DNA of 64,000 bases from Candidatus Termititenax sp. (GTDB lineage Bacteria; Margulisbacteria; Riflemargulisbacteria; GWF2-35-9; DYQY01), in assembly GCA_020719045.1 (NCBI GenBank), contig DYQY01000006.1, positions 30,898 through 94,897 of the forward strand, read 5' to 3'. A program made the position numbers and the translations under genes. This document shows, in pieces, positions 1 through 64,000 of this stretch. The notes beneath the pieces are model-generated. The model saw nothing but the letters and a program-made list of their open reading frames with translations, made no database searches and was not told where the DNA came from. How positions within the stretch are numbered: the first letter of the stretch is position 1; each line of letters starts with the position of its first letter.

Positions 1-168
1 GTGGCTGTATGTGAGATGCGTCTAAAGCACCTATAAAATTTCTACTGTTGTAGATTGATGACGTATTCATTTTCAATTTTTGTCTAAAGCACCTATAAAA
101 TTTCTACTGTTGTAGATGATATTTATAGTCAGTATGGGAATATGTGTCTAAAGCACCTATAAAATTTC
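1..168 (+). CRISPR. 3' end of a type V-A (Cas12a-type) CRISPR array
   Basis: Two identical 36-bp repeats lie at 20-55 and 82-117, and a third at 146-168 matches only the first 23 bases. The repeat ends in AATTTCTACTGTTGTAGAT, whose TCTAC/GTAGA stem-loop is the hallmark handle of Cas12a crRNAs and is the same as in the well-known Francisella Cas12a repeat. Spacers are 26 nt (56-81) and 28 nt (118-145), typical for Cas12a; 1-19 is part of another spacer. With the handle at the 3' end of each repeat, the array is transcribed on this strand, and the leader and any cas genes should lie left of the window. No cas gene is visible here. The last repeat is identical up to base 168 and then switches to unrelated sequence, so it has lost its stem-loop. 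Confidence 0.93.
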
Positions 169-357
169 CCCATAAATTGCACTGAAGAACCAGCTATAAC
201 CATTCCAAGCAAAAAAGACGATGGTGTGGTTGTTATTTTAGGATTTGTTAAAGGTAATGGGATTGCTGTTTTTGTAAATAAAGAAACGAACGTTATTATT
301 ACAGTGAGAAGAATGAGAAAAAATGAAGAAAAATTATTTATGGAGAGAATATCATGA
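163..357 (+). pseudogene. 5'-truncated gene remnant fused to the CRISPR array end
   Basis: An open frame runs from just after an in-frame TAA at 160-162 to a TGA at 355-357 and encodes about 60 residues including VVVILGFVKGNGIAVFVN and IITVRRMRKNEEKLF. There is no start codon or ribosome site at its left end, which begins inside the broken third CRISPR repeat, so the gene lost its 5' part when the junction formed. The tail (strand, then I-I-T-V-R-R and a charged helix) loosely resembles the C-terminus of small type II toxins of the BrnT/RelE kind, but this is a resemblance by eye only. It overlaps the next small frame by ATGA, as in a toxin-antitoxin pair. Function unknown. Confidence 0.5.
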
Positions 358-518
358 TATTAAAATACGATAGCAAGTTAGACGAAAACACTGATTTGCT
401 TAATCAAGCCAAATACTATGATGAGGTAGAAATAAATGAACCATTTGACCTCTCAAAAGCCACTAAAACTTGCCATAGCTATTGGTTTACAAAACTTAAA
501 AGAAAACATACTGCCTAA
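354..518 (+). CDS. small ORF, possible remnant partner of the truncated gene
   Basis: This 54-codon frame starts at an ATG overlapping the stop of the preceding remnant by four bases and encodes MILKYDSKLDENTDLLNQAK followed by an acidic stretch and a basic tail. The coupled layout suggests the second gene of a two-gene module. In the +1 frame, from about position 440, a second plausible reading (LAIAIGLQNLKENILPKLKQ) continues to a TGA near 573, so the gene may be frameshifted and the original product longer. I do not recognise the family. It is probably decayed, as its upstream neighbour is broken. Confidence 0.35.
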   Translation: MILKYDSKLDENTDLLNQAKYYDEVEINEPFDLSKATKTCHSYWFTKLKRKHTA

Positions 519-554
519 GCTAAAACAAAACTTAAAAATTTTTTCCCCTAAACT

Positions 555-710
555 GTCCTTAATCATTGTTTGATGAACAACAAAGAGTAAATAAGCGTTG
601 AACGGCGGTGTATAAAGTTTAGTTCAACTAAACGGCAAGAGAGCTGACGAGAAAAATTAGCAGAGAAACCTTATTTATACTCTTTGTGTGATAGAGTTTT
701 GATTAAGGAC
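555..710. repeat. nested inverted-repeat element (about 155 bp)
   Basis: Perfect 11-bp arms GTCCTTAATCA (555-565) and TGATTAAGGAC (700-710) bound the element. Inside them, CAAAGAGTAAATAAG (581-595) pairs with CTTATTTATACTCTTTG (670-686) apart from a two-base bulge. At the centre, GTTTAGTT-C-AACTAAAC (617-633) forms a small hairpin, and TTGTT-TGATG-AACAA (566-580) forms another. No convincing ORF lies within. It could be a MITE-like non-autonomous element with 11-bp terminal repeats or a structured RNA; no target-site duplication is evident at its edges. Confidence 0.5.
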
Positions 711-719
711 TAGCGGATT

Positions 720-745
720 AATAAGGCCGGCAATGAGGCCTTATT
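720..745. repeat. 9-bp-stem hairpin
   Basis: AATAAGGCC (720-728) and GGCCTTATT (737-745) form a perfect 9-bp stem with an 8-nt loop. No T-tract follows on either strand, so a canonical intrinsic terminator is doubtful. It sits ten bases beyond the nested inverted-repeat element and may belong to the same cluster of palindromes. Confidence 0.5.
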
Positions 746-781
746 GAAAAGATTTCAAAAGTTTACTTTTAATAACACCAG

Positions 782-826
782 ATTCCCGCCTACGCGGGAA
801 TGACAACAAAAACAAGCGGGAATGAC
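782..826. repeat. REP-like GC-rich palindrome with a second half-copy
   Basis: ATTCCCGC (782-789) and GCGGGAAT (794-801) form a perfect 8-bp stem around CTAC. The half-motif GCGGGAATGAC recurs at about 816-826. Palindromes of this ATTCCCGC...GCGGGAATGAC type are common dispersed intergenic repeats in bacterial genomes. The GC-rich core stands out against the AT-rich background. Confidence 0.6.
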
Positions 827-866
827 AAAAAGAAAGCCTGTGAAAGACAATAAATTTGGATTTAAT

Positions 867-915
867 CCTTCCCTTTTCAAGGGAAGGTGCCCTGGTCACT
901 GAGCCTGTCGAAGTG
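867..915. repeat. CCTTCCCTT palindrome plus CACTGAGCCTGTCGAAGTG motif
   Basis: CCTTCCCTT (867-875) and AAGGGAAGG (879-887) form a 9-bp stem with a 3-nt loop. Ten bases on, CACTGAGCCTGTCGAAGTG (897-915) is a motif that, from general knowledge, recurs as an intergenic REP-like element in many genomes. Its 13-base core CTGAGCCTGTCGA also occurs at 3068-3080, inside the coding sequence at 1527-3314. Together with the palindrome at 782 this makes the 780-920 stretch a patch of dispersed repeats. I see no gene between 519 and 1033. Confidence 0.5.
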
Positions 916-1033
916 AAGGGCGGAAGGGTGAGCCACCGTTAGTGCAACTTACGAATAATACATTACAATTAAAACATGTTAATATGCGTTAAATTGTGGC
1001 ATAATACAATAAAACACAATAAGGGAGTTAATT

Positions 1034-1252
1034 ATGGCTCAATCCGTAAGTCTATCTGATGAATTAATTAAAAAAGCAAAAACATATTCAAAAATAGAAC
1101 ACCGCTCTACTGCTGGGCAAATTGAATATTGGGCAACGATGGGAATGATAGCCAAAGACAACCCTGATATACCGATGAATATGATAGAAGAAATTCTTAT
1201 CAGCGAAGTAGAGCTTCTAAATAATGATGTTTCGGAGTTTGTTTTTGAATAG
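1034..1252 (+). CDS. ParD-like antitoxin of a type II toxin-antitoxin system
   Basis: This 72-residue protein starts MAQSVSLSDELIKKAKTYSK and contains EHRSTAGQIEYWATMG, the characteristic ribbon-helix-helix-like core of the ParD-like antitoxin family. The family binds DNA as a dimer, neutralises a RelE/ParE toxin and represses its own promoter. A good ribosome site (AGGGAG) lies seven bases upstream. The 3' end overlaps the toxin gene, the normal order and coupling for such pairs. It sits beside the broken CRISPR end and repeat patch, a context typical of mobile or addiction modules. Confidence 0.85.
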   Translation: MAQSVSLSDELIKKAKTYSKIEHRSTAGQIEYWATMGMIAKDNPDIPMNMIEEILISEVELLNNDVSEFVFE

Positions 1253-1517
1253 AATTCTACAGTCCAACAGCTTCAAAAATAAATATAAAAAGCTACATCG
1301 CAATGTTAAAGATGCGCTTAATGAAGCCATTAAAACCATCCAAAAAGAGCCAAATATTGGTGAAAATAAAAAAGGTGATCTGCTTGGCGTAAAAGTATAC
1401 AAATTTAAATTCAACAACCTACTCTTGCTACTAGCATATAGAATACTAAACAATGATACTATTTATTTAGAAGCATTTGGCCCACATGAAAACTTCTATA
1501 GAGACTTAAAAATCTAA
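1224..1517 (+). CDS. RelE/ParE-family toxin
   Basis: The product shows the compact RelE/ParE fold signature: an N-terminal helix pair (KNKYKKLHRNVKDALNEAIK), the middle segment KKGDLLGVKVYKFKFNN and the C-terminal LLAYRILNNDTIYLEAFGPHENFYRDLK. The ending GPHENFYRDL is typical of the RelE-like partners of ParD-like antitoxins, so it probably acts as a ribosome-dependent or free mRNA endonuclease. ATG at 1224 overlaps the antitoxin by 29 bases; an in-frame TTG at 1245 would give LNRILQSNSFKNKYKK, which fits the family N-terminus better and leaves an 8-bp overlap, so the true start may be 1245. The module looks intact. It ends nine bases before the convergent minus-strand gene. Confidence 0.85.
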   Translation: MMFRSLFLNRILQSNSFKNKYKKLHRNVKDALNEAIKTIQKEPNIGENKKGDLLGVKVYKFKFNNLLLLLAYRILNNDTIYLEAFGPHENFYRDLKI

Positions 1518-1526
1518 TCCTTTGGT

Positions 1527-3314
1527 TTATCCTACAAAATAAACTTTATTGTCTTTAAATTTTAGCTTGCCTTGGAGGAACTCCATATTTATTGGAACAT
1601 AAAAATTATTGCCCTGCACTATCGGATAGGTGTTTTCTCCCATTACAACTTGTTCCATATTGTTTTTATTCATTATCGCAAAACATGATTCCCCGGTAGC
1701 AGTAATACGTCCAAAAATGTTACCCTTCACTAAATCCATCAGAACATTTATATCTACTCCTTCAGTTACAAGACTATTTGAGTTTAAAAAACTACTTACT
1801 TCTGTACATAACAAAGACTCGATTAGGCTTTGTAAGTCATATTTAGTTAGAACCTCACTTAAATCACTCGCTAGCATTGTTTTTAGTAACTCTAATACAT
1901 TTTGCTTTTGTGAGCCGACGGCTACTTGATCACCTAAAAACTCACAACTACAATCTTCTAGTGAACCAAAACTAAAAATTGACCCACCCAAGTTCATTAC
2001 AAAATAATCGGTATCTAAGGTTGTTAAGTTATTTTGATAATCAAAAGCAATATTACCATTACCATCAACTGCAATACCAATAGAAACAGTAACAATGACT
2101 AACTTACCACCTATGTTAATAAATAGCTGTTTTTTATATGGCATTACTTTTATTTGCTTATCATTAACTTGCAGGACTGTTTCTGCTTTATTAGTAGAAA
2201 CCTCAACCTTTCCAGAAAAAAGAAACTTACTTTTAGCAACCTTTACTGTTTTCTCTTCTGGATTAACTTTAACTACTTCATTTAAATGTATATTATCTTT
2301 TGTTACCCTAACGATTGAACCTTCTGCAATATTAAGAACCATTTCAGCAACTCTAATTGAATTATTGGATTTATCTAATACGGCTAAATTATCTTGATGA
2401 AGAAATGCGATACCACCTCTTCTGTCTAAAACTATTCGAGAATTAATATCAAAAACTAACCATAAGCTACTTTCCCTAAATACAAGTCTATCTACTTGTG
2501 CCAAAAAACTTAGATTAACATTAGCATCTGTTGCTACCCTTAACTCATCACTATTAAAAGTCAACTCAGATTTTCTCGGAACTTTAACATATGAATGCTG
2601 ATACCTAACAACACCTTCCTCAGCATTAAACTGAAGACTGTTACTAAGCTTTATCCATTTACCACTTATAACTACTTCCTGCTTCTTATCTTCTAAATTA
2701 AGGTGATAGCCATTAACATCCATTTTTCTATCATTAAACCTAAAAGCAGCTATTGTTTCTAAATAATTTATAGCAATGTTCCCATCATCATCTATATATA
2801 TATTGCTTTCATCATTATTTGAAAGACGATAATCCTTATTCTCTAAAGTAATCTTCTTTTCAGACCAATATATAATTAAACGTTTACCAGCTAATTGAAT
2901 CATTACAAATAATGGATATAAATAAACATCACTCCCTTTTGGAACACCAATCACATGATTATCTAAATAAAGAACATTTTCCTTGTCGTTATAATGAATA
3001 TTTTCAGCAAAACGAAGATTGCCATCAGTTTCTCTTGTAATATCGATATCCAAATAAGAATATACCTCTGAGCCTGTCGATGAGTATAACTTATAGTCTA
3101 TACTTCCTTTATTGGTTTGCTTTTTATCAATATACTTATTATCGTCATCACCAACAATTACTACTTTATCCGTATTTTCTAAAAAAAGCGTTTCCGATGC
3201 TTCCGTTGGTTTCAACCCTTTAAATCTTGAAAAATCAAACTGACTTATAGCTAAAACATCGTTATCGTGATTATCAACCTCTAATAAATGGTTTACCCTC
3301 TGAAGCTCAGCCAC
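1527..3314 (-). CDS. unrecognised beta-rich protein (595 aa)
   Basis: No family is recognised. The sequence lacks a signal peptide or membrane segment and is dominated by short alternating beta-type stretches separated by acidic turns (such as VIVGDDDNKY, NIYIDDDGNIAINY, GIAVDGNGNIAFDY). This suggests a repetitive beta-solenoid, propeller or stacked-hairpin architecture. The motif D-G-N-I-A-I/F-x-Y occurs at least twice (near residues 175 and 425). The last 60 residues look like a separate small beta domain (QVVMGENTYPIVQGNNFYVP). It is the third and last gene of a minus-strand operon, ten bases after the 733-aa coiled-coil protein, so the two probably act together. A 13-base REP-like core lies inside it at 3068-3080. 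Confidence 0.7.
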   Translation of the reverse strand: MAELQRVNHLLEVDNHDNDVLAISQFDFSRFKGLKPTEASETLFLENTDKVVIVGDDDNKYIDKKQTNKGSIDYKLYSSTGSEVYSYLDIDITRETDGNLRFAENIHYNDKENVLYLDNHVIGVPKGSDVYLYPLFVMIQLAGKRLIIYWSEKKITLENKDYRLSNNDESNIYIDDDGNIAINYLETIAAFRFNDRKMDVNGYHLNLEDKKQEVVISGKWIKLSNSLQFNAEEGVVRYQHSYVKVPRKSELTFNSDELRVATDANVNLSFLAQVDRLVFRESSLWLVFDINSRIVLDRRGGIAFLHQDNLAVLDKSNNSIRVAEMVLNIAEGSIVRVTKDNIHLNEVVKVNPEEKTVKVAKSKFLFSGKVEVSTNKAETVLQVNDKQIKVMPYKKQLFINIGGKLVIVTVSIGIAVDGNGNIAFDYQNNLTTLDTDYFVMNLGGSIFSFGSLEDCSCEFLGDQVAVGSQKQNVLELLKTMLASDLSEVLTKYDLQSLIESLLCTEVSSFLNSNSLVTEGVDINVLMDLVKGNIFGRITATGESCFAIMNKNNMEQVVMGENTYPIVQGNNFYVPINMEFLQGKLKFKDNKVYFVG

Positions 3315-3324
3315 AAATATCCCC

Positions 3325-5526
3325 TTATGCAGATTCTGCTATAGTGATGTTGTGAAACTTATCATTACCACCATAGTTATCATCAATTTTTGACTCTTCT
3401 TTTAATCTTTCTATCAATCTCTGCATCTCTCTATACTTAACAACAAGTTGTGGAAAATCAGCATCAGATAGCCTTACCTCAATTAGTTCCATTTGCTTCT
3501 TAGTTGTTTCATACATCCTGAAATTAATTTCATCTCGCATACTATCAAACTGATCTTTGGATATCTCCATTCCAAGTTTATCGGCGTTCTTTAAAACACC
3601 CTTTATCTTATTCTCAATCAGATCATAAGCAGAACCTTTAAGGTCATACAATGAAGCACGCTCTTCTAGTGCCTCTTTAAGCATATCCATTGTTCTGTCC
3701 TTGGCAATCTCTTCTGCTTCTTTTTGTACTTGCTCGTTTAAAACCTCTGTAAAAACCCCAAGCCTAACTAACCCATTCTTCATTTTCCTCATTTTGAACT
3801 CTGTTTTTAAGTTCGTGGACATACCTGGATTAAGTGCTCTTTGTAAATACAATGCTCTAAGCCTATTTAAGAAAATATCTTTTTCATCTTTCGCATCAAA
3901 CTCGTAGTCATGTTTTGGCTTTTGTTGGTTACCTTGATTAAACCCTGCACCACCAGACATAACATTTACGCCTGCTCCAGCTACTTGGTCTGGGAGATTC
4001 ATCTTCTCTCTAGCTAACCCATAATCCTTCATAAAAACTTCCATCGCTGTCTGAGCCCACTCTTCAGTTACTTTTGGATTATTAGTAATCAAATTTAATT
4101 CAGATACTTTTGATTCAAAATCCTTAATTTTATCTGCTCTTGTCTTTGATGGATCCATGGATTCATGGATGACAAACCCTTCCATTTCCTCAATAGAGAA
4201 ATTAGCTAAATTCTTGCTAGCAAAATACATAGCCTTATTTACAAGTCCTTGGAAATTATCATCAAATCCACCAAAATCTTGACCACCCAACAATAAGTTC
4301 GACACAAAATAATCTGTAAACTTATTTAGCCGAGTATCAGCTGTAAGTGAATCTAGCTTATTACCAACACTTAGCTGCTTCTGAATAATAGCCTCTTCAA
4401 TTTTGCCTCTTATTTCCATCTTAATTGTCTTCTTAACCGCTTGCTGAATATCCTTAATCTGTCTGGAAGTAAAACCCATAACCTTCAATAGTTCCTCTTC
4501 TTTTTTCATTAATCCATCCAAATCCTTGTTTGGAAGCATCAAGTACTTGCGGTAATTATCAGTATACTTTGAGATAACCTCTTCCCTTGGCTTAAGCTCT
4601 GTTCTTTTGGCTTCATCTACTCTGTCTTGTGAAGCAACTGCTTTCTCTCTATCACTTTCACTAGTCTCCAAAGATTGAACTCTCTCAGCAGAAACCTGAA
4701 CAATCCTTGATTCTTTCTGCTTAATATCCTCAACATTAACTTCCTCTATTTCATCAACAACATTTTCATCCTCCACTAACTCCTCAACCTCTGCTATTGC
4801 CTGTTGCTTTAATCTATTAATTGCTAGAGTATCATCATCCTCGATTACTTCTTGTTGGTTTTGTCTGTTCTTGCCACTATTATCCTGTTCTTGATCTTCC
4901 TGAAAATACTTATCCTTATCTGATCTATCTAATATTCTGTCTCGTTCCTCGGCATCTTTGTTTTTATCTGCCCTATCTACCCCTATACGATTTCTAACAC
5001 CATCTTTTTCTTCGAAAACTTGCTTTTCTAGCTTCTCCAACTTGTCAGCCTTTTCATTCTCGTCATCTACTTGAGTTAATTCTTTCCTCAAGGCTGCAGC
5101 TGCTTGGTTCTGAGCTAAAGTATTAGACATACCCATCATCCTTGCCTGAGAACTAATTACAACCTCATCATTCTTTATTGCATCCTTACCAAATAAAAGC
5201 TTCAACTCACCCATTAGTTCTACGTCTTTATTCCCTTTATCTGCACTAAATAAAATATCAGACTCAGAGCCTGCAACTTTATGGATAAACTCTTTTAATA
5301 GTTCTTGTTTTGCCTCTTTTTCATTTCCCTTAAGTAGCTGCTGCAGAACCGATGTAGGCTCTTTTGCCTTAGAAGTATCATCAGCTCCCTTTACCTGATC
5401 GGCAGCCTCTGCCTGAGCACTTAAGACTAGTTTCTGAAGAGTATCTGTATTAACATCTATCTTGCTATTGCTATTAATAGAAGAATTACTTACATTATGT
5501 GTTTGCGACAAACTTCCTTGTTCCAT
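3325..5526 (-). CDS. unrecognised large acidic, coiled-coil protein (733 aa)
   Basis: The protein has three parts. Residues 1-160 are low-complexity, S/N/Q-rich then helical. Residues 160-320 are highly charged (runs such as EVEELVEDENVVDEIEEVNV) and probably disordered or coiled-coil. Residues 330-733 are helical, including YRKYLMLPNKDLDGLMKKEE, and a C-terminal half of long amphipathic helices. There is a Gly/Asn-rich linker (GAGVNVMSGGAGFNQGN) near residue 540. There is no signal peptide or transmembrane segment, so a cytoplasmic structural, scaffold or secreted-substrate role is possible, but no family is recognised. It follows the 87-aa gene by nine bases and precedes the beta-rich 595-aa protein by ten, a tight operon. 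Confidence 0.7.
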   Translation of the reverse strand: MEQGSLSQTHNVSNSSINSNSKIDVNTDTLQKLVLSAQAEAADQVKGADDTSKAKEPTSVLQQLLKGNEKEAKQELLKEFIHKVAGSESDILFSADKGNKDVELMGELKLLFGKDAIKNDEVVISSQARMMGMSNTLAQNQAAAALRKELTQVDDENEKADKLEKLEKQVFEEKDGVRNRIGVDRADKNKDAEERDRILDRSDKDKYFQEDQEQDNSGKNRQNQQEVIEDDDTLAINRLKQQAIAEVEELVEDENVVDEIEEVNVEDIKQKESRIVQVSAERVQSLETSESDREKAVASQDRVDEAKRTELKPREEVISKYTDNYRKYLMLPNKDLDGLMKKEEELLKVMGFTSRQIKDIQQAVKKTIKMEIRGKIEEAIIQKQLSVGNKLDSLTADTRLNKFTDYFVSNLLLGGQDFGGFDDNFQGLVNKAMYFASKNLANFSIEEMEGFVIHESMDPSKTRADKIKDFESKVSELNLITNNPKVTEEWAQTAMEVFMKDYGLAREKMNLPDQVAGAGVNVMSGGAGFNQGNQQKPKHDYEFDAKDEKDIFLNRLRALYLQRALNPGMSTNLKTEFKMRKMKNGLVRLGVFTEVLNEQVQKEAEEIAKDRTMDMLKEALEERASLYDLKGSAYDLIENKIKGVLKNADKLGMEISKDQFDSMRDEINFRMYETTKKQMELIEVRLSDADFPQLVVKYREMQRLIERLKEESKIDDNYGGNDKFHNITIAESA

Positions 5527-5535
5527 TATTACTCC

Positions 5536-5799
5536 TTAACGACCTGCAGAAATCTTGCTACTAGTAGAATGCATATACTCAGTAGCTTCTCTTGACGCCA
5601 AACTATCATGCATAATTGATAATCTTCTCTCGTGAGCATCTATTCTTCGCTCAACATTCTTAATCATAGAGTTTAGTTTTGTAATCTTCATATCCACTTC
5701 ATTTGCATCTATTGTTTCTTCATCTTTTTTATCAGAAACAAAAACAGACACTCTTTCAGGAACCTTTTTGTTTTTAGTTAACTTATCTTTCATCCCCAT
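5536..5799 (-). CDS. unrecognised small helical protein (87 aa)
   Basis: A lysine-rich N-terminus (MKDKLTKNKKVPERVSVFV) is followed by one long predicted amphipathic helix (KITKLNSMIKNVERRIDAHERR) and an S/T-rich tail. It leads the three-gene minus-strand operon, divergent from rnhA. The upstream GGGGGG is the likely ribosome site. Either the first ATG (5799) or the third codon (ATG at 5793) could be used, the latter being better spaced. Its size, charge and helix suggest an adaptor or chaperone-like partner of the two larger operon proteins, but that is inference. Confidence 0.6.
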   Translation of the reverse strand: MGMKDKLTKNKKVPERVSVFVSDKKDEETIDANEVDMKITKLNSMIKNVERRIDAHERRLSIMHDSLASREATEYMHSTSSKISAGR

Positions 5800-5885
5800 T
5801 TATTCCCCCCATACACAAAGACACTTATCCAAATAGTAGTATCGCCAAAAATTGCATCCTTTATTCATTCGAAAATACCGTTATA

Positions 5886-5894
5886 TGATATACT
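5886..5894 (+). promoter_or_regulatory. extended -10 promoter of rnhA, probably leaderless
   Basis: TGATATACT is a TGn extended -10 box with only nine bases between it and the rnhA ATG at 5904. Transcription normally starts about seven bases after the box, leaving an mRNA leader of one to three bases. No Shine-Dalgarno sequence precedes the ATG, which agrees with a leaderless transcript. No clear -35 box is seen. Confidence 0.5.
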
Positions 5895-5903
5895 ATAGAA
5901 CTA

Positions 5904-6347
5904 ATGAAAAAAATAACCATATATGCAGATGGCTCATGTAGTGGAAACCCAGGTCCTGGAGGATGGGGAGCACTACTTATTTACGGAGAACATGTCAAAG
6001 AACTTAGTGGTGGCTCTCCTCAGACAACCAACAATATTATGGAACTTACTGGTGTTATTGAAGCTTTAAAATCCTTAAAAGAACCATGCCAAACAGAAAT
6101 ATATTCTGATAGCAAATACGTTATTCAAGGCATTACTGAATGGATTCATGATTGGAAAATAAGAGGCTGGAGAAATGCTGCAAAAAAACCCGTTAAAAAC
6201 AAAGAACTTTGGATGGAACTAGAAGAAGTTGTTAGCAAACACCAAACAAACTGGCATTGGGTCAAAGGACACGCTGATAATCCTTACAACAATCGCTGTG
6301 ACGAATTAGCGGTCAGTGCAACTGAACGCTATAAAAACTATCTTTGA
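5904..6347 (+). CDS. rnhA: ribonuclease HI
   Basis: This 147-residue enzyme cuts the RNA strand of RNA-DNA hybrids (R-loops, primers). All catalytic elements are present: D9 in the first strand (YADGSCSGNPGPGG), E47 (MELTG), D69 (YSDSKYV), H123 (KGHADNP) and D133 (NRCDELA). The basic protrusion W-K-I-R-G-W-R-N is also present, so it is a standard full-length bacterial type I enzyme. It is transcribed alone, divergent from the unknown minus-strand operon and convergent with rfbC. Its last codons contain one copy of a 20-bp sequence repeated just downstream. Confidence 0.96.
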   Translation: MKKITIYADGSCSGNPGPGGWGALLIYGEHVKELSGGSPQTTNNIMELTGVIEALKSLKEPCQTEIYSDSKYVIQGITEWIHDWKIRGWRNAAKKPVKNKELWMELEEVVSKHQTNWHWVKGHADNPYNNRCDELAVSATERYKNYL

Positions 6348-6437
6348 CACAAAGCGCTGAAACACAGCAACAGTGATGCTACTTTCTCTCGCCATAATAT
6401 CCACCACCACTCTAAAGTTAGCGGTCAGTGCAACTGA
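6306..6437 (+). repeat. 20-bp direct repeat spanning the rnhA 3' end
   Basis: TTAGCGGTCAGTGCAACTGA occurs exactly at 6306-6325, inside the rnhA coding sequence, and again at 6418-6437, between rnhA and rfbC. The copies are 112 bp apart. The core TCAGT-GCA-ACTGA is a small palindrome. A related string, GTTAGTGCAACTTACG, lies near 939-954 before the toxin-antitoxin genes, so this may be a dispersed element or the trace of a small duplication. Confidence 0.7.
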
Positions 6438-6442
6438 GCTAT

Positions 6443-6979
6443 TTAAAACTTAGTATCAGATAATAGTGGGGCCAGTTTGTCTTTTTCAGACAATATAGGT
6501 TCTGCAATTGGCCAATCTATTGCCAACTGTGGGTCATTCCAGGCTACTGAACGCTCATGTTGTGGAGAGTACAAATTAGAACACTTATATTCGAACTTTG
6601 CATAATCACTTATTACACAAAAACCATGACCAAACCCTTTTGGAATAAACAACATTTTCTTATTTGTCTCTGACAGATACTCGCCAACCCACATACCAAA
6701 TGTTGGTGAAGCTATCCTTAAATCAACTGCAACATCAAAAACTTCACCTTCTGCTACTCTAACCAATTTATCCTGAGCAAATGGACTAGCCTGAAAATGA
6801 ATTCCCCGAAGGATTCCTTTTTTGGAATAACTAAAATTGTCCTGAACAAACTCAACATTAATACCATTCTCAAAAAATAAATCTTTCTTATAGGTTTCCA
6901 AAAAATAACCACGTTCATCGCCAAATACCTTTGGCTCAATAATAATTACTTCTGAAATTGCTGTTTCTATAAATCTCAT
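6443..6979 (-). CDS. rfbC: dTDP-4-dehydrorhamnose 3,5-epimerase
   Basis: The enzyme epimerises dTDP-4-keto-6-deoxyglucose at C3 and C5 to make dTDP-4-keto-rhamnose, the third step of dTDP-L-rhamnose synthesis for cell-surface glycans. It has the family cupin fold at the usual length (178 aa). Visible signatures are DERGYFLETY (residues 21-30), RGIHFQ with catalytic H61, the sugar-binding FIPKGFGHGF (111-120), Y131 in FEYKCSNLYSPQHE and the C-terminal LSEKDKLAP. No rfbA, rfbB or rfbD is adjacent, so the pathway genes are dispersed. A -10 box lies seven bases upstream of the ATG with no ribosome site, suggesting a leaderless message. Confidence 0.95.
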   Translation of the reverse strand: MRFIETAISEVIIIEPKVFGDERGYFLETYKKDLFFENGINVEFVQDNFSYSKKGILRGIHFQASPFAQDKLVRVAEGEVFDVAVDLRIASPTFGMWVGEYLSETNKKMLFIPKGFGHGFCVISDYAKFEYKCSNLYSPQHERSVAWNDPQLAIDWPIAEPILSEKDKLAPLLSDTKF

Positions 6980-6986
6980 ATTAATA

Positions 6987-6992
6987 ATTATA
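6987..6992 (-). promoter_or_regulatory. -10 box of rfbC, probably leaderless
   Basis: On the minus strand a perfect TATAAT ends seven bases before the rfbC ATG, and there is no Shine-Dalgarno sequence in the gap. This repeats the geometry seen at rnhA and cysE. No convincing -35 box is visible in the AT-rich, T-tract-containing upstream region. Confidence 0.45.
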
Positions 6993-7075
6993 CTATATGT
7001 TTTTCTTTTTTCCCTGCTTACTTTTTACTTTTCACCATTCACTAATAAGGTCTCCCAATAAAAAAAAAATTATAG

Positions 7076-7081
7076 TATACT
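7076..7081 (+). promoter_or_regulatory. probable -10 box for the bactofilin-rnf operon
   Basis: TATACT, in a symmetric run TATAGTATACTATC, lies 30 bases before the bactofilin ATG at 7112. The leader contains an AAAAGGAA ribosome-site candidate at about 7092-7099. The 132-bp gap also serves the divergent rfbC promoter and contains an A9-10 tract. No strong -35 box is seen. Confidence 0.35.
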
Positions 7082-7111
7082 ATCATTTAACAAAAGGAAT
7101 AAACTTCACCA

Positions 7112-7456
7112 ATGATTAACAAAAATGAAAAAAAATTAGTATATATAAGAAAATCAGATTCTTTTGATGGAACCATAAACAGCCCAGACAATATATATCT
7201 AGAAGGTATTATTTCTGGAGAAGTTACTACAACTAAAAACATATATATTCTCAAGGGTTCTATTCTAAACACTGACCTAGTTGCAGAAAACATTCAAGTA
7301 TTCGGTGCAGTTAAAGGAAACTTAACAGCAAAAAAAAAGATCATTATTAATGAAGCTGCTAGAGTTTATGGCGACATTAAGTGTCATAGCCTTAAACTTC
7401 TTGAAGGAGCTATCTATAGTGGCAAAATTGAAGTTTCGGAGTTCTCGAACAAATGA
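7112..7456 (+). CDS. bactofilin (polymer-forming cytoskeletal protein)
   Basis: This 114-residue protein consists almost wholly of the bactofilin right-handed beta-helix: GTINSPDNIYLEGIISGEVT, VFGAVKGNLTAKKKIIINEA and RVYGDIKCHSLKLLEGAIYS, with the regular G-x-I/V-x-G spacing of the family. Bactofilins polymerise without nucleotides at the inner membrane and position cell-wall enzymes, stalks or motility machinery. It is the first gene of a coupled run: its TGA overlaps the rnfE ATG by four bases. A functional link to the Rnf complex is not expected from known biology, so the pairing is notable. Confidence 0.92.
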   Translation: MINKNEKKLVYIRKSDSFDGTINSPDNIYLEGIISGEVTTTKNIYILKGSILNTDLVAENIQVFGAVKGNLTAKKKIIINEAARVYGDIKCHSLKLLEGAIYSGKIEVSEFSNK

Positions 7457-8025
7457 AGTTCAGCCTTCTTAAAGAAAATCCAATCTTTGTACTTCTATTA
7501 GGTCTTTGTCCTACGCTAGCAGTTACCACCTCAGCCGTAAACGCAGTAGGCATGGGTCTGTCCACGCTGTTTGTTTTGGTTGGTTCAAATGCAATTGTTT
7601 CTCTTCTTAGAAACTCAATTCCAAAAGAAATAAGAATACCAGTATTTATTACTGTTATTGCTGCCTTTGTTACCATTATACAAATGCTTCTTGAAGGCTA
7701 TGCACCAGCAGTAAACAAGTCTTTGGGAATCTATATACCTTTAATTGTTGTAAACTGCATTATTCTTGGACGTGCAGAAGGATTTGCCTCAAAAAATGGT
7801 ATTTTCGCATCAATAATTGATGGTCTGGAAAAAGGTTTCGGATTTACTTTCGGACTTTTAGTTCTTGGCTCTATTAGAGAAATCCTAGGTAACGGAACTA
7901 TCTTTAATTTCCCAATTTTAACAAGTAGTTATGAACCAATGCTTATTATGATTCTTCCTCCTGGGGCGTTTATTACGCTAGGACTAGTTCTTGCCGCAAT
8001 AAATAAATACAAAGAAGTAAAATGA
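7453..8025 (+). CDS. rnfE: Rnf electron-transport complex subunit E
   Basis: This integral membrane subunit of the ferredoxin:NAD+ oxidoreductase (Rnf) has six hydrophobic segments over 190 residues. The conserved half-repeat LLLGLCPTLAVTTSAVNAVG near the start carries the Cys that helps ligate the intramembrane iron-sulfur centre, and VNCIILGRAEGFASKNG carries the second. The TTSAVNAVGMGLS sequence marks it as RnfE (NqrD-like) rather than the homologous RnfA. It overlaps bactofilin and rnfC by ATGA at both ends, indicating translational coupling. In most genomes rnfE is followed by rnfA and rnfB; here it comes first and they are absent. Confidence 0.93.
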   Translation: MKFSLLKENPIFVLLLGLCPTLAVTTSAVNAVGMGLSTLFVLVGSNAIVSLLRNSIPKEIRIPVFITVIAAFVTIIQMLLEGYAPAVNKSLGIYIPLIVVNCIILGRAEGFASKNGIFASIIDGLEKGFGFTFGLLVLGSIREILGNGTIFNFPILTSSYEPMLIMILPPGAFITLGLVLAAINKYKEVK

Positions 8026-9263
8026 AATATAATAAACTTTTCACAGAGAACCTATTAACAGAACAAGCACCAGAAGCTGATATTCTGTATATTCCTGCCT
8101 GCCAACATATTGGCGCTCCAGCAAAAATAATAGTCAAAAAAGACGACTTAGTTAAAGTTGGTGAACTTATTGCAGAAGCAAATGGGCACTTTTCATCTAA
8201 CATTCATTCAAGTGTCTCAGGAAAAGTACTAGACGTGAAACCTCATATACACACAAACGGCTCAAAAGTTATGACTATTGTAATAGAGAATGACAAAAAA
8301 TATCAAACCATTTCTGCTAAGCCGATTAAAGATTATAAGTCTTTATCTAAAGAAGAACTTATTGCAAAAATAAAAGAATTTGGCATTGTTGGGCTAGGTG
8401 GCGCAACATTCCCAACTCATGTAAAACTAGATATAAACAAACCAATCCAAGAAGTAATAATTAATGGGGCTGAATGTGAGCCTTACCTTACCGCTGACCA
8501 TAGACTAATGGTTGAAGATACAAAAATGTTTTATACAGGACTAGAGATAATTCAATACATTCTTAATCCAGAAAAAACATACATAGGAGTTGAGGACAAT
8601 AAACAAGAGTGCATTAAGGCTCTTAAAACATATGGCATTAACTTCAATAATGTCAGCGTATGCTCATTACCTACAAAGTATCCTCAAGGAGCTGAAAAGG
8701 TTCTTGTTAAAAACATTACTGGCAAATACGTCCACAAGCTTCCTGTCGATGTCGGAACAGTAGTTCTAAACGTAGGAACTGTTACTCAGATTGGCAAATC
8801 CTTTACAACAGGTCTACCGCTAATTGACAGAATAGTAACAGTTAGCGGTGAACTATTAGACAAAAAATACAATTTCAGAGTCAAAATTGGAACACCTTTT
8901 AATAGTTTACTTCCTTCAATGTCAGGCTTAGAAACTAAAGACTATAAAATTATTGCAGGTGGACCAATGATGGGTACTGCACAATATGACTTATCAGTTC
9001 CAGTACTTAAAGGAACTTCAGGAATACTTGTGATAAACAATAATTCTAAAGAAGAAGGAACTTGTATTCGTTGTGGTAGATGCGTAGATAATTGTCCTGT
9101 TGGACTACTTCCTATTGCTGCTGCAAAAAAAGGACTTCAAGCAATGGACTGTATGGAGTGTGGGCTTTGCTCTCATAACTGTCCAGCAAATGTAAACTTA
9201 GTTCAAAGAATCAGACAACAAAAAAATAAAATAAGAAAGATAGCCTGCGAGTGTAAAAAATGA
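8022..9263 (+). CDS. rnfC: Rnf electron-transport complex subunit C
   Basis: RnfC is the peripheral subunit that exchanges electrons with NAD(H). The 413-residue sequence shows a biotin-carrier-like N-terminal segment (PAKIIVKKDDLVKVGELIAE), the FMN/NADH-binding motif GLGGATFPTHVKL, the EVIINGAECEPYLTADHRLM signature, and two ferredoxin-type [4Fe-4S] motifs near residues 347 and 376 (CIRCGRCVDNCPVG and CMECGLCSHNCPAN). It lacks the long Ala-rich C-terminal tail of proteobacterial RnfC and matches the short form found in anaerobes. It is coupled by ATGA overlaps to rnfE and rnfD. Confidence 0.95.
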   Translation: MKYNKLFTENLLTEQAPEADILYIPACQHIGAPAKIIVKKDDLVKVGELIAEANGHFSSNIHSSVSGKVLDVKPHIHTNGSKVMTIVIENDKKYQTISAKPIKDYKSLSKEELIAKIKEFGIVGLGGATFPTHVKLDINKPIQEVIINGAECEPYLTADHRLMVEDTKMFYTGLEIIQYILNPEKTYIGVEDNKQECIKALKTYGINFNNVSVCSLPTKYPQGAEKVLVKNITGKYVHKLPVDVGTVVLNVGTVTQIGKSFTTGLPLIDRIVTVSGELLDKKYNFRVKIGTPFNSLLPSMSGLETKDYKIIAGGPMMGTAQYDLSVPVLKGTSGILVINNNSKEEGTCIRCGRCVDNCPVGLLPIAAAKKGLQAMDCMECGLCSHNCPANVNLVQRIRQQKNKIRKIACECKK

Positions 9264-10201
9264 GCATAATAGTAACATCATCACCACATATAAGAGACCA
9301 TAACACAACAGATAAAGTAATGTTGCATGTAATATTAGCTTTATTACCAGCATCAATTACGGCTGTATTCTTTTTCGGAATTGGTGCCTTAAATATCATA
9401 GTTTCATCCATGGCTTTTGCCGTGATTATTGAATATGCAATAAATAAAATAAAAAAAGAAAAGACTACAATATATGATGGGTCGGCTGCTCTCACTGGGC
9501 TAATCCTTGCACTTTGCTTACCACCGTCAATACCAATATGGATAGTATTCATAGGCAACTTAATTGCAATAGGTATAGCAAAACACACCTTTGGTGGATT
9601 GGGGCATAATATTTTTAACCCTGCTGCAGTAGGACGTGCTTTTCTGTTTGTTGCGTATCCAGTAGCTATGACCACATGGATATTGCCTTCTGCTTGGTTT
9701 AGTTCAACGGCTATAACCTCAGCCACGGTTCTTGCAAAAGAAGCCCCTTACTCTGCTACTATCTACCAACTTTTCATGGGAAGTGTCCCTGGAAGTTTGG
9801 GCGAAACATCAGCTTTTGCACTTCTGCTTGGTGCTGGCTGGCTATTTTATAAAAAGATTCTAGATTGGAAGATACCAGTTAGCTTCTTTGGAACAATTAT
9901 AGTTATTGCACTTATCACTCAGTGTAATCCATTCTTCCACTTGTTTGCAGGTGGTGCGATGCTTGGTGGACTTTTTATGCTTACAGACTATGTTACTTCT
10001 CCTGTAACTAAACACGGTAGAATACTATTTGGTATCGGCGCTGGTATCCTTACCATGAGCTTAAGACTTTTCAGCACTCTCCCAGAAGGAATGAATTTCA
10101 GCATTCTACTAATGAACATTATGGTTCCTCTTTTAGATAATATGGGTGTTATTATTCACCTAAAACTATATAACAAAAGATATGGAGTAAAGAAACAATG
10201 A
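9260..10201 (+). CDS. rnfD: Rnf electron-transport complex subunit D
   Basis: This is a polytopic membrane subunit of 313 residues, homologous to NqrB. Family signatures include SSPHIRDHNTTDKVMLHVI at the N-terminus, YDGSAALTGLILALCLPPSIP, FGGLGHNIFNPAAVGRAF and GSVPGSLGETSAFALLLG. The covalent flavin site, normally an S-G-A-T type motif, appears as TSATVLA (residues 153-159) with T156 as the predicted flavinylated residue. This carries Ser in place of Gly, a modest deviation. The subunit forms part of the ion-translocating core. It is coupled to rnfC and rnfG by ATGA overlaps. Confidence 0.95.
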   Translation: MSIIVTSSPHIRDHNTTDKVMLHVILALLPASITAVFFFGIGALNIIVSSMAFAVIIEYAINKIKKEKTTIYDGSAALTGLILALCLPPSIPIWIVFIGNLIAIGIAKHTFGGLGHNIFNPAAVGRAFLFVAYPVAMTTWILPSAWFSSTAITSATVLAKEAPYSATIYQLFMGSVPGSLGETSAFALLLGAGWLFYKKILDWKIPVSFFGTIIVIALITQCNPFFHLFAGGAMLGGLFMLTDYVTSPVTKHGRILFGIGAGILTMSLRLFSTLPEGMNFSILLMNIMVPLLDNMGVIIHLKLYNKRYGVKKQ

Positions 10202-10719
10202 AAAAGGCAATTTTATTAGCTATCTACATGACTGTTATTACGCTTATTAGTGGAAGCATTCTTTTCTATATGAACAACCTAACTCTACCACTTATTATGA
10301 GCCAATCAGAAAAAGAACAAACAGTTGCATTAAGCAAAGTATTACCAATAGCTCACTCGTTTGAAAAAAAAGACGAAACAACTTACAGTGGGCTTACCAA
10401 AGAAAAAAAACTATGTGGATACATCTTTAACGTAAAGCCAGTTGGTTATAGCGGAGAGATTAACATGCTAGTAGGAATATCTAATGGCAAAGTTACTGGT
10501 ATATCAATTTTAGCGCAAACAGAAACACCAGGACTAGGCGCAAAAGCACAAGAAGATAGCTTCCAACAACAATTTATCGCAAAATCCATTGAGGATGCTT
10601 TCGAGGCGAAAAAAGACATACGAGCAATAACTGGTTCGACAATTACAACCAAAGCCGTTGCAGATGGCATCAAAACAGCAATCGCAAGCTACAAAAAAAT
10701 CCTAGAAACCAAGGAGTAA
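10198..10719 (+). CDS. rnfG: Rnf electron-transport complex subunit G
   Basis: RnfG carries covalently bound FMN on the outer face of the membrane. The 173-residue protein has one N-terminal transmembrane helix (residues 4-26) and an FMN-binding domain with LCGYIFNVKPVGYSGEINMLVGI, ISILAQTETPGLGAKAQE and the flavinylation motif TGSTITTKAV. T148 is the predicted attachment residue; the usual S-G-A-T is here T-G-S-T. It ends the rnf run five bases before the phosphohexomutase start. rnfA and rnfB do not follow. Confidence 0.94.
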   Translation: MKKAILLAIYMTVITLISGSILFYMNNLTLPLIMSQSEKEQTVALSKVLPIAHSFEKKDETTYSGLTKEKKLCGYIFNVKPVGYSGEINMLVGISNGKVTGISILAQTETPGLGAKAQEDSFQQQFIAKSIEDAFEAKKDIRAITGSTITTKAVADGIKTAIASYKKILETKE

Positions 10720-10723
10720 TTCA

Positions 10724-12121
10724 ATGTCTGAAACATCGCTAAAAATAACTGTTGCAGGAATTAGAGGAGAGAACAACCTTTCATTACTTCCAGCCACAGC
10801 ACTAAAGTTTGCTGAAATTTTTGGTACAATCATGAAAAAAGGAACAATTATTTTAGGAACCGACACTAGGCTAAGCACTCTTCCTTTTAAGTCAGCTGTA
10901 ATCGCTGGGTTATCTGCTACTGGCTGTAACATAATAGATATTGGCGTAGTTGCGACTCCTACTACCCAAATAATGGTAAAGAAACTTAAAGCACAAGGCG
11001 GAATTATGATTACCGCATCACATAATCCAATCCAGTGGAACGGACTTAAGTTTATTTGTGATAAAGGGATATTTTTTGATGAAGAACAGATGCAAGAGAT
11101 TTTTGACCTATATGACAGCTATAATCTTAACCTAAAAGAATGTTCAACAAACGAAGAGTTTGTAAATAAAAAAGCTATCGACTATGCTGACGTACGCTCA
11201 CTTGGAACAATCTCTTCTTACTCTACCGCTGCTGAAGAGCACATAGATCATCTGCTTAAATTCGTGAATGTAGATTTAATCAAAAAATCAAAACTCAAAG
11301 TTGTAATAGACAGTTGCAATGGAGCTGGTGCTGTTTTAAACCCTATACTTTTTAAAAAATTAGGAATAGAGTTTACGAATATTAATAGCTCACCTGACGG
11401 AAAATTCACAAGAGGTCCAGAGCCATTACCAGAAAACATTACGCTACTAAGAGAAAAAGTATTAGAGGAAAAAGCTGATATTGGATTTGCTCAAGATGCT
11501 GACGCTGACAGGCTTGCTATAGTAAATGAAAAGGGACAATCTATCGGAGAGGACTACACCTTAGTTCTAGTAATGAAGTACCTTCTTGAAAGACACCCAA
11601 ACCCAGCTGGTAAAATAGTAGCTACTAACCTTTCTACCACTAAAGCCTTTGATGATGTTGCAGAAATGTATAAAACTAAAGTTGTTAAGACAAAAATTGG
11701 CGAAGTAAATGTTTCAAAAGTCCTACTCCAAAAAGATGCAATTGTTGGTGGAGAAGGAAACGGTGGGGTTATTATCCCTGAGATTGGATTAGGAAGAGAC
11801 TCATTTGCTGGCATTGCTTTTATGCTTGAGTATATGGCAAAAACAAAAATGTCAGTCTCCGAAATAGTAAACACTGTTCCTCGATATGAAGTAGTTAAAA
11901 CAAGCAAAAAACTTTCTTCACAAAAAGAAGTTGCTGGTATTCTTGATTTAGTAAAATCAAAGTTCTCTGGCGAAACTATGGATACCCAAGACGGTGTTAA
12001 AGTGATTTTTAAGGACTCATGGTTACATGTGAGAGCATCAAATACAGAGCCGATAGTAAGATACTTTGCTGAAGCTAAATCAAAAGACATTGCGCAATCA
12101 CTTATCAATCAAGTTTTTTAA
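10724..12121 (+). CDS. phosphoglucosamine mutase / phosphomannomutase family enzyme
   Basis: This is an alpha-D-phosphohexomutase of 465 residues. The catalytic phosphoserine loop is ITASHNPIQWNGLKF (S99), the metal-binding loop is QDADADRLAIV (about residue 245), the sugar-binding loop is VGGEGNGGVI, and the phosphate-binding loop is VRASNTEPIVRYFAEA. The N-terminal VAGIRG start and the GEGNGG loop are closest to GlmM-type enzymes, which make glucosamine-1-phosphate for peptidoglycan. ManB-type activity cannot be excluded from sequence alone. It lies five bases after rnfG and 15 before the cyclo-ligase, so it is probably in the same transcript. Confidence 0.85.
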   Translation: MSETSLKITVAGIRGENNLSLLPATALKFAEIFGTIMKKGTIILGTDTRLSTLPFKSAVIAGLSATGCNIIDIGVVATPTTQIMVKKLKAQGGIMITASHNPIQWNGLKFICDKGIFFDEEQMQEIFDLYDSYNLNLKECSTNEEFVNKKAIDYADVRSLGTISSYSTAAEEHIDHLLKFVNVDLIKKSKLKVVIDSCNGAGAVLNPILFKKLGIEFTNINSSPDGKFTRGPEPLPENITLLREKVLEEKADIGFAQDADADRLAIVNEKGQSIGEDYTLVLVMKYLLERHPNPAGKIVATNLSTTKAFDDVAEMYKTKVVKTKIGEVNVSKVLLQKDAIVGGEGNGGVIIPEIGLGRDSFAGIAFMLEYMAKTKMSVSEIVNTVPRYEVVKTSKKLSSQKEVAGILDLVKSKFSGETMDTQDGVKVIFKDSWLHVRASNTEPIVRYFAEAKSKDIAQSLINQVF

Positions 12122-12136
12122 GGTTAAAATTCCAAT

Positions 12137-12670
12137 ATGAACAAAAAAGAACTAAGAAATAATATTTTAGAACGCAGAAGAGCACTTCCTGCGCTGGAGG
12201 TTAAGCTTAGGTCAGAAAAACTTTTAGCTAAACTAGAAGAGTATCTGGAAGGCTTAAATTACACTTCAATCGCAGTTTATTACCCTATTCACAACGAAGT
12301 TGATATAAGACCACTATATGAATACTTATGGAAAAACAATAAAAACGTATTACTTCCTTATTCATACAAGAATGGCGATATGGAATTCAAACTATTTAAC
12401 AAAAATACTTTTCTTAAAAAAGATGACTACGGCATACCATCACCAAAAACTACTTCAATCTTTCCTGTTGATTTAATAGACCTAATTCTTGTTCCTTGTG
12501 TAGCCTGTGACAAAGAAAATAATAGGATGGGATATGGAGCTGGATTCTATGACAGATTTCTTGAAAAAGCTTCTGCAAAAACAGTTGGAATATGCTTTGA
12601 ATTTCAATTGCTTCACAAAATTCCAACCGACGAAAACGACAAAAAACTAACCTCAGTAATAACCGATTAA
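12137..12670 (+). CDS. 5-formyltetrahydrofolate cyclo-ligase
   Basis: The enzyme converts 5-formyl-THF to 5,10-methenyl-THF using ATP. Signatures are the N-terminal MNKKELRNNILERRRAL, the IAVYYPIHNEVDIRPL strand-turn and the diagnostic NRMGYGAGFYDRFLEK substrate/ATP loop (about residues 135-150). The product is 177 residues and ends right after the conserved SVITD, a few residues shorter than many homologues. It is the last gene of the run starting at bactofilin. Confidence 0.9.
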   Translation: MNKKELRNNILERRRALPALEVKLRSEKLLAKLEEYLEGLNYTSIAVYYPIHNEVDIRPLYEYLWKNNKNVLLPYSYKNGDMEFKLFNKNTFLKKDDYGIPSPKTTSIFPVDLIDLILVPCVACDKENNRMGYGAGFYDRFLEKASAKTVGICFEFQLLHKIPTDENDKKLTSVITD

Positions 12671-12693
12671 ATAATTTGACCAATATGGAGCTA

Positions 12694-12722
12694 TTGCATT
12701 ATGCCTAAATTTTTACTATACT
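12694..12722 (+). promoter_or_regulatory. sigma-70-type promoter before ferredoxin-rpoD
   Basis: TTGCAT (12694-12699) and TATACT (12717-12722) are separated by exactly 17 bases, a good housekeeping promoter. The predicted start point, about 12729, falls inside a tandem 10-bp repeat. It would drive the ferredoxin gene and possibly rpoD and cheA behind it. Confidence 0.5.
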
Positions 12723-12724
12723 AC

Positions 12725-12744
12725 CTAAGGCGTGCTAAGGCGTG
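12725..12744 (+). repeat. tandem 10-bp repeat at the predicted transcription start
   Basis: CTAAGGCGTG occurs twice in direct tandem (12725-12734 and 12735-12744), immediately after the -10 box and 22 bases before the ferredoxin start codon. Two adjacent copies spaced by one helical turn could be an operator for a regulator binding one DNA face, or part of the 5' leader. Confidence 0.4.
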
Positions 12745-12766
12745 ATGTGTGTTATGGAGAAGGAGA

Positions 12767-12958
12767 ATGTCCTTGACTATTAAAATAAACGATAACATCT
12801 GCATTGGTTGCGGAGTTTGCTCTGCAATGTGCGAAGATGTATTTGCAATGGATGAAGAAAGCGGTTTGGCAAAAGTAGTATCACAAGATATTAAAAATAA
12901 AGAACTACTAGATGAAATTATAGACACCTGTCCAGTAAATGCTATTTCAATAGCTTAA
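12767..12958 (+). CDS. 4Fe-4S ferredoxin
   Basis: A short ferredoxin of about 63 residues with one complete cluster motif: CIGCGVCSAMC near the start and the fourth ligand in DTCPVNAISIA at the end. It is a single-cluster, PCTP-type low-potential electron carrier like those of Bacillus, Thermotoga and Desulfovibrio. The chosen ATG has GGAG seven bases upstream; an in-frame GTG at 12749 would add six residues (LWRRRM) but has no ribosome site. A ferredoxin could feed the nearby Rnf complex, but that link is inference. Confidence 0.92.
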   Translation: MSLTIKINDNICIGCGVCSAMCEDVFAMDEESGLAKVVSQDIKNKELLDEIIDTCPVNAISIA

Positions 12959-12962
12959 AATA

Positions 12963-12991
12963 TTTACTTTACAGCGTTCTTTATTTATATT
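12963..12991 (+). promoter_or_regulatory. promoter of rpoD
   Basis: TTTACT (12963-12968) and TATATT (12986-12991) are separated by 17 bases, starting five bases after the ferredoxin stop. The leader to the ATG at 13017 contains AAGGGAGAA and TAAGG as ribosome-site candidates. It would let rpoD be transcribed independently of the ferredoxin gene. Confidence 0.4.
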
Positions 12992-13016
12992 GGATAAGGG
13001 AGAATAAGGTACAACA

Positions 13017-14090
13017 ATGGAATTCAGCACAGAACTAAACACAGACGAATCGTTTGCCGCCAACTTGGTTACGCCTGAAGATATACTACAGGTTATTGCT
13101 AACCCAGAAAATAATTTAGATCAACTTGAGTCATTTATTGATGACAACCATCTCGATATTGTTGACCAGGAACCAGAAAACATCACATTAGATGGCGATG
13201 AAGAAGACATTCTCAAAGCAGAAATTGATCAACGCGAAGCAGAAAAAATCAAGACTTCTGACGTTGTAAAAATGTATCTTAAAGAAATAGGAAAAGTAAA
13301 TCTACTTTGTCTTAAAGACGAACAAAGTATTGCAAAAAGAGTTGCAGAGGGTGACCCTATTGCTAAACAGGAATTAATCGACGCAAACCTTAGGCTAGTT
13401 GTTAGTATTGCAAAAAAATACATTGGCAGAGGCATGGCTTTTCTTGACCTAATCCAAGAAGGAAACATTGGACTTATAAGAGCAACTGAAAAATTTGATT
13501 ATACCAAGGGTTACAAGTTCTCAACATATGCTACATGGTGGATTAGACAAGCGATTACAAGAGCAATTTCTGACCAATCAAGAACCATCAGAATACCTGT
13601 TCATCTAGGTGAAACCATGAGCAAATTACGTAAAGCTTCTAGACATCTAATGCAAGAGCTTGGAAGAAAACCTACTGAAGAAGAAGTATCAGAATATATG
13701 GAACTCCCTATCGATAAGGTTAGAGACATCTTCCGTTCGTCATTAACACCTATCTCACTTGAAACACCAATTGGAGATGAAAGTGATAGCTCAAAACTAG
13801 GTGACTTTGTTAAGGATGACAAAACCGACTCACCTGAAACTAGCTTATATAGGAATCTATTAAGAAAAGATTTAGACGAAATAATGCAAGAACTTTCTGA
13901 AAGAGAAAGAATGGTTATTAAGCTTAGATTTGGACTTGTTGATGATAGGCCTAGAACACTAGAAGAAGTAGGAAAAGTATACGATGTTACAAGAGAAAGG
14001 ATTCGACAAATAGAGGCCAAGGCTATTAAAAAGCTACGACACCCTTCTCGCCTTAAAAGGCTTAAGGGTTATCTAAAAGAGGAATCCTAG
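13017..14090 (+). CDS. rpoD: RNA polymerase primary sigma factor
   Basis: This sigma-70 family factor of 357 residues has an acidic N-terminal segment (1-80) and region 1.2 ([17 protein letters not shown]). Region 2 includes [29 protein letters not shown] and the -10-reading [21 protein letters not shown] with SRTIRIPVH. Region 3 follows ([20 protein letters not shown]), then region 4 with the -35-reading helix [20 protein letters not shown]. There is no long non-conserved insertion, as in Firmicutes-type SigA, so it is probably the housekeeping factor. Its TAG is directly abutted by the TTG start of cheA, an unusual coupling of a housekeeping sigma gene to a chemotaxis kinase. Confidence 0.95.
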
Positions 14091-16070
14091 TTGAAAATCC
14101 AGATTGGTCTTACCCACCAAGAAAGAAATCTTTTCAATAAAGAATTAAATCAACACATAGGTTATATTGAGAATAGCCTAATTTCATTAGAACAAGGTTA
14201 TAAAAAAGAGCTCATAGAACAACTATTCCGTAGTTTTCACACTATCAAAGGGAATGCTGGCATGATTGGTTATACTAGCATGCAAAGCATCTCTGCAGAA
14301 ACAGAACATGTTTTACAGTATTATAGACAAAACGATATCCCTCTTAGTGAAGAAACTAATGAAGCATTGTTTGCTGTGCTTGATTACATAAAAAGCCTAA
14401 CTGAGAATCTTTCCAAATCTTCTTTTGAGGTTGATGATGCTTTCCACAATGAACTCGTAAGCGCTGTTAAATCCTTAACAATAACAAAAGAAGAAAAAAT
14501 TGCACCTAATCAAAATATTGAGGCACCAAAACAAGAAAACCGAAGCAACAAAACCAGAATAACAATTGAAATTTATATTTCCAAGGATGCAGAAATGCCT
14601 GCAGTAACCTTTTATCAGATTATTCATACACTTGAAGAAAACAAAATTCCTTTTGACTCAGTACCATCAAGTGATGACATTAAAAACGGTGAATCAGCTG
14701 AATTTCTAAAAATATTTCTACTAAATGAGCTACCAGAAACAGAGCTAAATAGTCTAATAAAGAAAATCTCAATAATTGATGATATTTCATTTATAAAAAA
14801 GATATTTAATCCCCCAAAAAGAGAAAAAGATAAAAGAAGCGTAGAATCAAGAGAGCTTAAAAATACCAAAGAAGAACTTAGTGAAGTACAAGTGAACATT
14901 GCACAGCTTGATAATCTAATTAACGAACTTGGTGAAATCATGATTGATAGAAACAGAATTGTTGATGTACTTTCATCTTTAGAAAACAAGTATCCTTTGG
15001 ACTCAGATGTCAGCAAACTCTCTGAAGCTACAAGTAAACTTTGGAAATCATCTTACAGACTTCAATCACAACTTCTTAACATACGATCAATTCCTCTACA
15101 TAGTATTTTAGATAAATATAATCGTCTAACCAGAGAAATAGCTAAAAAAATGAATAAAAAAATTAGACTGGAAACAACAGGACAAGAACTAAAACTAGAC
15201 AGAATAATCCTAAATTATCTAAATGATATCTTAATTCATTTAGTTAGAAACTCCATTGACCATGGATTAGAAGATACCGAAACAAGAATAGCTCTAGGCA
15301 AAGACCCAACAGGAACTATTAAAATAAGCGCTGAGCATAAAAGTAACAAAGCAATCTTTCAAGTCTCTGATGATGGAAAAGGGATAGATACTGCTGTTAT
15401 CCTACAAAAAATTATTGATAAGAAACTAATAGCTGCCAATGAAGCTAAAGAGCTAACCAAAGAACAACTCATTGATTACATTTTCCACCCAGGCTTCTCT
15501 ACTAAAGAAAGCGTCTCTGACATATCCGGCAGAGGAGTTGGCATGGATGTCGTAAAAAACACAATACAAAAGCTTGGAGGAGGAATAACCATTTCCAGCG
15601 AAAAAAATAAAGGAACAACCTTTAAAATAACACTACCGCTTACCATGGCTATAATTAAAGGATTAATAACAGAAATAGAAAATAAAATTTTCATTATTCC
15701 AATAACCTATATTGAAGAGGTAATTGATGTCTCTGACTATAAAACAAAAACAATAAACAAACACCCTCACCTCCTATTTCGCGATGAGGTTCTTCCAGTG
15801 TTTCATCTAAAAGAAATTTTCTTTAATAAAAAAACAGAAATTTCAGCTCACACCAAAGGAGTTATCCTCTCTTTCTCAGACAAAAGCATCATACTTATTG
15901 TGGATAGAATACTTGATGAACAGGAAATTGTTATTAAAAATATAGACTTTGTTGACCAACTTTACTTCCTAATTCACTCAGCAACAATTTTAGGAACTGG
16001 TGATATAGGATTAATTTTAGATATTTCCTCATTGTTCGATGAGATAAAAAGAAAGTATAATCTACATTAG
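14091..16070 (+). CDS. cheA: chemotaxis histidine kinase CheA
   Basis: CheA autophosphorylates in response to chemoreceptors and passes phosphate to CheY. The domains in order are an Hpt domain with phospho-acceptor H50 (RSFHTIKGNAGMIGY), a linker and P2-like segment (about 150-215), a P3 dimerisation helix pair (about 270-345) and an HATPase domain. The ATPase has an N box LVRNSIDHGLED, a G1 box VSDDGKGID and a G2 box DISGRGVGMDVV. A CheW-like P5 domain ends the protein (about 525-659). Its length of 659 residues is normal. The start is TTG at 14091, immediately after the rpoD stop, with GAGGAA six bases upstream. The stop is two bases before cheY. Confidence 0.94.
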   Translation: MKIQIGLTHQERNLFNKELNQHIGYIENSLISLEQGYKKELIEQLFRSFHTIKGNAGMIGYTSMQSISAETEHVLQYYRQNDIPLSEETNEALFAVLDYIKSLTENLSKSSFEVDDAFHNELVSAVKSLTITKEEKIAPNQNIEAPKQENRSNKTRITIEIYISKDAEMPAVTFYQIIHTLEENKIPFDSVPSSDDIKNGESAEFLKIFLLNELPETELNSLIKKISIIDDISFIKKIFNPPKREKDKRSVESRELKNTKEELSEVQVNIAQLDNLINELGEIMIDRNRIVDVLSSLENKYPLDSDVSKLSEATSKLWKSSYRLQSQLLNIRSIPLHSILDKYNRLTREIAKKMNKKIRLETTGQELKLDRIILNYLNDILIHLVRNSIDHGLEDTETRIALGKDPTGTIKISAEHKSNKAIFQVSDDGKGIDTAVILQKIIDKKLIAANEAKELTKEQLIDYIFHPGFSTKESVSDISGRGVGMDVVKNTIQKLGGGITISSEKNKGTTFKITLPLTMAIIKGLITEIENKIFIIPITYIEEVIDVSDYKTKTINKHPHLLFRDEVLPVFHLKEIFFNKKTEISAHTKGVILSFSDKSIILIVDRILDEQEIVIKNIDFVDQLYFLIHSATILGTGDIGLILDISSLFDEIKRKYNLH

Positions 16071-16072
16071 AG

Positions 16073-16441
16073 ATGAAAATATTAATTTGTGATGACTCAA
16101 TGTATATAAGAAACAAACTATCTTCTTTTTTGAAAGATTATGGTTTTACTATTATTGAAGCAGAAAATGGCAAAAGAGCTGTTGAGCTATCCCTTAAACA
16201 TACCCCAGATGTAATAATTATGGATATTATTATGCCAGAAATGGATGGGATTACTGCAATGCAAGAAATTAAAAAGACATTGAGCATTCCGACAATTGTT
16301 CTTTCTAACATTGGACAACAAACTCAGATTATTGAAGCACTACAAAAAGGGGCAGATGAGTATATTGTTAAGCCTTTTGACCCAGGCAAATTATTGGCTG
16401 TGGTTGAAAAATATAACTTAAAAAAACAAATCAATGATTAA
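16073..16441 (+). CDS. cheY: CheY-like single-domain response regulator
   Basis: A 122-residue receiver domain without an output domain. The acidic pocket is D7/D8, the phospho-acceptor is D51 (IIMDIIMPEMDG), the switch serine is S78 (IVLSNIG) and the conserved lysine is K100 (YIVKPFDP). Placed two bases after cheA, it is almost certainly its CheY partner, acting on FliM, which is also encoded in this window. Ser instead of Thr at the switch position is common in CheY-like proteins. Its stop overlaps the next gene by eight bases. Confidence 0.92.
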   Translation: MKILICDDSMYIRNKLSSFLKDYGFTIIEAENGKRAVELSLKHTPDVIIMDIIMPEMDGITAMQEIKKTLSIPTIVLSNIGQQTQIIEALQKGADEYIVKPFDPGKLLAVVEKYNLKKQIND

Positions 16442-17168
16442 CGTAGAACTATTTATGCTTATGCTAATAATCTCTAGCATCATATTAATTATCATTCCTG
16501 CATTTCTTTCTTTATTAACTAACAAAAAAATACAATTGTCCCCTAAACACCTCTCGCTTGGCATGCTATTTTCTTTTCTAACACTAATAAAACTACCATT
16601 TTTAGCTTTGACTGGTGGACAATCAATACTTCTTGCAACTCTGATAAGCACTGGGATTTATGTCTTGACTGAATCAATTTTCAGAATTTATCTATATAGA
16701 CAACATTCCCATCAAACACTAAATAATATCCTTAGTATTGGTCTTGGGTATGTCCTCTTAAAACTTGTAGCTATTTTCCTATTTCAACTTTACAATTTTA
16801 CTCAGTTTACGGTTACATTAAGACAACACCCAGAATTGGTATCAGAACTAGTCAAAACTATTGATACTAACGTATTGTATCTTGGACAAATCTTTCATTC
16901 AGCCTATGTATTACTATACTGTGTGATGATACTTTTCTTTATAATGATTCAAAACCAAAAAGTGAAACACTTTTTTAAGTACGAGTTGCTTTTCATTTTA
17001 ATTAACTTCATGGTAGTTTTAATTGTTACAACTATGAACTACCTTGCCTCTACTCCATCATTTTTTCAAATATACTTTTACTTTAACATATTTTTAATAC
17101 TACTTCTTATTACCTCACTGTTTTCAATATATAAATATGTCTCAACCTTTGACTCCAGCAACTCTTAA
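16434..17168 (+). CDS. unrecognised polytopic membrane protein (244 aa)
   Basis: The protein has six or seven hydrophobic segments (about residues 6-27, 45-60, 66-85, 100-120, 150-175, 185-205 and 210-232), with short loops such as YRQHSHQTLNN. It lacks recognisable transporter or enzyme motifs. It overlaps cheY by eight bases upstream and tsaC by 32 bases downstream, so translation is tightly coupled. The context might suggest a motility or envelope role, but nothing in the sequence proves it. Confidence 0.7.
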   Translation: MINVELFMLMLIISSIILIIIPAFLSLLTNKKIQLSPKHLSLGMLFSFLTLIKLPFLALTGGQSILLATLISTGIYVLTESIFRIYLYRQHSHQTLNNILSIGLGYVLLKLVAIFLFQLYNFTQFTVTLRQHPELVSELVKTIDTNVLYLGQIFHSAYVLLYCVMILFFIMIQNQKVKHFFKYELLFILINFMVVLIVTTMNYLASTPSFFQIYFYFNIFLILLLITSLFSIYKYVSTFDSSNS

Positions 17169-17721
17169 TCAAATAAATATCATACTTTCGTCAGGAGGAA
17201 TAATTGGATTTCCTACCGACACAGTCTATGGGCTTGCCTGTGATGCATTTAATCTTTCTGCTGTTGATAAAATAACTCAAATCAAAGGCAGAGAGTCATC
17301 CAAATTTTACGTACTTCAAATAGCAAACCATAAACTATTAGAAAAGCTAGTGCAACCATTAACAAATTACCAAAAAGAAACCATCAATAAATATTGGCCA
17401 GGTGAAATCACATTCATTTTTAATAAATCCCCATTTGCATCACTCCCTTATCTCGAAGAAACTATTGGCATAAGAATACCAAACCATAAAACAACACTAG
17501 ATATTCTTGCTTCTTACCCAAATCCTCTTGTTGTAACAAGCCTTAACAGATCAGGAGAACCAGCCTCCACCTGCTATGACGACATACCAGAAACACTTAA
17601 GCAAGAGCTTGATTATATTGTTGCTTCAAGCGAAAAAGGTTCAACCGTAGCATCCACAATTGTAGATCTATCCAAAGAAACACCCATGATTATAAGACAA
17701 GGGAAAGTACTATTCTCATGA
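17137..17721 (+). CDS. tsaC: L-threonylcarbamoyladenylate synthase (Sua5/YrdC family)
   Basis: This enzyme makes threonylcarbamoyl-AMP from threonine, bicarbonate and ATP, the first step of the universal t6A37 modification of ANN-decoding tRNAs. Signatures are GGIIGFPTDTVYGLACDA (residues 20-37), KITQIKGRESSKF with the substrate lysine/arginine, YWPGEITFIF, IGIRIPNH and VVTSLNRSGEPA. At 194 residues it is the short TsaC form without the Sua5 C-terminal domain. Its start lies inside the end of the membrane-protein gene. No other t6A gene is adjacent. Confidence 0.93.
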   Translation: MSQPLTPATLNQINIILSSGGIIGFPTDTVYGLACDAFNLSAVDKITQIKGRESSKFYVLQIANHKLLEKLVQPLTNYQKETINKYWPGEITFIFNKSPFASLPYLEETIGIRIPNHKTTLDILASYPNPLVVTSLNRSGEPASTCYDDIPETLKQELDYIVASSEKGSTVASTIVDLSKETPMIIRQGKVLFS

Positions 17722-17728
17722 AACTAGC

Positions 17729-17756
17729 TTGTTCAATTGACTATTCCTGATATAAT
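17729..17756 (+). promoter_or_regulatory. promoter of the lone receiver gene
   Basis: TTGTTC (17729-17734) and a perfect TATAAT (17751-17756) are 16 bases apart. The -10 box is extended (TGATATAAT, from 17748), identical to the one before cysE. The 31-base leader ends with GGTGA five bases before the ATG at 17788. Confidence 0.6.
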
Positions 17757-17787
17757 AATCTTCATAAATAATATAGCATGGTGAAAA

Positions 17788-18147
17788 ATGAAAGTATTAG
17801 TAGTAGACGATAATAAAGATATCCTTCTCTTGGTTAAAACAATCCTTGAGTTCTCTAACATAACCGCAACAACCGTAGATAACGGAAAAGATGCTTTACT
17901 GTTATGTGAAAAAAATAAATTTGACCTTATATTCCTTGACCTCATGATGGAAGGAATGGATGGATATACTGTAGCTAAGGAACTCCGCAAAACTGATAAC
18001 TACAGTAAAACTCCGATAATAGCTCTTACTGCTAAAGCTTACCATAAAGACAAAGAAACCGTTCTTGCAAACGGTTTCACTGATCATCTATCTAAGCCAT
18101 TTCGTACTGAAGATATTTTGGCTACTACAAAAAAATATACTAACTAG
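17788..18147 (+). CDS. single-domain response regulator
   Basis: A 119-residue stand-alone receiver: acidic pair D7/D8, phospho-acceptor D51 (IFLDLMMEGMDG), switch T81 (IALTAKAY) and K103 (HLSKPF). The TAKAY-type alpha4 region resembles receivers of multi-domain hybrid kinases and DivK-like regulators more than motor-binding CheY. It has its own promoter and is divorced from cheA. It converges with the STAS gene so closely that the two stops share the palindrome CTAG at 18144-18147. The kinase partner is not in the window. Confidence 0.9.
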   Translation: MKVLVVDDNKDILLLVKTILEFSNITATTVDNGKDALLLCEKNKFDLIFLDLMMEGMDGYTVAKELRKTDNYSKTPIIALTAKAYHKDKETVLANGFTDHLSKPFRTEDILATTKKYTN

Positions 18148-18512
18148 AAACTTTTTAAAGCCTCTTCTTCATTATTGTATATATCTATTTTCTTTGAAAT
18201 TTTAGTAATATCTAATACTCTTTTTACATCAATATTTGGGTTTAATATTCTTAATTGACCATCTTTTTCAACAACTTGTTTGTAACTATCAAAAATTGCT
18301 CCTAATCCTGATGAATCAACGTAGCTAACGTTCTTCAATTGAAGAATCAGCTTGTTATGACCTTTACTTAATTCTTCTTCTACTGCCTCAATAAGTAAGT
18401 AGTTGTTATCAACATCTAGTTCAACTTCGCCACTTACCGTGCTCCCGGATTTGTTTGCACCCAAACTCAACAATACAATATTATTTTTTACTTCCTTTTG
18501 AATTTCTAACAC
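18144..18512 (-). CDS. STAS-domain anti-sigma-factor antagonist (SpoIIAA/RsbV-like)
   Basis: This 122-residue STAS protein carries the phosphorylatable serine motif YVDSSGLGAIFDSYK, with S68 the expected target. Such proteins are phosphorylated by HPK-like anti-sigma kinases and dephosphorylated by PP2C phosphatases; the SpoIIE-domain phosphatase encoded just upstream on the same strand is the obvious partner. No RsbW-like kinase or alternative sigma gene is present here, so the output is unknown. It overlaps the convergent receiver gene by four bases. Confidence 0.9.
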   Translation of the reverse strand: MLEIQKEVKNNIVLLSLGANKSGSTVSGEVELDVDNNYLLIEAVEEELSKGHNKLILQLKNVSYVDSSGLGAIFDSYKQVVEKDGQLRILNPNIDVKRVLDITKISKKIDIYNNEEEALKSF

Positions 18513-18593
18513 TTATTATCCCTCCTAACTAACATATTATCATATCTAACTTTACTTCAATTATATAGCATATACCTTACAAAAACAATTAAA

Positions 18594-20363
18594 CTAAAGC
18601 CTTTTAATAATCATTACAGTAAAATCATCATGGGCAGGAAGACCCTCAGCAAACACAAAAACTTCCTCTTGAATCTTCTGAACTAAATCGCCTGCAGAAA
18701 GATGCTTATATTTAAGTAATAATTTTTTAAACCTCTCCTCGCCATAGTCCTGTTGAAACATGTTTCTAGCTTCTGTAACTCCATCCGTAAAAACACATAC
18801 GATATCACCAACATCCAGCTTAAGAACTTCTTGCACATACTCTGAATCCTTGAAAGCTCCAAGAGGCAACCCTCCCTCTTCAAGAGTACGAAATTCCTCT
18901 GTTTTATAATTTAAAAAATATGGATTCTCATGACCTGCGTTTGTATAACAAAACGTTTTTTGTTCATCATCCAAGATTCCAAAAACTGATGGAATATAGT
19001 TCTTAACACTTTTATTTGCATATAAATTCTGACTTATCTTTGCAAACATCTCTTTTGGGCTAAGGTCATCCACGACTGATGTCTGCATAACCCCCTTAAA
19101 AAAAGCCATAATTAAGGCAGCAGGAATACCTTTACCAACAATATCTGTCATATTTATTCCTAGCCTATTTTCATCAAGCTTGAAAAAGTCATAATAATCC
19201 CCTCCAATAGCTCTTGCAGGTATCGATACTGCTGCTACATCAAAACTCTTCAAGTGAGGCTCAATCTTGGCCTGCATACTTTTCTGAATATTATAGGCTA
19301 CCTGAAGATCCTTCTGCGTCATTTGCTCTTTTAATGTTTGTTCATGCAACTTATTATTCTCAATAGAAGATGATGCCAACGTAGCGATTGTTTCTAACAC
19401 AGAAATGTCATTATTGGTAAACTTTTCTTTCATAAACTCTGTTCTAATAAGAAGTATTGCCCCAACAGTACGACCTCTTTCCACAAGAGGGATGACTAGT
19501 AACTCTGGCAATATTACATCGATTAGCTCTGGATTAGAAACCATCGTTACCTTTAAGGAGTCAAACTTCATAATATGATGCTCCTGTTTAAGGATATCCA
19601 TTAAGCTTCCTTTGCCTTCAACTTGTATCCTGTCTATGCTATATGGAAAATCCACAATAAACTCACTAGCCTTCTTTGAGGTCTCAATAGGCATGCCATT
19701 CCAGCTGGCTCTAACCTTGAACTCCTCGCTCTTGTCATCTTTAATTAAAACACCGCCTATTTTAGCTTTAGCGTGCTTTAAAACAATATCACCCAAAATA
19801 GACAACATATCATCAAGATTAATAATCGAATACATCATTTCCCTTGCTTCATTTATGGCTTCTAATTTTTTATTCAAAAGTATCTTATATTTGTTAGCAA
19901 TAACATAAAATCTCTCTTGAAACATCCATCCAGCAAAATCATAGGTCTGTGCTTGCCAAGGTAGCTCCTGATCCAGGTACACAAGCATTGCACCATGTAG
20001 CTGCTCATCAAGAACCATAGGGTATACCTTTATTTTATCTAGCATAAACCCTACATCGTCTTTCTCTTCTCGTTCTTCAATATATATTTGAATTGTTTTA
20101 CTTGGAAAAACGAAACCTGTAGTTGACTCTATTCGCTCAACTATTCTATCCTTTGCCATGTTTAATAACTCAGCCGGATATTCACTAATACCATAAAGAA
20201 CTGCACGGTTGAACTCATTAATAGTAAGAAATGCTGTTAATGGAGTTATCATTAATCTATCTTTTAAAAATTTCAGGATGACGCTTGCTAAATCTTCTTC
20301 TGTTTTAGATTGCTCTACTTGATTTTTTAAATCATGAATATCACCAAATAAGTTACCTATCAT
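18594..20363 (-). CDS. GAF-domain SpoIIE/PP2C-type serine phosphatase (RsbU-like)
   Basis: The C-terminal 230 residues are a PP2C-type SpoIIE phosphatase domain with metal ligands in AIGGDYYDFF, the DIVGKGIPAALIMAFFKG helix, CVFTDGVTEARN and the final AHDDFTVMII. The N-terminal 340 residues hold one or two GAF-like sensor segments (about 30-160 and 190-335), followed by a short coiled coil (LHEQTLKEQMTQKDLQVAYN). It probably dephosphorylates the STAS protein downstream in response to a signal bound by GAF. Two ATGs are possible: AAGGAG sits three bases before the first (20369) and nine before the second (20363), so the second is preferred. There is no transmembrane segment, so it is cytoplasmic. 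Confidence 0.9.
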   Translation of the reverse strand: MIGNLFGDIHDLKNQVEQSKTEEDLASVILKFLKDRLMITPLTAFLTINEFNRAVLYGISEYPAELLNMAKDRIVERIESTTGFVFPSKTIQIYIEEREEKDDVGFMLDKIKVYPMVLDEQLHGAMLVYLDQELPWQAQTYDFAGWMFQERFYVIANKYKILLNKKLEAINEAREMMYSIINLDDMLSILGDIVLKHAKAKIGGVLIKDDKSEEFKVRASWNGMPIETSKKASEFIVDFPYSIDRIQVEGKGSLMDILKQEHHIMKFDSLKVTMVSNPELIDVILPELLVIPLVERGRTVGAILLIRTEFMKEKFTNNDISVLETIATLASSSIENNKLHEQTLKEQMTQKDLQVAYNIQKSMQAKIEPHLKSFDVAAVSIPARAIGGDYYDFFKLDENRLGINMTDIVGKGIPAALIMAFFKGVMQTSVVDDLSPKEMFAKISQNLYANKSVKNYIPSVFGILDDEQKTFCYTNAGHENPYFLNYKTEEFRTLEEGGLPLGAFKDSEYVQEVLKLDVGDIVCVFTDGVTEARNMFQQDYGEERFKKLLLKYKHLSAGDLVQKIQEEVFVFAEGLPAHDDFTVMIIKRL

Positions 20364-20469
20364 TACCATTAACTCCTTATATATACTATATTAAACTATT
20401 TGCAATAAAAATAGCTATATTCTTTTATGCCAATACTATATATTTCTTTAATTTTATCAGTAAACCATT

Positions 20470-20475
20470 TATAAT
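20470..20475 (+). promoter_or_regulatory. -10 box candidate for the metK operon
   Basis: A perfect TATAAT lies 41 bases before the metK ATG in the 150-bp divergent gap. The -35 region is only weakly recognisable. The leader carries AGGAG as a well-spaced ribosome site. I see no SAM riboswitch fold, and the leader is too short for one. Confidence 0.4.
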
Positions 20476-20516
20476 GTTACCCGATATAAAAAAAATTAAA
20501 CACAGGAGAAATTACA

Positions 20517-21680
20517 ATGAGAAAAAGACATGAATGTGTATTCAGCTCAGAAAGCGTTTCTGAAGGCCATCCAGACAAAATGGCAGACCAAATAAGCGAT
20601 GCTATACTTGACGCTTGTCTAGCACAAGACCCTAACTCAAGGGTTGCTTGTGAAACTATGATTAAAACAGGAATGGTAATTGTTTCAGGCGAAATTACAA
20701 CAAAAGCAGTAATTAATTATGAAGAAATCATCAGAAATACAGTTAAAGAAATCGGTTATGCAGATTCATCAGATGGCTTTGACTACAAAACATGTGCGGT
20801 AATGAACGCTATTGGCCAACAGTCACCTGACATTTCTCAAGGAGTTACTGAAGGAGAAGGACTATTTAAAGAACAAGGCGCCGGCGACCAAGGTATTATG
20901 TTTGGTTATGCAAGTCATGAAACACCAGAATATATGCCACTACCAATTATGCTTTCACATAAGCTTCTTCTAAAGCTTACTGAACTTAGAAAAACAAAGG
21001 TTCTTCCATATTTAAAACCAGACAGTAAATCACAAGTATCTGTTCATTATGATGAAAATGGACCTAAATGCATTGATGCTATTGTTATATCTACTCAACA
21101 TGGTGAAGATGTAACTCTTGAGCAACTTAGAAAAGATATTATTGAAAAGGTAATAAAAGTAACTATCCCTGCTGAACTACTAAAAGATATTAAAGATGAA
21201 AACATCTATATTAACCCAACTGGAAGATTCGTTATTGGTGGACCAATGGGTGACTGCGGTTTAACAGGAAGAAAAATTATCGTAGATACATATGGAGGCA
21301 TGAGCCGTCACGGAGGAGGAGCTTTCAGTGGTAAAGATCCTTCCAAAGTAGACAGGTCAGCAGCATATGCAGCAAGATACATAGCTAAAAACATAGTTGC
21401 AGCTGGAATCGCTGACAAATGCGAGATTCAACTTGCATATGCAATTGGCAAAGCTGAACCAGTATCCATTTTTGTTGAAACGTTTGGAACAGGAAAAATG
21501 TCAGAAGAAAAAATAACAGATCTAATTTATAAGCATTTCCCACTAAAACCTAAAGATATCATTGATACCTTTAAACTAAAGAGACCAATATATATAGAAT
21601 CAGCTAAATATGGTCATTTTGGAAGAGATATCTTCCCTTGGGAAAAGCTAGATAAAGTAGACCTGCTTAAAAAAAGCTAA
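20517..21680 (+). CDS. metK: S-adenosylmethionine synthetase
   Basis: MetK makes SAM from methionine and ATP. The protein is full-length (387 aa) with all signatures: [31 protein letters not shown], the P-loop-like [19 protein letters not shown] and [19 protein letters not shown]. It heads a seven-gene run and is followed by rimO, a SAM-dependent radical enzyme, after only eleven bases. Confidence 0.97.
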
Positions 21681-21691
21681 AGAGGTTTACT

Positions 21692-22981
21692 ATCAATATT
21701 GGTTTTATCAGTTTAGGCTGTCCTAAAAATCTTGTAGACACAGAGACAATGATAGGACATATCAAAAAAGAACATACGCTCACTACTGAGATGGATGACG
21801 CTGATGTTATGATTCTTAATACCTGTACCTTTATTGACTCTGCAACACAAGAAACTATTGATAATCTGTATGACCTTAAAGATTGGAAAGAATACAATCC
21901 AAGAAGGAAAGTCATAGTTGCAGGATGCTATGTAGAGGAAAATAAAGATAAAATCCTTGAAGAGTACCCATTCATAGATGGCATTCTTAATACTGGTGCT
22001 ATTTCTAAGATTAACCAGCTACTCTGCTCACTAGATGTTCAAACAAAAATTATTGAGGACAGAAAAAAGAATCTTCTTGAGCAGGACTGTAGAGTATTAG
22101 CCACTCCATCACATTACGCATACTTAAAAATAGGTGATGGCTGCAGTCACGGTTGCTCATTCTGCAAAATCCCATCGCTTAGAGGAAGTGCTTACTTTAA
22201 GCCTCCAAAAAACATCATGGCAGAAGCAACTATTTTAGCTAATAATGGCGTTAAGGAACTTATTTTAATCGCTCAAGATATTACTAGCTATCAGTACGAA
22301 GATAATTACTATTTATCCGACTTATTGCTTGAACTAGAAAATATCGAAAAAATAGAATGGATAAGACTATTATACCTTTACCCTGACAACATCAATGAGC
22401 GTCTGGTAAAAACAATTAAAGACTCAGAAAAGATTGTCAAGTATATAGATATGCCAATTCAGCATATAAGTGATAAAATATTAAGTAAAATGAATAGAAA
22501 AAGTTCTAAAAAAAGGATAATTGAAGTGATTAATCTTGTTAGAAAAGAAATACCAGAGGCAAAACTTAGGACTACGGTTATTACAGGGTTCCCTGGTGAA
22601 GATGAAGATGATTTTTCAGAACTACTTTCTTTTATAGATCAAACTAAGTTTGATCACCTTGGAGTATTTGCTTATTCTGATCAAAAAAACACTGCTTCTT
22701 ATAAACTAGAGGGAAAGTTAGAAGAGCAGACTAAAGAAAAAAGGGCAAAAATGATCATAAAAACACAGAAAGAAATAAGCAAGAAACTAAACAAAAGTTA
22801 CATAGGGCAAGAACTGAAGATATTGGTAGACAACATGAATGGCGGTAGAAGATATTTTGATGCACCAGAAATAGACGGAGTGGTATTCATTGATAATATT
22901 CAACCTAAAGACATCGGCCAATTTAGATCAGTTAAAATAAAAAAAGCCCTTCAATATGATTTGATTGGCGAGATCACTTGA
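21692..22981 (+). CDS. rimO: ribosomal protein S12 methylthiotransferase (radical SAM)
   Basis: RimO adds a methylthio group to an aspartate of ribosomal protein S12 using two [4Fe-4S] clusters. The MTTase-domain cysteines are in ISLGCPKNLVDTE, ILNTCTFIDSA and VAGCYVEE; the radical SAM motif is GDGCSHGCSFCKIP; a TRAM domain ends the protein. The conserved SLGCPKN segment lies upstream of the first ATG (21749), and no ATG, GTG or TTG exists between it and the in-frame stop at 21668-21670. The likely start is therefore a rare codon: ATC at 21692, six bases after AGAGG, or ATT at 21698. The ATG at 21749 would remove the first cluster cysteine. Confidence 0.9.
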   Translation: MNIGFISLGCPKNLVDTETMIGHIKKEHTLTTEMDDADVMILNTCTFIDSATQETIDNLYDLKDWKEYNPRRKVIVAGCYVEENKDKILEEYPFIDGILNTGAISKINQLLCSLDVQTKIIEDRKKNLLEQDCRVLATPSHYAYLKIGDGCSHGCSFCKIPSLRGSAYFKPPKNIMAEATILANNGVKELILIAQDITSYQYEDNYYLSDLLLELENIEKIEWIRLLYLYPDNINERLVKTIKDSEKIVKYIDMPIQHISDKILSKMNRKSSKKRIIEVINLVRKEIPEAKLRTTVITGFPGEDEDDFSELLSFIDQTKFDHLGVFAYSDQKNTASYKLEGKLEEQTKEKRAKMIIKTQKEISKKLNKSYIGQELKILVDNMNGGRRYFDAPEIDGVVFIDNIQPKDIGQFRSVKIKKALQYDLIGEIT

Positions 22982-23493
22982 CGCTTGCAACAAAGATAAC
23001 ACTCTTCAGAATAGCCTCCGTTCCCCTCTTAGTGATTCTTTTGCTCTTAAACGACATTCCATATCATAATATAATTTCATTATCTTTCTTTCTTCTTATT
23101 GCCTTCTCAGACTATCTTGATGGATACATCGCAAGAAAATATAACCAAATTAGTGATTTAGGTAAACTGCTCGACCCTCTTGCAGATAAAGTCTTAGTGA
23201 CTACCCTTCTGCTGTTCTTTACACAATACGGCAAAATTGAGTTCTACTGGACTGCCATAATTGTATTTAGAGAATATACTGTACTTGGCTTACGCTCAGT
23301 GGCTGCCCTTAAAAATGTCGTCATTAAAGCTGATATTTATGGAAAAATTAAAACAGTGCTCCAGTTTGGACTAATCTGCTTTCTTATAATGAATGTACCT
23401 GGCTATAACATACTTATTATTTTAACAGTCATTGTTACTATCCTGTCTGGCATTAATTACTTTGTTGCAAATAAAGAGGTACTAAATGGCTGA
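22978..23493 (+). CDS. pgsA: CDP-diacylglycerol--glycerol-3-phosphate 3-phosphatidyltransferase
   Basis: This membrane enzyme makes phosphatidylglycerol phosphate. It contains the complete CDP-alcohol phosphotransferase motif D-G-x2-A-R-x8-G-x3-D-x3-D in YLDGYIARKYNQISDLGKLL followed by DPLADK. It has about four to five hydrophobic segments over 171 residues, the usual size. The start is TTG overlapping the rimO TGA (TTGA). Its stop overlaps the cinA start in ATGGCTGA. Confidence 0.93.
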   Translation: MTLATKITLFRIASVPLLVILLLLNDIPYHNIISLSFFLLIAFSDYLDGYIARKYNQISDLGKLLDPLADKVLVTTLLLFFTQYGKIEFYWTAIIVFREYTVLGLRSVAALKNVVIKADIYGKIKTVLQFGLICFLIMNVPGYNILIILTVIVTILSGINYFVANKEVLNG

Positions 23494-24022
23494 ATTTAAT
23501 AACATTCTATCTAGCAAAGAACTTAATAACCTCAACATGCTTCCATACAAGGTGTTTGATTTACTTGTTGAACAAGAACAAACATTAATAACAGCAGAAT
23601 CCATCACTGGTGGAGACATCGCTACATCATTCACCAAAATTCCTGGAGCTTCAAAAGTATACTTAGGAGGAATAATCGCTTATTCTAACTTACTAAAAGT
23701 ACAAGAGTGTCTTGTTGAACCAAAAACTATTAAAAACTACGGACCTGTAAGTTCTCAAGTAGCAGCCGAAATGGCTATTGGAGTAAAAAAGAAGTTCGGA
23801 TCAAACGTTAGCATTGCAACAACAGGCTATGCTGGTCCAAAAACAGGACAGGAACCTGTTGGAACAGTCTTTACCTCTGTAGTTGTTAATGAAGAACAAA
23901 TCACTCAAAAACATCAATTCGAAGGAGAAAGAATAGATATTATAAAGCAAACCACTTTTTCTGTTCTGGAAATCTTAAAATACTTGCTTACTAACAAAAA
24001 CAAAGGAGGTAAAAATGGCTGA
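23486..24022 (+). CDS. CinA C-terminal domain protein, nicotinamide-nucleotide amidase
   Basis: This 178-residue protein is only the C-terminal (PncC) domain of CinA, which deamidates NMN in pyridine-nucleotide salvage. Signatures are [54 protein letters not shown] and IATTGYAGP, followed by a strand-forming VGTVFTSVV. The N-terminal molybdopterin-binding COG1058 domain is absent. The placement just before recA is the classic cinA-recA arrangement. It overlaps both neighbours by eight bases with the identical junction ATGGCTGA. Confidence 0.9.
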
Positions 24023-25007
24023 TAAAACAAATAAGAATCTTGAATTAGCTATTCAGGAAATAGAAAAAGAATTCGGAAAAGGGTCAATTATGAAAATGGG
24101 GGAGAAACTTAATCTAAGTATTGAGTCTATCTCTACTGGCTCCATCAAACTAGACTCCGCACTAGGTGTTGGGGGAATACCAAAAGGAAGAATAGTAGAA
24201 ATATACGGACCAGAGAGTTCAGGGAAAACCACTGTATCTTTACATATTATCGCAGAAGCACAAAAAAAAGGTGGCATTTGTGCCTTTATTGACGCAGAGC
24301 ATGCATTAGATCCCACATATGCAAAAAATATTGGTGTGAATACTCAAGAACTATTAATCTCTCAGCCTGACTACGGAGAACAAGCTCTTGATATTGTTGA
24401 AACTTTAGTGAAAAGTGGCTCTATTGATGTCATCGTCATTGACTCAGTTGCAGCTCTTGTACCCAAAGATGAGCTAAATGGGGAAATGGGAGATAGACAT
24501 GTTGGACTTCAAGCTAGACTCATGTCTCAAGCACTTAGAAAACTAACAGCTGTTGTTAGTAAATCATCTTGTATTGTTATTTTTGTTAACCAGTTAAGAG
24601 AAAAAGTTGGCGTAATGTTTGGGAATCCTGAAGTAACTACAGGAGGAAATGCTTTAAAATTCTACTCATCAATCAGGCTTGATGTTAGAAAAAAAGAAAG
24701 CATCAAAAAAGGTGAAACATTCATTGGCACGCTCACGAAAGTCAAAGTAGTCAAAAACAAAGTTGCTCCACCATTTAAAGAAGCAATCTTTGAAATCATC
24801 TACGGAAAAGGTATTTCAAAAATAGGAGAAGTACTAGATTTAGCCGTTGACTACAACTTGATTGAAAAATATGGAGCATGGTTTAGCTACAAAGAAGAAA
24901 AGATCGGTCAAGGAAGAGAGAATGCTCAGATATACTTAGAAAGCCATCCTGAAATCTATAAAGAAATCGAAAATATGGTAATAAGCAAAATGTCTAGCGA
25001 AAAATAA
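24015..25007 (+). CDS. recA: recombinase RecA
   Basis: RecA drives homologous recombination and the SOS response. The product is 330 aa: Walker [10 protein letters not shown] (about residue 66), [15 protein letters not shown], Walker [13 protein letters not shown], loop L1 [20 protein letters not shown], loop L2 [28 protein letters not shown] and a C-terminal domain. The C-terminus is short and ends ISKMSSEK, without the long acidic tail of enterobacteria. AAAGGAGG is an ideal ribosome site. No LexA-type box is evident because the gene sits inside the operon. Confidence 0.98.
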
Positions 25008-25027
25008 AAACAAAGAAAGGAAAGAAA

Positions 25028-26563
25028 ATGATAACAACAATCTTAGTAATAATAATTGCGTTACTATTGATTGCTACCTATGTTTTATTCTTAAAAGATA
25101 AATCTATACTTAATAGAGAAAAAGATGCAAAACAAGTAGCAGCCAAAATAGTAAAAGAAGCAGAAAGAAAAGCGGAGGACATTAAAAGAGAAGCGATTCT
25201 TGAAGTAAAGGAAGAGTTCCTACAAAAGAAAAACGAATTAGAGGATGAAATAAAAAAAGAAAGAGACAAGTTCATAACTGTTGAGAATAGATTAATTCAA
25301 AAAGAAGAAAATTTAGACAAAAAAGAGGCTAATCTTGAACTTTTAACTTTCGAAAACAAAAAAAAGGAAGAAGCTCTAGCTAAAAAAGACGAGGAAGTTG
25401 ATAAGCTATATCAAGAACAATCAGCCGTTCTGGAAACCATCTCTAAGCTAAGCAAGGATGACGCAAAAAAACTCTTACTAGACAATATGGAAAGAGAAAT
25501 TAAATTCGAAGCATCAAAAATGATTAAGGAAACTGAAGAGCTAGCTCAAAAAACTGCACTTAAGAAATCTAGAGAAATTATTGCAACTGCAATACAAAAA
25601 TGTGCAGTAGATAATGTTGTCGAAGTTACAACATCTGTTGTATCACTTCCTGGTGATGACATGAAAGGTAGAATTATTGGAAGAGAAGGTAGAAACATTC
25701 GAGCCTTTGAAACAATGACAGGTATTGACCTGATAATTGACGACACGCCTGAAGCCGTCGTTTTATCTGGTTTCGACCCAATAAGAAGAGAACTAGCAAG
25801 AATAACTCTTTCTAAACTAGTATCAGATGGAAGAATCCATCCAACTAGAATAGAAGAACTCTACAATCAAGCTAAAAAAGACTTAGAAGTTACAATAATG
25901 GAATTAGGAGAAAAAACTGCTATTGAAGCTGATGTTCAAAATCTTTCTCCAGAAATAATCTATCTTCTTGGAAGACTAAATTATAGAACAAGTTATGGCC
26001 AAAATGTTATGCAACACAGTATTGAAGTAGCTCACCTTGCATCACTTATGGCACAAGAGCTAGGAGTTAACGTTAGACTTGCAAGAAGAGCTGGACTTCT
26101 ACATGACCTTGGAAAGTCTTTTGACTTTGAAAAAGAAGGAACACACGCATTACTAGGCGCTGAGTTTGCAAAAAAACATGGCGAAAACGATGAAGTTGTT
26201 CATGCAATTCTTGCTCACCACGAAGAAGTTAAACCACAAACAATAGAAGCTATCCTAGTTGCAGCAGCAGATGCTATCTCTGCATCAAGACCTGGAGCAA
26301 GAAGAGAATCTATCGAGGCTTACGTTAAAAGACTCGAAAACCTAGAAACCCTTGCTACATCATTCACTGGCGTAGAAAAAGCCTTTGCAATTCAATCTGG
26401 CAGGGAAATAAGAGTAATGGTTAAGCCTGACATCATCAATGACAAGCTAACACCAAAACTTGCAAGAGATATTGTTAAGAAAATCGAAAATGAACTTGAG
26501 TATCCAGGCACTATCAAAGTAACAGTTATTAGAGAAACAAGGGTTCAAGAAGTAGCTAGTTAA
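25028..26563 (+). CDS. rny: ribonuclease Y
   Basis: This membrane-anchored endoribonuclease starts bulk mRNA decay in bacteria without RNase E. Domains in order are an N-terminal transmembrane helix (residues 2-22), a long charged coiled coil (about 30-185), a KH RNA-binding domain ([19 protein letters not shown], about 215-275) and a catalytic HD domain with [13 protein letters not shown] and AILAHHEEV. The length of 511 residues is typical. The spacing to recA is 20 bases, and its TAA overlaps the ymdB start (TAATG). Confidence 0.96.
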
Positions 26564-27351
26564 TGATAAAGATACTTTTCTTTGGTGATATAGTAGGTGA
26601 AATAGGGAGGGATGCTTTCTACAAGAAGCTTCCCTCCCTTAAAAAAGAACACAATCCAGACCTAATAATTGTTAATGGTGAAAACCTAGCAAATGGAAAA
26701 GGGATTACTCCTCATCTATATTACGAACTACTTGATAACGGTATTGACTGTGTTACCTCTGGAAACCATGTATTCGACAATAAAGATATTATAGAAAACA
26801 TGGACGAATATACACGCTTAATTCGACCATTGAACTATCCAGCATCTGTTCCAGGCAATACTTATTATCAAACAACAATTAAAGATACATCAGTTTTAAT
26901 TATAAACCTTTTAGGACAAGTATTTTTACCTCCTATAGACAATCCATTTCATGTTGCTGAAAACTTCATAAACGATAATCCAAGCGACATTGTATTTATT
27001 GACTTCCACGCGGAAGCTACTTCAGAGAAAAAAGCATTCTTTCACTACTTTCAGGGCAAAGTATCTGCAATTGTTGGAACTCATACACATGTACAAACAA
27101 ATGATGCAGACATCACAAACGGTACTGCCTATATTACAGATGTAGGAATGATTGGAGCTAAAAATAGCATTATAGGCATGAAACCAGAGCCAGTTATTAA
27201 AAGATTCCTAACTTCTATGCCAGAAAGATTTGCTCCTCCGAAAAAAGACGAATTCTGCATATTGAATTATACTGAAATTACCGTTGAAAAAGATGGTAAA
27301 GCTAAAAGCATAACCCCTTTTTCTTTACTAATTAAAAATGAACTTGGGTAA
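26563..27351 (+). CDS. YmdB-like metallophosphoesterase
   Basis: A 262-residue calcineurin-like phosphoesterase of the YmdB family, a cyclic-nucleotide phosphodiesterase in Bacillus that influences motility and biofilm decisions and is usually encoded next to rny. Metal ligands are visible in FFGDIVGEIGRDAF, VNGENLANGKG, TSGNHVFDN, IDFHAEATSEK and VGTHTHVQTND. It closes the metK operon and runs tail-to-tail into fliM, with the last 20 bases of each coding sequence overlapping. Confidence 0.93.
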   Translation: MIKILFFGDIVGEIGRDAFYKKLPSLKKEHNPDLIIVNGENLANGKGITPHLYYELLDNGIDCVTSGNHVFDNKDIIENMDEYTRLIRPLNYPASVPGNTYYQTTIKDTSVLIINLLGQVFLPPIDNPFHVAENFINDNPSDIVFIDFHAEATSEKKAFFHYFQGKVSAIVGTHTHVQTNDADITNGTAYITDVGMIGAKNSIIGMKPEPVIKRFLTSMPERFAPPKKDEFCILNYTEITVEKDGKAKSITPFSLLIKNELG

Positions 27352-28294
27352 TCTTTACTGCGTATTTCTTGTTTGATATTCCAAGCTCACCGCTAAACTT
27401 CTTAAACTCACCTACATTTAATAAAACTGGCGAATTACAATTAATACCAAAATCTATAATATCACCTTTCTGCAAGGACAAAATATCAGCAACCTTCACA
27501 TCTGTTCTGCCTAAAATAAAGGTAATTGGCACTACAGCATCATGAATATTACGAATAATCTCTTGCGTCTTCTTCTCGCTCTTTTTTATCTTACTATCTG
27601 AAGACTCGTCTAAAGAAAACTGAGGTATAACATTCTCCAAGGCATTAAATGGTATACAGTAGGTAATATTGCCTATTTCATCGCCAATGATTATTTCAAA
27701 CTTCATGCTAAGAACTGCATCATTTGACTGTGCTAAGTGAATAAGCTTAGGGTGATTGTCTTGCTTAATTATCCTTGGAACTTCTGGCATTATTTTGCCC
27801 CAACTTTCCTTTTGCAAAGCAAACACCTGATCCAGTAAATTAGCAATTACCTTTGACTCTATTTCCGTTGGATCGCTTCTATTAATCCCAGTCTTTGTTC
27901 CAGTCCCACCAAGCAATTTTTCAACAAGAAGTAGTGCTACATTTGAATCAATACCTACAATTGCCTTATCCTCTATAAAAGAAACTATGTAATAAAGAAC
28001 ACCTTCGCCGGCCTCTTCGATATAATCCTGATAAATACGTTGCTCTAAATAATTTAAGTACACCTTAATATCCTGTCTTAAAAAGACCGACATTGAAGCA
28101 CTAGCCATTCTAGACATATTGTCATGGATATTTTTTAAGGATCTTAAAAGTTCTTTGGAAAACTTATTCGGAACCATAAAATCATAGTGCCTTGCCTCAC
28201 CTTCGGCTGGTCTCTTTGATTTATTATCCTCTTCCTCTAGACTCCCATTCAGAAGGGCATCAAGCTCTTCCTGAGTTAAAATATTCCCCCCCAC
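27332..28294 (-). CDS. fliM: flagellar motor switch protein FliM
   Basis: FliM is the C-ring protein that binds phospho-CheY and switches motor rotation. The N-terminal CheY-binding peptide LTQEELDALLNG is followed by a CheC-like middle domain (residues about 45-230, including GIDSNVALLLVEKLLGGTG) and a C-terminal SpoA domain (LGRTDVKVADILSLQKGDII). The start is GTG with AAGGAG six bases upstream, and the start codon runs into seven consecutive G residues. It is last in the run giant gene-cysE-cheD-HDOD-fliM. FliN and FliY are not in the window. Confidence 0.95.
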   Translation of the reverse strand: MGGNILTQEELDALLNGSLEEEDNKSKRPAEGEARHYDFMVPNKFSKELLRSLKNIHDNMSRMASASMSVFLRQDIKVYLNYLEQRIYQDYIEEAGEGVLYYIVSFIEDKAIVGIDSNVALLLVEKLLGGTGTKTGINRSDPTEIESKVIANLLDQVFALQKESWGKIMPEVPRIIKQDNHPKLIHLAQSNDAVLSMKFEIIIGDEIGNITYCIPFNALENVIPQFSLDESSDSKIKKSEKKTQEIIRNIHDAVVPITFILGRTDVKVADILSLQKGDIIDFGINCNSPVLLNVGEFKKFSGELGISNKKYAVKITQVHF

Positions 28295-28308
28295 CTACTA
28301 CTCCTTAT

Positions 28309-29178
28309 TTACGCGTTTCGAAAGGATGCCAAGGTTTCGTCATTTTCCAACTCATCCATTATGCTCATCATAAGCATAGAGATGTCTTCTTCTTTTAAAT
28401 TCAACACTGATAAAGATTTTTCTGAAATCTTTTGGTCTACACCGCCAGCCCCTATTCCAAGACCCATTATTGAAACAATAATATTTGCTATGTGCACCAT
28501 ATGAACTGATATATTACCAGCTGAAGCTTCTTCTGGATTATGATGACAACGGATTGTCTCAACGATATCATCTGATAAATTCCATTTCTGACACACCGCA
28601 GAACCGATGTCTCCATGGTCAAAACCAAGGACTTTACGCTCAGCTTCATAAAACATTAGTCCACCCTTATTATATTCCTCAATTACTTTATTAAACTCCT
28701 GTTCAGCAAACTGATTCAAAATAACTTTACCAACATCATGCAGTAAACCCATTAAATATACTTCTTCTGCATTTGGATAATACATTTTAGTAGCTAGTAA
28801 CCTTGAAGCAAGAGCAGTTCCAAAACTATGCTGAAACATAGCACCTCTGTCTAAATAATACCCATCTAATTGCTTATCTAAAACCGAAAAACTATGCGCT
28901 GTAAGTGCCATCTGTTTAATGGTATTAAAACCTAAACAAACAACTGCATGAGAGATAGTTTTTACTTGTTTTGAGAATCCATAAAAAGAAGAATTAGCTA
29001 ACTTAAGAACTTTTGTTGCCATTGCTTCATCAGACTCTAGTGCATCGGAGATTTTCTTAAGAGGCGTATCAGGATTTCTAGTTAAATCAACGATTTTCTG
29101 AATTGTTTCCGGTAATGGCATTAATTCAGTAATCTTATTAACTATTCTTGCATATAATATATTATCCTTATCTACCAT
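28309..29178 (-). CDS. HDOD-domain signalling protein
   Basis: This 289-residue single HDOD domain contains LPETIQKIVDLTRNPDTPL at the start, KVLKLANSSFYGFSKQVKTI and the degenerate HD motif LMGLLHDVGKVILNQF, with a further CHHNPEEAS in the C-terminal part. Because LHDVGK and HH residues are retained, residual phosphohydrolase activity is possible, though most HDOD proteins are thought to be non-catalytic regulators. It sits 14 bases before fliM and 47 after cheD, matching the frequent placement of HDOD genes in motility clusters. Confidence 0.92.
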   Translation of the reverse strand: MVDKDNILYARIVNKITELMPLPETIQKIVDLTRNPDTPLKKISDALESDEAMATKVLKLANSSFYGFSKQVKTISHAVVCLGFNTIKQMALTAHSFSVLDKQLDGYYLDRGAMFQHSFGTALASRLLATKMYYPNAEEVYLMGLLHDVGKVILNQFAEQEFNKVIEEYNKGGLMFYEAERKVLGFDHGDIGSAVCQKWNLSDDIVETIRCHHNPEEASAGNISVHMVHIANIIVSIMGLGIGAGGVDQKISEKSLSVLNLKEEDISMLMMSIMDELENDETLASFRNA

Positions 29179-29225
29179 ATTGATCCCCGCTCTCTATTAT
29201 TAATAATATACTCATAAACCAATAC

Positions 29226-29702
29226 CTACAATACTATTACAGGGCAACCGAAAACCCTGGAAGAAATAACTCCCTGCTTCATATCAACATTCAAAGTCCT
29301 ACCATTATTGCCACCAATATCTTCACCTGAAACGCTTAAGTTAAACTTGGATAAAGCTTTCTTAACAGCCAACACATTCTGGTCTCCAATATTAAAAATG
29401 CTATTGGAAGGCATATTTGCTCCTCCCGCAATAACAATCTTACACGCTGCAAAATTTCCACCAAGACGCATAAATTCTTTAAGAAAAACTGGCACACCGG
29501 TATCTGCAAATCTCACAGGGTGATCATTTTTAGACTGAACATCACTTGAAGGCATAACAATATGTATCATTCCTGCCAAAGAGGTTGTTCTATCAAAAAT
29601 TGCTAAGGCAATACATGCACCCAATCCATGAGCTACTAATGTATCTTCCGATTTATTTGAGAATCTCATCTCAGCTAGTTTAACTCTTATTTCTGCCATC
29701 AC
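29226..29702 (-). CDS. cheD: chemoreceptor glutamine deamidase CheD
   Basis: CheD deamidates specific glutamines of chemoreceptors and in many species interacts with CheC. The 158-residue protein shows the signature VAHGLGACIALAIFD with catalytic C30, then GMIHIVMPS with H47, and GGNNGRTLNVDMKQGVI near the end. The first residue is doubled (MMAEIRV), so either ATG may be used. It lies between cysE and the HDOD gene. No CheC is present, but FliM contains a CheC-like domain. Confidence 0.93.
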   Translation of the reverse strand: MMAEIRVKLAEMRFSNKSEDTLVAHGLGACIALAIFDRTTSLAGMIHIVMPSSDVQSKNDHPVRFADTGVPVFLKEFMRLGGNFAACKIVIAGGANMPSNSIFNIGDQNVLAVKKALSKFNLSVSGEDIGGNNGRTLNVDMKQGVISSRVFGCPVIVL

Positions 29703-29728
29703 TTTCCTCTATTATAGTCTTTTATTTG

Positions 29729-30433
29729 TTATTTTTTAACTATTTTCTTTGTTTCTTCTCTTAAATCATTCAATCCCCTTGTTATGCTTCTAATCTTTTT
29801 CTCTAAATCAACGTATTCATCCATAAGTGGGTCAGGAACATTTCCTAAATTAAAATTAGATTCAGTATTTTGTTCCTTTACTTTAACTATTCTTGCTGGA
29901 TTACCGACAACTGTTGAAAATGCGGGGACATCATGCAACACAACTGAGCCTGCCCCTACCTTACAGTTTTCACCAATTGATATATTTCCAAGTATTTTAG
30001 CTCCTGCCCCTATAATAACCCCACTATTAATCGTTGGGTGTCTTTTACCATGCTCTTTACCTGTTCCACCAAGTGTAACTTGGTGATAAATAATAACATT
30101 GTCTCCTACTTCTGCTGTCTCCCCAATAACAACACCGTCGCCATGATCAATAAAGAATCCTCTTCCAATCTTTGCGCCTGGATGGATTTCAATAAATGTT
30201 AAAAACCTTACTAATTGAGACAAAATTCTTGGAATAAAAGGTATTCTTAATTTATACAACACATGAAATATCCTATAATTTGATACAGCATAAATGCTGG
30301 GGTAAAACAAAACTTCTACTATATTCTTTGCTGCTGGGTCACCTTTAAATACGGCTTTAATATCGCCGAAATACCAAGCGATGAAAAGAATTAAAAACAA
30401 ATAAAAAAATAAACCAATAAACAAATAAATCAT
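29729..30433 (-). CDS. cysE: serine O-acetyltransferase
   Basis: The enzyme acetylates serine to O-acetylserine, the precursor of cysteine. The left-handed beta-helix is clear: IHPGAKIGRGFFIDHGDGVVIG, catalytic His in DHGDG, HQVTLGGTGKEHGKRHP and ILGNISIGENCKVGAGSVVLHDVP. At 234 residues it has a hydrophobic N-terminus (YLFIGLFFYLFLILFIAWYF) that could be a membrane anchor, not typical of soluble CysE. It sits 15 bases after the giant gene's stop and has its own extended -10 promoter in the gap. There is no cysK nearby. Confidence 0.92.
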   Translation of the reverse strand: MIYLFIGLFFYLFLILFIAWYFGDIKAVFKGDPAAKNIVEVLFYPSIYAVSNYRIFHVLYKLRIPFIPRILSQLVRFLTFIEIHPGAKIGRGFFIDHGDGVVIGETAEVGDNVIIYHQVTLGGTGKEHGKRHPTINSGVIIGAGAKILGNISIGENCKVGAGSVVLHDVPAFSTVVGNPARIVKVKEQNTESNFNLGNVPDPLMDEYVDLEKKIRSITRGLNDLREETKKIVKK

Positions 30434-30439
30434 TTTACA

Positions 30440-30448
30440 ATTATATCA
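30440..30448 (-). promoter_or_regulatory. extended -10 promoter of cysE, probably leaderless
   Basis: The minus strand reads TGATATAAT, a perfect extended -10 box, exactly filling the gap between the giant gene's stop and cysE. Only six bases separate it from the cysE ATG, and there is no Shine-Dalgarno sequence. The transcript would start at or next to the A of ATG. Any -35 element would lie inside the giant gene's last codons, where none is obvious. Confidence 0.5.
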
Positions 30449-30770
30449 CTAATGAATAACACCTACCATCAGCCTAACAGAACCAATAGTACCTGATGAT
30501 TCAGAAGTAGCACTAACTACCACAAAATACCCACCCTTTGACACTTTTCTACCAATAGAGTCTGTTGCATCCCACTCAACTTTATTTGGCTGATTACCTC
30601 TTCCACCGTTATCCCCTGCTCGGAAAGTCATCTCCTTAACAAAGTGACCTAAAGCATCATAAATCTTAATAGAAACATTTGAGTCTTCACTTAGCTCATA
30701 ATAGAAAGTACCCTTCTCATTTAAAATTGCATTAACAGGATTAGGATAGAAAGATAAGTTTGAAATAATA
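30449..30770 (-). other. C-terminal FlgD-type Ig domain of the giant protein
   Basis: The last 105 residues read LSFYPNPVNAILNEKGTFYY, then VSIKIYDALGHFVKEM, NKVEWDATDSIGRKVSKGGY and a final strand ending GVIH. The YPNPVN start, IYDxxG and W(D/N)ATDxxGxxVxxGxY motifs are those of FlgD-like Ig domains, also seen at the C-terminus of type IX secretion substrates. The domain probably serves for export, anchoring or capping the fibre. A fibronectin-like domain precedes it (about 30770-31080, RLSWPPALDSESGVGYYTIEY). Confidence 0.75.
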
Positions 30771-33700
30771 TCCCTTGCTTTCGACATTCTTGAATAATCT
30801 GATACCAACCAATCGCTTGTTAATCTTGCACCATTAATAGCACTTATTCTGTATCTATATCTTAAATCACGCTCTCTATTAGCAATAATATAGCCAGTTG
30901 CATTAACTGTAGCTTCATAATTCCACCTTTGAGATGTTCCTCTTTGGTATTCTATTGTGTAATACCCTACCCCTGATTCTGAATCTAATGCAGGTGGCCA
31001 GCTTAAACGATGAATATCAGCGGTTGTTCCTTCTTCATTCTCTACCAACTGATGCAATAACAAACTAGCACTATCACTAAACTTAGGAGGAGTTAAGTCA
31101 ACGTTAAATGACATTATAAATTCACTAGATATAAAATTTTGAGACTCTTTACTACTTGTTGCCTTAACCTTTAACCTATATGTATATCCATGCACTAAAG
31201 ATAGATTAGAAAAAACAGTCCTATCTATTGTAACGCCTCTCAACTCAAAACGATTGGAACTTGTTATGTTTTGACTAATACCAATATTTACGGTTCCAAC
31301 CCTTTCCTCATTGCCTTGCACTATACGAACAAGCACTGCCTGAATACTCTGGATATCAGTTTGACTATCATTCACAAAACAATCTATATCAAAAGTTACA
31401 AGGTCTGATCTATTTACATAATTAAACATCCTGCCACTAGATATAATTGGCTGACTGCTATCAACTATTGTGAAGCTTCCAACGTTAATGGTAGCCATAT
31501 TTAAAATAACGCCAGGCGCTACCAATAAACTTAAATCTGAAGGATAAATCTTAATGTCTATATCTCCAGTAGCTGCTGTTGACGCAATATTAAATGCCAT
31601 ATTCATTGCTTGAGGTGAAGCATTGATTAAATATGGACTCACAAATGGAAGTCCTACTAAATCATAATCATTGCCAAACTCTGTAATATTAGCTAACCCT
31701 GACAGCTTAACATTAGTTGAAACCTCAAAAGGTGAACTACCTAATAAGTTAAAGTTATTATAAGAAACTCTTAAATTAAGCTGACTTAAGTTAGTGCTGT
31801 AGTAATCATTACTTATTTGTATTTCACCTATCTTTAGACTGGATCCTTGATGTATCTCGCCGCCCTGAACTGGTGTAAATGTAATAAACATTTTCTGACG
31901 ATAGCTACCTATCTCAGTCCTGTCAGACTTAAGTGGCATCGAGCTATCATTAACTACATTTAACGCTCCAACACCCAAATTAGATGTTGTGCTAAATTCT
32001 AAAGCTATACTTCTGCTTGGCTCAGCATTAATTCCAATATCACCGACAACAAAGACTCGCACCTTCTTGTGAGTAACCATCTTCCTAAAGTCTTGAAATG
32101 TAATTGTTTGGTTTGTTTGATCAATGATTGCATCAACATGATCTATCCACTTGCCATCTCCATTATCAAACACCTCATTCCACCCACTACTCTCATCCTC
32201 ATAATATAAACGAATATTACTTAAATGACCTACTGACAAGTCACTTGCGGAAGTTCTATTGAAAATCATCCTACTAATCTCCGTCACATATGGATATGAG
32301 TTCATCGCAAAAGTAAATAACACAACATCCTTATCCTTTTGATATGCGATATTAGAAGTAACCTTCTCGTTTGATTCTCTATAAACATGCAATACGTTCC
32401 AGCCGTTTCCAATAACAAAATAATTTGAAGTATACGTTAAGACATTGCTTGATACTTTATGATACACATCTAATCCAAATGAAGATGTAACTATCCTCAA
32501 TGCAAAAGGATCTAACGCAGAGTCTCTAATGTCTCCGTAAATTGAAAGAATTGAATTAACGGATATGTTTTGCTGATCAAATAAGAAAACAATATTTCCT
32601 GTTCCAACAAATTCTCGTGAATCTATCAATTGACCATTTAATTTTAAATACAACTTTTTAACTGTTAAGTTTTGTTTATCACCTATTTTATCTAAACTAA
32701 AACTGTTTAATAATACCTGAGTAGAAGGAGAAATAATAATATCCATCAAACGAAGAACCTCGTCTCTTCTGTTCACAGTATTGGTTGCCATATTTATAGT
32801 AACAACATATAGCTTTGGCTGAAGCTCAGTTGTTGCATTTAATGTATTACCAGCTAAGTCAACAAGTTGTCTCCTTAGAACTGGATGTAGAGACTTATCT
32901 GCACTTGTTAAATCTGCTGTTAATATAAAATTAAGAGTACCTGGTTCGATAAAGAAGTTCTTAGATGTTCTAAAAGTGTCATATGCAAAATCTATCCAAT
33001 ACTTATTAATTGTAAGAACTTCATCTATAGAAATATTAAATGTAATTCGTTGATTACCTGTTTCATCAAGATAATTATAACTAATCCTATCGACTGGCTC
33101 ACTTATATCTACAGTCAAATTCCATATTGATGGATATTGTGATATGTCTCCATGGTCTGTTCTCACCCAGATATAGGCATTAACTGTTAAAAATCTTTGT
33201 CCGTTTACTCCATGCAATTGAATAATATCACTGTAGTCTATTGTAAGTCTTGCTATATTCCATGAAGTAATGTTCCCGTCACCATAAATATCATCGGTAA
33301 CGTCTCTTGAAGCACTCCAAGGATCAAAACCTCTCCATCCAGTACTTGTTGAGCGTGGTCTTTCACTATTATTAAACTCTATTTTAAACTGATTAATGTT
33401 ATTGTCCTCGGTCTCATCATAGGAAACTGCTATCCAAAACAAAAGGTCTGAGTTTAAGGTATTAATATATCTATCACGCCTAACATCATTAATTTGTGAA
33501 AATCTAATTAATGCTGGATTCGGATAAAAATTCTCTAGCCATAATGTTGATTTACCAATATTTCTTGTTGAAATATTTCCAGCCAAATCTACCATTCCTA
33601 TGTCAACGGTAATCGTGCCACTAACATTTGACTCAACAAATGTATATCCTGCTGAATAAAATAAGTCGTTAATCCTTTTTACATCTGTAACAAGCTTTGT

Positions 33701-36700
33701 ATTCTCTGGTTCTGGGAAAATAATAGAAACTGTTGGATTCGTTGCCAAAATTTCTGAAGTTTTGATTGTAAATACAAATGAACCATAGTTAACTGTTGGC
33801 CATTTACTATATTCAAAATTACCTGTTGGCGGAAGCGTATCATAAATAATTGATGAACTTACAGCATTCAGATTAATTCCTGCCTCGTTTCTTGACCAAA
33901 GATATACTGTCTTACTCCCTTGTGCTCCTAATGGAATAGTGAACGTGCTTGGGAATGCACCCCACAATGAAGGATTATTCTCGCTTGGTCTTGCATCTAC
34001 GTTATATGTAACATTCCAGGAAAGAGTCGAGTCACCAGAATACTCACAATCAAGACTTACAGTTAATGTATTAGTATGTCGAGTGCTTCCATTATTTGGA
34101 TTTCTCATGTTAAAAATAGGATCTTTTGGTTTATTTCTTCTAAACTCTATTCCCGCAAATACCTCGCTAGCAACATTCCCAGCATTATCAACAAGATTAA
34201 TCTCTAGCGATGCCCTATTGTCGCTCACGTTACTAATCGCAGCATTTAAAGTAGCAACAAAAACAGTTGGCGACAATTGGTTAGCTGTTAATCTATATGA
34301 CTTAATAATTTCTCCATCATTTCCTAAGTTCATAGTAATAAAAAGCGACTGAGAAACGCGATTAATTTGCTCTAAAGAAGAAATTGTTACAATAAAAACA
34401 TCTTGAGTTAAATTAACAAAATACAGTTCATTCACGGCAACAGTAAAGTCAGGTGAAATAGTATCTACGTTAACGGTAAGCAGCTTAACACTATAATTCC
34501 CTGCTTTATCAACAGCAATTACTGATATTGTATTAATACCTTGATTATCCAGACTTATCACTGATTCTAATAGACCTAACGACCTTTTTTGTGAATCATC
34601 AATTTGTCTAGGTATTTGCATATGTATATCATTCGTTAACAGTACATAAAAATCTAAATCAGTGTCACTAACTGCTTCCCATGTAACAATAATCGCATTG
34701 CTATCATAATAGCCAATTATCGGCTCGAAACCATCCATCAAGGAATCAATGTCCGGAGAAATAAAAGCATTCATGGTTGGTGGCGACTCAATATCAACAG
34801 TTACAAGCGTTGAAAATGTTGATATGTTTCCTGCTTTATCTATAGCCTTAACGATAAGCTCTTGTCTGCCCTGAGTAGTTATATAGTTATTATAATCTGC
34901 GTTGTTCTGTGGCACAGTCCAATTAACGGTTAAAGAACTTCTTACCTGATATGGCTTGTTCCTTAGAATGCCGTCCGGTTTATTCCAATAAAAATTGACC
35001 TTAGTTTGATCATAGTACCCTGTTCGTGGATTAAACCATCCATCATTTGCGCTATCTGGAACTAAGAACACCCCACCAAGACCTGGTGCATCTAGATTAA
35101 CAAACACATTTGCTGATGTATATATAATATTCCCTGCTTTATCTCTTACATATGCAGTAAATATTACTGCATGTGTCCTGCCTGGAACAACTTGAATTGC
35201 AAAAGTTGAAGTAGCATCTACAAATCCGATAGTCTCATACGAACTTGTCTTATTTCCTTTAATAAAAATACTTTCTGTTACCAATGCGATATCATTTACC
35301 TCTGTACTACTCCACGTAACATATCCATAAATAATATCTTTGTTATACCAAATACCATACTCATCTACTATTGGTACTTCTCCAAGTCCATTTGCGACAT
35401 CAGGAGAAATAACAATAGCAAAGGTTGAAAAAACTGGCGCATACATATCTAAAACAACCGTAAGCGATGTACTTGCAATATTACCTGCCTTATCAACAAG
35501 CATAACTGATATTGTGTTATTGCCTGACGTTAACGCAGCACCCCACAACTCGGTACTAACAAGCTCAGACCAATTACCGGTATTAATCTTATATCGAAGA
35601 GGCTTGCTCTTAAGTGCCACATTATCATTCTTATCTAGCACCTTGAAAGAAGCAGAAGGAGAATTATACCAACCATAATAAGGCATTACACCATCAAATA
35701 TAGGTGTTCCCTGAACTGCTTCAATTATTAGACGATCTGGAGTAATTGTATCAACATAAATAACCATCTTATCTGATATTTCCATACCATTAGCAAGCCT
35801 TATACCAAAATCTATTGTTTTACCACCCACACCAGTATCTGGAATATAGATATTATTGATTGTATTAATATTACTAAAATAGGAAATATTTAATGCCTTA
35901 ATCTTAACAAAAAACTGTGCATCTCTTGTTAAAAAATTATTGCTTAATATCTCTTGGAAATTATGACTAACCCTTACATTAATTGTATTTGTGTTAAACC
36001 AATCAATATCTGCAGACACTCCAAAAACGTTTGTTAGTCCAGCCTCGAATATGTCTATTGAAACAAATAGATTATCAGAAATTAGCGCTGATGCAAACGG
36101 TGCAATATTAACCTCTTTTGTTGCGCGAGTACTATTGCCTGCGATATCTCTAACTTCTAACACAAACTCTTTTGGCACACCATAACTCATTGTTATTACA
36201 CAGTTTGCCGCTGACTGCCAAGGTGACCAATCCATATTATTAGAAACTTCAGCATAACGATATGCGGCTGGCGGTAACCCACCCTCATCTGTTGCTATCC
36301 AACTCCAAGCTATATTTTGTGTAGAATACCATCCATCTAATAATTGCTTACCATCTGCCGCATAATCAGGAATCAAGAATAAATTTACAGAAGGAGGTAC
36401 GATATCTACTTTGAATTGATTACTATAAACAGTATATGCATTTCCAGCATTATCAAGTGCCATAAACTCAACCCTTCTTGAGCTCATAGTTGGACTTGAT
36501 ATGTAAAAGTTATTGGTTGCTTTTACATTATTCGCAACGTTAATTGTTGTCCACACTTGCTCTCCCTCTACTCTTGCAAAATAACAATTTGTAGGCCTAA
36601 TACCACCCAAGTCACTAGCAGTCCATTCAATACTTAAAGAATTCTGGTTATACCAAACATAATCTGGTTCGACATACGGATCAAAGGTAGGATACCCATT

Positions 36701-39700
36701 AACATTATCTGACAGAATCTTAACTGTAACGTTTACAGGCGATGTCTTATCTATGTTTACACTTACATATTTTTCGCTATAATTACCTGCTTTATCAACT
36801 GCCCTTACCCATATTTTCTCAGTTCTGAGTGTGAATAAATCTTTATATCCCTCTGGCAATAAAACATTATAAGCTCTTGTAATAGAAACAAACTCACCAT
36901 ATTCACCAATGCCCCTAATCTGATATGGGCTTGTTTTTAAAGTTCTATTATCTGAAACATCTTTCCAATAGATATCTACCCCGGTATCTCGGTACCAATC
37001 ATATAATGGAACAACGGAACCTGTTACATATCGATTATAATCTAGATATATGTCAAAGGTTCCAGGCTTCTGTGTGTCAATCAATACAGTTCCGGATACG
37101 ACGATGGACCTGCCAGCCTTATCAACAGCCTGCACTTGAACATTTATTGTAAAAAGAGCCTCACTAACATAGTAATCTTTTATTACCACCTGGTTCATAT
37201 AATCTGACCATGTTCCATTATTTATTCTTATTCTATACGGATCATTTCTAAGTGCTATATTATCCGTAGCTCTCTTCCAAAAGAAGTCTAAAGTATTATC
37301 ATTATACCAACCAGCCTCAGGCAACACTTGTCCTACGCTAACATCTTTATCGTCCTCTATTGTTAATTCAAATGGACCTCCAGGATTAGTAGTATCCACA
37401 AAAACTTCAGCACGCAATTCTTTAACATTTCCTGCTTTATCCTGAACTAAAACATAAATATAATTAGGAGAAAGCTCACTATGAATCTGGTCTACGGTAA
37501 TTGTAAAAGCTGAATTGTCGCCTAAATTAACTGAAATAGTATTTTGCGTATTACTTTGAGCATTAGGATTTGATGTTACAAAGTAATATACTCCTCCCTC
37601 TCTAATGCCAGAGAAATCATCTGCAAGAGCTAAACTACCAATACTCACTGTTATAATAAACTGAACCTTGTTAGTATCGTACCATTCATCTAAAGGAAGC
37701 ACTCCATTTCCATCAGTATCTTCACCTGGAATAAGGTCTAAGTAAATTGTAACCCCAGTATCTCCTGGTTTTATAATATCAACAGTAACCTTAACTTCTC
37801 TTGTAATAAAATTTCCAGCTCTATCAGCTATTGCCCCTACTATCGTATAACATCTACTCTTATTATCGTTTGTTACAAAAATACCATCAATGGAAGGAGT
37901 ATGTGAACCTTTACTGTTTGCACCTAATGCATCAAAAGCATCGTCAAAATATCTTATTAATGAATTATTTGTTGTTAAATAGTTAAATGTTGCAAAACTC
38001 ATAACATTAAGCGAAGGGTGTTCTGTTTTTACAAAGAACCTATTATGCCTAAACCCACTACTTAAATCAAATAAAGAATTGCTGGTTACAAACACCACTG
38101 AAATAGTTGGACTATCATAATGTCCTGCGATAGGAGGAACGCCATCATCTTTTGAGTCATCATCTTGAACTAGCTCTAAGAGAAAATCATTATATACAGA
38201 AAAACTTGGAGGTGTTCTATCTATAACAACTTCTTTTGTTACAACTAACAATCCTCCTGCTTTATTAGATATAGCAGTATATAGAACAATAGCTCCTTCA
38301 AAATTTCTAGATGGAACATAGTCAATTAACTGATTAACTGTCTGTCCATAATTTTGACTTAAAAGAATTTCCTCCTGGCTATTCGCAACCGCTAGATAAC
38401 TATGATTAAAGAAATTCCTTGTGATAACGACAGGATTTGCTAAATTCTTATAGTAATAAGCCGCCAAATACCTATTATCACGAAGTCCAGAATTGCTATC
38501 AACAACATTATTAGATATTGTAAAGTTAATCGTTGCGCTCCTATAGAAACCATTAATTGGATTTATTCCTGTGCCTTCAAAGTCTATATCATCAGACAGA
38601 ACTAGCTCCGCACTACCAGTAGGTGGTGTTATATCTACTGTCACAAAAATTTCTCTTGTGACGACGTTTCCTGCTCTGTCAGAAATATATACAGTAAGAT
38701 TTTGGTTACCTGTTGTGGTATACACATCTCTAAACACTACCGCAACTTGACCGTACTCGCTTTCAGTAAGCACAAAACCATTAAAGTTATATGTTGCACC
38801 TGCCTGACTATAACTATATGCTATACTGCCAGTTACGCTTGCTCCAGTTGACTTAACAAAATATGCATTATTTCTAGTATTGGCATCCCAATATGAAATA
38901 GTTACAATCATTACATCAACACTTACATCATCAAAGTAACCATAATATGGATGAATGCCATCATCACCGCTATCAGTATCTCCGGTTATTACTCTTAAAG
39001 AATTATCTCTTAATGTAATGCTTGCCGTAGCAAAATTAATATTAAAAGTAACAATATTTGGTGTAATAGTATCTACAACTATCGAATAAGAAGCGTATTG
39101 AACATTTCCTGCCTTATCAGCTAAGCCTAACCAAACCGTCTGAATCCCCTCTGATAACTTAATACCATTAAATATTGAGTCTCCAATGCTTATTGAATGA
39201 GTAGATATTTGAGTGCCAAACATATCATCATCATCATCATAGTTTTCACTAACCTTAAATAAACCGCTGGAATTATAACTAACATTGCTTATCCACCTAT
39301 AGTTTGGTGATGTATAGTCTGCCCCATAGCCAAAGGTAGCAATTAAAAACCTATTTTCTCTTAATCCTGCAATCCCATTATCAGTCACACCAGAAAAACT
39401 AAAACTAAACGATATTAATCTCTCATCAAAATAACCTTTATCAGGGACTATTCCACTAGCCTTACTATCAGTTGTATCAATTAGTTCAAAAACAAAATCA
39501 GGATGGCTAGGAGCATCCATGTCAACATACACAGTATCTACCTTCGCAATATGAGAATCTCTTGCAACATTTATGGTTGTTGCATTGCCTGCTTTATCAG
39601 AAATCATTACAAGAATATTACCTGATGAGTTGTTTGCAAGCACCAATTGTGCTTTATGGGTATTATAGTTACCTCCTGACATAAATCCTGTTCCACCATA

Positions 39701-42700
39701 AAAAGACCCTACATCATTCCAAAAAGTAGAATAAAATGCTCCAGCTGGAATATTTGTACTATCAAAAGTTACTTGTTGGGTTGGATTAAAGAACGAATAT
39801 CTAATAAAAAATGGCTTATCCATAAACCCAGACAGATTATCCGAACATGATTGATTTAAGAAAGAACTATTCCATTTACCTTGATTTACAATCTCTATTT
39901 CTAAATTCAAGGTAATGTTATCATAATACCCAATCAATGGATTAACCCTACTACCTTTACTGTCTACATCAGGGATAATAGAAATAATACCTACAAAACT
40001 AATGCGCTTACTGCCATCTAATGGATATAATTCCGGATCTATTGTTGGAGCAGTGGCATCATAAGTTACGTAAATATGCGTTGAATAGCTGTGCCCTGCT
40101 TTATCCCTTATATATGCCTCATAAACATAACTGTCCTCAGTAATTACATTATTAATAGCATTAAATGAAACAATACTGGCATTATCACTTAAGGCAATTC
40201 TTTTAACACTAGAAACATCTCTTTCATTTGTATTAGCTATCTTTAAAGAATTATCCCACCACGTTGAAGAGGATTTTCCTTCTAGTGTAAATAACCTGAA
40301 GAATACCCTCTTATCCATATCAGCAAATCCATTTGATGTTACCAAGGAGTCATACGAAACATGGGCTCTGATAAACGAGGAATCATAGAAACCGAACTCT
40401 GGCAGAATACCGTTTTGATTATTATCATCACAATCTTCAAGCGTAAAAACAAAAGCTGCTGGATGATTAACGGTAGGAGCATTAAGGTCGATTGTTATTC
40501 TTGTTTCAAATCTTTCTTGTCTCTTAACACCTGCCCTATCAATTAGCTGAAAGCTTAAATTTGCTGCTAATCCTCTGAATTCATTATTTGAGTAGTACTC
40601 TAATAGATTTTGAAAATCAATATCAACGGTTATACCAACTTGATTCTGGAAATATGCAACCTCATTATAGGTAATATAATAATCGTATAAACCACTATCT
40701 ATCGTTACATATCCATTTGATGTTGCATATTGAACCAAAATATTCTTTGTTGATATTCCAGTTACTTCAGCTACAGAATCAAAAGTAATATAAAAAGATA
40801 TTGTTGTTTGATCAAAATATCCGTAATAAGGAATAAGTCCATCTTTAGGAGATGAGTTATCTGTTCTATCAGGGATAAAACCAAACCCTTGTGTTGGAGG
40901 AACATTTTGCCAGTCAAAAACCAAATTCATATAATTAACGGCACTATTACCTGCATAATCGTATACTGTTATCGTAAAAGTAACGGCTCCTTGCTTAATG
41001 TCATCAGAAATATCATCTGCTGATAAGAACCATTCCATACCACTAAATAGCATGCCTTTAGTAATAATCTCACCTCGAGAAACTGCACCAGTCGTACTAG
41101 TTTCCCACGACAACTCAACATACCAAATACCAGCGGTTGGAACTATTCCTAATTGATTATTATCTTCTCCCAAGTTATCAAACATATCCCAAGTTAGCCA
41201 AATAGCTTGCTTATTATAAAAATTATCTTCTTCTGGCAAATAACTATCTTCATCTACATCTATACGAGCTGTTCTGTTAAAAGTTGTTATTTCTGGACTA
41301 ACCCTGTCTATATATAATCGTTGTTGATTCCAAGTAACGATACCAGCAGAATTATTAACCTTCATAACGATATCCAAGGAAATAACATCATAATCTAAAC
41401 TTGAAACACCATATAAGCCCTGACTAGTTAAGTTAAAAGTATTATTAGCTTGCCAATTAGAGAAAACACCTAACACTCCCAAATTACCAGAACCATCTCT
41501 TGTTGCAACTGAATTGCCTGTTGCAAATAGGTAATATGGATTTTCAGCAAGACCTGAATGACTATCAGCAAACATACTAAACGTAATTACAAAATTAGCT
41601 GTGTTTGAAAATAATCTTCTTTCATAACCTGCGGGAATGCCTTCGCTGTTATTAGTAACACCAGTAACACCAACATTCCAAGGTGTAGTTGCCGATGATG
41701 TAGGAGCTGATAAATCCACAGTAACAATCAAGTTCTTTTTATCATAACCACTTAACATACCTACACCATCAACAAATTTAAATGTTAGCTGGAATCTACC
41801 CTGATATCCATCAACTACATTAATCGTTTGTTGAACGTCAAGCGTTACGTCTATTGTAAGACCAGCTATTGTTCTTCCGTTCAATAAATCCTGTACTCCA
41901 ACAATATTGTATGTAACTTGCACAAACTCTGGACTAACAGTAACTATACTATTGTTGAAGGAAACAAATGCTACTATTGGATGTTGGTACATTAAATAAC
42001 TAAGAGCAGTGATATCCCCAGCATCACCAGTTAATACTATCTGTAAATTAATCGTTGGCTGGTCATAAACCCCAACCATATAACGCGAATTAGAAGGTGT
42101 TCTATCATCAAAAAGATATCCATGACTATCCGTAACTGATAAATTAGAAATGTTATCATATGTTACTATAATATCTTTAATTTGCAGATTTATAGTATTA
42201 CTCCAGTCAAACCAAACAACATTATAGGTAGTTGTAACATTACCTGCAAAATCAATTATATCTACACCAATCGTAACAATCCCCTGCATTATTGTATTTT
42301 CTATATATCCGGTGGTAATTACATGCTGATTAACCATATCTAGATGGTTAATAGTAATTATGTTCGTTCTGCTACTATTCTTACTAAAATAAATTACTGC
42401 ATTATAAATACCTTGGTGGTTAGCTGTTGCAAACCCAAAGAAACTCTGACCAGCTAAATCAACATAATAATTATCTGAAGCTCTCCAATTAATTGTTAGT
42501 GGTTGTAGACTATAGTAGCTTGACGTAGAGCTAGACATGTAGTCTCCAGCCATTTGCTCACTAAAATAATACTCATTAACTGTTGGCACAATAGTATCAA
42601 CGACTATCCATCTGTCAAAAGAAGTAACCAGCGCCACATTATTACGGACTTGATATTCAATGCGATAAATACTATTTGGTGTTAATGATGTATACACCAG

Positions 42701-45700
42701 ACCATCCCCTGTAGCGATATCTATATCATAAGTGCTCATCCAGCTTAAGTTCTTATAGTCCTCACTAATACTTAAACTATTAAAAGGATATCTTCTAGCC
42801 TGATAATAATACTTATTTTCTGGCAACCCAGAATGACTGTCATTAAAATCAGCACTAAGCCTAATATTGCGAGTTGAACGACTAAAGGCTGTTCCATCAA
42901 CTATTCCATATTCCGTATAGTCCCTAGTTGCAATAAAGAAATAGTCACTAGCCCTAAATACCGCAGAGCCCGTCGGAGGCGTCACGTCTACAGTTATTAC
43001 AATGCTGTTTTCTGGCACCAATGCACTATCAAGATTACCAGCTCCGTCAACAAATAAGAAGGATACACTAACTGGTCCTTGATATTGTCCTTCTCTACCA
43101 ATCCACTCTGACATATCAAATGTAACATTAACGGTTAACCATGCAAGATTATTAGCCATGTTTCGATTGCTTTTCATGTCTGCTAAGTTATAAGAAGCAA
43201 CCACTGTTTTAGTACAAATATATGGCGATCCATTTATTGTTGCACATATTTCTATTGGAATATGGTTACGCGTAAGATAGCTTAGCTGAGTAATATCATT
43301 AGCATTTGAGCCAAACTCTAGAATAAATGTCACCGTTGGCGAATCATAATATCCAGCATTAATACTTATTGGTGCTCCACCCAAACCATCCTCATTACTA
43401 TTATCACTTACATTAATTATAGCTATCTGAGAATTCATTGTATTTATTGAATCAAAAATCAATGGTCCAATAGTTCCAGTTCGCATATTATATGCAAAAT
43501 CATAAAAATCTAAATTAACAGATATCAGTTTCCCATTAAAAAACTCTAATACAAAATCACGAGATAACTGCTTACTGCTTGAAGGTGAGATTCCTGAATC
43601 CATGCTAACTATGTTGTTTGTAAGAACAAATACTTTAGGTCCAGACGCTATAATGTCCTGATAACTAATATCAAAATGGTGTATGCCAAAATGCGTATTT
43701 TGCCTATTATTAGCAAAAATTCCAGCTGTAATAATATTATCAGAAGCAACATATCGTATTGTACTTGTTGCAACTTGAACATAAAGCGGATCACTCTTAG
43801 GATAGGCCGTTGCTCCATCTGGGATATCTAATGTTGGAGTCTGAACCACTGGTATTTCAGAGTCGAAAACAACGTTGAAAGTAGCGCCCTTCGATACTGC
43901 CCCAACATTATTCCAAGCATACGTAAACAAATGATACAAGCTGTTAGCTGATAATACATTGTTAACACTTGCAATACTCATCAGCTCACTAGTTCCGTTT
44001 CGCGTGCTTATAGTGCTTAAGTTTCTTGAAAGAAGAACCAGCTGATTAAATGTTGTTGGTAGCATACTATGTGAATCAACGAACAATACCTTTAGTTTTG
44101 GAGTACTATTGCTGCTAATAAACACAGTGTTTGTACTTAATCCATAGTGACCAAACATTGACGCGTTTCCTTGATATCCAAACCCAACATCAAAACTTAC
44201 ACCACCGAAAACAGATGTGGTTGGCGAGGAAAGATCTACTGTTGAAATAAAAGCCATTGAGCTCGTTGCTGAAAGATTACCTGCACCATCAATAACCTTA
44301 AGTTTTATTGCTGTTTGACCTTGATAGCCTGTCTCTTTAACAAACTCCTCCAGGTTAACTGTTACTGATACAGTCAAGGATCTCAAATTGCCTGTCTGAA
44401 AAATATCCTCAGTAAAACTATAAGTTGAAATAACCTTATCAAGACTAACTGGCACAAAAATTTCTGAATTAGCTGTAGAAACAAAAACCTCAAAAGGGAT
44501 ATGTGGGATACGTAAGTAACTAAGTTGGGTTCTATCATTTGCAGTAATTGTGAAATGAACTATAAAATCTACAGTCGTCTGATCATAGTAGCCAGACATC
44601 CCGCTTGCCTCATAAGGATTAATGGTTAGCATGCCCCCAACACCTAAATTCTTCACATTATCAGTTACTGCTTCATATCTTTCTATTTGCGCATTTAAAG
44701 TATTATTGATATCTATAATAAATGGACCAATATTAAAGGTAGCTATGTTGCCAGCAAAGTCTATGGCTATTAATGAAAAAGTAATTGAATGTTCACCAAT
44801 GCCTTCTAAATATTCCTTAGATATAACAAAGTTATTCTGAGTATTTGGATTCAAATCACTTGAAGCGATCGACACATACTTATTAGAAGTAATATACTTA
44901 AGTTCATAGCTAAATATGCCCAAATTATTGTTATTATTAAATATATTTGAAGAAGCGATATAGGCATTATCAGAAACTATCCATCGAACATTTATGGTTG
45001 ATAACTGAATAAAATTCTCAGATGAAGAACTATAGGTAGACCCTCCACCCTGTTGTTTTGCTTCAAACAAGGATGAAGTTGGTGGAACATTGTCAATAAC
45101 TATATACTTTGGCTCTGACTTATTTACAACTCCTGCCATATTTGCTACATAATTATGAACAACATAGTAATAATTTGGACTAGCACCACCAAAACTATTA
45201 AAACTAGCGATTGAAACTGTTGGCGAATTATTCCAACCAGTATTCCATGATGCAATATGTCCACCCGATAAACTAAACTTATCTATTAAATAATTATTCC
45301 AAGTTACTTTTAAACTACTATGTATATCTGTTGCAGAAGAACTTATAATTAACTGATTGCTAGTATTATGGAAAGCAAAATTAACTGAAATACCATAATT
45401 CAATAAAGAGTTTTCTGTTGATACAAAGAAATAATTATTATTCTCAGTTATAAAGATAAATTCTTGCTCTGGAGGAGTAAGGTCAACAGTAACTAAGATA
45501 GCATTAGATGTTGGAGACAAGTTGCCAGCACCATCTATTATTTTAAATGACAAAGAAACTATTCCCTGATAAAGACTAGTTCCAATATATTCCTTAAGAT
45601 CAATTGTGACTGAAATAGTTACACCTGCCAAATTAGGAACTAAGATTATACTTGGCAACTTGTTATAAGTAGCCATAACATTTACGGAAGATACTTCTTT

Positions 45701-48700
45701 CCACTGCAAATCTGAAGTTGCAACGTAAACAACCAACGGAATATGATTAGCTGTCAGGTAACTTAACTGAGTCGTGTCATGAGCATTTAAACTCAAGTGA
45801 ATAACAATATTAACTGATGTTTGATCATAGTACCCAACAGTAAGAGCTGCTTGGTATGGGGTAAGCTCAAATCCAGTATAATTAGTAACATTGGCAACAT
45901 TATCTGTAACTTTCTCAAAAAACTTAATCTGTTCATTTAATGTATTTGACCAATCAAAAAAGTAGTAAGAAGAATTTTGGGACGCAATGTTTCCGCAAAA
46001 ATCCTGTGCAAAAATAGTCATACTTACAGAACCTTCGCGAATATTATCACTTACATATAAAACAGATAAATTATATGAAGACTGATTGTACCTTGAATAA
46101 GCATAGTTAACATTTAAACTAATCCCACTATCAATAGTAATCCTTGAGCTATTCTTATTATAAAATAACTCATAATTATAAATGCCATTAAAGGAAGGTC
46201 TTTGGCTCTTTTCATTAAATATTTCGTCACCTAATAAATCATAAGCATTATCCGAAACTCTCCACCTAACAGAAACTGATTCGTTAGAAATAAAATTTAA
46301 AGAACTTCTTTGGAATGCTGATAATTGTGAACCAGCTGCTTCTATATAAAAACTGTTAATTGTTGGCGCTTTTGTATCAAAAACATAATTCTTTGTATTA
46401 ATAACAACTCTACCTACCTTATTCCTAATAGAAGAAACTATTTGATACAACTGGTTTTCGGAAACAAAAAGTTCTGGAGTAAATTTATCACTTAATCTAA
46501 CACGGGGATAAGATTCCCATCCATCAAAAGATTGAACCTTTTGCTCTAATGCTAAATCTGAAAAATCTTTTTGTATAAACTTATACCAGTATGCTTCTCC
46601 TGCTAAACCAGAATGAGAGTCAGCAAAATCTTCAACTGTTTGCCCTACGTTTGTAGTTATAATAAAAGCCGTGTTGCTGCTAATACCATAAACGTCAAAC
46701 AAGTTATTGTAAATTTCTCCATTATAGAAAATATCTGAGGAATTAACAAATAAAGATGAACCTGTTGGGGGACTAAGGTCAACTGTGATTCGACTAGTCA
46801 TATTGGCCGTACTAGATAAATAGCCTGCACCATCAACTAGCTTAAAGGATAAAGTTACAGGTCCTTGATAGCTATTTAGACTAACGACTTCGCTTAAATC
46901 TACAGTTATAAAAACAGCTACGTTCTCTAAGTTGCCTGTTAAATAATCTGTATTAAAATACTTATTACTACCATCTAGTATTGGAGGCATTTGACCAATA
47001 GAAGCAGTAACATAGTTGAATGATACTCGTAATTGCCGTGAGCCAGTAGCAACAAAAACCTCTACCGGTAAATGAGAAGGAGTTGTAAGAGTATTTATCT
47101 GAGTAACATCATACGCGTCTTTTGTTAAGTGAATAACAACACTTACCTCTTCTTGGTCAAAATAACCAGAACCACCTGCATCTGAAGGTGCTACTCCATC
47201 CATCTGACCATCAGTGTTATCAGTCACTGGAATGATTTGCTTTATACTATTCTCTAATGCATTTCCAGTGTCAAGATATAGTACCATCTGAGTAACAGCA
47301 TAGTTAAGAGCATAGTCCCAAGCATATATACTGAAGGTCACTTTACCCTCCAATATATGGCTCATAACATCTGACCAGTTGATTGTCACTGATGTAGAAA
47401 TCGTAGGAACAAACCCTTGTGCAGATTCTCTTACTCCATCAATGTTCATAATTGAAGTATTTCTGGAACTAAAAATATATCCTGATGTTGGATTATTAGC
47501 GTCTATGTGGTCGTATTCTAACTCATAAAACCATATACCTTTTCTGTCTGCACCAGTTAGCCAACCACCAGATTTAACAGCCAAATCATCAGTTGCTTTC
47601 CAAGAAATAACCAAATTCTGACTACCATAAAAATTCCAAGTTGCTGGAAGATAATTCCTGTCTTCTGAAACAGACTGCCTTATACTAAATGCACTAATAG
47701 TAGGTGGTGTAGTATCTCTTACTACTAAAAAGCTGTTTCTTGTAATAATTCCTGCATTGTTAGCATAGTAATTATCAACCATATACAGTTTGTCATACTC
47801 TTTATTTAGGTATACGCCGATATCTAACGTAACAGTAGTAGAACTTTTTTTACTATTCTTTGTGTACAATAAACTACCACCATAGGAACCCTCAATATAT
47901 GCATTTTGTGCTAAATTGCTGGTTATAGCCGTGGCATACACTTTTGTTCTTAGGTATTTGTCATTCGTTGGAACTCCAGAATCAACATCAATAAACTGTG
48001 CCATGTTAAAACTAACCTGATTAGTTTTAACATAAACGATACTATTAACTGAAGCAAAAATGTTCAATGAGGCAATCTGAAAGTTATTTACTGTGGGAAG
48101 GTTGCCTGTTACTTGACCATAATAAATATATAAACCCTTGTCTTTATTTAAAACATTGCCAGAATGAATATCAAAAATTAATCCACCAGATAGCTCTGGA
48201 GGGGTAATATCAATGGTAATTATTGACCATTTTGAACTCGCAGTTGGAAATACGGGGTTACCTGCAGCATCTGCCAAACTAACATAGAACCTAACTATCT
48301 TTGTGCTTTCAGTAATAACGGTTGTGGTGTTAATAGACGTATATTTCCCCTTACCATCAACAAAAGTATCCATAGTAACTTTTATTGTTCCTGGTTTTGG
48401 ATTAAACACGTCAAAAGTAAACGATGCGGTTACAATAATGCTAGAATTTATTGTTCCCCAATTACTTGTTGCATAACCATAATAGGCATAAAAAACATTT
48501 CCGTTATTATTATAAGAATCATTAGTTGTCCAAACACACACAAACTGTGCGCCTGGTTTAGCATAAATCAGACTATCCATAGTTGCCCTAAAACTGAAAC
48601 TTACAACCCCAGAATTGTAGATACGATTCTGTAAATCACCTGAACTACAATGAACTGGAGCTAATAGTTCATTGTTCAGCAACTGTGCTCCAAGTACAGA

Positions 48701-51700
48701 AGCTGTTGCTAACCTAGAATTTCCATCTGAACGATAGGTTGTGTCTGGCAAAACATCCACGGTGATAATTAAAGACGCTGTTGGATTTACATTATTAACC
48801 CATAACATGTCCGAATAATCTGTTGTTGTTATATTGCCAGCATAGTCAACTATTGATAGTTTAAACTGGAATAAAGCATCTTTGGTGGAACCAAAAATAG
48901 CATTATTAGAGATAACACTGTCTCTGGTTACAAAGAAACAATAATTAAAAGGTGTTACTTGTCTATTATTAGTTGTGAATCTATCTCCGGAAGGTCTCTT
49001 TGTTAAAATATCATATGGAGAGCTTGCTAATACTTTATATATTCCATAATTATTTGAAACTAAGCTACCAAAATTATTAAAAGCAATATCTAAAGTGGCT
49101 ACTTCCTGTCCATTTCTAGAAACTAAAACTCTTATAAAAGAAAATTCATAAACATTGGTACTATTTATACTAAGAACTTTTTCATTATAAGCATCATCAT
49201 GCACTGTAAAATATAGTCTTATCCCTTTATGCCCGTCTATATAGAAAGTTGGAGTAGTTACTAATGAATGATTGGGCATTAAAGGCTGAATACCCCAAGT
49301 GCTCACATATGGTTTTTCAAAAAGTAGCTTTCTTTGGTTTTCATTTTTCCACCAAGATTCTTTAACACTTATTGAGCTTATAACAGGCGAGTTAGCATCA
49401 TAAACAACTATAGCATTGCTTGTACCAGAATAATTCCTAGCCTTATCCTCCCAAATTAAATCGATCCAGTTAATTCCAACATTAATATTAGCCGTAATAC
49501 TATCCCATGCGTCATACCATCTCTGATGAGAAGCTCCCTTATTCCCTTGAGTGTCGCTTGTTATTACTCTATATCTAAACGGATTCACCGGAAGACCAAT
49601 GCCTCCATTATCTGTAATATTTCCAACAAACGCCACACTATTTGCTGTTACCCAATTCTGTTTAGCTAATGCATTTAAAGTATTAACGTATATCATTTCT
49701 TTATACCCAAAGAAAGCTGGCATTATCTTCGATTTAAATTCTGTTGAAGGAACATCAAACGTAATTCTTTGCTCTGAGATTATAATTCTATTATTTGTTG
49801 CGCTTAAGGCACCAAGGTTCTTCTCAATATCCAAATCTAATAATTTTTCATATAAATAATATGAATTTAAAGTAACCGTCGGATTCCTTGTATCTACATA
49901 ATATGGAACGACAATGCTAATCGCACGGTCGCCATACATGTTGGGGATATTTACGGAAAGATACTGCTGTGCATTTACAGATAGCCTATCTCTATTTGCT
50001 GTAATTAATGTTCCAGTTGTATTCTTTGTTGAATAACCATAAAAACTATTGTAGTTATAGGTAATAAGTATTGGTGCTGTAGACCAATTATTATGGGTGG
50101 GTAAAGCCATGTTTGATGAAATAGCATTAAGTCCACTATAAGCATTCACAGATGAGCCATTAGAGAAAAATATAGGACGCTGATTCCATGCTCTTAACTG
50201 GTATGGCTCACCAGATACAACTATCTGCATGGAAACACGAATATCATTTGTGTTTGTACCTATCACGCCATCTACTAACCATGGCTGAACTTGATAATCC
50301 ATCCATGGTTCACTATTAATTGAATAACGTGAAGCATAGGTTTGTTGAGTAGGAACGCCAGCAGAAGTCATGTACAAAAACTCCATTTGAGTTTGTGCTG
50401 TTACAAGCTCTATTGGTTTAGACTTATAAACATGTGAGAATTTAATCTCGTCAATATTCTTCCCATAGTCCATTGCCCCAAGATTTAAAGTCGCCCCATC
50501 CTCTAAGCCATTAATGCTTACTTGAACTAAATCTCTAGCCCAGTCCCACCCCCCAAGACTTAAGTTAAAAGAAATATCATGAGTTGTCCTGCCAGTTGAC
50601 ATATTATAATAAGCACCTTGAAGTGGCTCACCATTAACATTTTTAATAGATAAACTCTCGTTATTAGATAAAGAATTCGATGCATTTACCCATGATTTCT
50701 CAAACCTATCCTGCGTATTCTGATAGAAAGCGAGCTGTTCAGATGACTCATCAAAGCCCCTTAGATAGAACTTAGCAGAACTGGAAACTACTATAAAATC
50801 CCGTCCCCACCTTCCTGCAACAGTTTCTACATATGGAAAATAATTCTGACTTGGGAATATCCCCCAAGCATGTTGCAGTCCAGCTGATAAAGTATCAAAA
50901 GCTGAATATATATACCTTGCACTATTACCTGTTGGAAACACATTCATTCTGTTGGTCTCAGAAGCGTAATGATTAATCTTATAATCATTGTTCTGCTCTG
51001 GTTGCTTTGTGTCATAACCATTCTCGCCACCAAAATTAAGATGCCCTTGTTCGCCTAAAATATTCTTTACTTTAAACTTATAGTCTGAATCTAAATAAAC
51101 AAATCCACTAAACTTTTTATCTAAAGTAGGTGCATTAAGGTCAGTATAGAAGTAAAAGTCTTTTGTTGCAGAATTACCCGCCCAGTCTTCGGCATATAGT
51201 CTAAGTCTATAGAACTGATCTCGTTCTCTAACATTAAAAGTTATTTGATTCATTGTAATCGTTGTATAAATAATATTCGTTGTACTAAACCAATTATTTG
51301 AAATAACCAAATCATTACTAATAAGAGCAAACTGAGCTAAATTAATAGTTTGGTCAGAGTGAAAGGAATTTATAGTAAGACCTGACGGCGCCTCCGAGGT
51401 TATTCGTTTGACAATATCCTGTGCAAAATTAAAGGTAAGTCCAGCTAAATTATATGTAGCATATTCTGACAAACTATTCATGCTTAAAAAGCTACCATTT
51501 TCTTGCCTTTCAGAAAGATCAAAACTAATCTTCTTTATCCCTGATCCAACGTTACCTGTTTGAGTTGCAGAATAATCTTTCATAAAAACTTGTATACCAA
51601 CATTGTTACTAATAACTAAAGCATACTCGATACCACCAACAGTTCTTCTGGCATTATTCGCACTATACTCTGAATGTAGTACTAAGTTCAAAGAAGGCTT

Positions 51701-54700
51701 AATGGTATCTATAAGCACGGACTGACCTTGCGAAATATTACCAGTATTACCAGCATTATCCGTTACCCTAATATAAAAACTATAAAGGTTGTCAGTAAGA
51801 GGCTTAGAAAAATAGTAATTCTTAGAATTTACTTGATTCATGGTTATCCTGACTGATTCAGTAACCTTACTGCCATCCTCTGGGAATGGTGCAATATATG
51901 CATAATAACAAGCTATCCCTGAACCACCAGGATCATAAGGGTTGGTCCAATTCCAAGTTAAAGATTGAGCTGTTTTAACAATACCAATATCCTCTCCAGT
52001 GTTATCCAAGGTTGGCTGAAAAACAGCGTTTGGTGTATTTCTGTCCATCCAGAACATATAAGACCTAACTAGCGGTTGCGACTTATTCCCAATCTTATCT
52101 TCAATTAAAATATAGAAATAAACATTCTTACTACTAACATCTACACCATTAAGTGATAGAGTATCCAATGAACAAGTATACAAATATCCCTTTGTTACAG
52201 GTACGCTGTTAATAAGATGTCTTAATCTGGGGTCACCATAATCAACAGTAACCGTCTTAATTAAAACTGCTTCATGCGCATTAGAAATATCATTCCCAGT
52301 TGCATAAATTTCTATATAAAACTTTGATATCCCTGCTTCTTCTTGATAATCTGGCCAGATAATATCGACAGTAACTCCATTATAGAATCTACCATCAACG
52401 CTTTTAGAAAAACTATTGCTGTTGCCATCTATCTGGTTGATACAATCTTGAAAAGGTAATACCCATAAAGAATCTACAGGATGAATAAACGTATCATACT
52501 TAGTTATATAAACTGTTTTCATCGATGTCCAGTTCCCTGCATTATCACATGCTCTTATTCTCAAATGATGTTGAACCTGACCTAGATTAGGCATAACACT
52601 TTCTGGTTTATAACCTTGGGATCCGACAGATATCTTAGCTCCATATTGTCTATTTAGCTCTGGCCCCCAATATATCTCAAACTGACTAATTCCTGAGTCA
52701 CCATCATCCGCAAAACTAGTAGCCAATTGACCAAAATTAAAGCTTACAGCGTTTGTAACAGATTGCCATACATCATGAGGAATCCCATTTAATTCATTTA
52801 CTGTAAAACCTTGTTTAAAACTTGGCGGTGTTGAATCAATCTTCAATGGGAAATCCGAACTAGCCCAAGGTGACTCATTACCTGCATAATCCACTGCTTT
52901 AACTTTACAACGAATTTCTCCAGTTAAATTGATAAAACTATTATCTGACAAGGACAGAAAAGATGCGGTAACTATTGCAATAGAAGAATAGGAACCATCA
53001 GATATCTCCACTACATATTGAGAAACTCCAAACTCATTTTCCTCTGGTGGCGTCCAAGAAAAAACACTCTGGGGAATGCTTTTACCCCAATATTTACCAC
53101 CAACGGCTACTCCAGAATTTGCCCATACCCTAGATATATTCCCAGGAGCAACTGTGTCGATAGCAAAATCAATAGACTTAATAGCGTCACCCTCTAGATC
53201 TGCTTTATTAATGCCACTTACCTCTACCCTAAATCTCTTTCCATTATTACCTGTTATTGGGATACTAATACCAGTACCGCCAATAAGCTTAGTATCCACT
53301 TCTTTATTATCTAAATTTACCAACGCATAACAGTACTCCTTTAATGGTGCTTTTGTATCCGTATACTCATAATTTGTTCCAAGAATACTGAGGTTAGAGC
53401 TCAAATAACTATTAACACCAACAACCGTAGTTACTCCTTGTTTAGGTATTGGTTTAGTTCTATCAAATTTATAAGATATACCAGCGCTCGTCGTCTTATA
53501 GAAATTATTAAGTTCAAGAGCATAATTTTTGTTACCTTCAGAATCATTAAGTATTGCGAAATCTACAAACCTATTAGAAAATTTTGTTAAAAAGTTATTG
53601 GTAGAATATATATGATCTGGCGGTTCATTATATGAATACCAACTCAGATTTTTTCCTTGGTTCCAAAGGGACTTTCTAGGATGATTGCTACTCCAAGAAT
53701 GCTCTCTATTTGGTAATAGAATATCCTCTGCAAAATAATGGACTACAAGACGACCAGGTGAGTTTTCATCGATAAAAATATTATCATGATAGTCACCATC
53801 TCCTGACCAACCTGAAGTATTCCCTGCAAAATCAGTTACTCTTAATTTAATTGTAGAATTAACATTTAAAGTTGCTAACCCAAAATTACTAGCACTAATA
53901 GTTGGGGTAAAAGCATCACAAACAATAATATCTTCATTCTTTTGATTTGGAGAAACATCTATCTCAACCTTTGCTATACCAGAACCTAATGAATGATCAT
54001 CATAGCCTCGAATCTTCCAAACAAAATAACCATCCATGTTTAAAAAGTCTTTAGAAACTAAAGCGAAGCTTGAAGGATTTTCAACATCATGTTCTCTTAG
54101 GAACTTCCCTAAATTTAATCTTAACTCATCAACCTGACCATCAATGGAAACAACTATACTTGTAATTATCTCTTTATAGTCAACAGTAATTTTATTAAAT
54201 AATATATTTAGATTCGTTGTGCTAAGCTTAGATTCAGATAGCACTAAATTATTATATAAATACTCACCATTAATAATAAACCAACCGCTATAATCACCCG
54301 CAGGAAGCAAGGCCCCCACAGCTGTCATATCTTTCGTAAGAGCATCTAGTTCATCTATGCTTACTCCTGATTGCTCAAATATATTTTTAGAACTTACCAC
54401 CCCAAAAGGTATGATTCCGGCAAAATGAATATTCTGTATTGCATCTTTTGTGTCTCTTACTTCATCTCTAATTCTATAAAAAGGAGATGAAACTTCCTCT
54501 GAAGATAAATAATCTTCACTAAATGCTATTACTATCTCTTCAGCTAAAAACTCTGGAATATCATACGTAACGCCTGCTTCTGTAGCTTCAGCTGTAATAA
54601 CATCAACAAACAACTGCTTATTTATAACTCCATTATTCTTAATAGCATTTTTTAAAGAAACTAGGCTCCCTTCTGTATTAATATCATCGTCATAATAGCT

Positions 54701-57700
54701 TTTCCTAAAAATATTCCCACCACTAATAAATGGATTCTCTCTAACATACTTCATTTCATCTTTTAGTTTTACCAATAACTCTGCATAAGTATAGTCTCCT
54801 TTACCATTTTCTGTTGATAAAAGACCTCCTGCTTGAAACTCAGCAATCATATTTGCTGATGTAAGCCGTCCATACTTAAAATAATCTACTATTGGATCTA
54901 TTCTTTGTTCCCAGTTATTAATAATTAAATCACTGAAAGATTGGTTTGATTGAAAGTAAACATCTTGATATTTATCTCCGTTTTCACCAGCAACTACCTT
55001 TCTAATAATCTCATTAGGTAAATTAAAGTCTCCTCCTGTTCCTCCATCAACGTCATTTTCTTCAATAAACTTAAAAATATTCTTCATCTGCGCTACATTT
55101 GTAGTGGAGATTCCACCCTGATAAAGCTCCAAGTATTTATCTGGAGCAGAAGGTGTCGCTGGACTGGTCTTATCTACGTTAAACCATTGTGAAAGTAAAG
55201 CAAAATCTGTTCTAGGATTCTTACCAAAATCTTGGTTTCCAGGAACATTATATGCTCCAGTATCTTCTAGCTCAAACTGTCTTATTTTATTCCCAAAACT
55301 ATCATAAGCATTAACCAACGCACAGTATCTACCCTCGGAAATATCAGTAGAAACATATTCTGTACCATTCAGTGTTATCATTAATTTATTTTCCAATCCT
55401 CCACTCTGCTTAGCCATATAGATATCTAACGAATAATAAGACACAGCCCCACCCGCCTGGTCTGCAACCGCTGTCCAACTAAAAGTAACGCCTGTTGAGT
55501 TTACTGTATTAGTTGCAGGACTTGTAAAAACTGGTTTATTTGGTGGGTATCTGTCAATTTTAGTTTGGAATATTTTCTTCCATGTAGCGCTCTTATTTCC
55601 TGTTTTATCAATTGCTTTGATACACAGATATTTAACATCACCAGATATAAAAGTTGTATTGTTTTCGGCTAATCCTTCCTTTTTAAATCTCGTATTAAAT
55701 GGGTTCAAATTTAAACCAATATTACCAAAAGGATAACCTCCTAATAAAACAACTTGATTCTCGTTAGCTAATAGCGTACCAGTTTCATAATAATAAGCGG
55801 CTACGGAGGGAGTATTTACTTCCCCATCAAGATTATAATATCCGTAATAATACTCATAGCCATCTACCCCACTATCGTCTGATGGCCTATCCCACGAAAA
55901 TCGGAAATTAAATCCTTTAACAATACCATTTATGCTTACGTTATTATAATCATATCTTGAACCTGGAGCCTCTCCAACAAAAGCATATACCATTATATTA
56001 TCCAAAGTAGGTGCATTACTATCATAAATGCAAACATTGCTAGTATCACTCCAAGCCCCAAAATTCCCCGCTCTGTCTATAGCCCTAATCTTCACTGAAA
56101 ACTCATCAAGTTGTTTAGGTGGAAAACTCACATCCTTAGTAGAATATAAATCCCGAACTCGATTAATTGCACCAAAAGGTATTTCCACGTATGGATTATG
56201 CACGGAACCATTTACATATCTTTGCACTTGATACTTCTCTATTCCACTTCCAGCAAAGAAACTATTGTCATCATTAGTATCCCTCTTTGGTAAATAAACC
56301 ATTTTTAAATTATTCTTAGAAACATAAACCTCTCCATCTGCTATTATTGGAGAATCCATCGTTGGAGGATTCTGCGTATCAACAAAAACATAATCTGACC
56401 CATAACTCCATCCAGATATAGAATCTCCAGAACTTCCATACTGAACACGATACTTCACAAAATACTGAGCATTTGGCGATAAGTTATAAATAGTAATATC
56501 AGTGTTATCTGTTGGGAAATTTAAGGTTACTATGTCTCCACCCTCACTTAAGCTACCGAAGGCAGGTTGAACATAATGTGCTTTATACACGCTTACTTCA
56601 TACTTTGGATACGCTGGATTTATATCTCTGTAGTAGCTTTCTGCTCCTTTATTGTCCTTACTCGTTATTGTAAAGCTAAAGCTATTTTTACTTGTATACA
56701 AAGGTGTTTCAATAACTGGTGAAACTGGTCTAGTTGGAGAAGTTCCAGATGAACCAAAATCAACACTATAACGATAAACTTCTTCCCAATCTGTAGCCTG
56801 ATTCTTCGCGAAATCTTCACTCTTTAAAAGAAGGCTATACGTACCATTTACGCTCGCAGAAAGATTTAAGGTACGGTCTGTCGTGGTCCCGGTAGTTTGT
56901 GAAGAATTATCTTTCAGCCACCGGTATTGGTAACTGTAAATACCAAACCCTTCGTCTTCACCTGGCATCCAAATAAAATGAAAGAAATCCTCTTGTCCAC
57001 CTTTAAAGGCTCTTGGTTTTGGCAAACCTTGGATAGCATCATTAGCATAAATTGAATATAGTGACTCATCTTTAGTTGTAGCTATTGGTGGGTTAATTGG
57101 AGCTTTAATATCAATAGGTAGCTGTCTGACTGTAGCAGTCACAGACTCGTTCCCAGCATAATCTATAGCCCAAATCTTACTAATAAAATCTATCTCTATT
57201 GGGACATTATATATAAGCTGGGTATCTGTTATCATATCATAAGAAGTTCTCAATGCACCTAATGGTTCACCAATAAACTCGGTATCCTCTGTCGCATAAT
57301 TATACATAGCTAGCCTATATCCTTTTATACCTGAGCCATTCGTTCCTTCTGGGTTATCTAAGGGCTCCTGCCATACTATCTTCACAGAGGAATCAGTTCG
57401 CTGAACAGCTTTTGGATTAATAGCTGCTTGTGGTGAACTCCTGTCAATAAGCACAGGAGTACCTCCTTTGATAGTAACATTTCCTGCATTGTCATAGATA
57501 TGTACTACAGGCTCAAATTCACATTCATTCACGCCATCTGAGTTGAAAGCTACTGTATAAGCATGATTGACAGTTGCAGTCAACCAAGTATTTATCGTTG
57601 TCTTTAATGATTTATCAATTTTATAAACATAAAAATTATAATGACTTATTTCTGACCCACCATAATCTATCGCTTCTCCAAATGAGAAAGTAATCTGACC

Positions 57701-60700
57701 ACTATCTCCTCTAGTATATGGATAATTATTATTACCATAAATATATGATGGACTCTCTGGCTTCAGTCCATCGTACTTTAATTGTGCTATGTTTTTCCAA
57801 TCCCATTCATTCGCAACATTATCTCTTAATTTTATCCATAAATTATAAACATCTGCAGAAACTGAACTTATTAAATCAGGCTTAATACTATATTTAAATC
57901 CTGAAGTTTCTCCGTTTAATGCTTGCGCTGGAGTGTCTTCCCTAGTTAAACAATACCTTTTTGCCCTCCAATCCACTAAGGAACCAGTAGGAGGCTCCCC
58001 TTCTAAGTCTTTACTAACTGAAACACCTGCTATTATCTCAATACGAGTATTATTAAACCATTTTGATTTATCAATAACTTGCGAACTATATCTATCTCGA
58101 ATCTCTACTGTAAAATCTGAGGTAGTAATATTAGGAGTTGAAACATCTATAGTATAAATATAATACTTAAGGTCAGCAGTATTCCCAGCATTGTCTATTA
58201 CTCTTAACAGCCAATAAAACTCTTGATATTCATTCCTAATACTAAACTGATTAAAATTTGGTTCTGCCTCAGTTAACAGATTACTAGTTATCTCATATTT
58301 ATTAGTAGAATCTCTAACTAAACGTTCAGTGAAAGTTGAGTAATCAACTTCAATATTAGTGGTTAGCATCCCATAACAAGCACTAACGCCAGAACCAGCA
58401 TCTGATATCTTAATAAAGAATTTAAAATCTGTTTCAACTAATTCTGGAATCCAACTTAATAAACTTAAACTTCTTTTTATTAAAGTTACGTCTTTATTAG
58501 CAGTGCTAAACACAGGACTAATAGAGTCAACTTGCAAACGATAAATTAATCTCAATCCATCATATAGATTTCCTGCATTATCAATTGGTCTAACATATAT
58601 ATAATATGTACCATTAGATATATTAATATTTATAGTAACCTTGCATTCTGTTGCACCTGCTTGTTGAAAATTAAAACTTGCGTTTACTATCTCTATTGTT
58701 TGTAATGTCTCATTTTGCGTAATAACATAGTAATAGCCTAAAACTCCAGATAATGACTGATTACGCGCTGAGTTCTGATCTCTAATAGCATCAAAAGTTA
58801 TTACCTTTGGCCCTTGCTCTTTAGTTAATAAATACCCTGGTTTATTATCTTCATTTTCATAATCATACATTGAATATGGAGCAATATTATCCCAACTAAC
58901 TATCATCATTAAGTTCTTCGATGTATTCCCTGCATTATCTTCTAAATAACTGTATATATAATTAATCGTCTCACGTAGTTCTGATACTTCTATACTCCAC
59001 GTTACGGGATTGCTAGTAATTGTTTTAACAAAAGTCCCAAGAAGAGCATAAGCTGATTCTATGGTGTACCCAACATCTTTTAGTCCAGAAAACCCTCGGT
59101 CACTAAACTGAACCGTAACTATCTCCATCCACTCTTTATTGCCTTCAGTTGTAAATCTAAAGCCTGAATAATCTACTGGATTTAGTTGATTAAAAGATGG
59201 CGCTAATGAGTCTTTTAAAAATGTAAAAAGATAGCTCTCTGTAACTTGATAGCGCTGACTATTATTAAAAGAAACGAAGATATCATTTGTCCCTTCTGAA
59301 AGATGTTCCCACTGAATAGAGAAAGTTGGGCTATACTCATTACGACTAACTCCACTAGCGAATATAGTCCAAGTAATAGGTTGCCCATTAGCAGAAACAC
59401 CATATTGTAAAACATTTAGAGTAGAAATCCCTGAAATATCTTTAAATGTAGTTAGAACATTATAAATTAAATCATTCGTCGAACTATTATGCCAATTTTT
59501 ATAACGGTATGTAGCATAAGCTGTATAATTATATGTTAATGCTGATTCCCATCTATATACTGAAAACAACTTATCGGTTGTTATTGTATTCCCAGCTCTA
59601 TCGCTAATCACTAAGAAAACATTATTTGTTCCATTATAAAAATCATTTGCCTGCATAGCCCAAGGTGGAACTTCAGGATAACGTATCTTCCCGCTTTTTA
59701 CATAATCTGGGCCAACACTGATATCTGTTGTAATCCAATAATAAACGTCTCCTATTCCTGAATCACCTATATCAGTAAAACTAATGGTTACTTGTTTATA
59801 CATCTCTGGCAAATGCCAATACTGACCCTCTTTAACTCCTTTATGAACTTTGTTTTCAACTGAAGAACTATCATAAGTTGGAACCCCAGTGTCAACTTTT
59901 ACTTCAAAAGCAAACCGGCCTATAGCGTTCCCTGCATTGTCGGTAACAAAAATATATATATTATTCGTTCCTGCTGATAAATTATTAAATGAGAGTGGCC
60001 ATTCAGAAACATAACTAACAGAGTTAACCGAGGTTGCAATAACTACAGGAACACCTGTAGCTGTGATCCTATAAGAGATACTTGCAATTCCTGATAGGCC
60101 AGCCTGATCAAAAATATTTAAACTAACTGTCGCTAACCATTGGTTATTAAATGTTGAATACCAGCCTGTATGTTTACTATTAACTAGGTAACCTAACTCA
60201 AAATTTGGCGTTAATGTATCCTTTTTCACTGTAGCAATTATTGCACTATTGGTGTTCCCTGCATTATCTGTAATGGCTACATGTATCTCTGAAATACCGT
60301 TTGTAATAATATCCCAAGTAATAGTCCAATCATTAGCAAGGGAGATTGTTGAGGTTGGGATATTATAAAAACCTGTATAGAAAGCTGAATTTCCACTAAC
60401 CCTTAAGGCAAACTTAACAGAATTAATCCCTGATAAGTTATCATTAAATGTTGCTATACTTTCTACATTATGACCTAACCAATCGGGGGTATTCCTATAC
60501 CAAATATCACTCAAAGCGCTTGTGGTATTAATGCTTGGAATAAACGAATCTTTTTTAATTGAAAATGCTTTATTACTTGATACATTACCAGCTCTGTCTG
60601 AAACTATTATCCAGACGTCATTTGTGCCTTCTCTTAAATCTTCCCAGTTTATACTAAAAGTAGGACTAAACTCAATAAGCACCACATCATTAGAAGAAAT

Positions 60701-63700
60701 ATTTACAGTAGGGCCTATGCTACTAGTTACTATCTTATAAGAAACAGTAACTATCCCAGAATATCCGACTTCTTTAATGTTAATAGTAACATTTGTTAAC
60801 CATCCTGGAGCGACTCTATACCAATTAGTATCGAAAGTCCTTTCACTTGGTATGCTAAAACTAGGAGCCGTGTCATCATACTTGATGGTAAAAAGAAGAT
60901 TGCTAGTCACTTGCCACCCAGCATTATCAGTAACTCTTACATAAATATCATTGCTTCCACTATGAATATTTGTCCACGCTATATCCCAAGTAGTAAAACT
61001 CTCTATCATTACACTGTGAGTTATGCTATGCCACTGAGTATTTGGATTAAAATTATTGTTATAAACTCCGTACTGGATTCCTGAAATATTAGAACTACCA
61101 GTATCCGTAAATACACAAGCTGTAATACTAGATATAAAACTTGGTTGATTGCCTAACCTATACCAAATATCAGTGTCATAGCTATTTAGTCTATCATAAT
61201 TAATTGCAATGGTTGGAGAGATTGTATCCTTGAGTAGCGTGACTAAATGATTATTGGTAATATTCCCTGCGCCATCAGCTATCATAATGGTTATGTCGTT
61301 TGTACCATTATGTAGCGCTGTCCAATCAATAGTTAATCCACTAATAAACAAATGATCAACCACGAAATTCGTAGTAAAAATACTTGCATCAGAATATCTA
61401 TAAACGCTATATGTCACTGACTTCATGCGAGAACCTTCTAAATCTGACATATCTACAGATGTTTTACTTAACCATGATGGGGTAATCATATGCCACTTAT
61501 CATAACCTTTTCCTGTTGTTGGGTTATTCAAAGAAAATGATGGCGCTACGTTATCATAAAAAACCCTAAAAACTTTATCTGAAGTAACCACCCATCCAGC
61601 ATTATCACTAACAACTACATAGATATCGTTAGTTCCATTAAAAAAAGCTGCTGAGTTTAAGTTCAGAAATTCACTAGAACCATAATCAATCAAGTTGCTA
61701 TTAACATTCTCATAGGGAAGACCCCATTGACCACCAGAAAAACGATAATTAAAGGTAATAAAAGTATTTGTGTTACCAGAAATCCAATACATATAATCAT
61801 CGATTAATGACCCACTTGCATCATCAGAAACTTTTACTTGTAACTCTCTAATATTTATAGAGTTATTTTCAAACCATTGAAGATTATTCCAAGAATTCAC
61901 TAAACCTTGTTTAGGACCAAGATTAGTCCCTAATGAAATATTTGGGCTAATACTATCTTTCTTAATATAAAATAATAAATCTGAAGTATTATTATTTGCC
62001 CTATCGTAGACATCTATATATACATTAGTTGTTCCCTCTTTAAACCAATTCCAATTAAAATAAGCTGAAGAATTGATTGTTTGAACGCTTTCATCTGTTG
62101 GCAAAAGAACATTCACTGACCTAAAATATTCTTGCTTGTCACCCGTGCTAAGTAAAAACTGAATAGTAGCTAAAAGAGCTGGGCCAATATCATTTATTGT
62201 AATAGACACATTGCTTAAAAATGAAGCATCTTTAGAAGACTTAAACCAAATATTTTGATAGCTAAAAGTTACATCAGTGAAAACAGGGTTCTTAGTATCT
62301 ATAAGTAAAGTAAAAGCCGCAACTTCAAGCGTATTACCTGCATTATCGCTTATATTTATCCAAATATTATTTGTGCCTTGCTCTAATTCATCAAAGGAAA
62401 TCCTTAGCTCTATATTCTTCGTTGTTAAGTTTATACCTAGAGAGATCTCTTTTACTACAGGCTGACTACCATTTCTTGTTACTAAACTCCAAGAATAACC
62501 ATCCAACAGTGAGCCACCATTATCAGATATGAGAATACCAATAGTAATTACGCCACCTTCAAAACTGTTATACCAAGAATTCTGGCCATAATTACCTCCA
62601 GCTGTCATTTTATAAAAAGGAATAATAGTATCTTTTCTAATTGTACCGATCAGCGTATCTAACACATTGCCAACACCATCAGCTACGTTTAGATAAATAT
62701 CATTCTCCCCATTATCTAATATCGACCAAGAAACAGCCCATAACTTGTCATAACTAACAACTGACATGTTCCAAGATATTTTATGAGCTTCTCCATTAAC
62801 ACTGATTCTGTAACTTATGGAACTTAACAGAGAATTCTGTTTGTCTAAATCTACAGGATCTTCGATTATCATGTTAAAAGTAATAATATTCTCAGGTGTT
62901 TTATACCATGAATTAAATGTTGGAATAATCCTCCAACCGTAAGAAGGAGATATGGTATCTTTTCTTACTATAAAGTATGACCCATCATCAAAATTATGAC
63001 TACTGATACTATTATTAGCATGGTCTCTCACCATAAAGCTAATAGTAGTTATTCCTTCCCCTAGTGAATTAAAAAATCCTTTTTCAAAATTATGAGTAGC
63101 TACAACATTTAAAGAACTACCAGAAACCGTTTTAATAAGAACTGACCATGACTTATCTTCATAATTAATTACGTATATGCCAGAATGAGAATCAGCTACA
63201 TTTATAGTAACTACCTTATAAGTGTTTCCTTCTAAAATGTTTATTATAGCCTCTGACAACCAACCATCTAAAAACATCTTAAACCGAGAATCTCTAGTAA
63301 TTGAAACAAAATTTGGGGTAACAGTATCTTTCCAAACCTCGCAAAGAACGTCTTGGGTTTGCTGACCTGCCCAATCTGATGCAGAAATAATTATCTCATT
63401 AACACCTTGGGTTAAAGCATTCCAATTAATTTGCCAACCATCTTCAGGATATACCCTTGTAATTGGACTATTCGGTCTTTGGTCTGTTTGCCTAACTGTG
63501 GCAATATACTGACCACTATTTGCACTTGTAAAATAATTAATCTCTTTTAACCCAGAACCCAAGACAGTCTCATATGCAAAGGCATTAAGCTTATAGTTAG
63601 ATTCATTTGACCAAACATTTACCCAAGATCTAAATGGAGACTCATTCTTAATAATATTATTTGATACATTCGGAGCACCATCATCTCTTTTAACATAAAA

Positions 63701-64000
63701 CACAAAACCATAATATTTATTATCTGCAAAATCATTCATGGAAATCCACACTTCGTTTACTCCTACAGATAACTGATTATTCCAACTAATACTCCAATTT
63801 TCTGTTACAAACAATAAACCAGTAGTGGCATTACTAAAGATAGTGTTACGAGATATGATTTCACCATTAACGCTTGTTATAACCTCTATTTCTTTTATAC
63901 CTGAAAGTCCTAATTCGTTAAAATCTATATCTATTGAGGTTATCCAACTAGGTTCGTTTATATACCAAACATTAAAAGTTGCCTCAGGAATATTCTTAGA
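30449..64000 (-). CDS. giant multi-domain Ig/fibronectin-like surface protein (partial, start outside window)
   Basis: One uninterrupted minus-strand frame runs from the right edge to a TAG at 30449-30451, over 11,100 codons. The last 60-odd codons at the window edge are also open and carry the same repeat style (ELGLSGIKEIEVITSVNGEI), so the true start is further right. The predicted mass exceeds 1.2 MDa. The sequence is a chain of beta-sandwich domains ending in D-N/R/K-A-G-N plus V-D-x-x-x-P-x motifs (for example SDNAGNT, VDTISPDF). Repeats occur in several length classes, with a helical insertion near 54090-55135, fibronectin-like units and a FlgD-type Ig domain at the C-terminus. Cysteine is rare. 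It is presumably secreted and acts as an adhesin, stalk or cell-cell contact fibre; neither the signal peptide nor any anchor is visible. Confidence 0.9.
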   Translation of the reverse strand, partial: SKNIPEATFNVWYINEPSWITSIDIDFNELGLSGIKEIEVITSVNGEIISRNTIFSNATTGLLFVTENWSISWNNQLSVGVNEVWISMNDFADNKYYGFVFYVKRDDGAPNVSNNIIKNESPFRSWVNVWSNESNYKLNAFAYETVLGSGLKEINYFTSANSGQYIATVRQTDQRPNSPITRVYPEDGWQINWNALTQGVNEIIISASDWAGQQTQDVLCEVWKDTVTPNFVSITRDSRFKMFLDGWLSEAIINILEGNTYKVVTINVADSHSGIYVINYEDKSWSVLIKTVSGSSLNVVATHNFEKGFFNSLGEGITTISFMVRDHANNSISSHNFDDGSYFIVRKDTISPSYGWRIIPTFNSWYKTPENIITFNMIIEDPVDLDKQNSLLSSISYRISVNGEAHKISWNMSVVSYDKLWAVSWSILDNGENDIYLNVADGVGNVLDTLIGTIRKDTIIPFYKMTAGGNYGQNSWYNSFEGGVITIGILISDNGGSLLDGYSWSLVTRNGSQPVVKEISLGINLTTKNIELRISFDELEQGTNNIWINISDNAGNTLEVAAFTLLIDTKNPVFTDVTFSYQNIWFKSSKDASFLSNVSITINDIGPALLATIQFLLSTGDKQEYFRSVNVLLPTDESVQTINSSAYFNWNWFKEGTTNVYIDVYDRANNNTSDLLFYIKKDSISPNISLGTNLGPKQGLVNSWNNLQWFENNSINIRELQVKVSDDASGSLIDDYMYWISGNTNTFITFNYRFSGGQWGLPYENVNSNLIDYGSSEFLNLNSAAFFNGTNDIYVVVSDNAGWVVTSDKVFRVFYDNVAPSFSLNNPTTGKGYDKWHMITPSWLSKTSVDMSDLEGSRMKSVTYSVYRYSDASIFTTNFVVDHLFISGLTIDWTALHNGTNDITIMIADGAGNITNNHLVTLLKDTISPTIAINYDRLNSYDTDIWYRLGNQPSFISSITACVFTDTGSSNISGIQYGVYNNNFNPNTQWHSITHSVMIESFTTWDIAWTNIHSGSNDIYVRVTDNAGWQVTSNLLFTIKYDDTAPSFSIPSERTFDTNWYRVAPGWLTNVTINIKEVGYSGIVTVSYKIVTSSIGPTVNISSNDVVLIEFSPTFSINWEDLREGTNDVWIIVSDRAGNVSSNKAFSIKKDSFIPSINTTSALSDIWYRNTPDWLGHNVESIATFNDNLSGINSVKFALRVSGNSAFYTGFYNIPTSTISLANDWTITWDIITNGISEIHVAITDNAGNTNSAIIATVKKDTLTPNFELGYLVNSKHTGWYSTFNNQWLATVSLNIFDQAGLSGIASISYRITATGVPVVIATSVNSVSYVSEWPLSFNNLSAGTNNIYIFVTDNAGNAIGRFAFEVKVDTGVPTYDSSSVENKVHKGVKEGQYWHLPEMYKQVTISFTDIGDSGIGDVYYWITTDISVGPDYVKSGKIRYPEVPPWAMQANDFYNGTNNVFLVISDRAGNTITTDKLFSVYRWESALTYNYTAYATYRYKNWHNSSTNDLIYNVLTTFKDISGISTLNVLQYGVSANGQPITWTIFASGVSRNEYSPTFSIQWEHLSEGTNDIFVSFNNSQRYQVTESYLFTFLKDSLAPSFNQLNPVDYSGFRFTTEGNKEWMEIVTVQFSDRGFSGLKDVGYTIESAYALLGTFVKTITSNPVTWSIEVSELRETINYIYSYLEDNAGNTSKNLMMIVSWDNIAPYSMYDYENEDNKPGYLLTKEQGPKVITFDAIRDQNSARNQSLSGVLGYYYVITQNETLQTIEIVNASFNFQQAGATECKVTININISNGTYYIYVRPIDNAGNLYDGLRLIYRLQVDSISPVFSTANKDVTLIKRSLSLLSWIPELVETDFKFFIKISDAGSGVSACYGMLTTNIEVDYSTFTERLVRDSTNKYEITSNLLTEAEPNFNQFSIRNEYQEFYWLLRVIDNAGNTADLKYYIYTIDVSTPNITTSDFTVEIRDRYSSQVIDKSKWFNNTRIEIIAGVSVSKDLEGEPPTGSLVDWRAKRYCLTREDTPAQALNGETSGFKYSIKPDLISSVSADVYNLWIKLRDNVANEWDWKNIAQLKYDGLKPESPSYIYGNNNYPYTRGDSGQITFSFGEAIDYGGSEISHYNFYVYKIDKSLKTTINTWLTATVNHAYTVAFNSDGVNECEFEPVVHIYDNAGNVTIKGGTPVLIDRSSPQAAINPKAVQRTDSSVKIVWQEPLDNPEGTNGSGIKGYRLAMYNYATEDTEFIGEPLGALRTSYDMITDTQLIYNVPIEIDFISKIWAIDYAGNESVTATVRQLPIDIKAPINPPIATTKDESLYSIYANDAIQGLPKPRAFKGGQEDFFHFIWMPGEDEGFGIYSYQYRWLKDNSSQTTGTTTDRTLNLSASVNGTYSLLLKSEDFAKNQATDWEEVYRYSVDFGSSGTSPTRPVSPVIETPLYTSKNSFSFTITSKDNKGAESYYRDINPAYPKYEVSVYKAHYVQPAFGSLSEGGDIVTLNFPTDNTDITIYNLSPNAQYFVKYRVQYGSSGDSISGWSYGSDYVFVDTQNPPTMDSPIIADGEVYVSKNNLKMVYLPKRDTNDDNSFFAGSGIEKYQVQRYVNGSVHNPYVEIPFGAINRVRDLYSTKDVSFPPKQLDEFSVKIRAIDRAGNFGAWSDTSNVCIYDSNAPTLDNIMVYAFVGEAPGSRYDYNNVSINGIVKGFNFRFSWDRPSDDSGVDGYEYYYGYYNLDGEVNTPSVAAYYYETGTLLANENQVVLLGGYPFGNIGLNLNPFNTRFKKEGLAENNTTFISGDVKYLCIKAIDKTGNKSATWKKIFQTKIDRYPPNKPVFTSPATNTVNSTGVTFSWTAVADQAGGAVSYYSLDIYMAKQSGGLENKLMITLNGTEYVSTDISEGRYCALVNAYDSFGNKIRQFELEDTGAYNVPGNQDFGKNPRTDFALLSQWFNVDKTSPATPSAPDKYLELYQGGISTTNVAQMKNIFKFIEENDVDGGTGGDFNLPNEIIRKVVAGENGDKYQDVYFQSNQSFSDLIINNWEQRIDPIVDYFKYGRLTSANMIAEFQAGGLLSTENGKGDYTYAELLVKLKDEMKYVRENPFISGGNIFRKSYYDDDINTEGSLVSLKNAIKNNGVINKQLFVDVITAEATEAGVTYDIPEFLAEEIVIAFSEDYLSSEEVSSPFYRIRDEVRDTKDAIQNIHFAGIIPFGVVSSKNIFEQSGVSIDELDALTKDMTAVGALLPAGDYSGWFIINGEYLYNNLVLSESKLSTTNLNILFNKITVDYKEIITSIVVSIDGQVDELRLNLGKFLREHDVENPSSFALVSKDFLNMDGYFVWKIRGYDDHSLGSGIAKVEIDVSPNQKNEDIIVCDAFTPTISASNFGLATLNVNSTIKLRVTDFAGNTSGWSGDGDYHDNIFIDENSPGRLVVHYFAEDILLPNREHSWSSNHPRKSLWNQGKNLSWYSYNEPPDHIYSTNNFLTKFSNRFVDFAILNDSEGNKNYALELNNFYKTTSAGISYKFDRTKPIPKQGVTTVVGVNSYLSSNLSILGTNYEYTDTKAPLKEYCYALVNLDNKEVDTKLIGGTGISIPITGNNGKRFRVEVSGINKADLEGDAIKSIDFAIDTVAPGNISRVWANSGVAVGGKYWGKSIPQSVFSWTPPEENEFGVSQYVVEISDGSYSSIAIVTASFLSLSDNSFINLTGEIRCKVKAVDYAGNESPWASSDFPLKIDSTPPSFKQGFTVNELNGIPHDVWQSVTNAVSFNFGQLATSFADDGDSGISQFEIYWGPELNRQYGAKISVGSQGYKPESVMPNLGQVQHHLRIRACDNAGNWTSMKTVYITKYDTFIHPVDSLWVLPFQDCINQIDGNSNSFSKSVDGRFYNGVTVDIIWPDYQEEAGISKFYIEIYATGNDISNAHEAVLIKTVTVDYGDPRLRHLINSVPVTKGYLYTCSLDTLSLNGVDVSSKNVYFYILIEDKIGNKSQPLVRSYMFWMDRNTPNAVFQPTLDNTGEDIGIVKTAQSLTWNWTNPYDPGGSGIACYYAYIAPFPEDGSKVTESVRITMNQVNSKNYYFSKPLTDNLYSFYIRVTDNAGNTGNISQGQSVLIDTIKPSLNLVLHSEYSANNARRTVGGIEYALVISNNVGIQVFMKDYSATQTGNVGSGIKKISFDLSERQENGSFLSMNSLSEYATYNLAGLTFNFAQDIVKRITSEAPSGLTINSFHSDQTINLAQFALISNDLVISNNWFSTTNIIYTTITMNQITFNVRERDQFYRLRLYAEDWAGNSATKDFYFYTDLNAPTLDKKFSGFVYLDSDYKFKVKNILGEQGHLNFGGENGYDTKQPEQNNDYKINHYASETNRMNVFPTGNSARYIYSAFDTLSAGLQHAWGIFPSQNYFPYVETVAGRWGRDFIVVSSSAKFYLRGFDESSEQLAFYQNTQDRFEKSWVNASNSLSNNESLSIKNVNGEPLQGAYYNMSTGRTTHDISFNLSLGGWDWARDLVQVSINGLEDGATLNLGAMDYGKNIDEIKFSHVYKSKPIELVTAQTQMEFLYMTSAGVPTQQTYASRYSINSEPWMDYQVQPWLVDGVIGTNTNDIRVSMQIVVSGEPYQLRAWNQRPIFFSNGSSVNAYSGLNAISSNMALPTHNNWSTAPILITYNYNSFYGYSTKNTTGTLITANRDRLSVNAQQYLSVNIPNMYGDRAISIVVPYYVDTRNPTVTLNSYYLYEKLLDLDIEKNLGALSATNNRIIISEQRITFDVPSTEFKSKIMPAFFGYKEMIYVNTLNALAKQNWVTANSVAFVGNITDNGGIGLPVNPFRYRVITSDTQGNKGASHQRWYDAWDSITANINVGINWIDLIWEDKARNYSGTSNAIVVYDANSPVISSISVKESWWKNENQRKLLFEKPYVSTWGIQPLMPNHSLVTTPTFYIDGHKGIRLYFTVHDDAYNEKVLSINSTNVYEFSFIRVLVSRNGQEVATLDIAFNNFGSLVSNNYGIYKVLASSPYDILTKRPSGDRFTTNNRQVTPFNYCFFVTRDSVISNNAIFGSTKDALFQFKLSIVDYAGNITTTDYSDMLWVNNVNPTASLIITVDVLPDTTYRSDGNSRLATASVLGAQLLNNELLAPVHCSSGDLQNRIYNSGVVSFSFRATMDSLIYAKPGAQFVCVWTTNDSYNNNGNVFYAYYGYATSNWGTINSSIIVTASFTFDVFNPKPGTIKVTMDTFVDGKGKYTSINTTTVITESTKIVRFYVSLADAAGNPVFPTASSKWSIITIDITPPELSGGLIFDIHSGNVLNKDKGLYIYYGQVTGNLPTVNNFQIASLNIFASVNSIVYVKTNQVSFNMAQFIDVDSGVPTNDKYLRTKVYATAITSNLAQNAYIEGSYGGSLLYTKNSKKSSTTVTLDIGVYLNKEYDKLYMVDNYYANNAGIITRNSFLVVRDTTPPTISAFSIRQSVSEDRNYLPATWNFYGSQNLVISWKATDDLAVKSGGWLTGADRKGIWFYELEYDHIDANNPTSGYIFSSRNTSIMNIDGVRESAQGFVPTISTSVTINWSDVMSHILEGKVTFSIYAWDYALNYAVTQMVLYLDTGNALENSIKQIIPVTDNTDGQMDGVAPSDAGGSGYFDQEEVSVVIHLTKDAYDVTQINTLTTPSHLPVEVFVATGSRQLRVSFNYVTASIGQMPPILDGSNKYFNTDYLTGNLENVAVFITVDLSEVVSLNSYQGPVTLSFKLVDGAGYLSSTANMTSRITVDLSPPTGSSLFVNSSDIFYNGEIYNNLFDVYGISSNTAFIITTNVGQTVEDFADSHSGLAGEAYWYKFIQKDFSDLALEQKVQSFDGWESYPRVRLSDKFTPELFVSENQLYQIVSSIRNKVGRVVINTKNYVFDTKAPTINSFYIEAAGSQLSAFQRSSLNFISNESVSVRWRVSDNAYDLLGDEIFNEKSQRPSFNGIYNYELFYNKNSSRITIDSGISLNVNYAYSRYNQSSYNLSVLYVSDNIREGSVSMTIFAQDFCGNIASQNSSYYFFDWSNTLNEQIKFFEKVTDNVANVTNYTGFELTPYQAALTVGYYDQTSVNIVIHLSLNAHDTTQLSYLTANHIPLVVYVATSDLQWKEVSSVNVMATYNKLPSIILVPNLAGVTISVTIDLKEYIGTSLYQGIVSLSFKIIDGAGNLSPTSNAILVTVDLTPPEQEFIFITENNNYFFVSTENSLLNYGISVNFAFHNTSNQLIISSSATDIHSSLKVTWNNYLIDKFSLSGGHIASWNTGWNNSPTVSIASFNSFGGASPNYYYVVHNYVANMAGVVNKSEPKYIVIDNVPPTSSLFEAKQQGGGSTYSSSSENFIQLSTINVRWIVSDNAYIASSNIFNNNNNLGIFSYELKYITSNKYVSIASSDLNPNTQNNFVISKEYLEGIGEHSITFSLIAIDFAGNIATFNIGPFIIDINNTLNAQIERYEAVTDNVKNLGVGGMLTINPYEASGMSGYYDQTTVDFIVHFTITANDRTQLSYLRIPHIPFEVFVSTANSEIFVPVSLDKVISTYSFTEDIFQTGNLRSLTVSVTVNLEEFVKETGYQGQTAIKLKVIDGAGNLSATSSMAFISTVDLSSPTTSVFGGVSFDVGFGYQGNASMFGHYGLSTNTVFISSNSTPKLKVLFVDSHSMLPTTFNQLVLLSRNLSTISTRNGTSELMSIASVNNVLSANSLYHLFTYAWNNVGAVSKGATFNVVFDSEIPVVQTPTLDIPDGATAYPKSDPLYVQVATSTIRYVASDNIITAGIFANNRQNTHFGIHHFDISYQDIIASGPKVFVLTNNIVSMDSGISPSSSKQLSRDFVLEFFNGKLISVNLDFYDFAYNMRTGTIGPLIFDSINTMNSQIAIINVSDNSNEDGLGGAPISINAGYYDSPTVTFILEFGSNANDITQLSYLTRNHIPIEICATINGSPYICTKTVVASYNLADMKSNRNMANNLAWLTVNVTFDMSEWIGREGQYQGPVSVSFLFVDGAGNLDSALVPENSIVITVDVTPPTGSAVFRASDYFFIATRDYTEYGIVDGTAFSRSTRNIRLSADFNDSHSGLPENKYYYQARRYPFNSLSISEDYKNLSWMSTYDIDIATGDGLVYTSLTPNSIYRIEYQVRNNVALVTSFDRWIVVDTIVPTVNEYYFSEQMAGDYMSSSTSSYYSLQPLTINWRASDNYYVDLAGQSFFGFATANHQGIYNAVIYFSKNSSRTNIITINHLDMVNQHVITTGYIENTIMQGIVTIGVDIIDFAGNVTTTYNVVWFDWSNTINLQIKDIIVTYDNISNLSVTDSHGYLFDDRTPSNSRYMVGVYDQPTINLQIVLTGDAGDITALSYLMYQHPIVAFVSFNNSIVTVSPEFVQVTYNIVGVQDLLNGRTIAGLTIDVTLDVQQTINVVDGYQGRFQLTFKFVDGVGMLSGYDKKNLIVTVDLSAPTSSATTPWNVGVTGVTNNSEGIPAGYERRLFSNTANFVITFSMFADSHSGLAENPYYLFATGNSVATRDGSGNLGVLGVFSNWQANNTFNLTSQGLYGVSSLDYDVISLDIVMKVNNSAGIVTWNQQRLYIDRVSPEITTFNRTARIDVDEDSYLPEEDNFYNKQAIWLTWDMFDNLGEDNNQLGIVPTAGIWYVELSWETSTTGAVSRGEIITKGMLFSGMEWFLSADDISDDIKQGAVTFTITVYDYAGNSAVNYMNLVFDWQNVPPTQGFGFIPDRTDNSSPKDGLIPYYGYFDQTTISFYITFDSVAEVTGISTKNILVQYATSNGYVTIDSGLYDYYITYNEVAYFQNQVGITVDIDFQNLLEYYSNNEFRGLAANLSFQLIDRAGVKRQERFETRITIDLNAPTVNHPAAFVFTLEDCDDNNQNGILPEFGFYDSSFIRAHVSYDSLVTSNGFADMDKRVFFRLFTLEGKSSSTWWDNSLKIANTNERDVSSVKRIALSDNASIVSFNAINNVITEDSYVYEAYIRDKAGHSYSTHIYVTYDATAPTIDPELYPLDGSKRISFVGIISIIPDVDSKGSRVNPLIGYYDNITLNLEIEIVNQGKWNSSFLNQSCSDNLSGFMDKPFFIRYSFFNPTQQVTFDSTNIPAGAFYSTFWNDVGSFYGGTGFMSGGNYNTHKAQLVLANNSSGNILVMISDKAGNATTINVARDSHIAKVDTVYVDMDAPSHPDFVFELIDTTDSKASGIVPDKGYFDERLISFSFSFSGVTDNGIAGLRENRFLIATFGYGADYTSPNYRWISNVSYNSSGLFKVSENYDDDDDMFGTQISTHSISIGDSIFNGIKLSEGIQTVWLGLADKAGNVQYASYSIVVDTITPNIVTFNINFATASITLRDNSLRVITGDTDSGDDGIHPYYGYFDDVSVDVMIVTISYWDANTRNNAYFVKSTGASVTGSIAYSYSQAGATYNFNGFVLTESEYGQVAVVFRDVYTTTGNQNLTVYISDRAGNVVTREIFVTVDITPPTGSAELVLSDDIDFEGTGINPINGFYRSATINFTISNNVVDSNSGLRDNRYLAAYYYKNLANPVVITRNFFNHSYLAVANSQEEILLSQNYGQTVNQLIDYVPSRNFEGAIVLYTAISNKAGGLLVVTKEVVIDRTPPSFSVYNDFLLELVQDDDSKDDGVPPIAGHYDSPTISVVFVTSNSLFDLSSGFRHNRFFVKTEHPSLNVMSFATFNYLTTNNSLIRYFDDAFDALGANSKGSHTPSIDGIFVTNDNKSRCYTIVGAIADRAGNFITREVKVTVDIIKPGDTGVTIYLDLIPGEDTDGNGVLPLDEWYDTNKVQFIITVSIGSLALADDFSGIREGGVYYFVTSNPNAQSNTQNTISVNLGDNSAFTITVDQIHSELSPNYIYVLVQDKAGNVKELRAEVFVDTTNPGGPFELTIEDDKDVSVGQVLPEAGWYNDNTLDFFWKRATDNIALRNDPYRIRINNGTWSDYMNQVVIKDYYVSEALFTINVQVQAVDKAGRSIVVSGTVLIDTQKPGTFDIYLDYNRYVTGSVVPLYDWYRDTGVDIYWKDVSDNRTLKTSPYQIRGIGEYGEFVSITRAYNVLLPEGYKDLFTLRTEKIWVRAVDKAGNYSEKYVSVNIDKTSPVNVTVKILSDNVNGYPTFDPYVEPDYVWYNQNSLSIEWTASDLGGIRPTNCYFARVEGEQVWTTINVANNVKATNNFYISSPTMSSRRVEFMALDNAGNAYTVYSNQFKVDIVPPSVNLFLIPDYAADGKQLLDGWYSTQNIAWSWIATDEGGLPPAAYRYAEVSNNMDWSPWQSAANCVITMSYGVPKEFVLEVRDIAGNSTRATKEVNIAPFASALISDNLFVSIDIFEAGLTNVFGVSADIDWFNTNTINVRVSHNFQEILSNNFLTRDAQFFVKIKALNISYFSNINTINNIYIPDTGVGGKTIDFGIRLANGMEISDKMVIYVDTITPDRLIIEAVQGTPIFDGVMPYYGWYNSPSASFKVLDKNDNVALKSKPLRYKINTGNWSELVSTELWGAALTSGNNTISVMLVDKAGNIASTSLTVVLDMYAPVFSTFAIVISPDVANGLGEVPIVDEYGIWYNKDIIYGYVTWSSTEVNDIALVTESIFIKGNKTSSYETIGFVDATSTFAIQVVPGRTHAVIFTAYVRDKAGNIIYTSANVFVNLDAPGLGGVFLVPDSANDGWFNPRTGYYDQTKVNFYWNKPDGILRNKPYQVRSSLTVNWTVPQNNADYNNYITTQGRQELIVKAIDKAGNISTFSTLVTVDIESPPTMNAFISPDIDSLMDGFEPIIGYYDSNAIIVTWEAVSDTDLDFYVLLTNDIHMQIPRQIDDSQKRSLGLLESVISLDNQGINTISVIAVDKAGNYSVKLLTVNVDTISPDFTVAVNELYFVNLTQDVFIVTISSLEQINRVSQSLFITMNLGNDGEIIKSYRLTANQLSPTVFVATLNAAISNVSDNRASLEINLVDNAGNVASEVFAGIEFRRNKPKDPIFNMRNPNNGSTRHTNTLTVSLDCEYSGDSTLSWNVTYNVDARPSENNPSLWGAFPSTFTIPLGAQGSKTVYLWSRNEAGINLNAVSSSIIYDTLPPTGNFEYSKWPTVNYGSFVFTIKTSEILATNPTVSIIFPEPENTKLVTDVKRINDLFYSAGYTFVESNVSGTITVDIGMVDLAGNISTRNIGKSTLWLENFYPNPALIRFSQINDVRRDRYINTLNSDLLFWIAVSYDETEDNNINQFKIEFNNSERPRSTSTGWRGFDPWSASRDVTDDIYGDGNITSWNIARLTIDYSDIIQLHGVNGQRFLTVNAYIWVRTDHGDISQYPSIWNLTVDISEPVDRISYNYLDETGNQRITFNISIDEVLTINKYWIDFAYDTFRTSKNFFIEPGTLNFILTADLTSADKSLHPVLRRQLVDLAGNTLNATTELQPKLYVVTINMATNTVNRRDEVLRLMDIIISPSTQVLLNSFSLDKIGDKQNLTVKKLYLKLNGQLIDSREFVGTGNIVFLFDQQNISVNSILSIYGDIRDSALDPFALRIVTSSFGLDVYHKVSSNVLTYTSNYFVIGNGWNVLHVYRESNEKVTSNIAYQKDKDVVLFTFAMNSYPYVTEISRMIFNRTSASDLSVGHLSNIRLYYEDESSGWNEVFDNGDGKWIDHVDAIIDQTNQTITFQDFRKMVTHKKVRVFVVGDIGINAEPSRSIALEFSTTSNLGVGALNVVNDSSMPLKSDRTEIGSYRQKMFITFTPVQGGEIHQGSSLKIGEIQISNDYYSTNLSQLNLRVSYNNFNLLGSSPFEVSTNVKLSGLANITEFGNDYDLVGLPFVSPYLINASPQAMNMAFNIASTAATGDIDIKIYPSDLSLLVAPGVILNMATINVGSFTIVDSSQPIISSGRMFNYVNRSDLVTFDIDCFVNDSQTDIQSIQAVLVRIVQGNEERVGTVNIGISQNITSSNRFELRGVTIDRTVFSNLSLVHGYTYRLKVKATSSKESQNFISSEFIMSFNVDLTPPKFSDSASLLLHQLVENEEGTTADIHRLSWPPALDSESGVGYYTIEYQRGTSQRWNYEATVNATGYIIANRERDLRYRYRISAINGARLTSDWLVSDYSRMSKARDIISNLSFYPNPVNAILNEKGTFYYELSEDSNVSIKIYDALGHFVKEMTFRAGDNGGRGNQPNKVEWDATDSIGRKVSKGGYFVVVSATSESSGTIGSVRLMVGVIH
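31080..32800 (-). other. non-repetitive region of the giant protein
   Basis: About 570 residues here lack the D-N-A-G-N repeat signature. The sequence is beta-rich (LTVKKLYLKLNGQLIDSREF, IYGDIRDSALDPFALRIVTS, FTPVQGGEIHQGSSLKIGEI) and resembles other all-beta surface modules with alternating hydrophobic strands. It is unlike the rest of the chain and may be a functional head or stem near the C-terminus. No specific family is recognised. Confidence 0.5.
34450..37400 (-). repeat. class 1 repeats of the giant gene (about 330 bp, GWYN type)
   Basis: At least nine units carry the motif G-W-Y-N or G-Y-Y-D followed by W and K-P-Y-x-x-R (for example LPEAGWYNDNTLDFFWKRAT, IFDGVMPYYGWYNSPSASFK). Motif positions fall near 37320, 36990, 36650, 36330, 35990, 35660, 35340, 35010 and 34710, an even spacing of about 330 bp (110 residues). 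Each unit ends with DKAGN and VDTxxP. The copies are diverged at the DNA level. Confidence 0.75.
37400..40500 (-). repeat. class 2 repeats of the giant gene (about 440 bp)
   Basis: Seven units carry an acidic G-I/V-x-P linker, G-Y/F-Y/F-D, an alternating strand and S-G-L/F-R-x-N-R-Y/F (for example DGIHPYYGYFDDVSVDVMIV, DDGVPPIAGHYDSPTISVVF). Motif positions are about 37690, 38120, 38545, 38935, 39430, 39935 and 40385, giving spacings of 390-505 bp. The acidic D/S/K-rich run before each G-x-x-P resembles calcium-binding loops (such as DSKDDG and GDTDSGDDG). Confidence 0.7.
40800..47300 (-). repeat. class 3 composite super-repeat of the giant gene (about 1,250 bp, six copies)
   Basis: Six copies of a larger unit are marked by G-Y-Y-D-Q-T followed by D-x-T-Q-L-S-Y-L-T-x-x-H-I-P-x-x-V-F-V-A (for example GYYDQTTVDFIVHF and TQLSYLTANHIPLVVYVATS). 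Marker positions are about 47160, 45825, 44586, 43350, 42068 and 40817, spaced 1,240-1,335 bp. Each unit also contains G-A-G-N-L-S, V-D-L-S-P-P-T, D-S-H-S-G-L and W-R-V/A-S-D-N segments, so it spans several Ig-like domains, about 420 residues. This is a higher-order duplication of a multi-domain block. Confidence 0.8.
54090..55135 (-). other. helical insertion domain inside the giant Ig chain
   Basis: About 350 residues break the beta-sandwich pattern with clearly helical, charged sequence: TTNVAQMKNIFKFIEENDVD, LLVKLKDEMKYVREN, GSLVSLKNAIKNNGVINKQL, EIVIAFSEDYLSSEEV and SIDELDALTKDMTAVGALLP. It contains a GDYSGWFIING step and ends before the next Ig-like unit (FVWKIRGYDDHSLGSGIAKV). It is flanked by fibronectin-like repeats on both sides. 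I recognise no enzyme motif; it may be a ligand-binding, hinge or catalytic module. Confidence 0.65.
58900..64000 (-). repeat. N-proximal repeats of the giant gene (about 340 bp)
   Basis: Fourteen or more units carry the pattern W-Y ... S-G-I-x-x-V-x-Y ... W-x-I-x-W-x-x-L-x-x-G-T-N-D-I-Y-V-x-V-x-D-N-A-G-N/W ... K-D-T-x-x-P-S-F. The D-N-A-G-N positions fall near 63380, 63010, 62680, 62335, 62005, 61610, 61275, 60930, 60590, 60265, 59930 and 59595, a mean spacing of about 340 bp (113 residues). The copies share protein motifs but not long identical DNA runs. The array continues past the window edge. Confidence 0.8.

Follow-up and report, generated by a model that had tools for sequence, protein, structure and literature searches.

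A giant Ig-like repeat protein of conserved length and domain order in the Marinamargulisbacteria

Introduction

The window examined here (64,000 nucleotides, C3:30898-94897 of the 134,899-bp contig C3) holds the larger part of a single minus-strand gene of about 51 kb, which takes up ~2.9% of the genome from which it comes, that of a small flagellated bacterium in an uncultured phylum (G000; 1.75 Mb, 31 contigs, 99% complete; no 16S rRNA gene was found in the assembly). The gene is complete and intact, encodes a protein of Ig-like and related domains, and is under purifying selection; its neighbours, its length and the number and order of its domains are conserved among relatives. With slightly better than even confidence, the product is taken to be a Sec-exported surface fibre of fixed length, anchored at its C-terminus and used for attachment. 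The features of the gene and of its downstream neighbours are collected in Table 1.

Table 1. Features of the giant gene and its downstream neighbours in the window (residue numbers are counted from the first TTG, C3:112300).
Feature	Position in window	Strand	Basis or remark
Giant gene, codons ~5,802-16,984 and stop	30449..64000	-	Continues past the window to C3:112273
End of the N-terminal array, aa 5,802-7,749 (last of 65 domains and a weak 66th)	58157..64000	-	Iterative HMM, Pfam Big_13
Mixed Ig/FN3-like zone, aa 7,750-9,700	52304..58156	-	Alignments; profile matches to titin FN3/Ig chains
Conserved region, aa 9,701-11,250	47654..52303	-	Alignment A4, 33-36% identity
Four ~415-433-aa composite modules, aa 11,251-12,831	42911..47653	-	Motif positions, alignments A5/A6
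~100-165-aa Ig-like modules, aa 13,515-15,650	34454..40861	-	Motif scan, alignment A7
FN3-like domain, ~aa 16,772-16,875 (limits approximate)	30779..31090	-	A1 profile against titin FN3 chains
FlgD_ig / T9SS-tail-like domain, aa 16,896-16,968	30500..30718	-	PF13860 E 2.4e-7, TIGR04183, A1
cysE-type serine acetyltransferase	29729..30433	-	15 nt past the giant gene's stop codon; conserved in G001, G004, G006
cheD-like chemoreceptor deamidase	29226..29702	-	Sequence knowledge
HDOD-domain protein	28309..29178	-	Sequence knowledge
fliM-like flagellar switch protein	27332..28294	-	Sequence knowledge

Extent, start and reality of the gene

In the window, the frame runs through 11,183 codons without a stop and leaves at the window edge. 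The sequence-only reading, which had described more than 11,100 codons of an open giant gene, was correct and fell short of the true size: on contig C3 the frame extends to C3:112300 and counts 16,984 codons from the first TTG; a stop codon lies 15 nt further upstream. The 5′ end that this reading hoped to find on an adjoining contig was recovered, on the same contig. A TTG nine codons further in, at C3:112273, is the more probable start; it lies 17,376 bases past the window edge (virtual window coordinate 81376) and is preceded by the ribosome-binding site AAGGGGG with a 7-nt spacer. From this start, the product has 16,975 aa, a mass of 1.895 MDa, a pI of 4.7 and a hydrophobic signal-like segment at its N-terminus. 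By either start (16,975-16,984 codons), it is a single intact frame far beyond the 5,000 aa taken to define huge proteins.

Five orthologous 5′ ends can also be read, each with a TTG behind (A/C)AGGGG or GGGG, so that all six readable 5′ ends (C3:112273; L067, L068, L069, L071, L034) combine a TTG with a GGGG-type ribosome-binding site. This conserved weak start may serve to restrict the synthesis of a costly protein.

An open frame of 51 kb at 34% GC cannot arise by chance. The longest exact direct DNA repeat within it is only 19 nt, near the 16-18 nt of codon-shuffled controls, and repeat collapse is therefore of no concern. The divergence of the repeats at the DNA level, which had been noticed from the sequence, is thereby confirmed, and the domains share only about 32% amino acid identity with one another. 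Assembly collapse or chimerism was rejected on the basis of this repeat length and of orthologues in separately assembled relatives. The gene is present in all six other genomes of the order that were examined (Ca. Margulisbacteria, Marinamargulisbacteria/GWF2_35_9 group). In G002, which belongs to another family, it is complete on a single contig and, counted from its TTG, has 16,437 codons. In G004, a piece of 4,313 codons ends at the contig end where a piece of 12,153 codons begins. In a genome of the same genus as G000, contig ends divide the gene; a search did not find its middle in that assembly, which breaks inside the gene.

Selection was measured against this same-genus genome. Over 5,530 codons the two genes share 58-60% amino acid identity, with dN of 0.31-0.34, saturated dS (>2) and an overall dN/dS of about 0.15 or less; every 600-codon window tested agrees. 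The giant gene is thus under purifying selection, as had been supposed. The neighbouring genes evolve more slowly (dN 0.05-0.15); surface proteins often evolve faster.

Frame breaks were found in two relatives, one in G006 near reference residue 13,637 (L072/L073/L039; G006:C22, about base 32,780) and one or more in G005. Both are fragmented MAGs in which sequencing error and real damage look alike at such breaks, and the one in G006 may be erroneous, a genuine lesion or the sign of a split gene. These breaks are what could be said for an assembly artefact or a decaying pseudogene, a reading that is very improbable given the intact gene in G000 and G002, the frame open across two contigs in G004, the absence of long exact repeats, the purifying selection in every stretch tested and the same length in separately assembled relatives. 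As far as sequence can refute it, it is refuted.

Domain organization

Tandem Ig-like domains of ~113 aa start at aa 164 and form an array of about 7,400 aa, for which an iterative HMM counts 65 domains in each of G002, G004 and G000, with a further, weak 66th in G000 only; these numbers rest on the HMM segmentation. Pfam finds Big_13/Big_3_2 matches along the protein, the array domains being Big_13. An AlphaFold (AF2) model of one array domain, built on 14 of the array domains in the window, has a mean pLDDT of 77; the structures that it resembles are Ig, FN3 and PKD beta-sandwiches, with Z of about 7-8. The best Foldseek E value was only 3e-3 and was used for fold class alone; the model supports a beta-sandwich fold class and nothing beyond. 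With its Pfam matches, 65 HMM-defined domains and modelled fold, the protein belongs among those with many tandem Ig-like domains. The Ig-like character proposed from the sequence therefore holds, but the single uniform repeat does not: the array is followed by several further kinds of beta-sandwich, by an FN3 domain and by a sorting-type tail.

The biofilm scaffold RbmA stood at the top of this fold comparison (Z 8.2), tied with unrelated Ig chains. Together with the giant "coat" proposed for Omnitrophota (PMC10066038), this lends some weight to a secreted matrix or sheath scaffold, of which many copies would coat the cell or bind cells together in place of a single tether. Such a scaffold is rather unlikely, since by the tool's own note a Z of about 8 is at the level of a common arrangement, and a scaffold does not obviously require strict conservation of length.

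Beyond the array, conservation varies. The mixed zone at aa 7,750-9,700 is the least conserved part (26-30% identity, with the largest inter-family gap, 65 aa). The following ~1,550 aa have no recognisable family: alignment A4 gave no PDB profile match and Pfam only a weak Big_3_2 match. This stretch could be the seat of a binding function. The composite modules carry DGAGNL-type motifs at aa 11524, 11957, 12372 and 12786. The modules of aa 13,515-15,650 open with an acidic D-x-D-x-x-DG-type motif, possibly a Ca2+ site, and close in D(K/R)AGN; they have Big_13/Big_3_2 matches in all four of the orthologues compared. The profile of alignment A8 (aa 14,850-16,150) matches the SiiE chain 2yn3, while PDB profile searches with alignments A4, A6 and A7 returned nothing. 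Near the C-terminus, the A1 profile matches titin FN3 chains with a best E value of 8e-34, and the tail domain (SFYPNP...KIYDALGHFV...KGGY) is the most conserved part of the whole protein. A single-sequence AlphaFold model of the C-terminal 834 aa reached a pLDDT of only 33. No ligand-binding, lectin or catalytic domain was recognised in the protein, and viral contigs yielded no confirmed relative of its C-terminal region.

Conservation of length and domain order

The genes of G000 and G002, from different families, correspond from end to end in two HSPs of 8,714 and 7,875 residues. Their global alignment comprises 15,390 aligned residues at 34.6% identity, and the largest gap is at most 65 aa; over the stretches compared, it is at most 49 aa for G004 and at most 22 aa for G006. 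Within the array, testing collinearity by tiles gave no clear answer, with 81 of 154 tiles scoring best in register, and a domain-register test was therefore run. Orthologous array domains (34-39% identity) are only slightly more alike than paralogous ones (32-35%), which was a further reason to test the register directly. Mean domain scores peak at shift 0 in each pair of genomes: 128 against roughly 89-97 at shifts of 1 to 8 domains in either direction for G000-G002, 151 against roughly 103-111 for G000-G004, and 180 against roughly 110-122 for G002-G004. In addition, a short linker after array domain 41 is common to the three.

The diagonal is the row-best in 20 of 65 domains for G000-G002, 28 of 65 for G000-G004 and 38 of 65 for G002-G004, and the claim accordingly covers the count and the order of the domains, not the distinctness of each. 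Because orthologous domains are barely closer than paralogous ones, no position-specific function is claimed for single domains. By these scores, the array has the same count (65) and register in three genera of two families, the array of G004 crossing a contig junction that was taken as contiguous. As the relatives keep the gene, its place and the number and order of its domains, it seems to matter that this probable surface fibre retains its exact length.

Terminal domain and possible export route

An FN3 domain followed by a FlgD_ig/T9SS-tail domain ends the protein in all six orthologues compared. TIGR04183, used to look for a type-A sorting domain, matches all six, the window protein scoring 21.1 against a cut-off of 23, and the FlgD_ig (PF13860) match of the window protein exceeds its cut-off. 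The A1 profile matches both PorU and FlgD chains, and the terminal domain fits T9SS tails about as well as FlgD. The same type of tail ends two other large proteins of G000 (2,623 and at least 3,985 codons), and large proteins of the class share the C-terminal ~600 aa. Since FlgD_ig is also found in flagellar FlgD, the tail alone is no proof of type-IX sorting. Taken together, the signal-like N-terminal segment and the C-terminal domain suggest export and C-terminal anchoring.

Components of such a route were sought in the same genome. Outer-membrane proteins of the PorV family gave six matches in G000, some above the cut-off. A protein of 1,692 aa (G000:C17:83740-88818; L043:1740-6818), encoded near a tail-bearing gene, has a barrel-like C-terminus, repeated DY-x-(V/I)-x-Y-x-x-G-x-(V/I)-x-F motifs and a partial, below-cut-off similarity to SprA; it is a candidate for a divergent type-IX-like translocon. 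In the phylum, 59 of 74 genomes contain partial SprA-like matches. The SprA_N model gave no match, the full SprA model only matches far below cut-off and GldM nothing above it; these searches had no positive control, and absence is not claimed. A literature search returned no work that combines Margulisbacteria with type IX secretion, or Marinamargulisbacteria with "giant".

The FlgD-like end, the fixed number of domains and the presence of cheD and fliM nearby would also suit a titin-like ruler in the periplasm or across the envelope, or a flagellum-associated structure docked by that end. This is improbable: the terminal domain resembles T9SS tails about equally, the same tail is found on several other large proteins, and an extended length of ~0.6 μm exceeds any periplasmic gap.

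Genomic neighbourhood

In G000, the giant gene is followed on the same strand by cysE, cheD, HDOD and fliM, in agreement with the position directly upstream of motility genes that the sequence-only reading had given it; the order is conserved. The names of these neighbours, as well as those of rubrerythrin and motA/motB, are presumed from knowledge of the sequences, without a family search. cheD-HDOD-fliM lie downstream in G001, G002, G003, G004 and G006 as well, accompanied by cysE and/or dnaJ-like and cheR-like insertions. Upstream, rubrerythrin is found in G000, G001, G002, G004 and G005, and ferritin-like genes in G002, G003, G004 and G005. Flagellin genes are present in G000 and in every genome of the order that was searched.

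A second link between a large tail-bearing protein and motility genes was observed in G000, where a protein of 2,617 aa with a FlgD_ig tail (G000:C17:92204-101560; L043) is encoded beside motA/motB-like genes.

Attachment, gliding and cell capture, the roles named in the sequence-only reading, are all plausible for the giant protein. A motility-linked adhesin like SprB of gliding bacteria, either driven over the cell surface by a motor or displayed in step with flagellar activity, would account for the conserved neighbours cheD and fliM and for the tail protein encoded beside the presumed motA/motB. Little credence is given to it, as flagella, indicated by flagellin genes in all members of the order, suffice to explain the motility genes, and no GldM match rose above the cut-off.

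Comparison with known giant proteins and adhesins

Huge proteins (>5,000 aa) that lack a functional (COG) assignment are enriched in certain phyla, Margulisbacteria among them (PMC11573180), which fits the earlier remark that such giants come mainly from a few candidate phyla. As far as its accessible text goes, this survey is at the phylum level, and neither orthology, length conservation nor domain register of the present giant was found there. Elsewhere in Margulisbacteria, frames of 10,112, 9,118, 8,694, 6,967 and 5,695 codons (G020:C40, G011:C1, G040:C18, G007:C26 and G007:C58) encode Big_13-type or related domains and were not recovered as full orthologues. There may thus be several lineages of giant proteins within the phylum.

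Omnitrophota likewise have giant ORFs in small genomes of uncultured bacteria, for example one of 39,678 aa in Velamenicoccus, and some have been proposed to act in cell adhesion; they are described as mostly poorly conserved, with few annotated domains and in some cases many transmembrane helices (PMC10066038), whereas the Margulisbacteria giant is order-wide, collinear and Ig-like. Cag_0614 and Cag_0616 of Chlorobium chlorochromatii (36,805 and 20,646 aa) are putative adhesins of a cell-attached bacterium. They are of the RTX/hemagglutinin type, specific to the symbiosis and located in a genomic island (PMC4053972), unlike the present gene, which occupies a conserved chromosomal site beside core genes.

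The giant BIg adhesins of the SiiE type (2yn3/2yn5) share tandem bacterial Ig-like domains and possible Ca2+ sites with the giant; SiiE, at 595 kDa, has about a third of its size (PMC6272769). SiiE is a type I secretion substrate, whereas the giant ends in FN3 and FlgD_ig/T9SS-like domains and is flanked by cysE/cheD/HDOD/fliM and rubrerythrin/Fur, which sets it apart from SiiE-type T1SS adhesins in its adjacent genes and its C-terminal domains. SprB and other T9SS substrates of its kind are large adhesins whose secretion involves a sorting domain at the C-terminus, and the TIGR04183-like tail of the giant may be a counterpart of that domain. Periscope proteins are also rods of tandem folded domains, on the bacterial surface, where the giant probably lies, and have near-identical repeats in variable number (PMC8201768). 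The giant is not of this class, as its repeats are ~32% identical and number 65 in three genera of two families. As a giant Ig-like repeat protein it is therefore of a known kind; what is unusual is how it evolves, with its length and order fixed and its locus conserved.

Proposed function

In the favoured reading, that of a surface fibre, the ~1.9-MDa protein would form a single long and flexible rod, whose 16,975 aa, divided into domains of ~113 aa, give about 150 units the size of a beta-sandwich. Sec would export it by means of its N-terminal signal-like segment, and a type-IX-like route would then carry it over the outer membrane by recognising the FlgD-Ig/Por-tail-like C-terminus. The C-terminal end would hold the protein at the cell surface, with the 65-domain N-terminal array projecting outwards. 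With ~4 nm for each domain, the array would measure ~0.25 μm and the whole protein ~0.6 μm, about half a cell length or more. Its most likely role would be that of a tether of fixed length that binds another cell or a surface. For scale, Ruthmannia eludens, an imaged marinamargulisbacterium, measures at most 1.2 x 0.47 μm, and thin fimbria-like structures join its cell to the host vacuole membrane (PMC6784892); these structures are not linked to the giant gene here.

A more specific version is possible, though well short of probable: the exact number and order of the ~150 domains may be under order-wide stabilising selection as a tether or ruler, because the span has to match a partner surface or is tied to the motility or taxis apparatus encoded next to the gene. 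Export could then proceed by a divergent SprA/PorV-type pathway of Margulisbacteria.

Significance

Descriptions of giant bacterial genes usually call them strain-specific or poorly conserved, and repeat adhesins are usually presented as variable in length. Here, a protein of ~17,000 residues that occupies ~3% of a 1.75-Mb genome has kept its length, domain count, domain order and neighbours across two families. Whether it matters exactly how long a giant surface protein is thereby becomes a testable question, and the search for what Marinamargulisbacteria hold on to gains a defined target.
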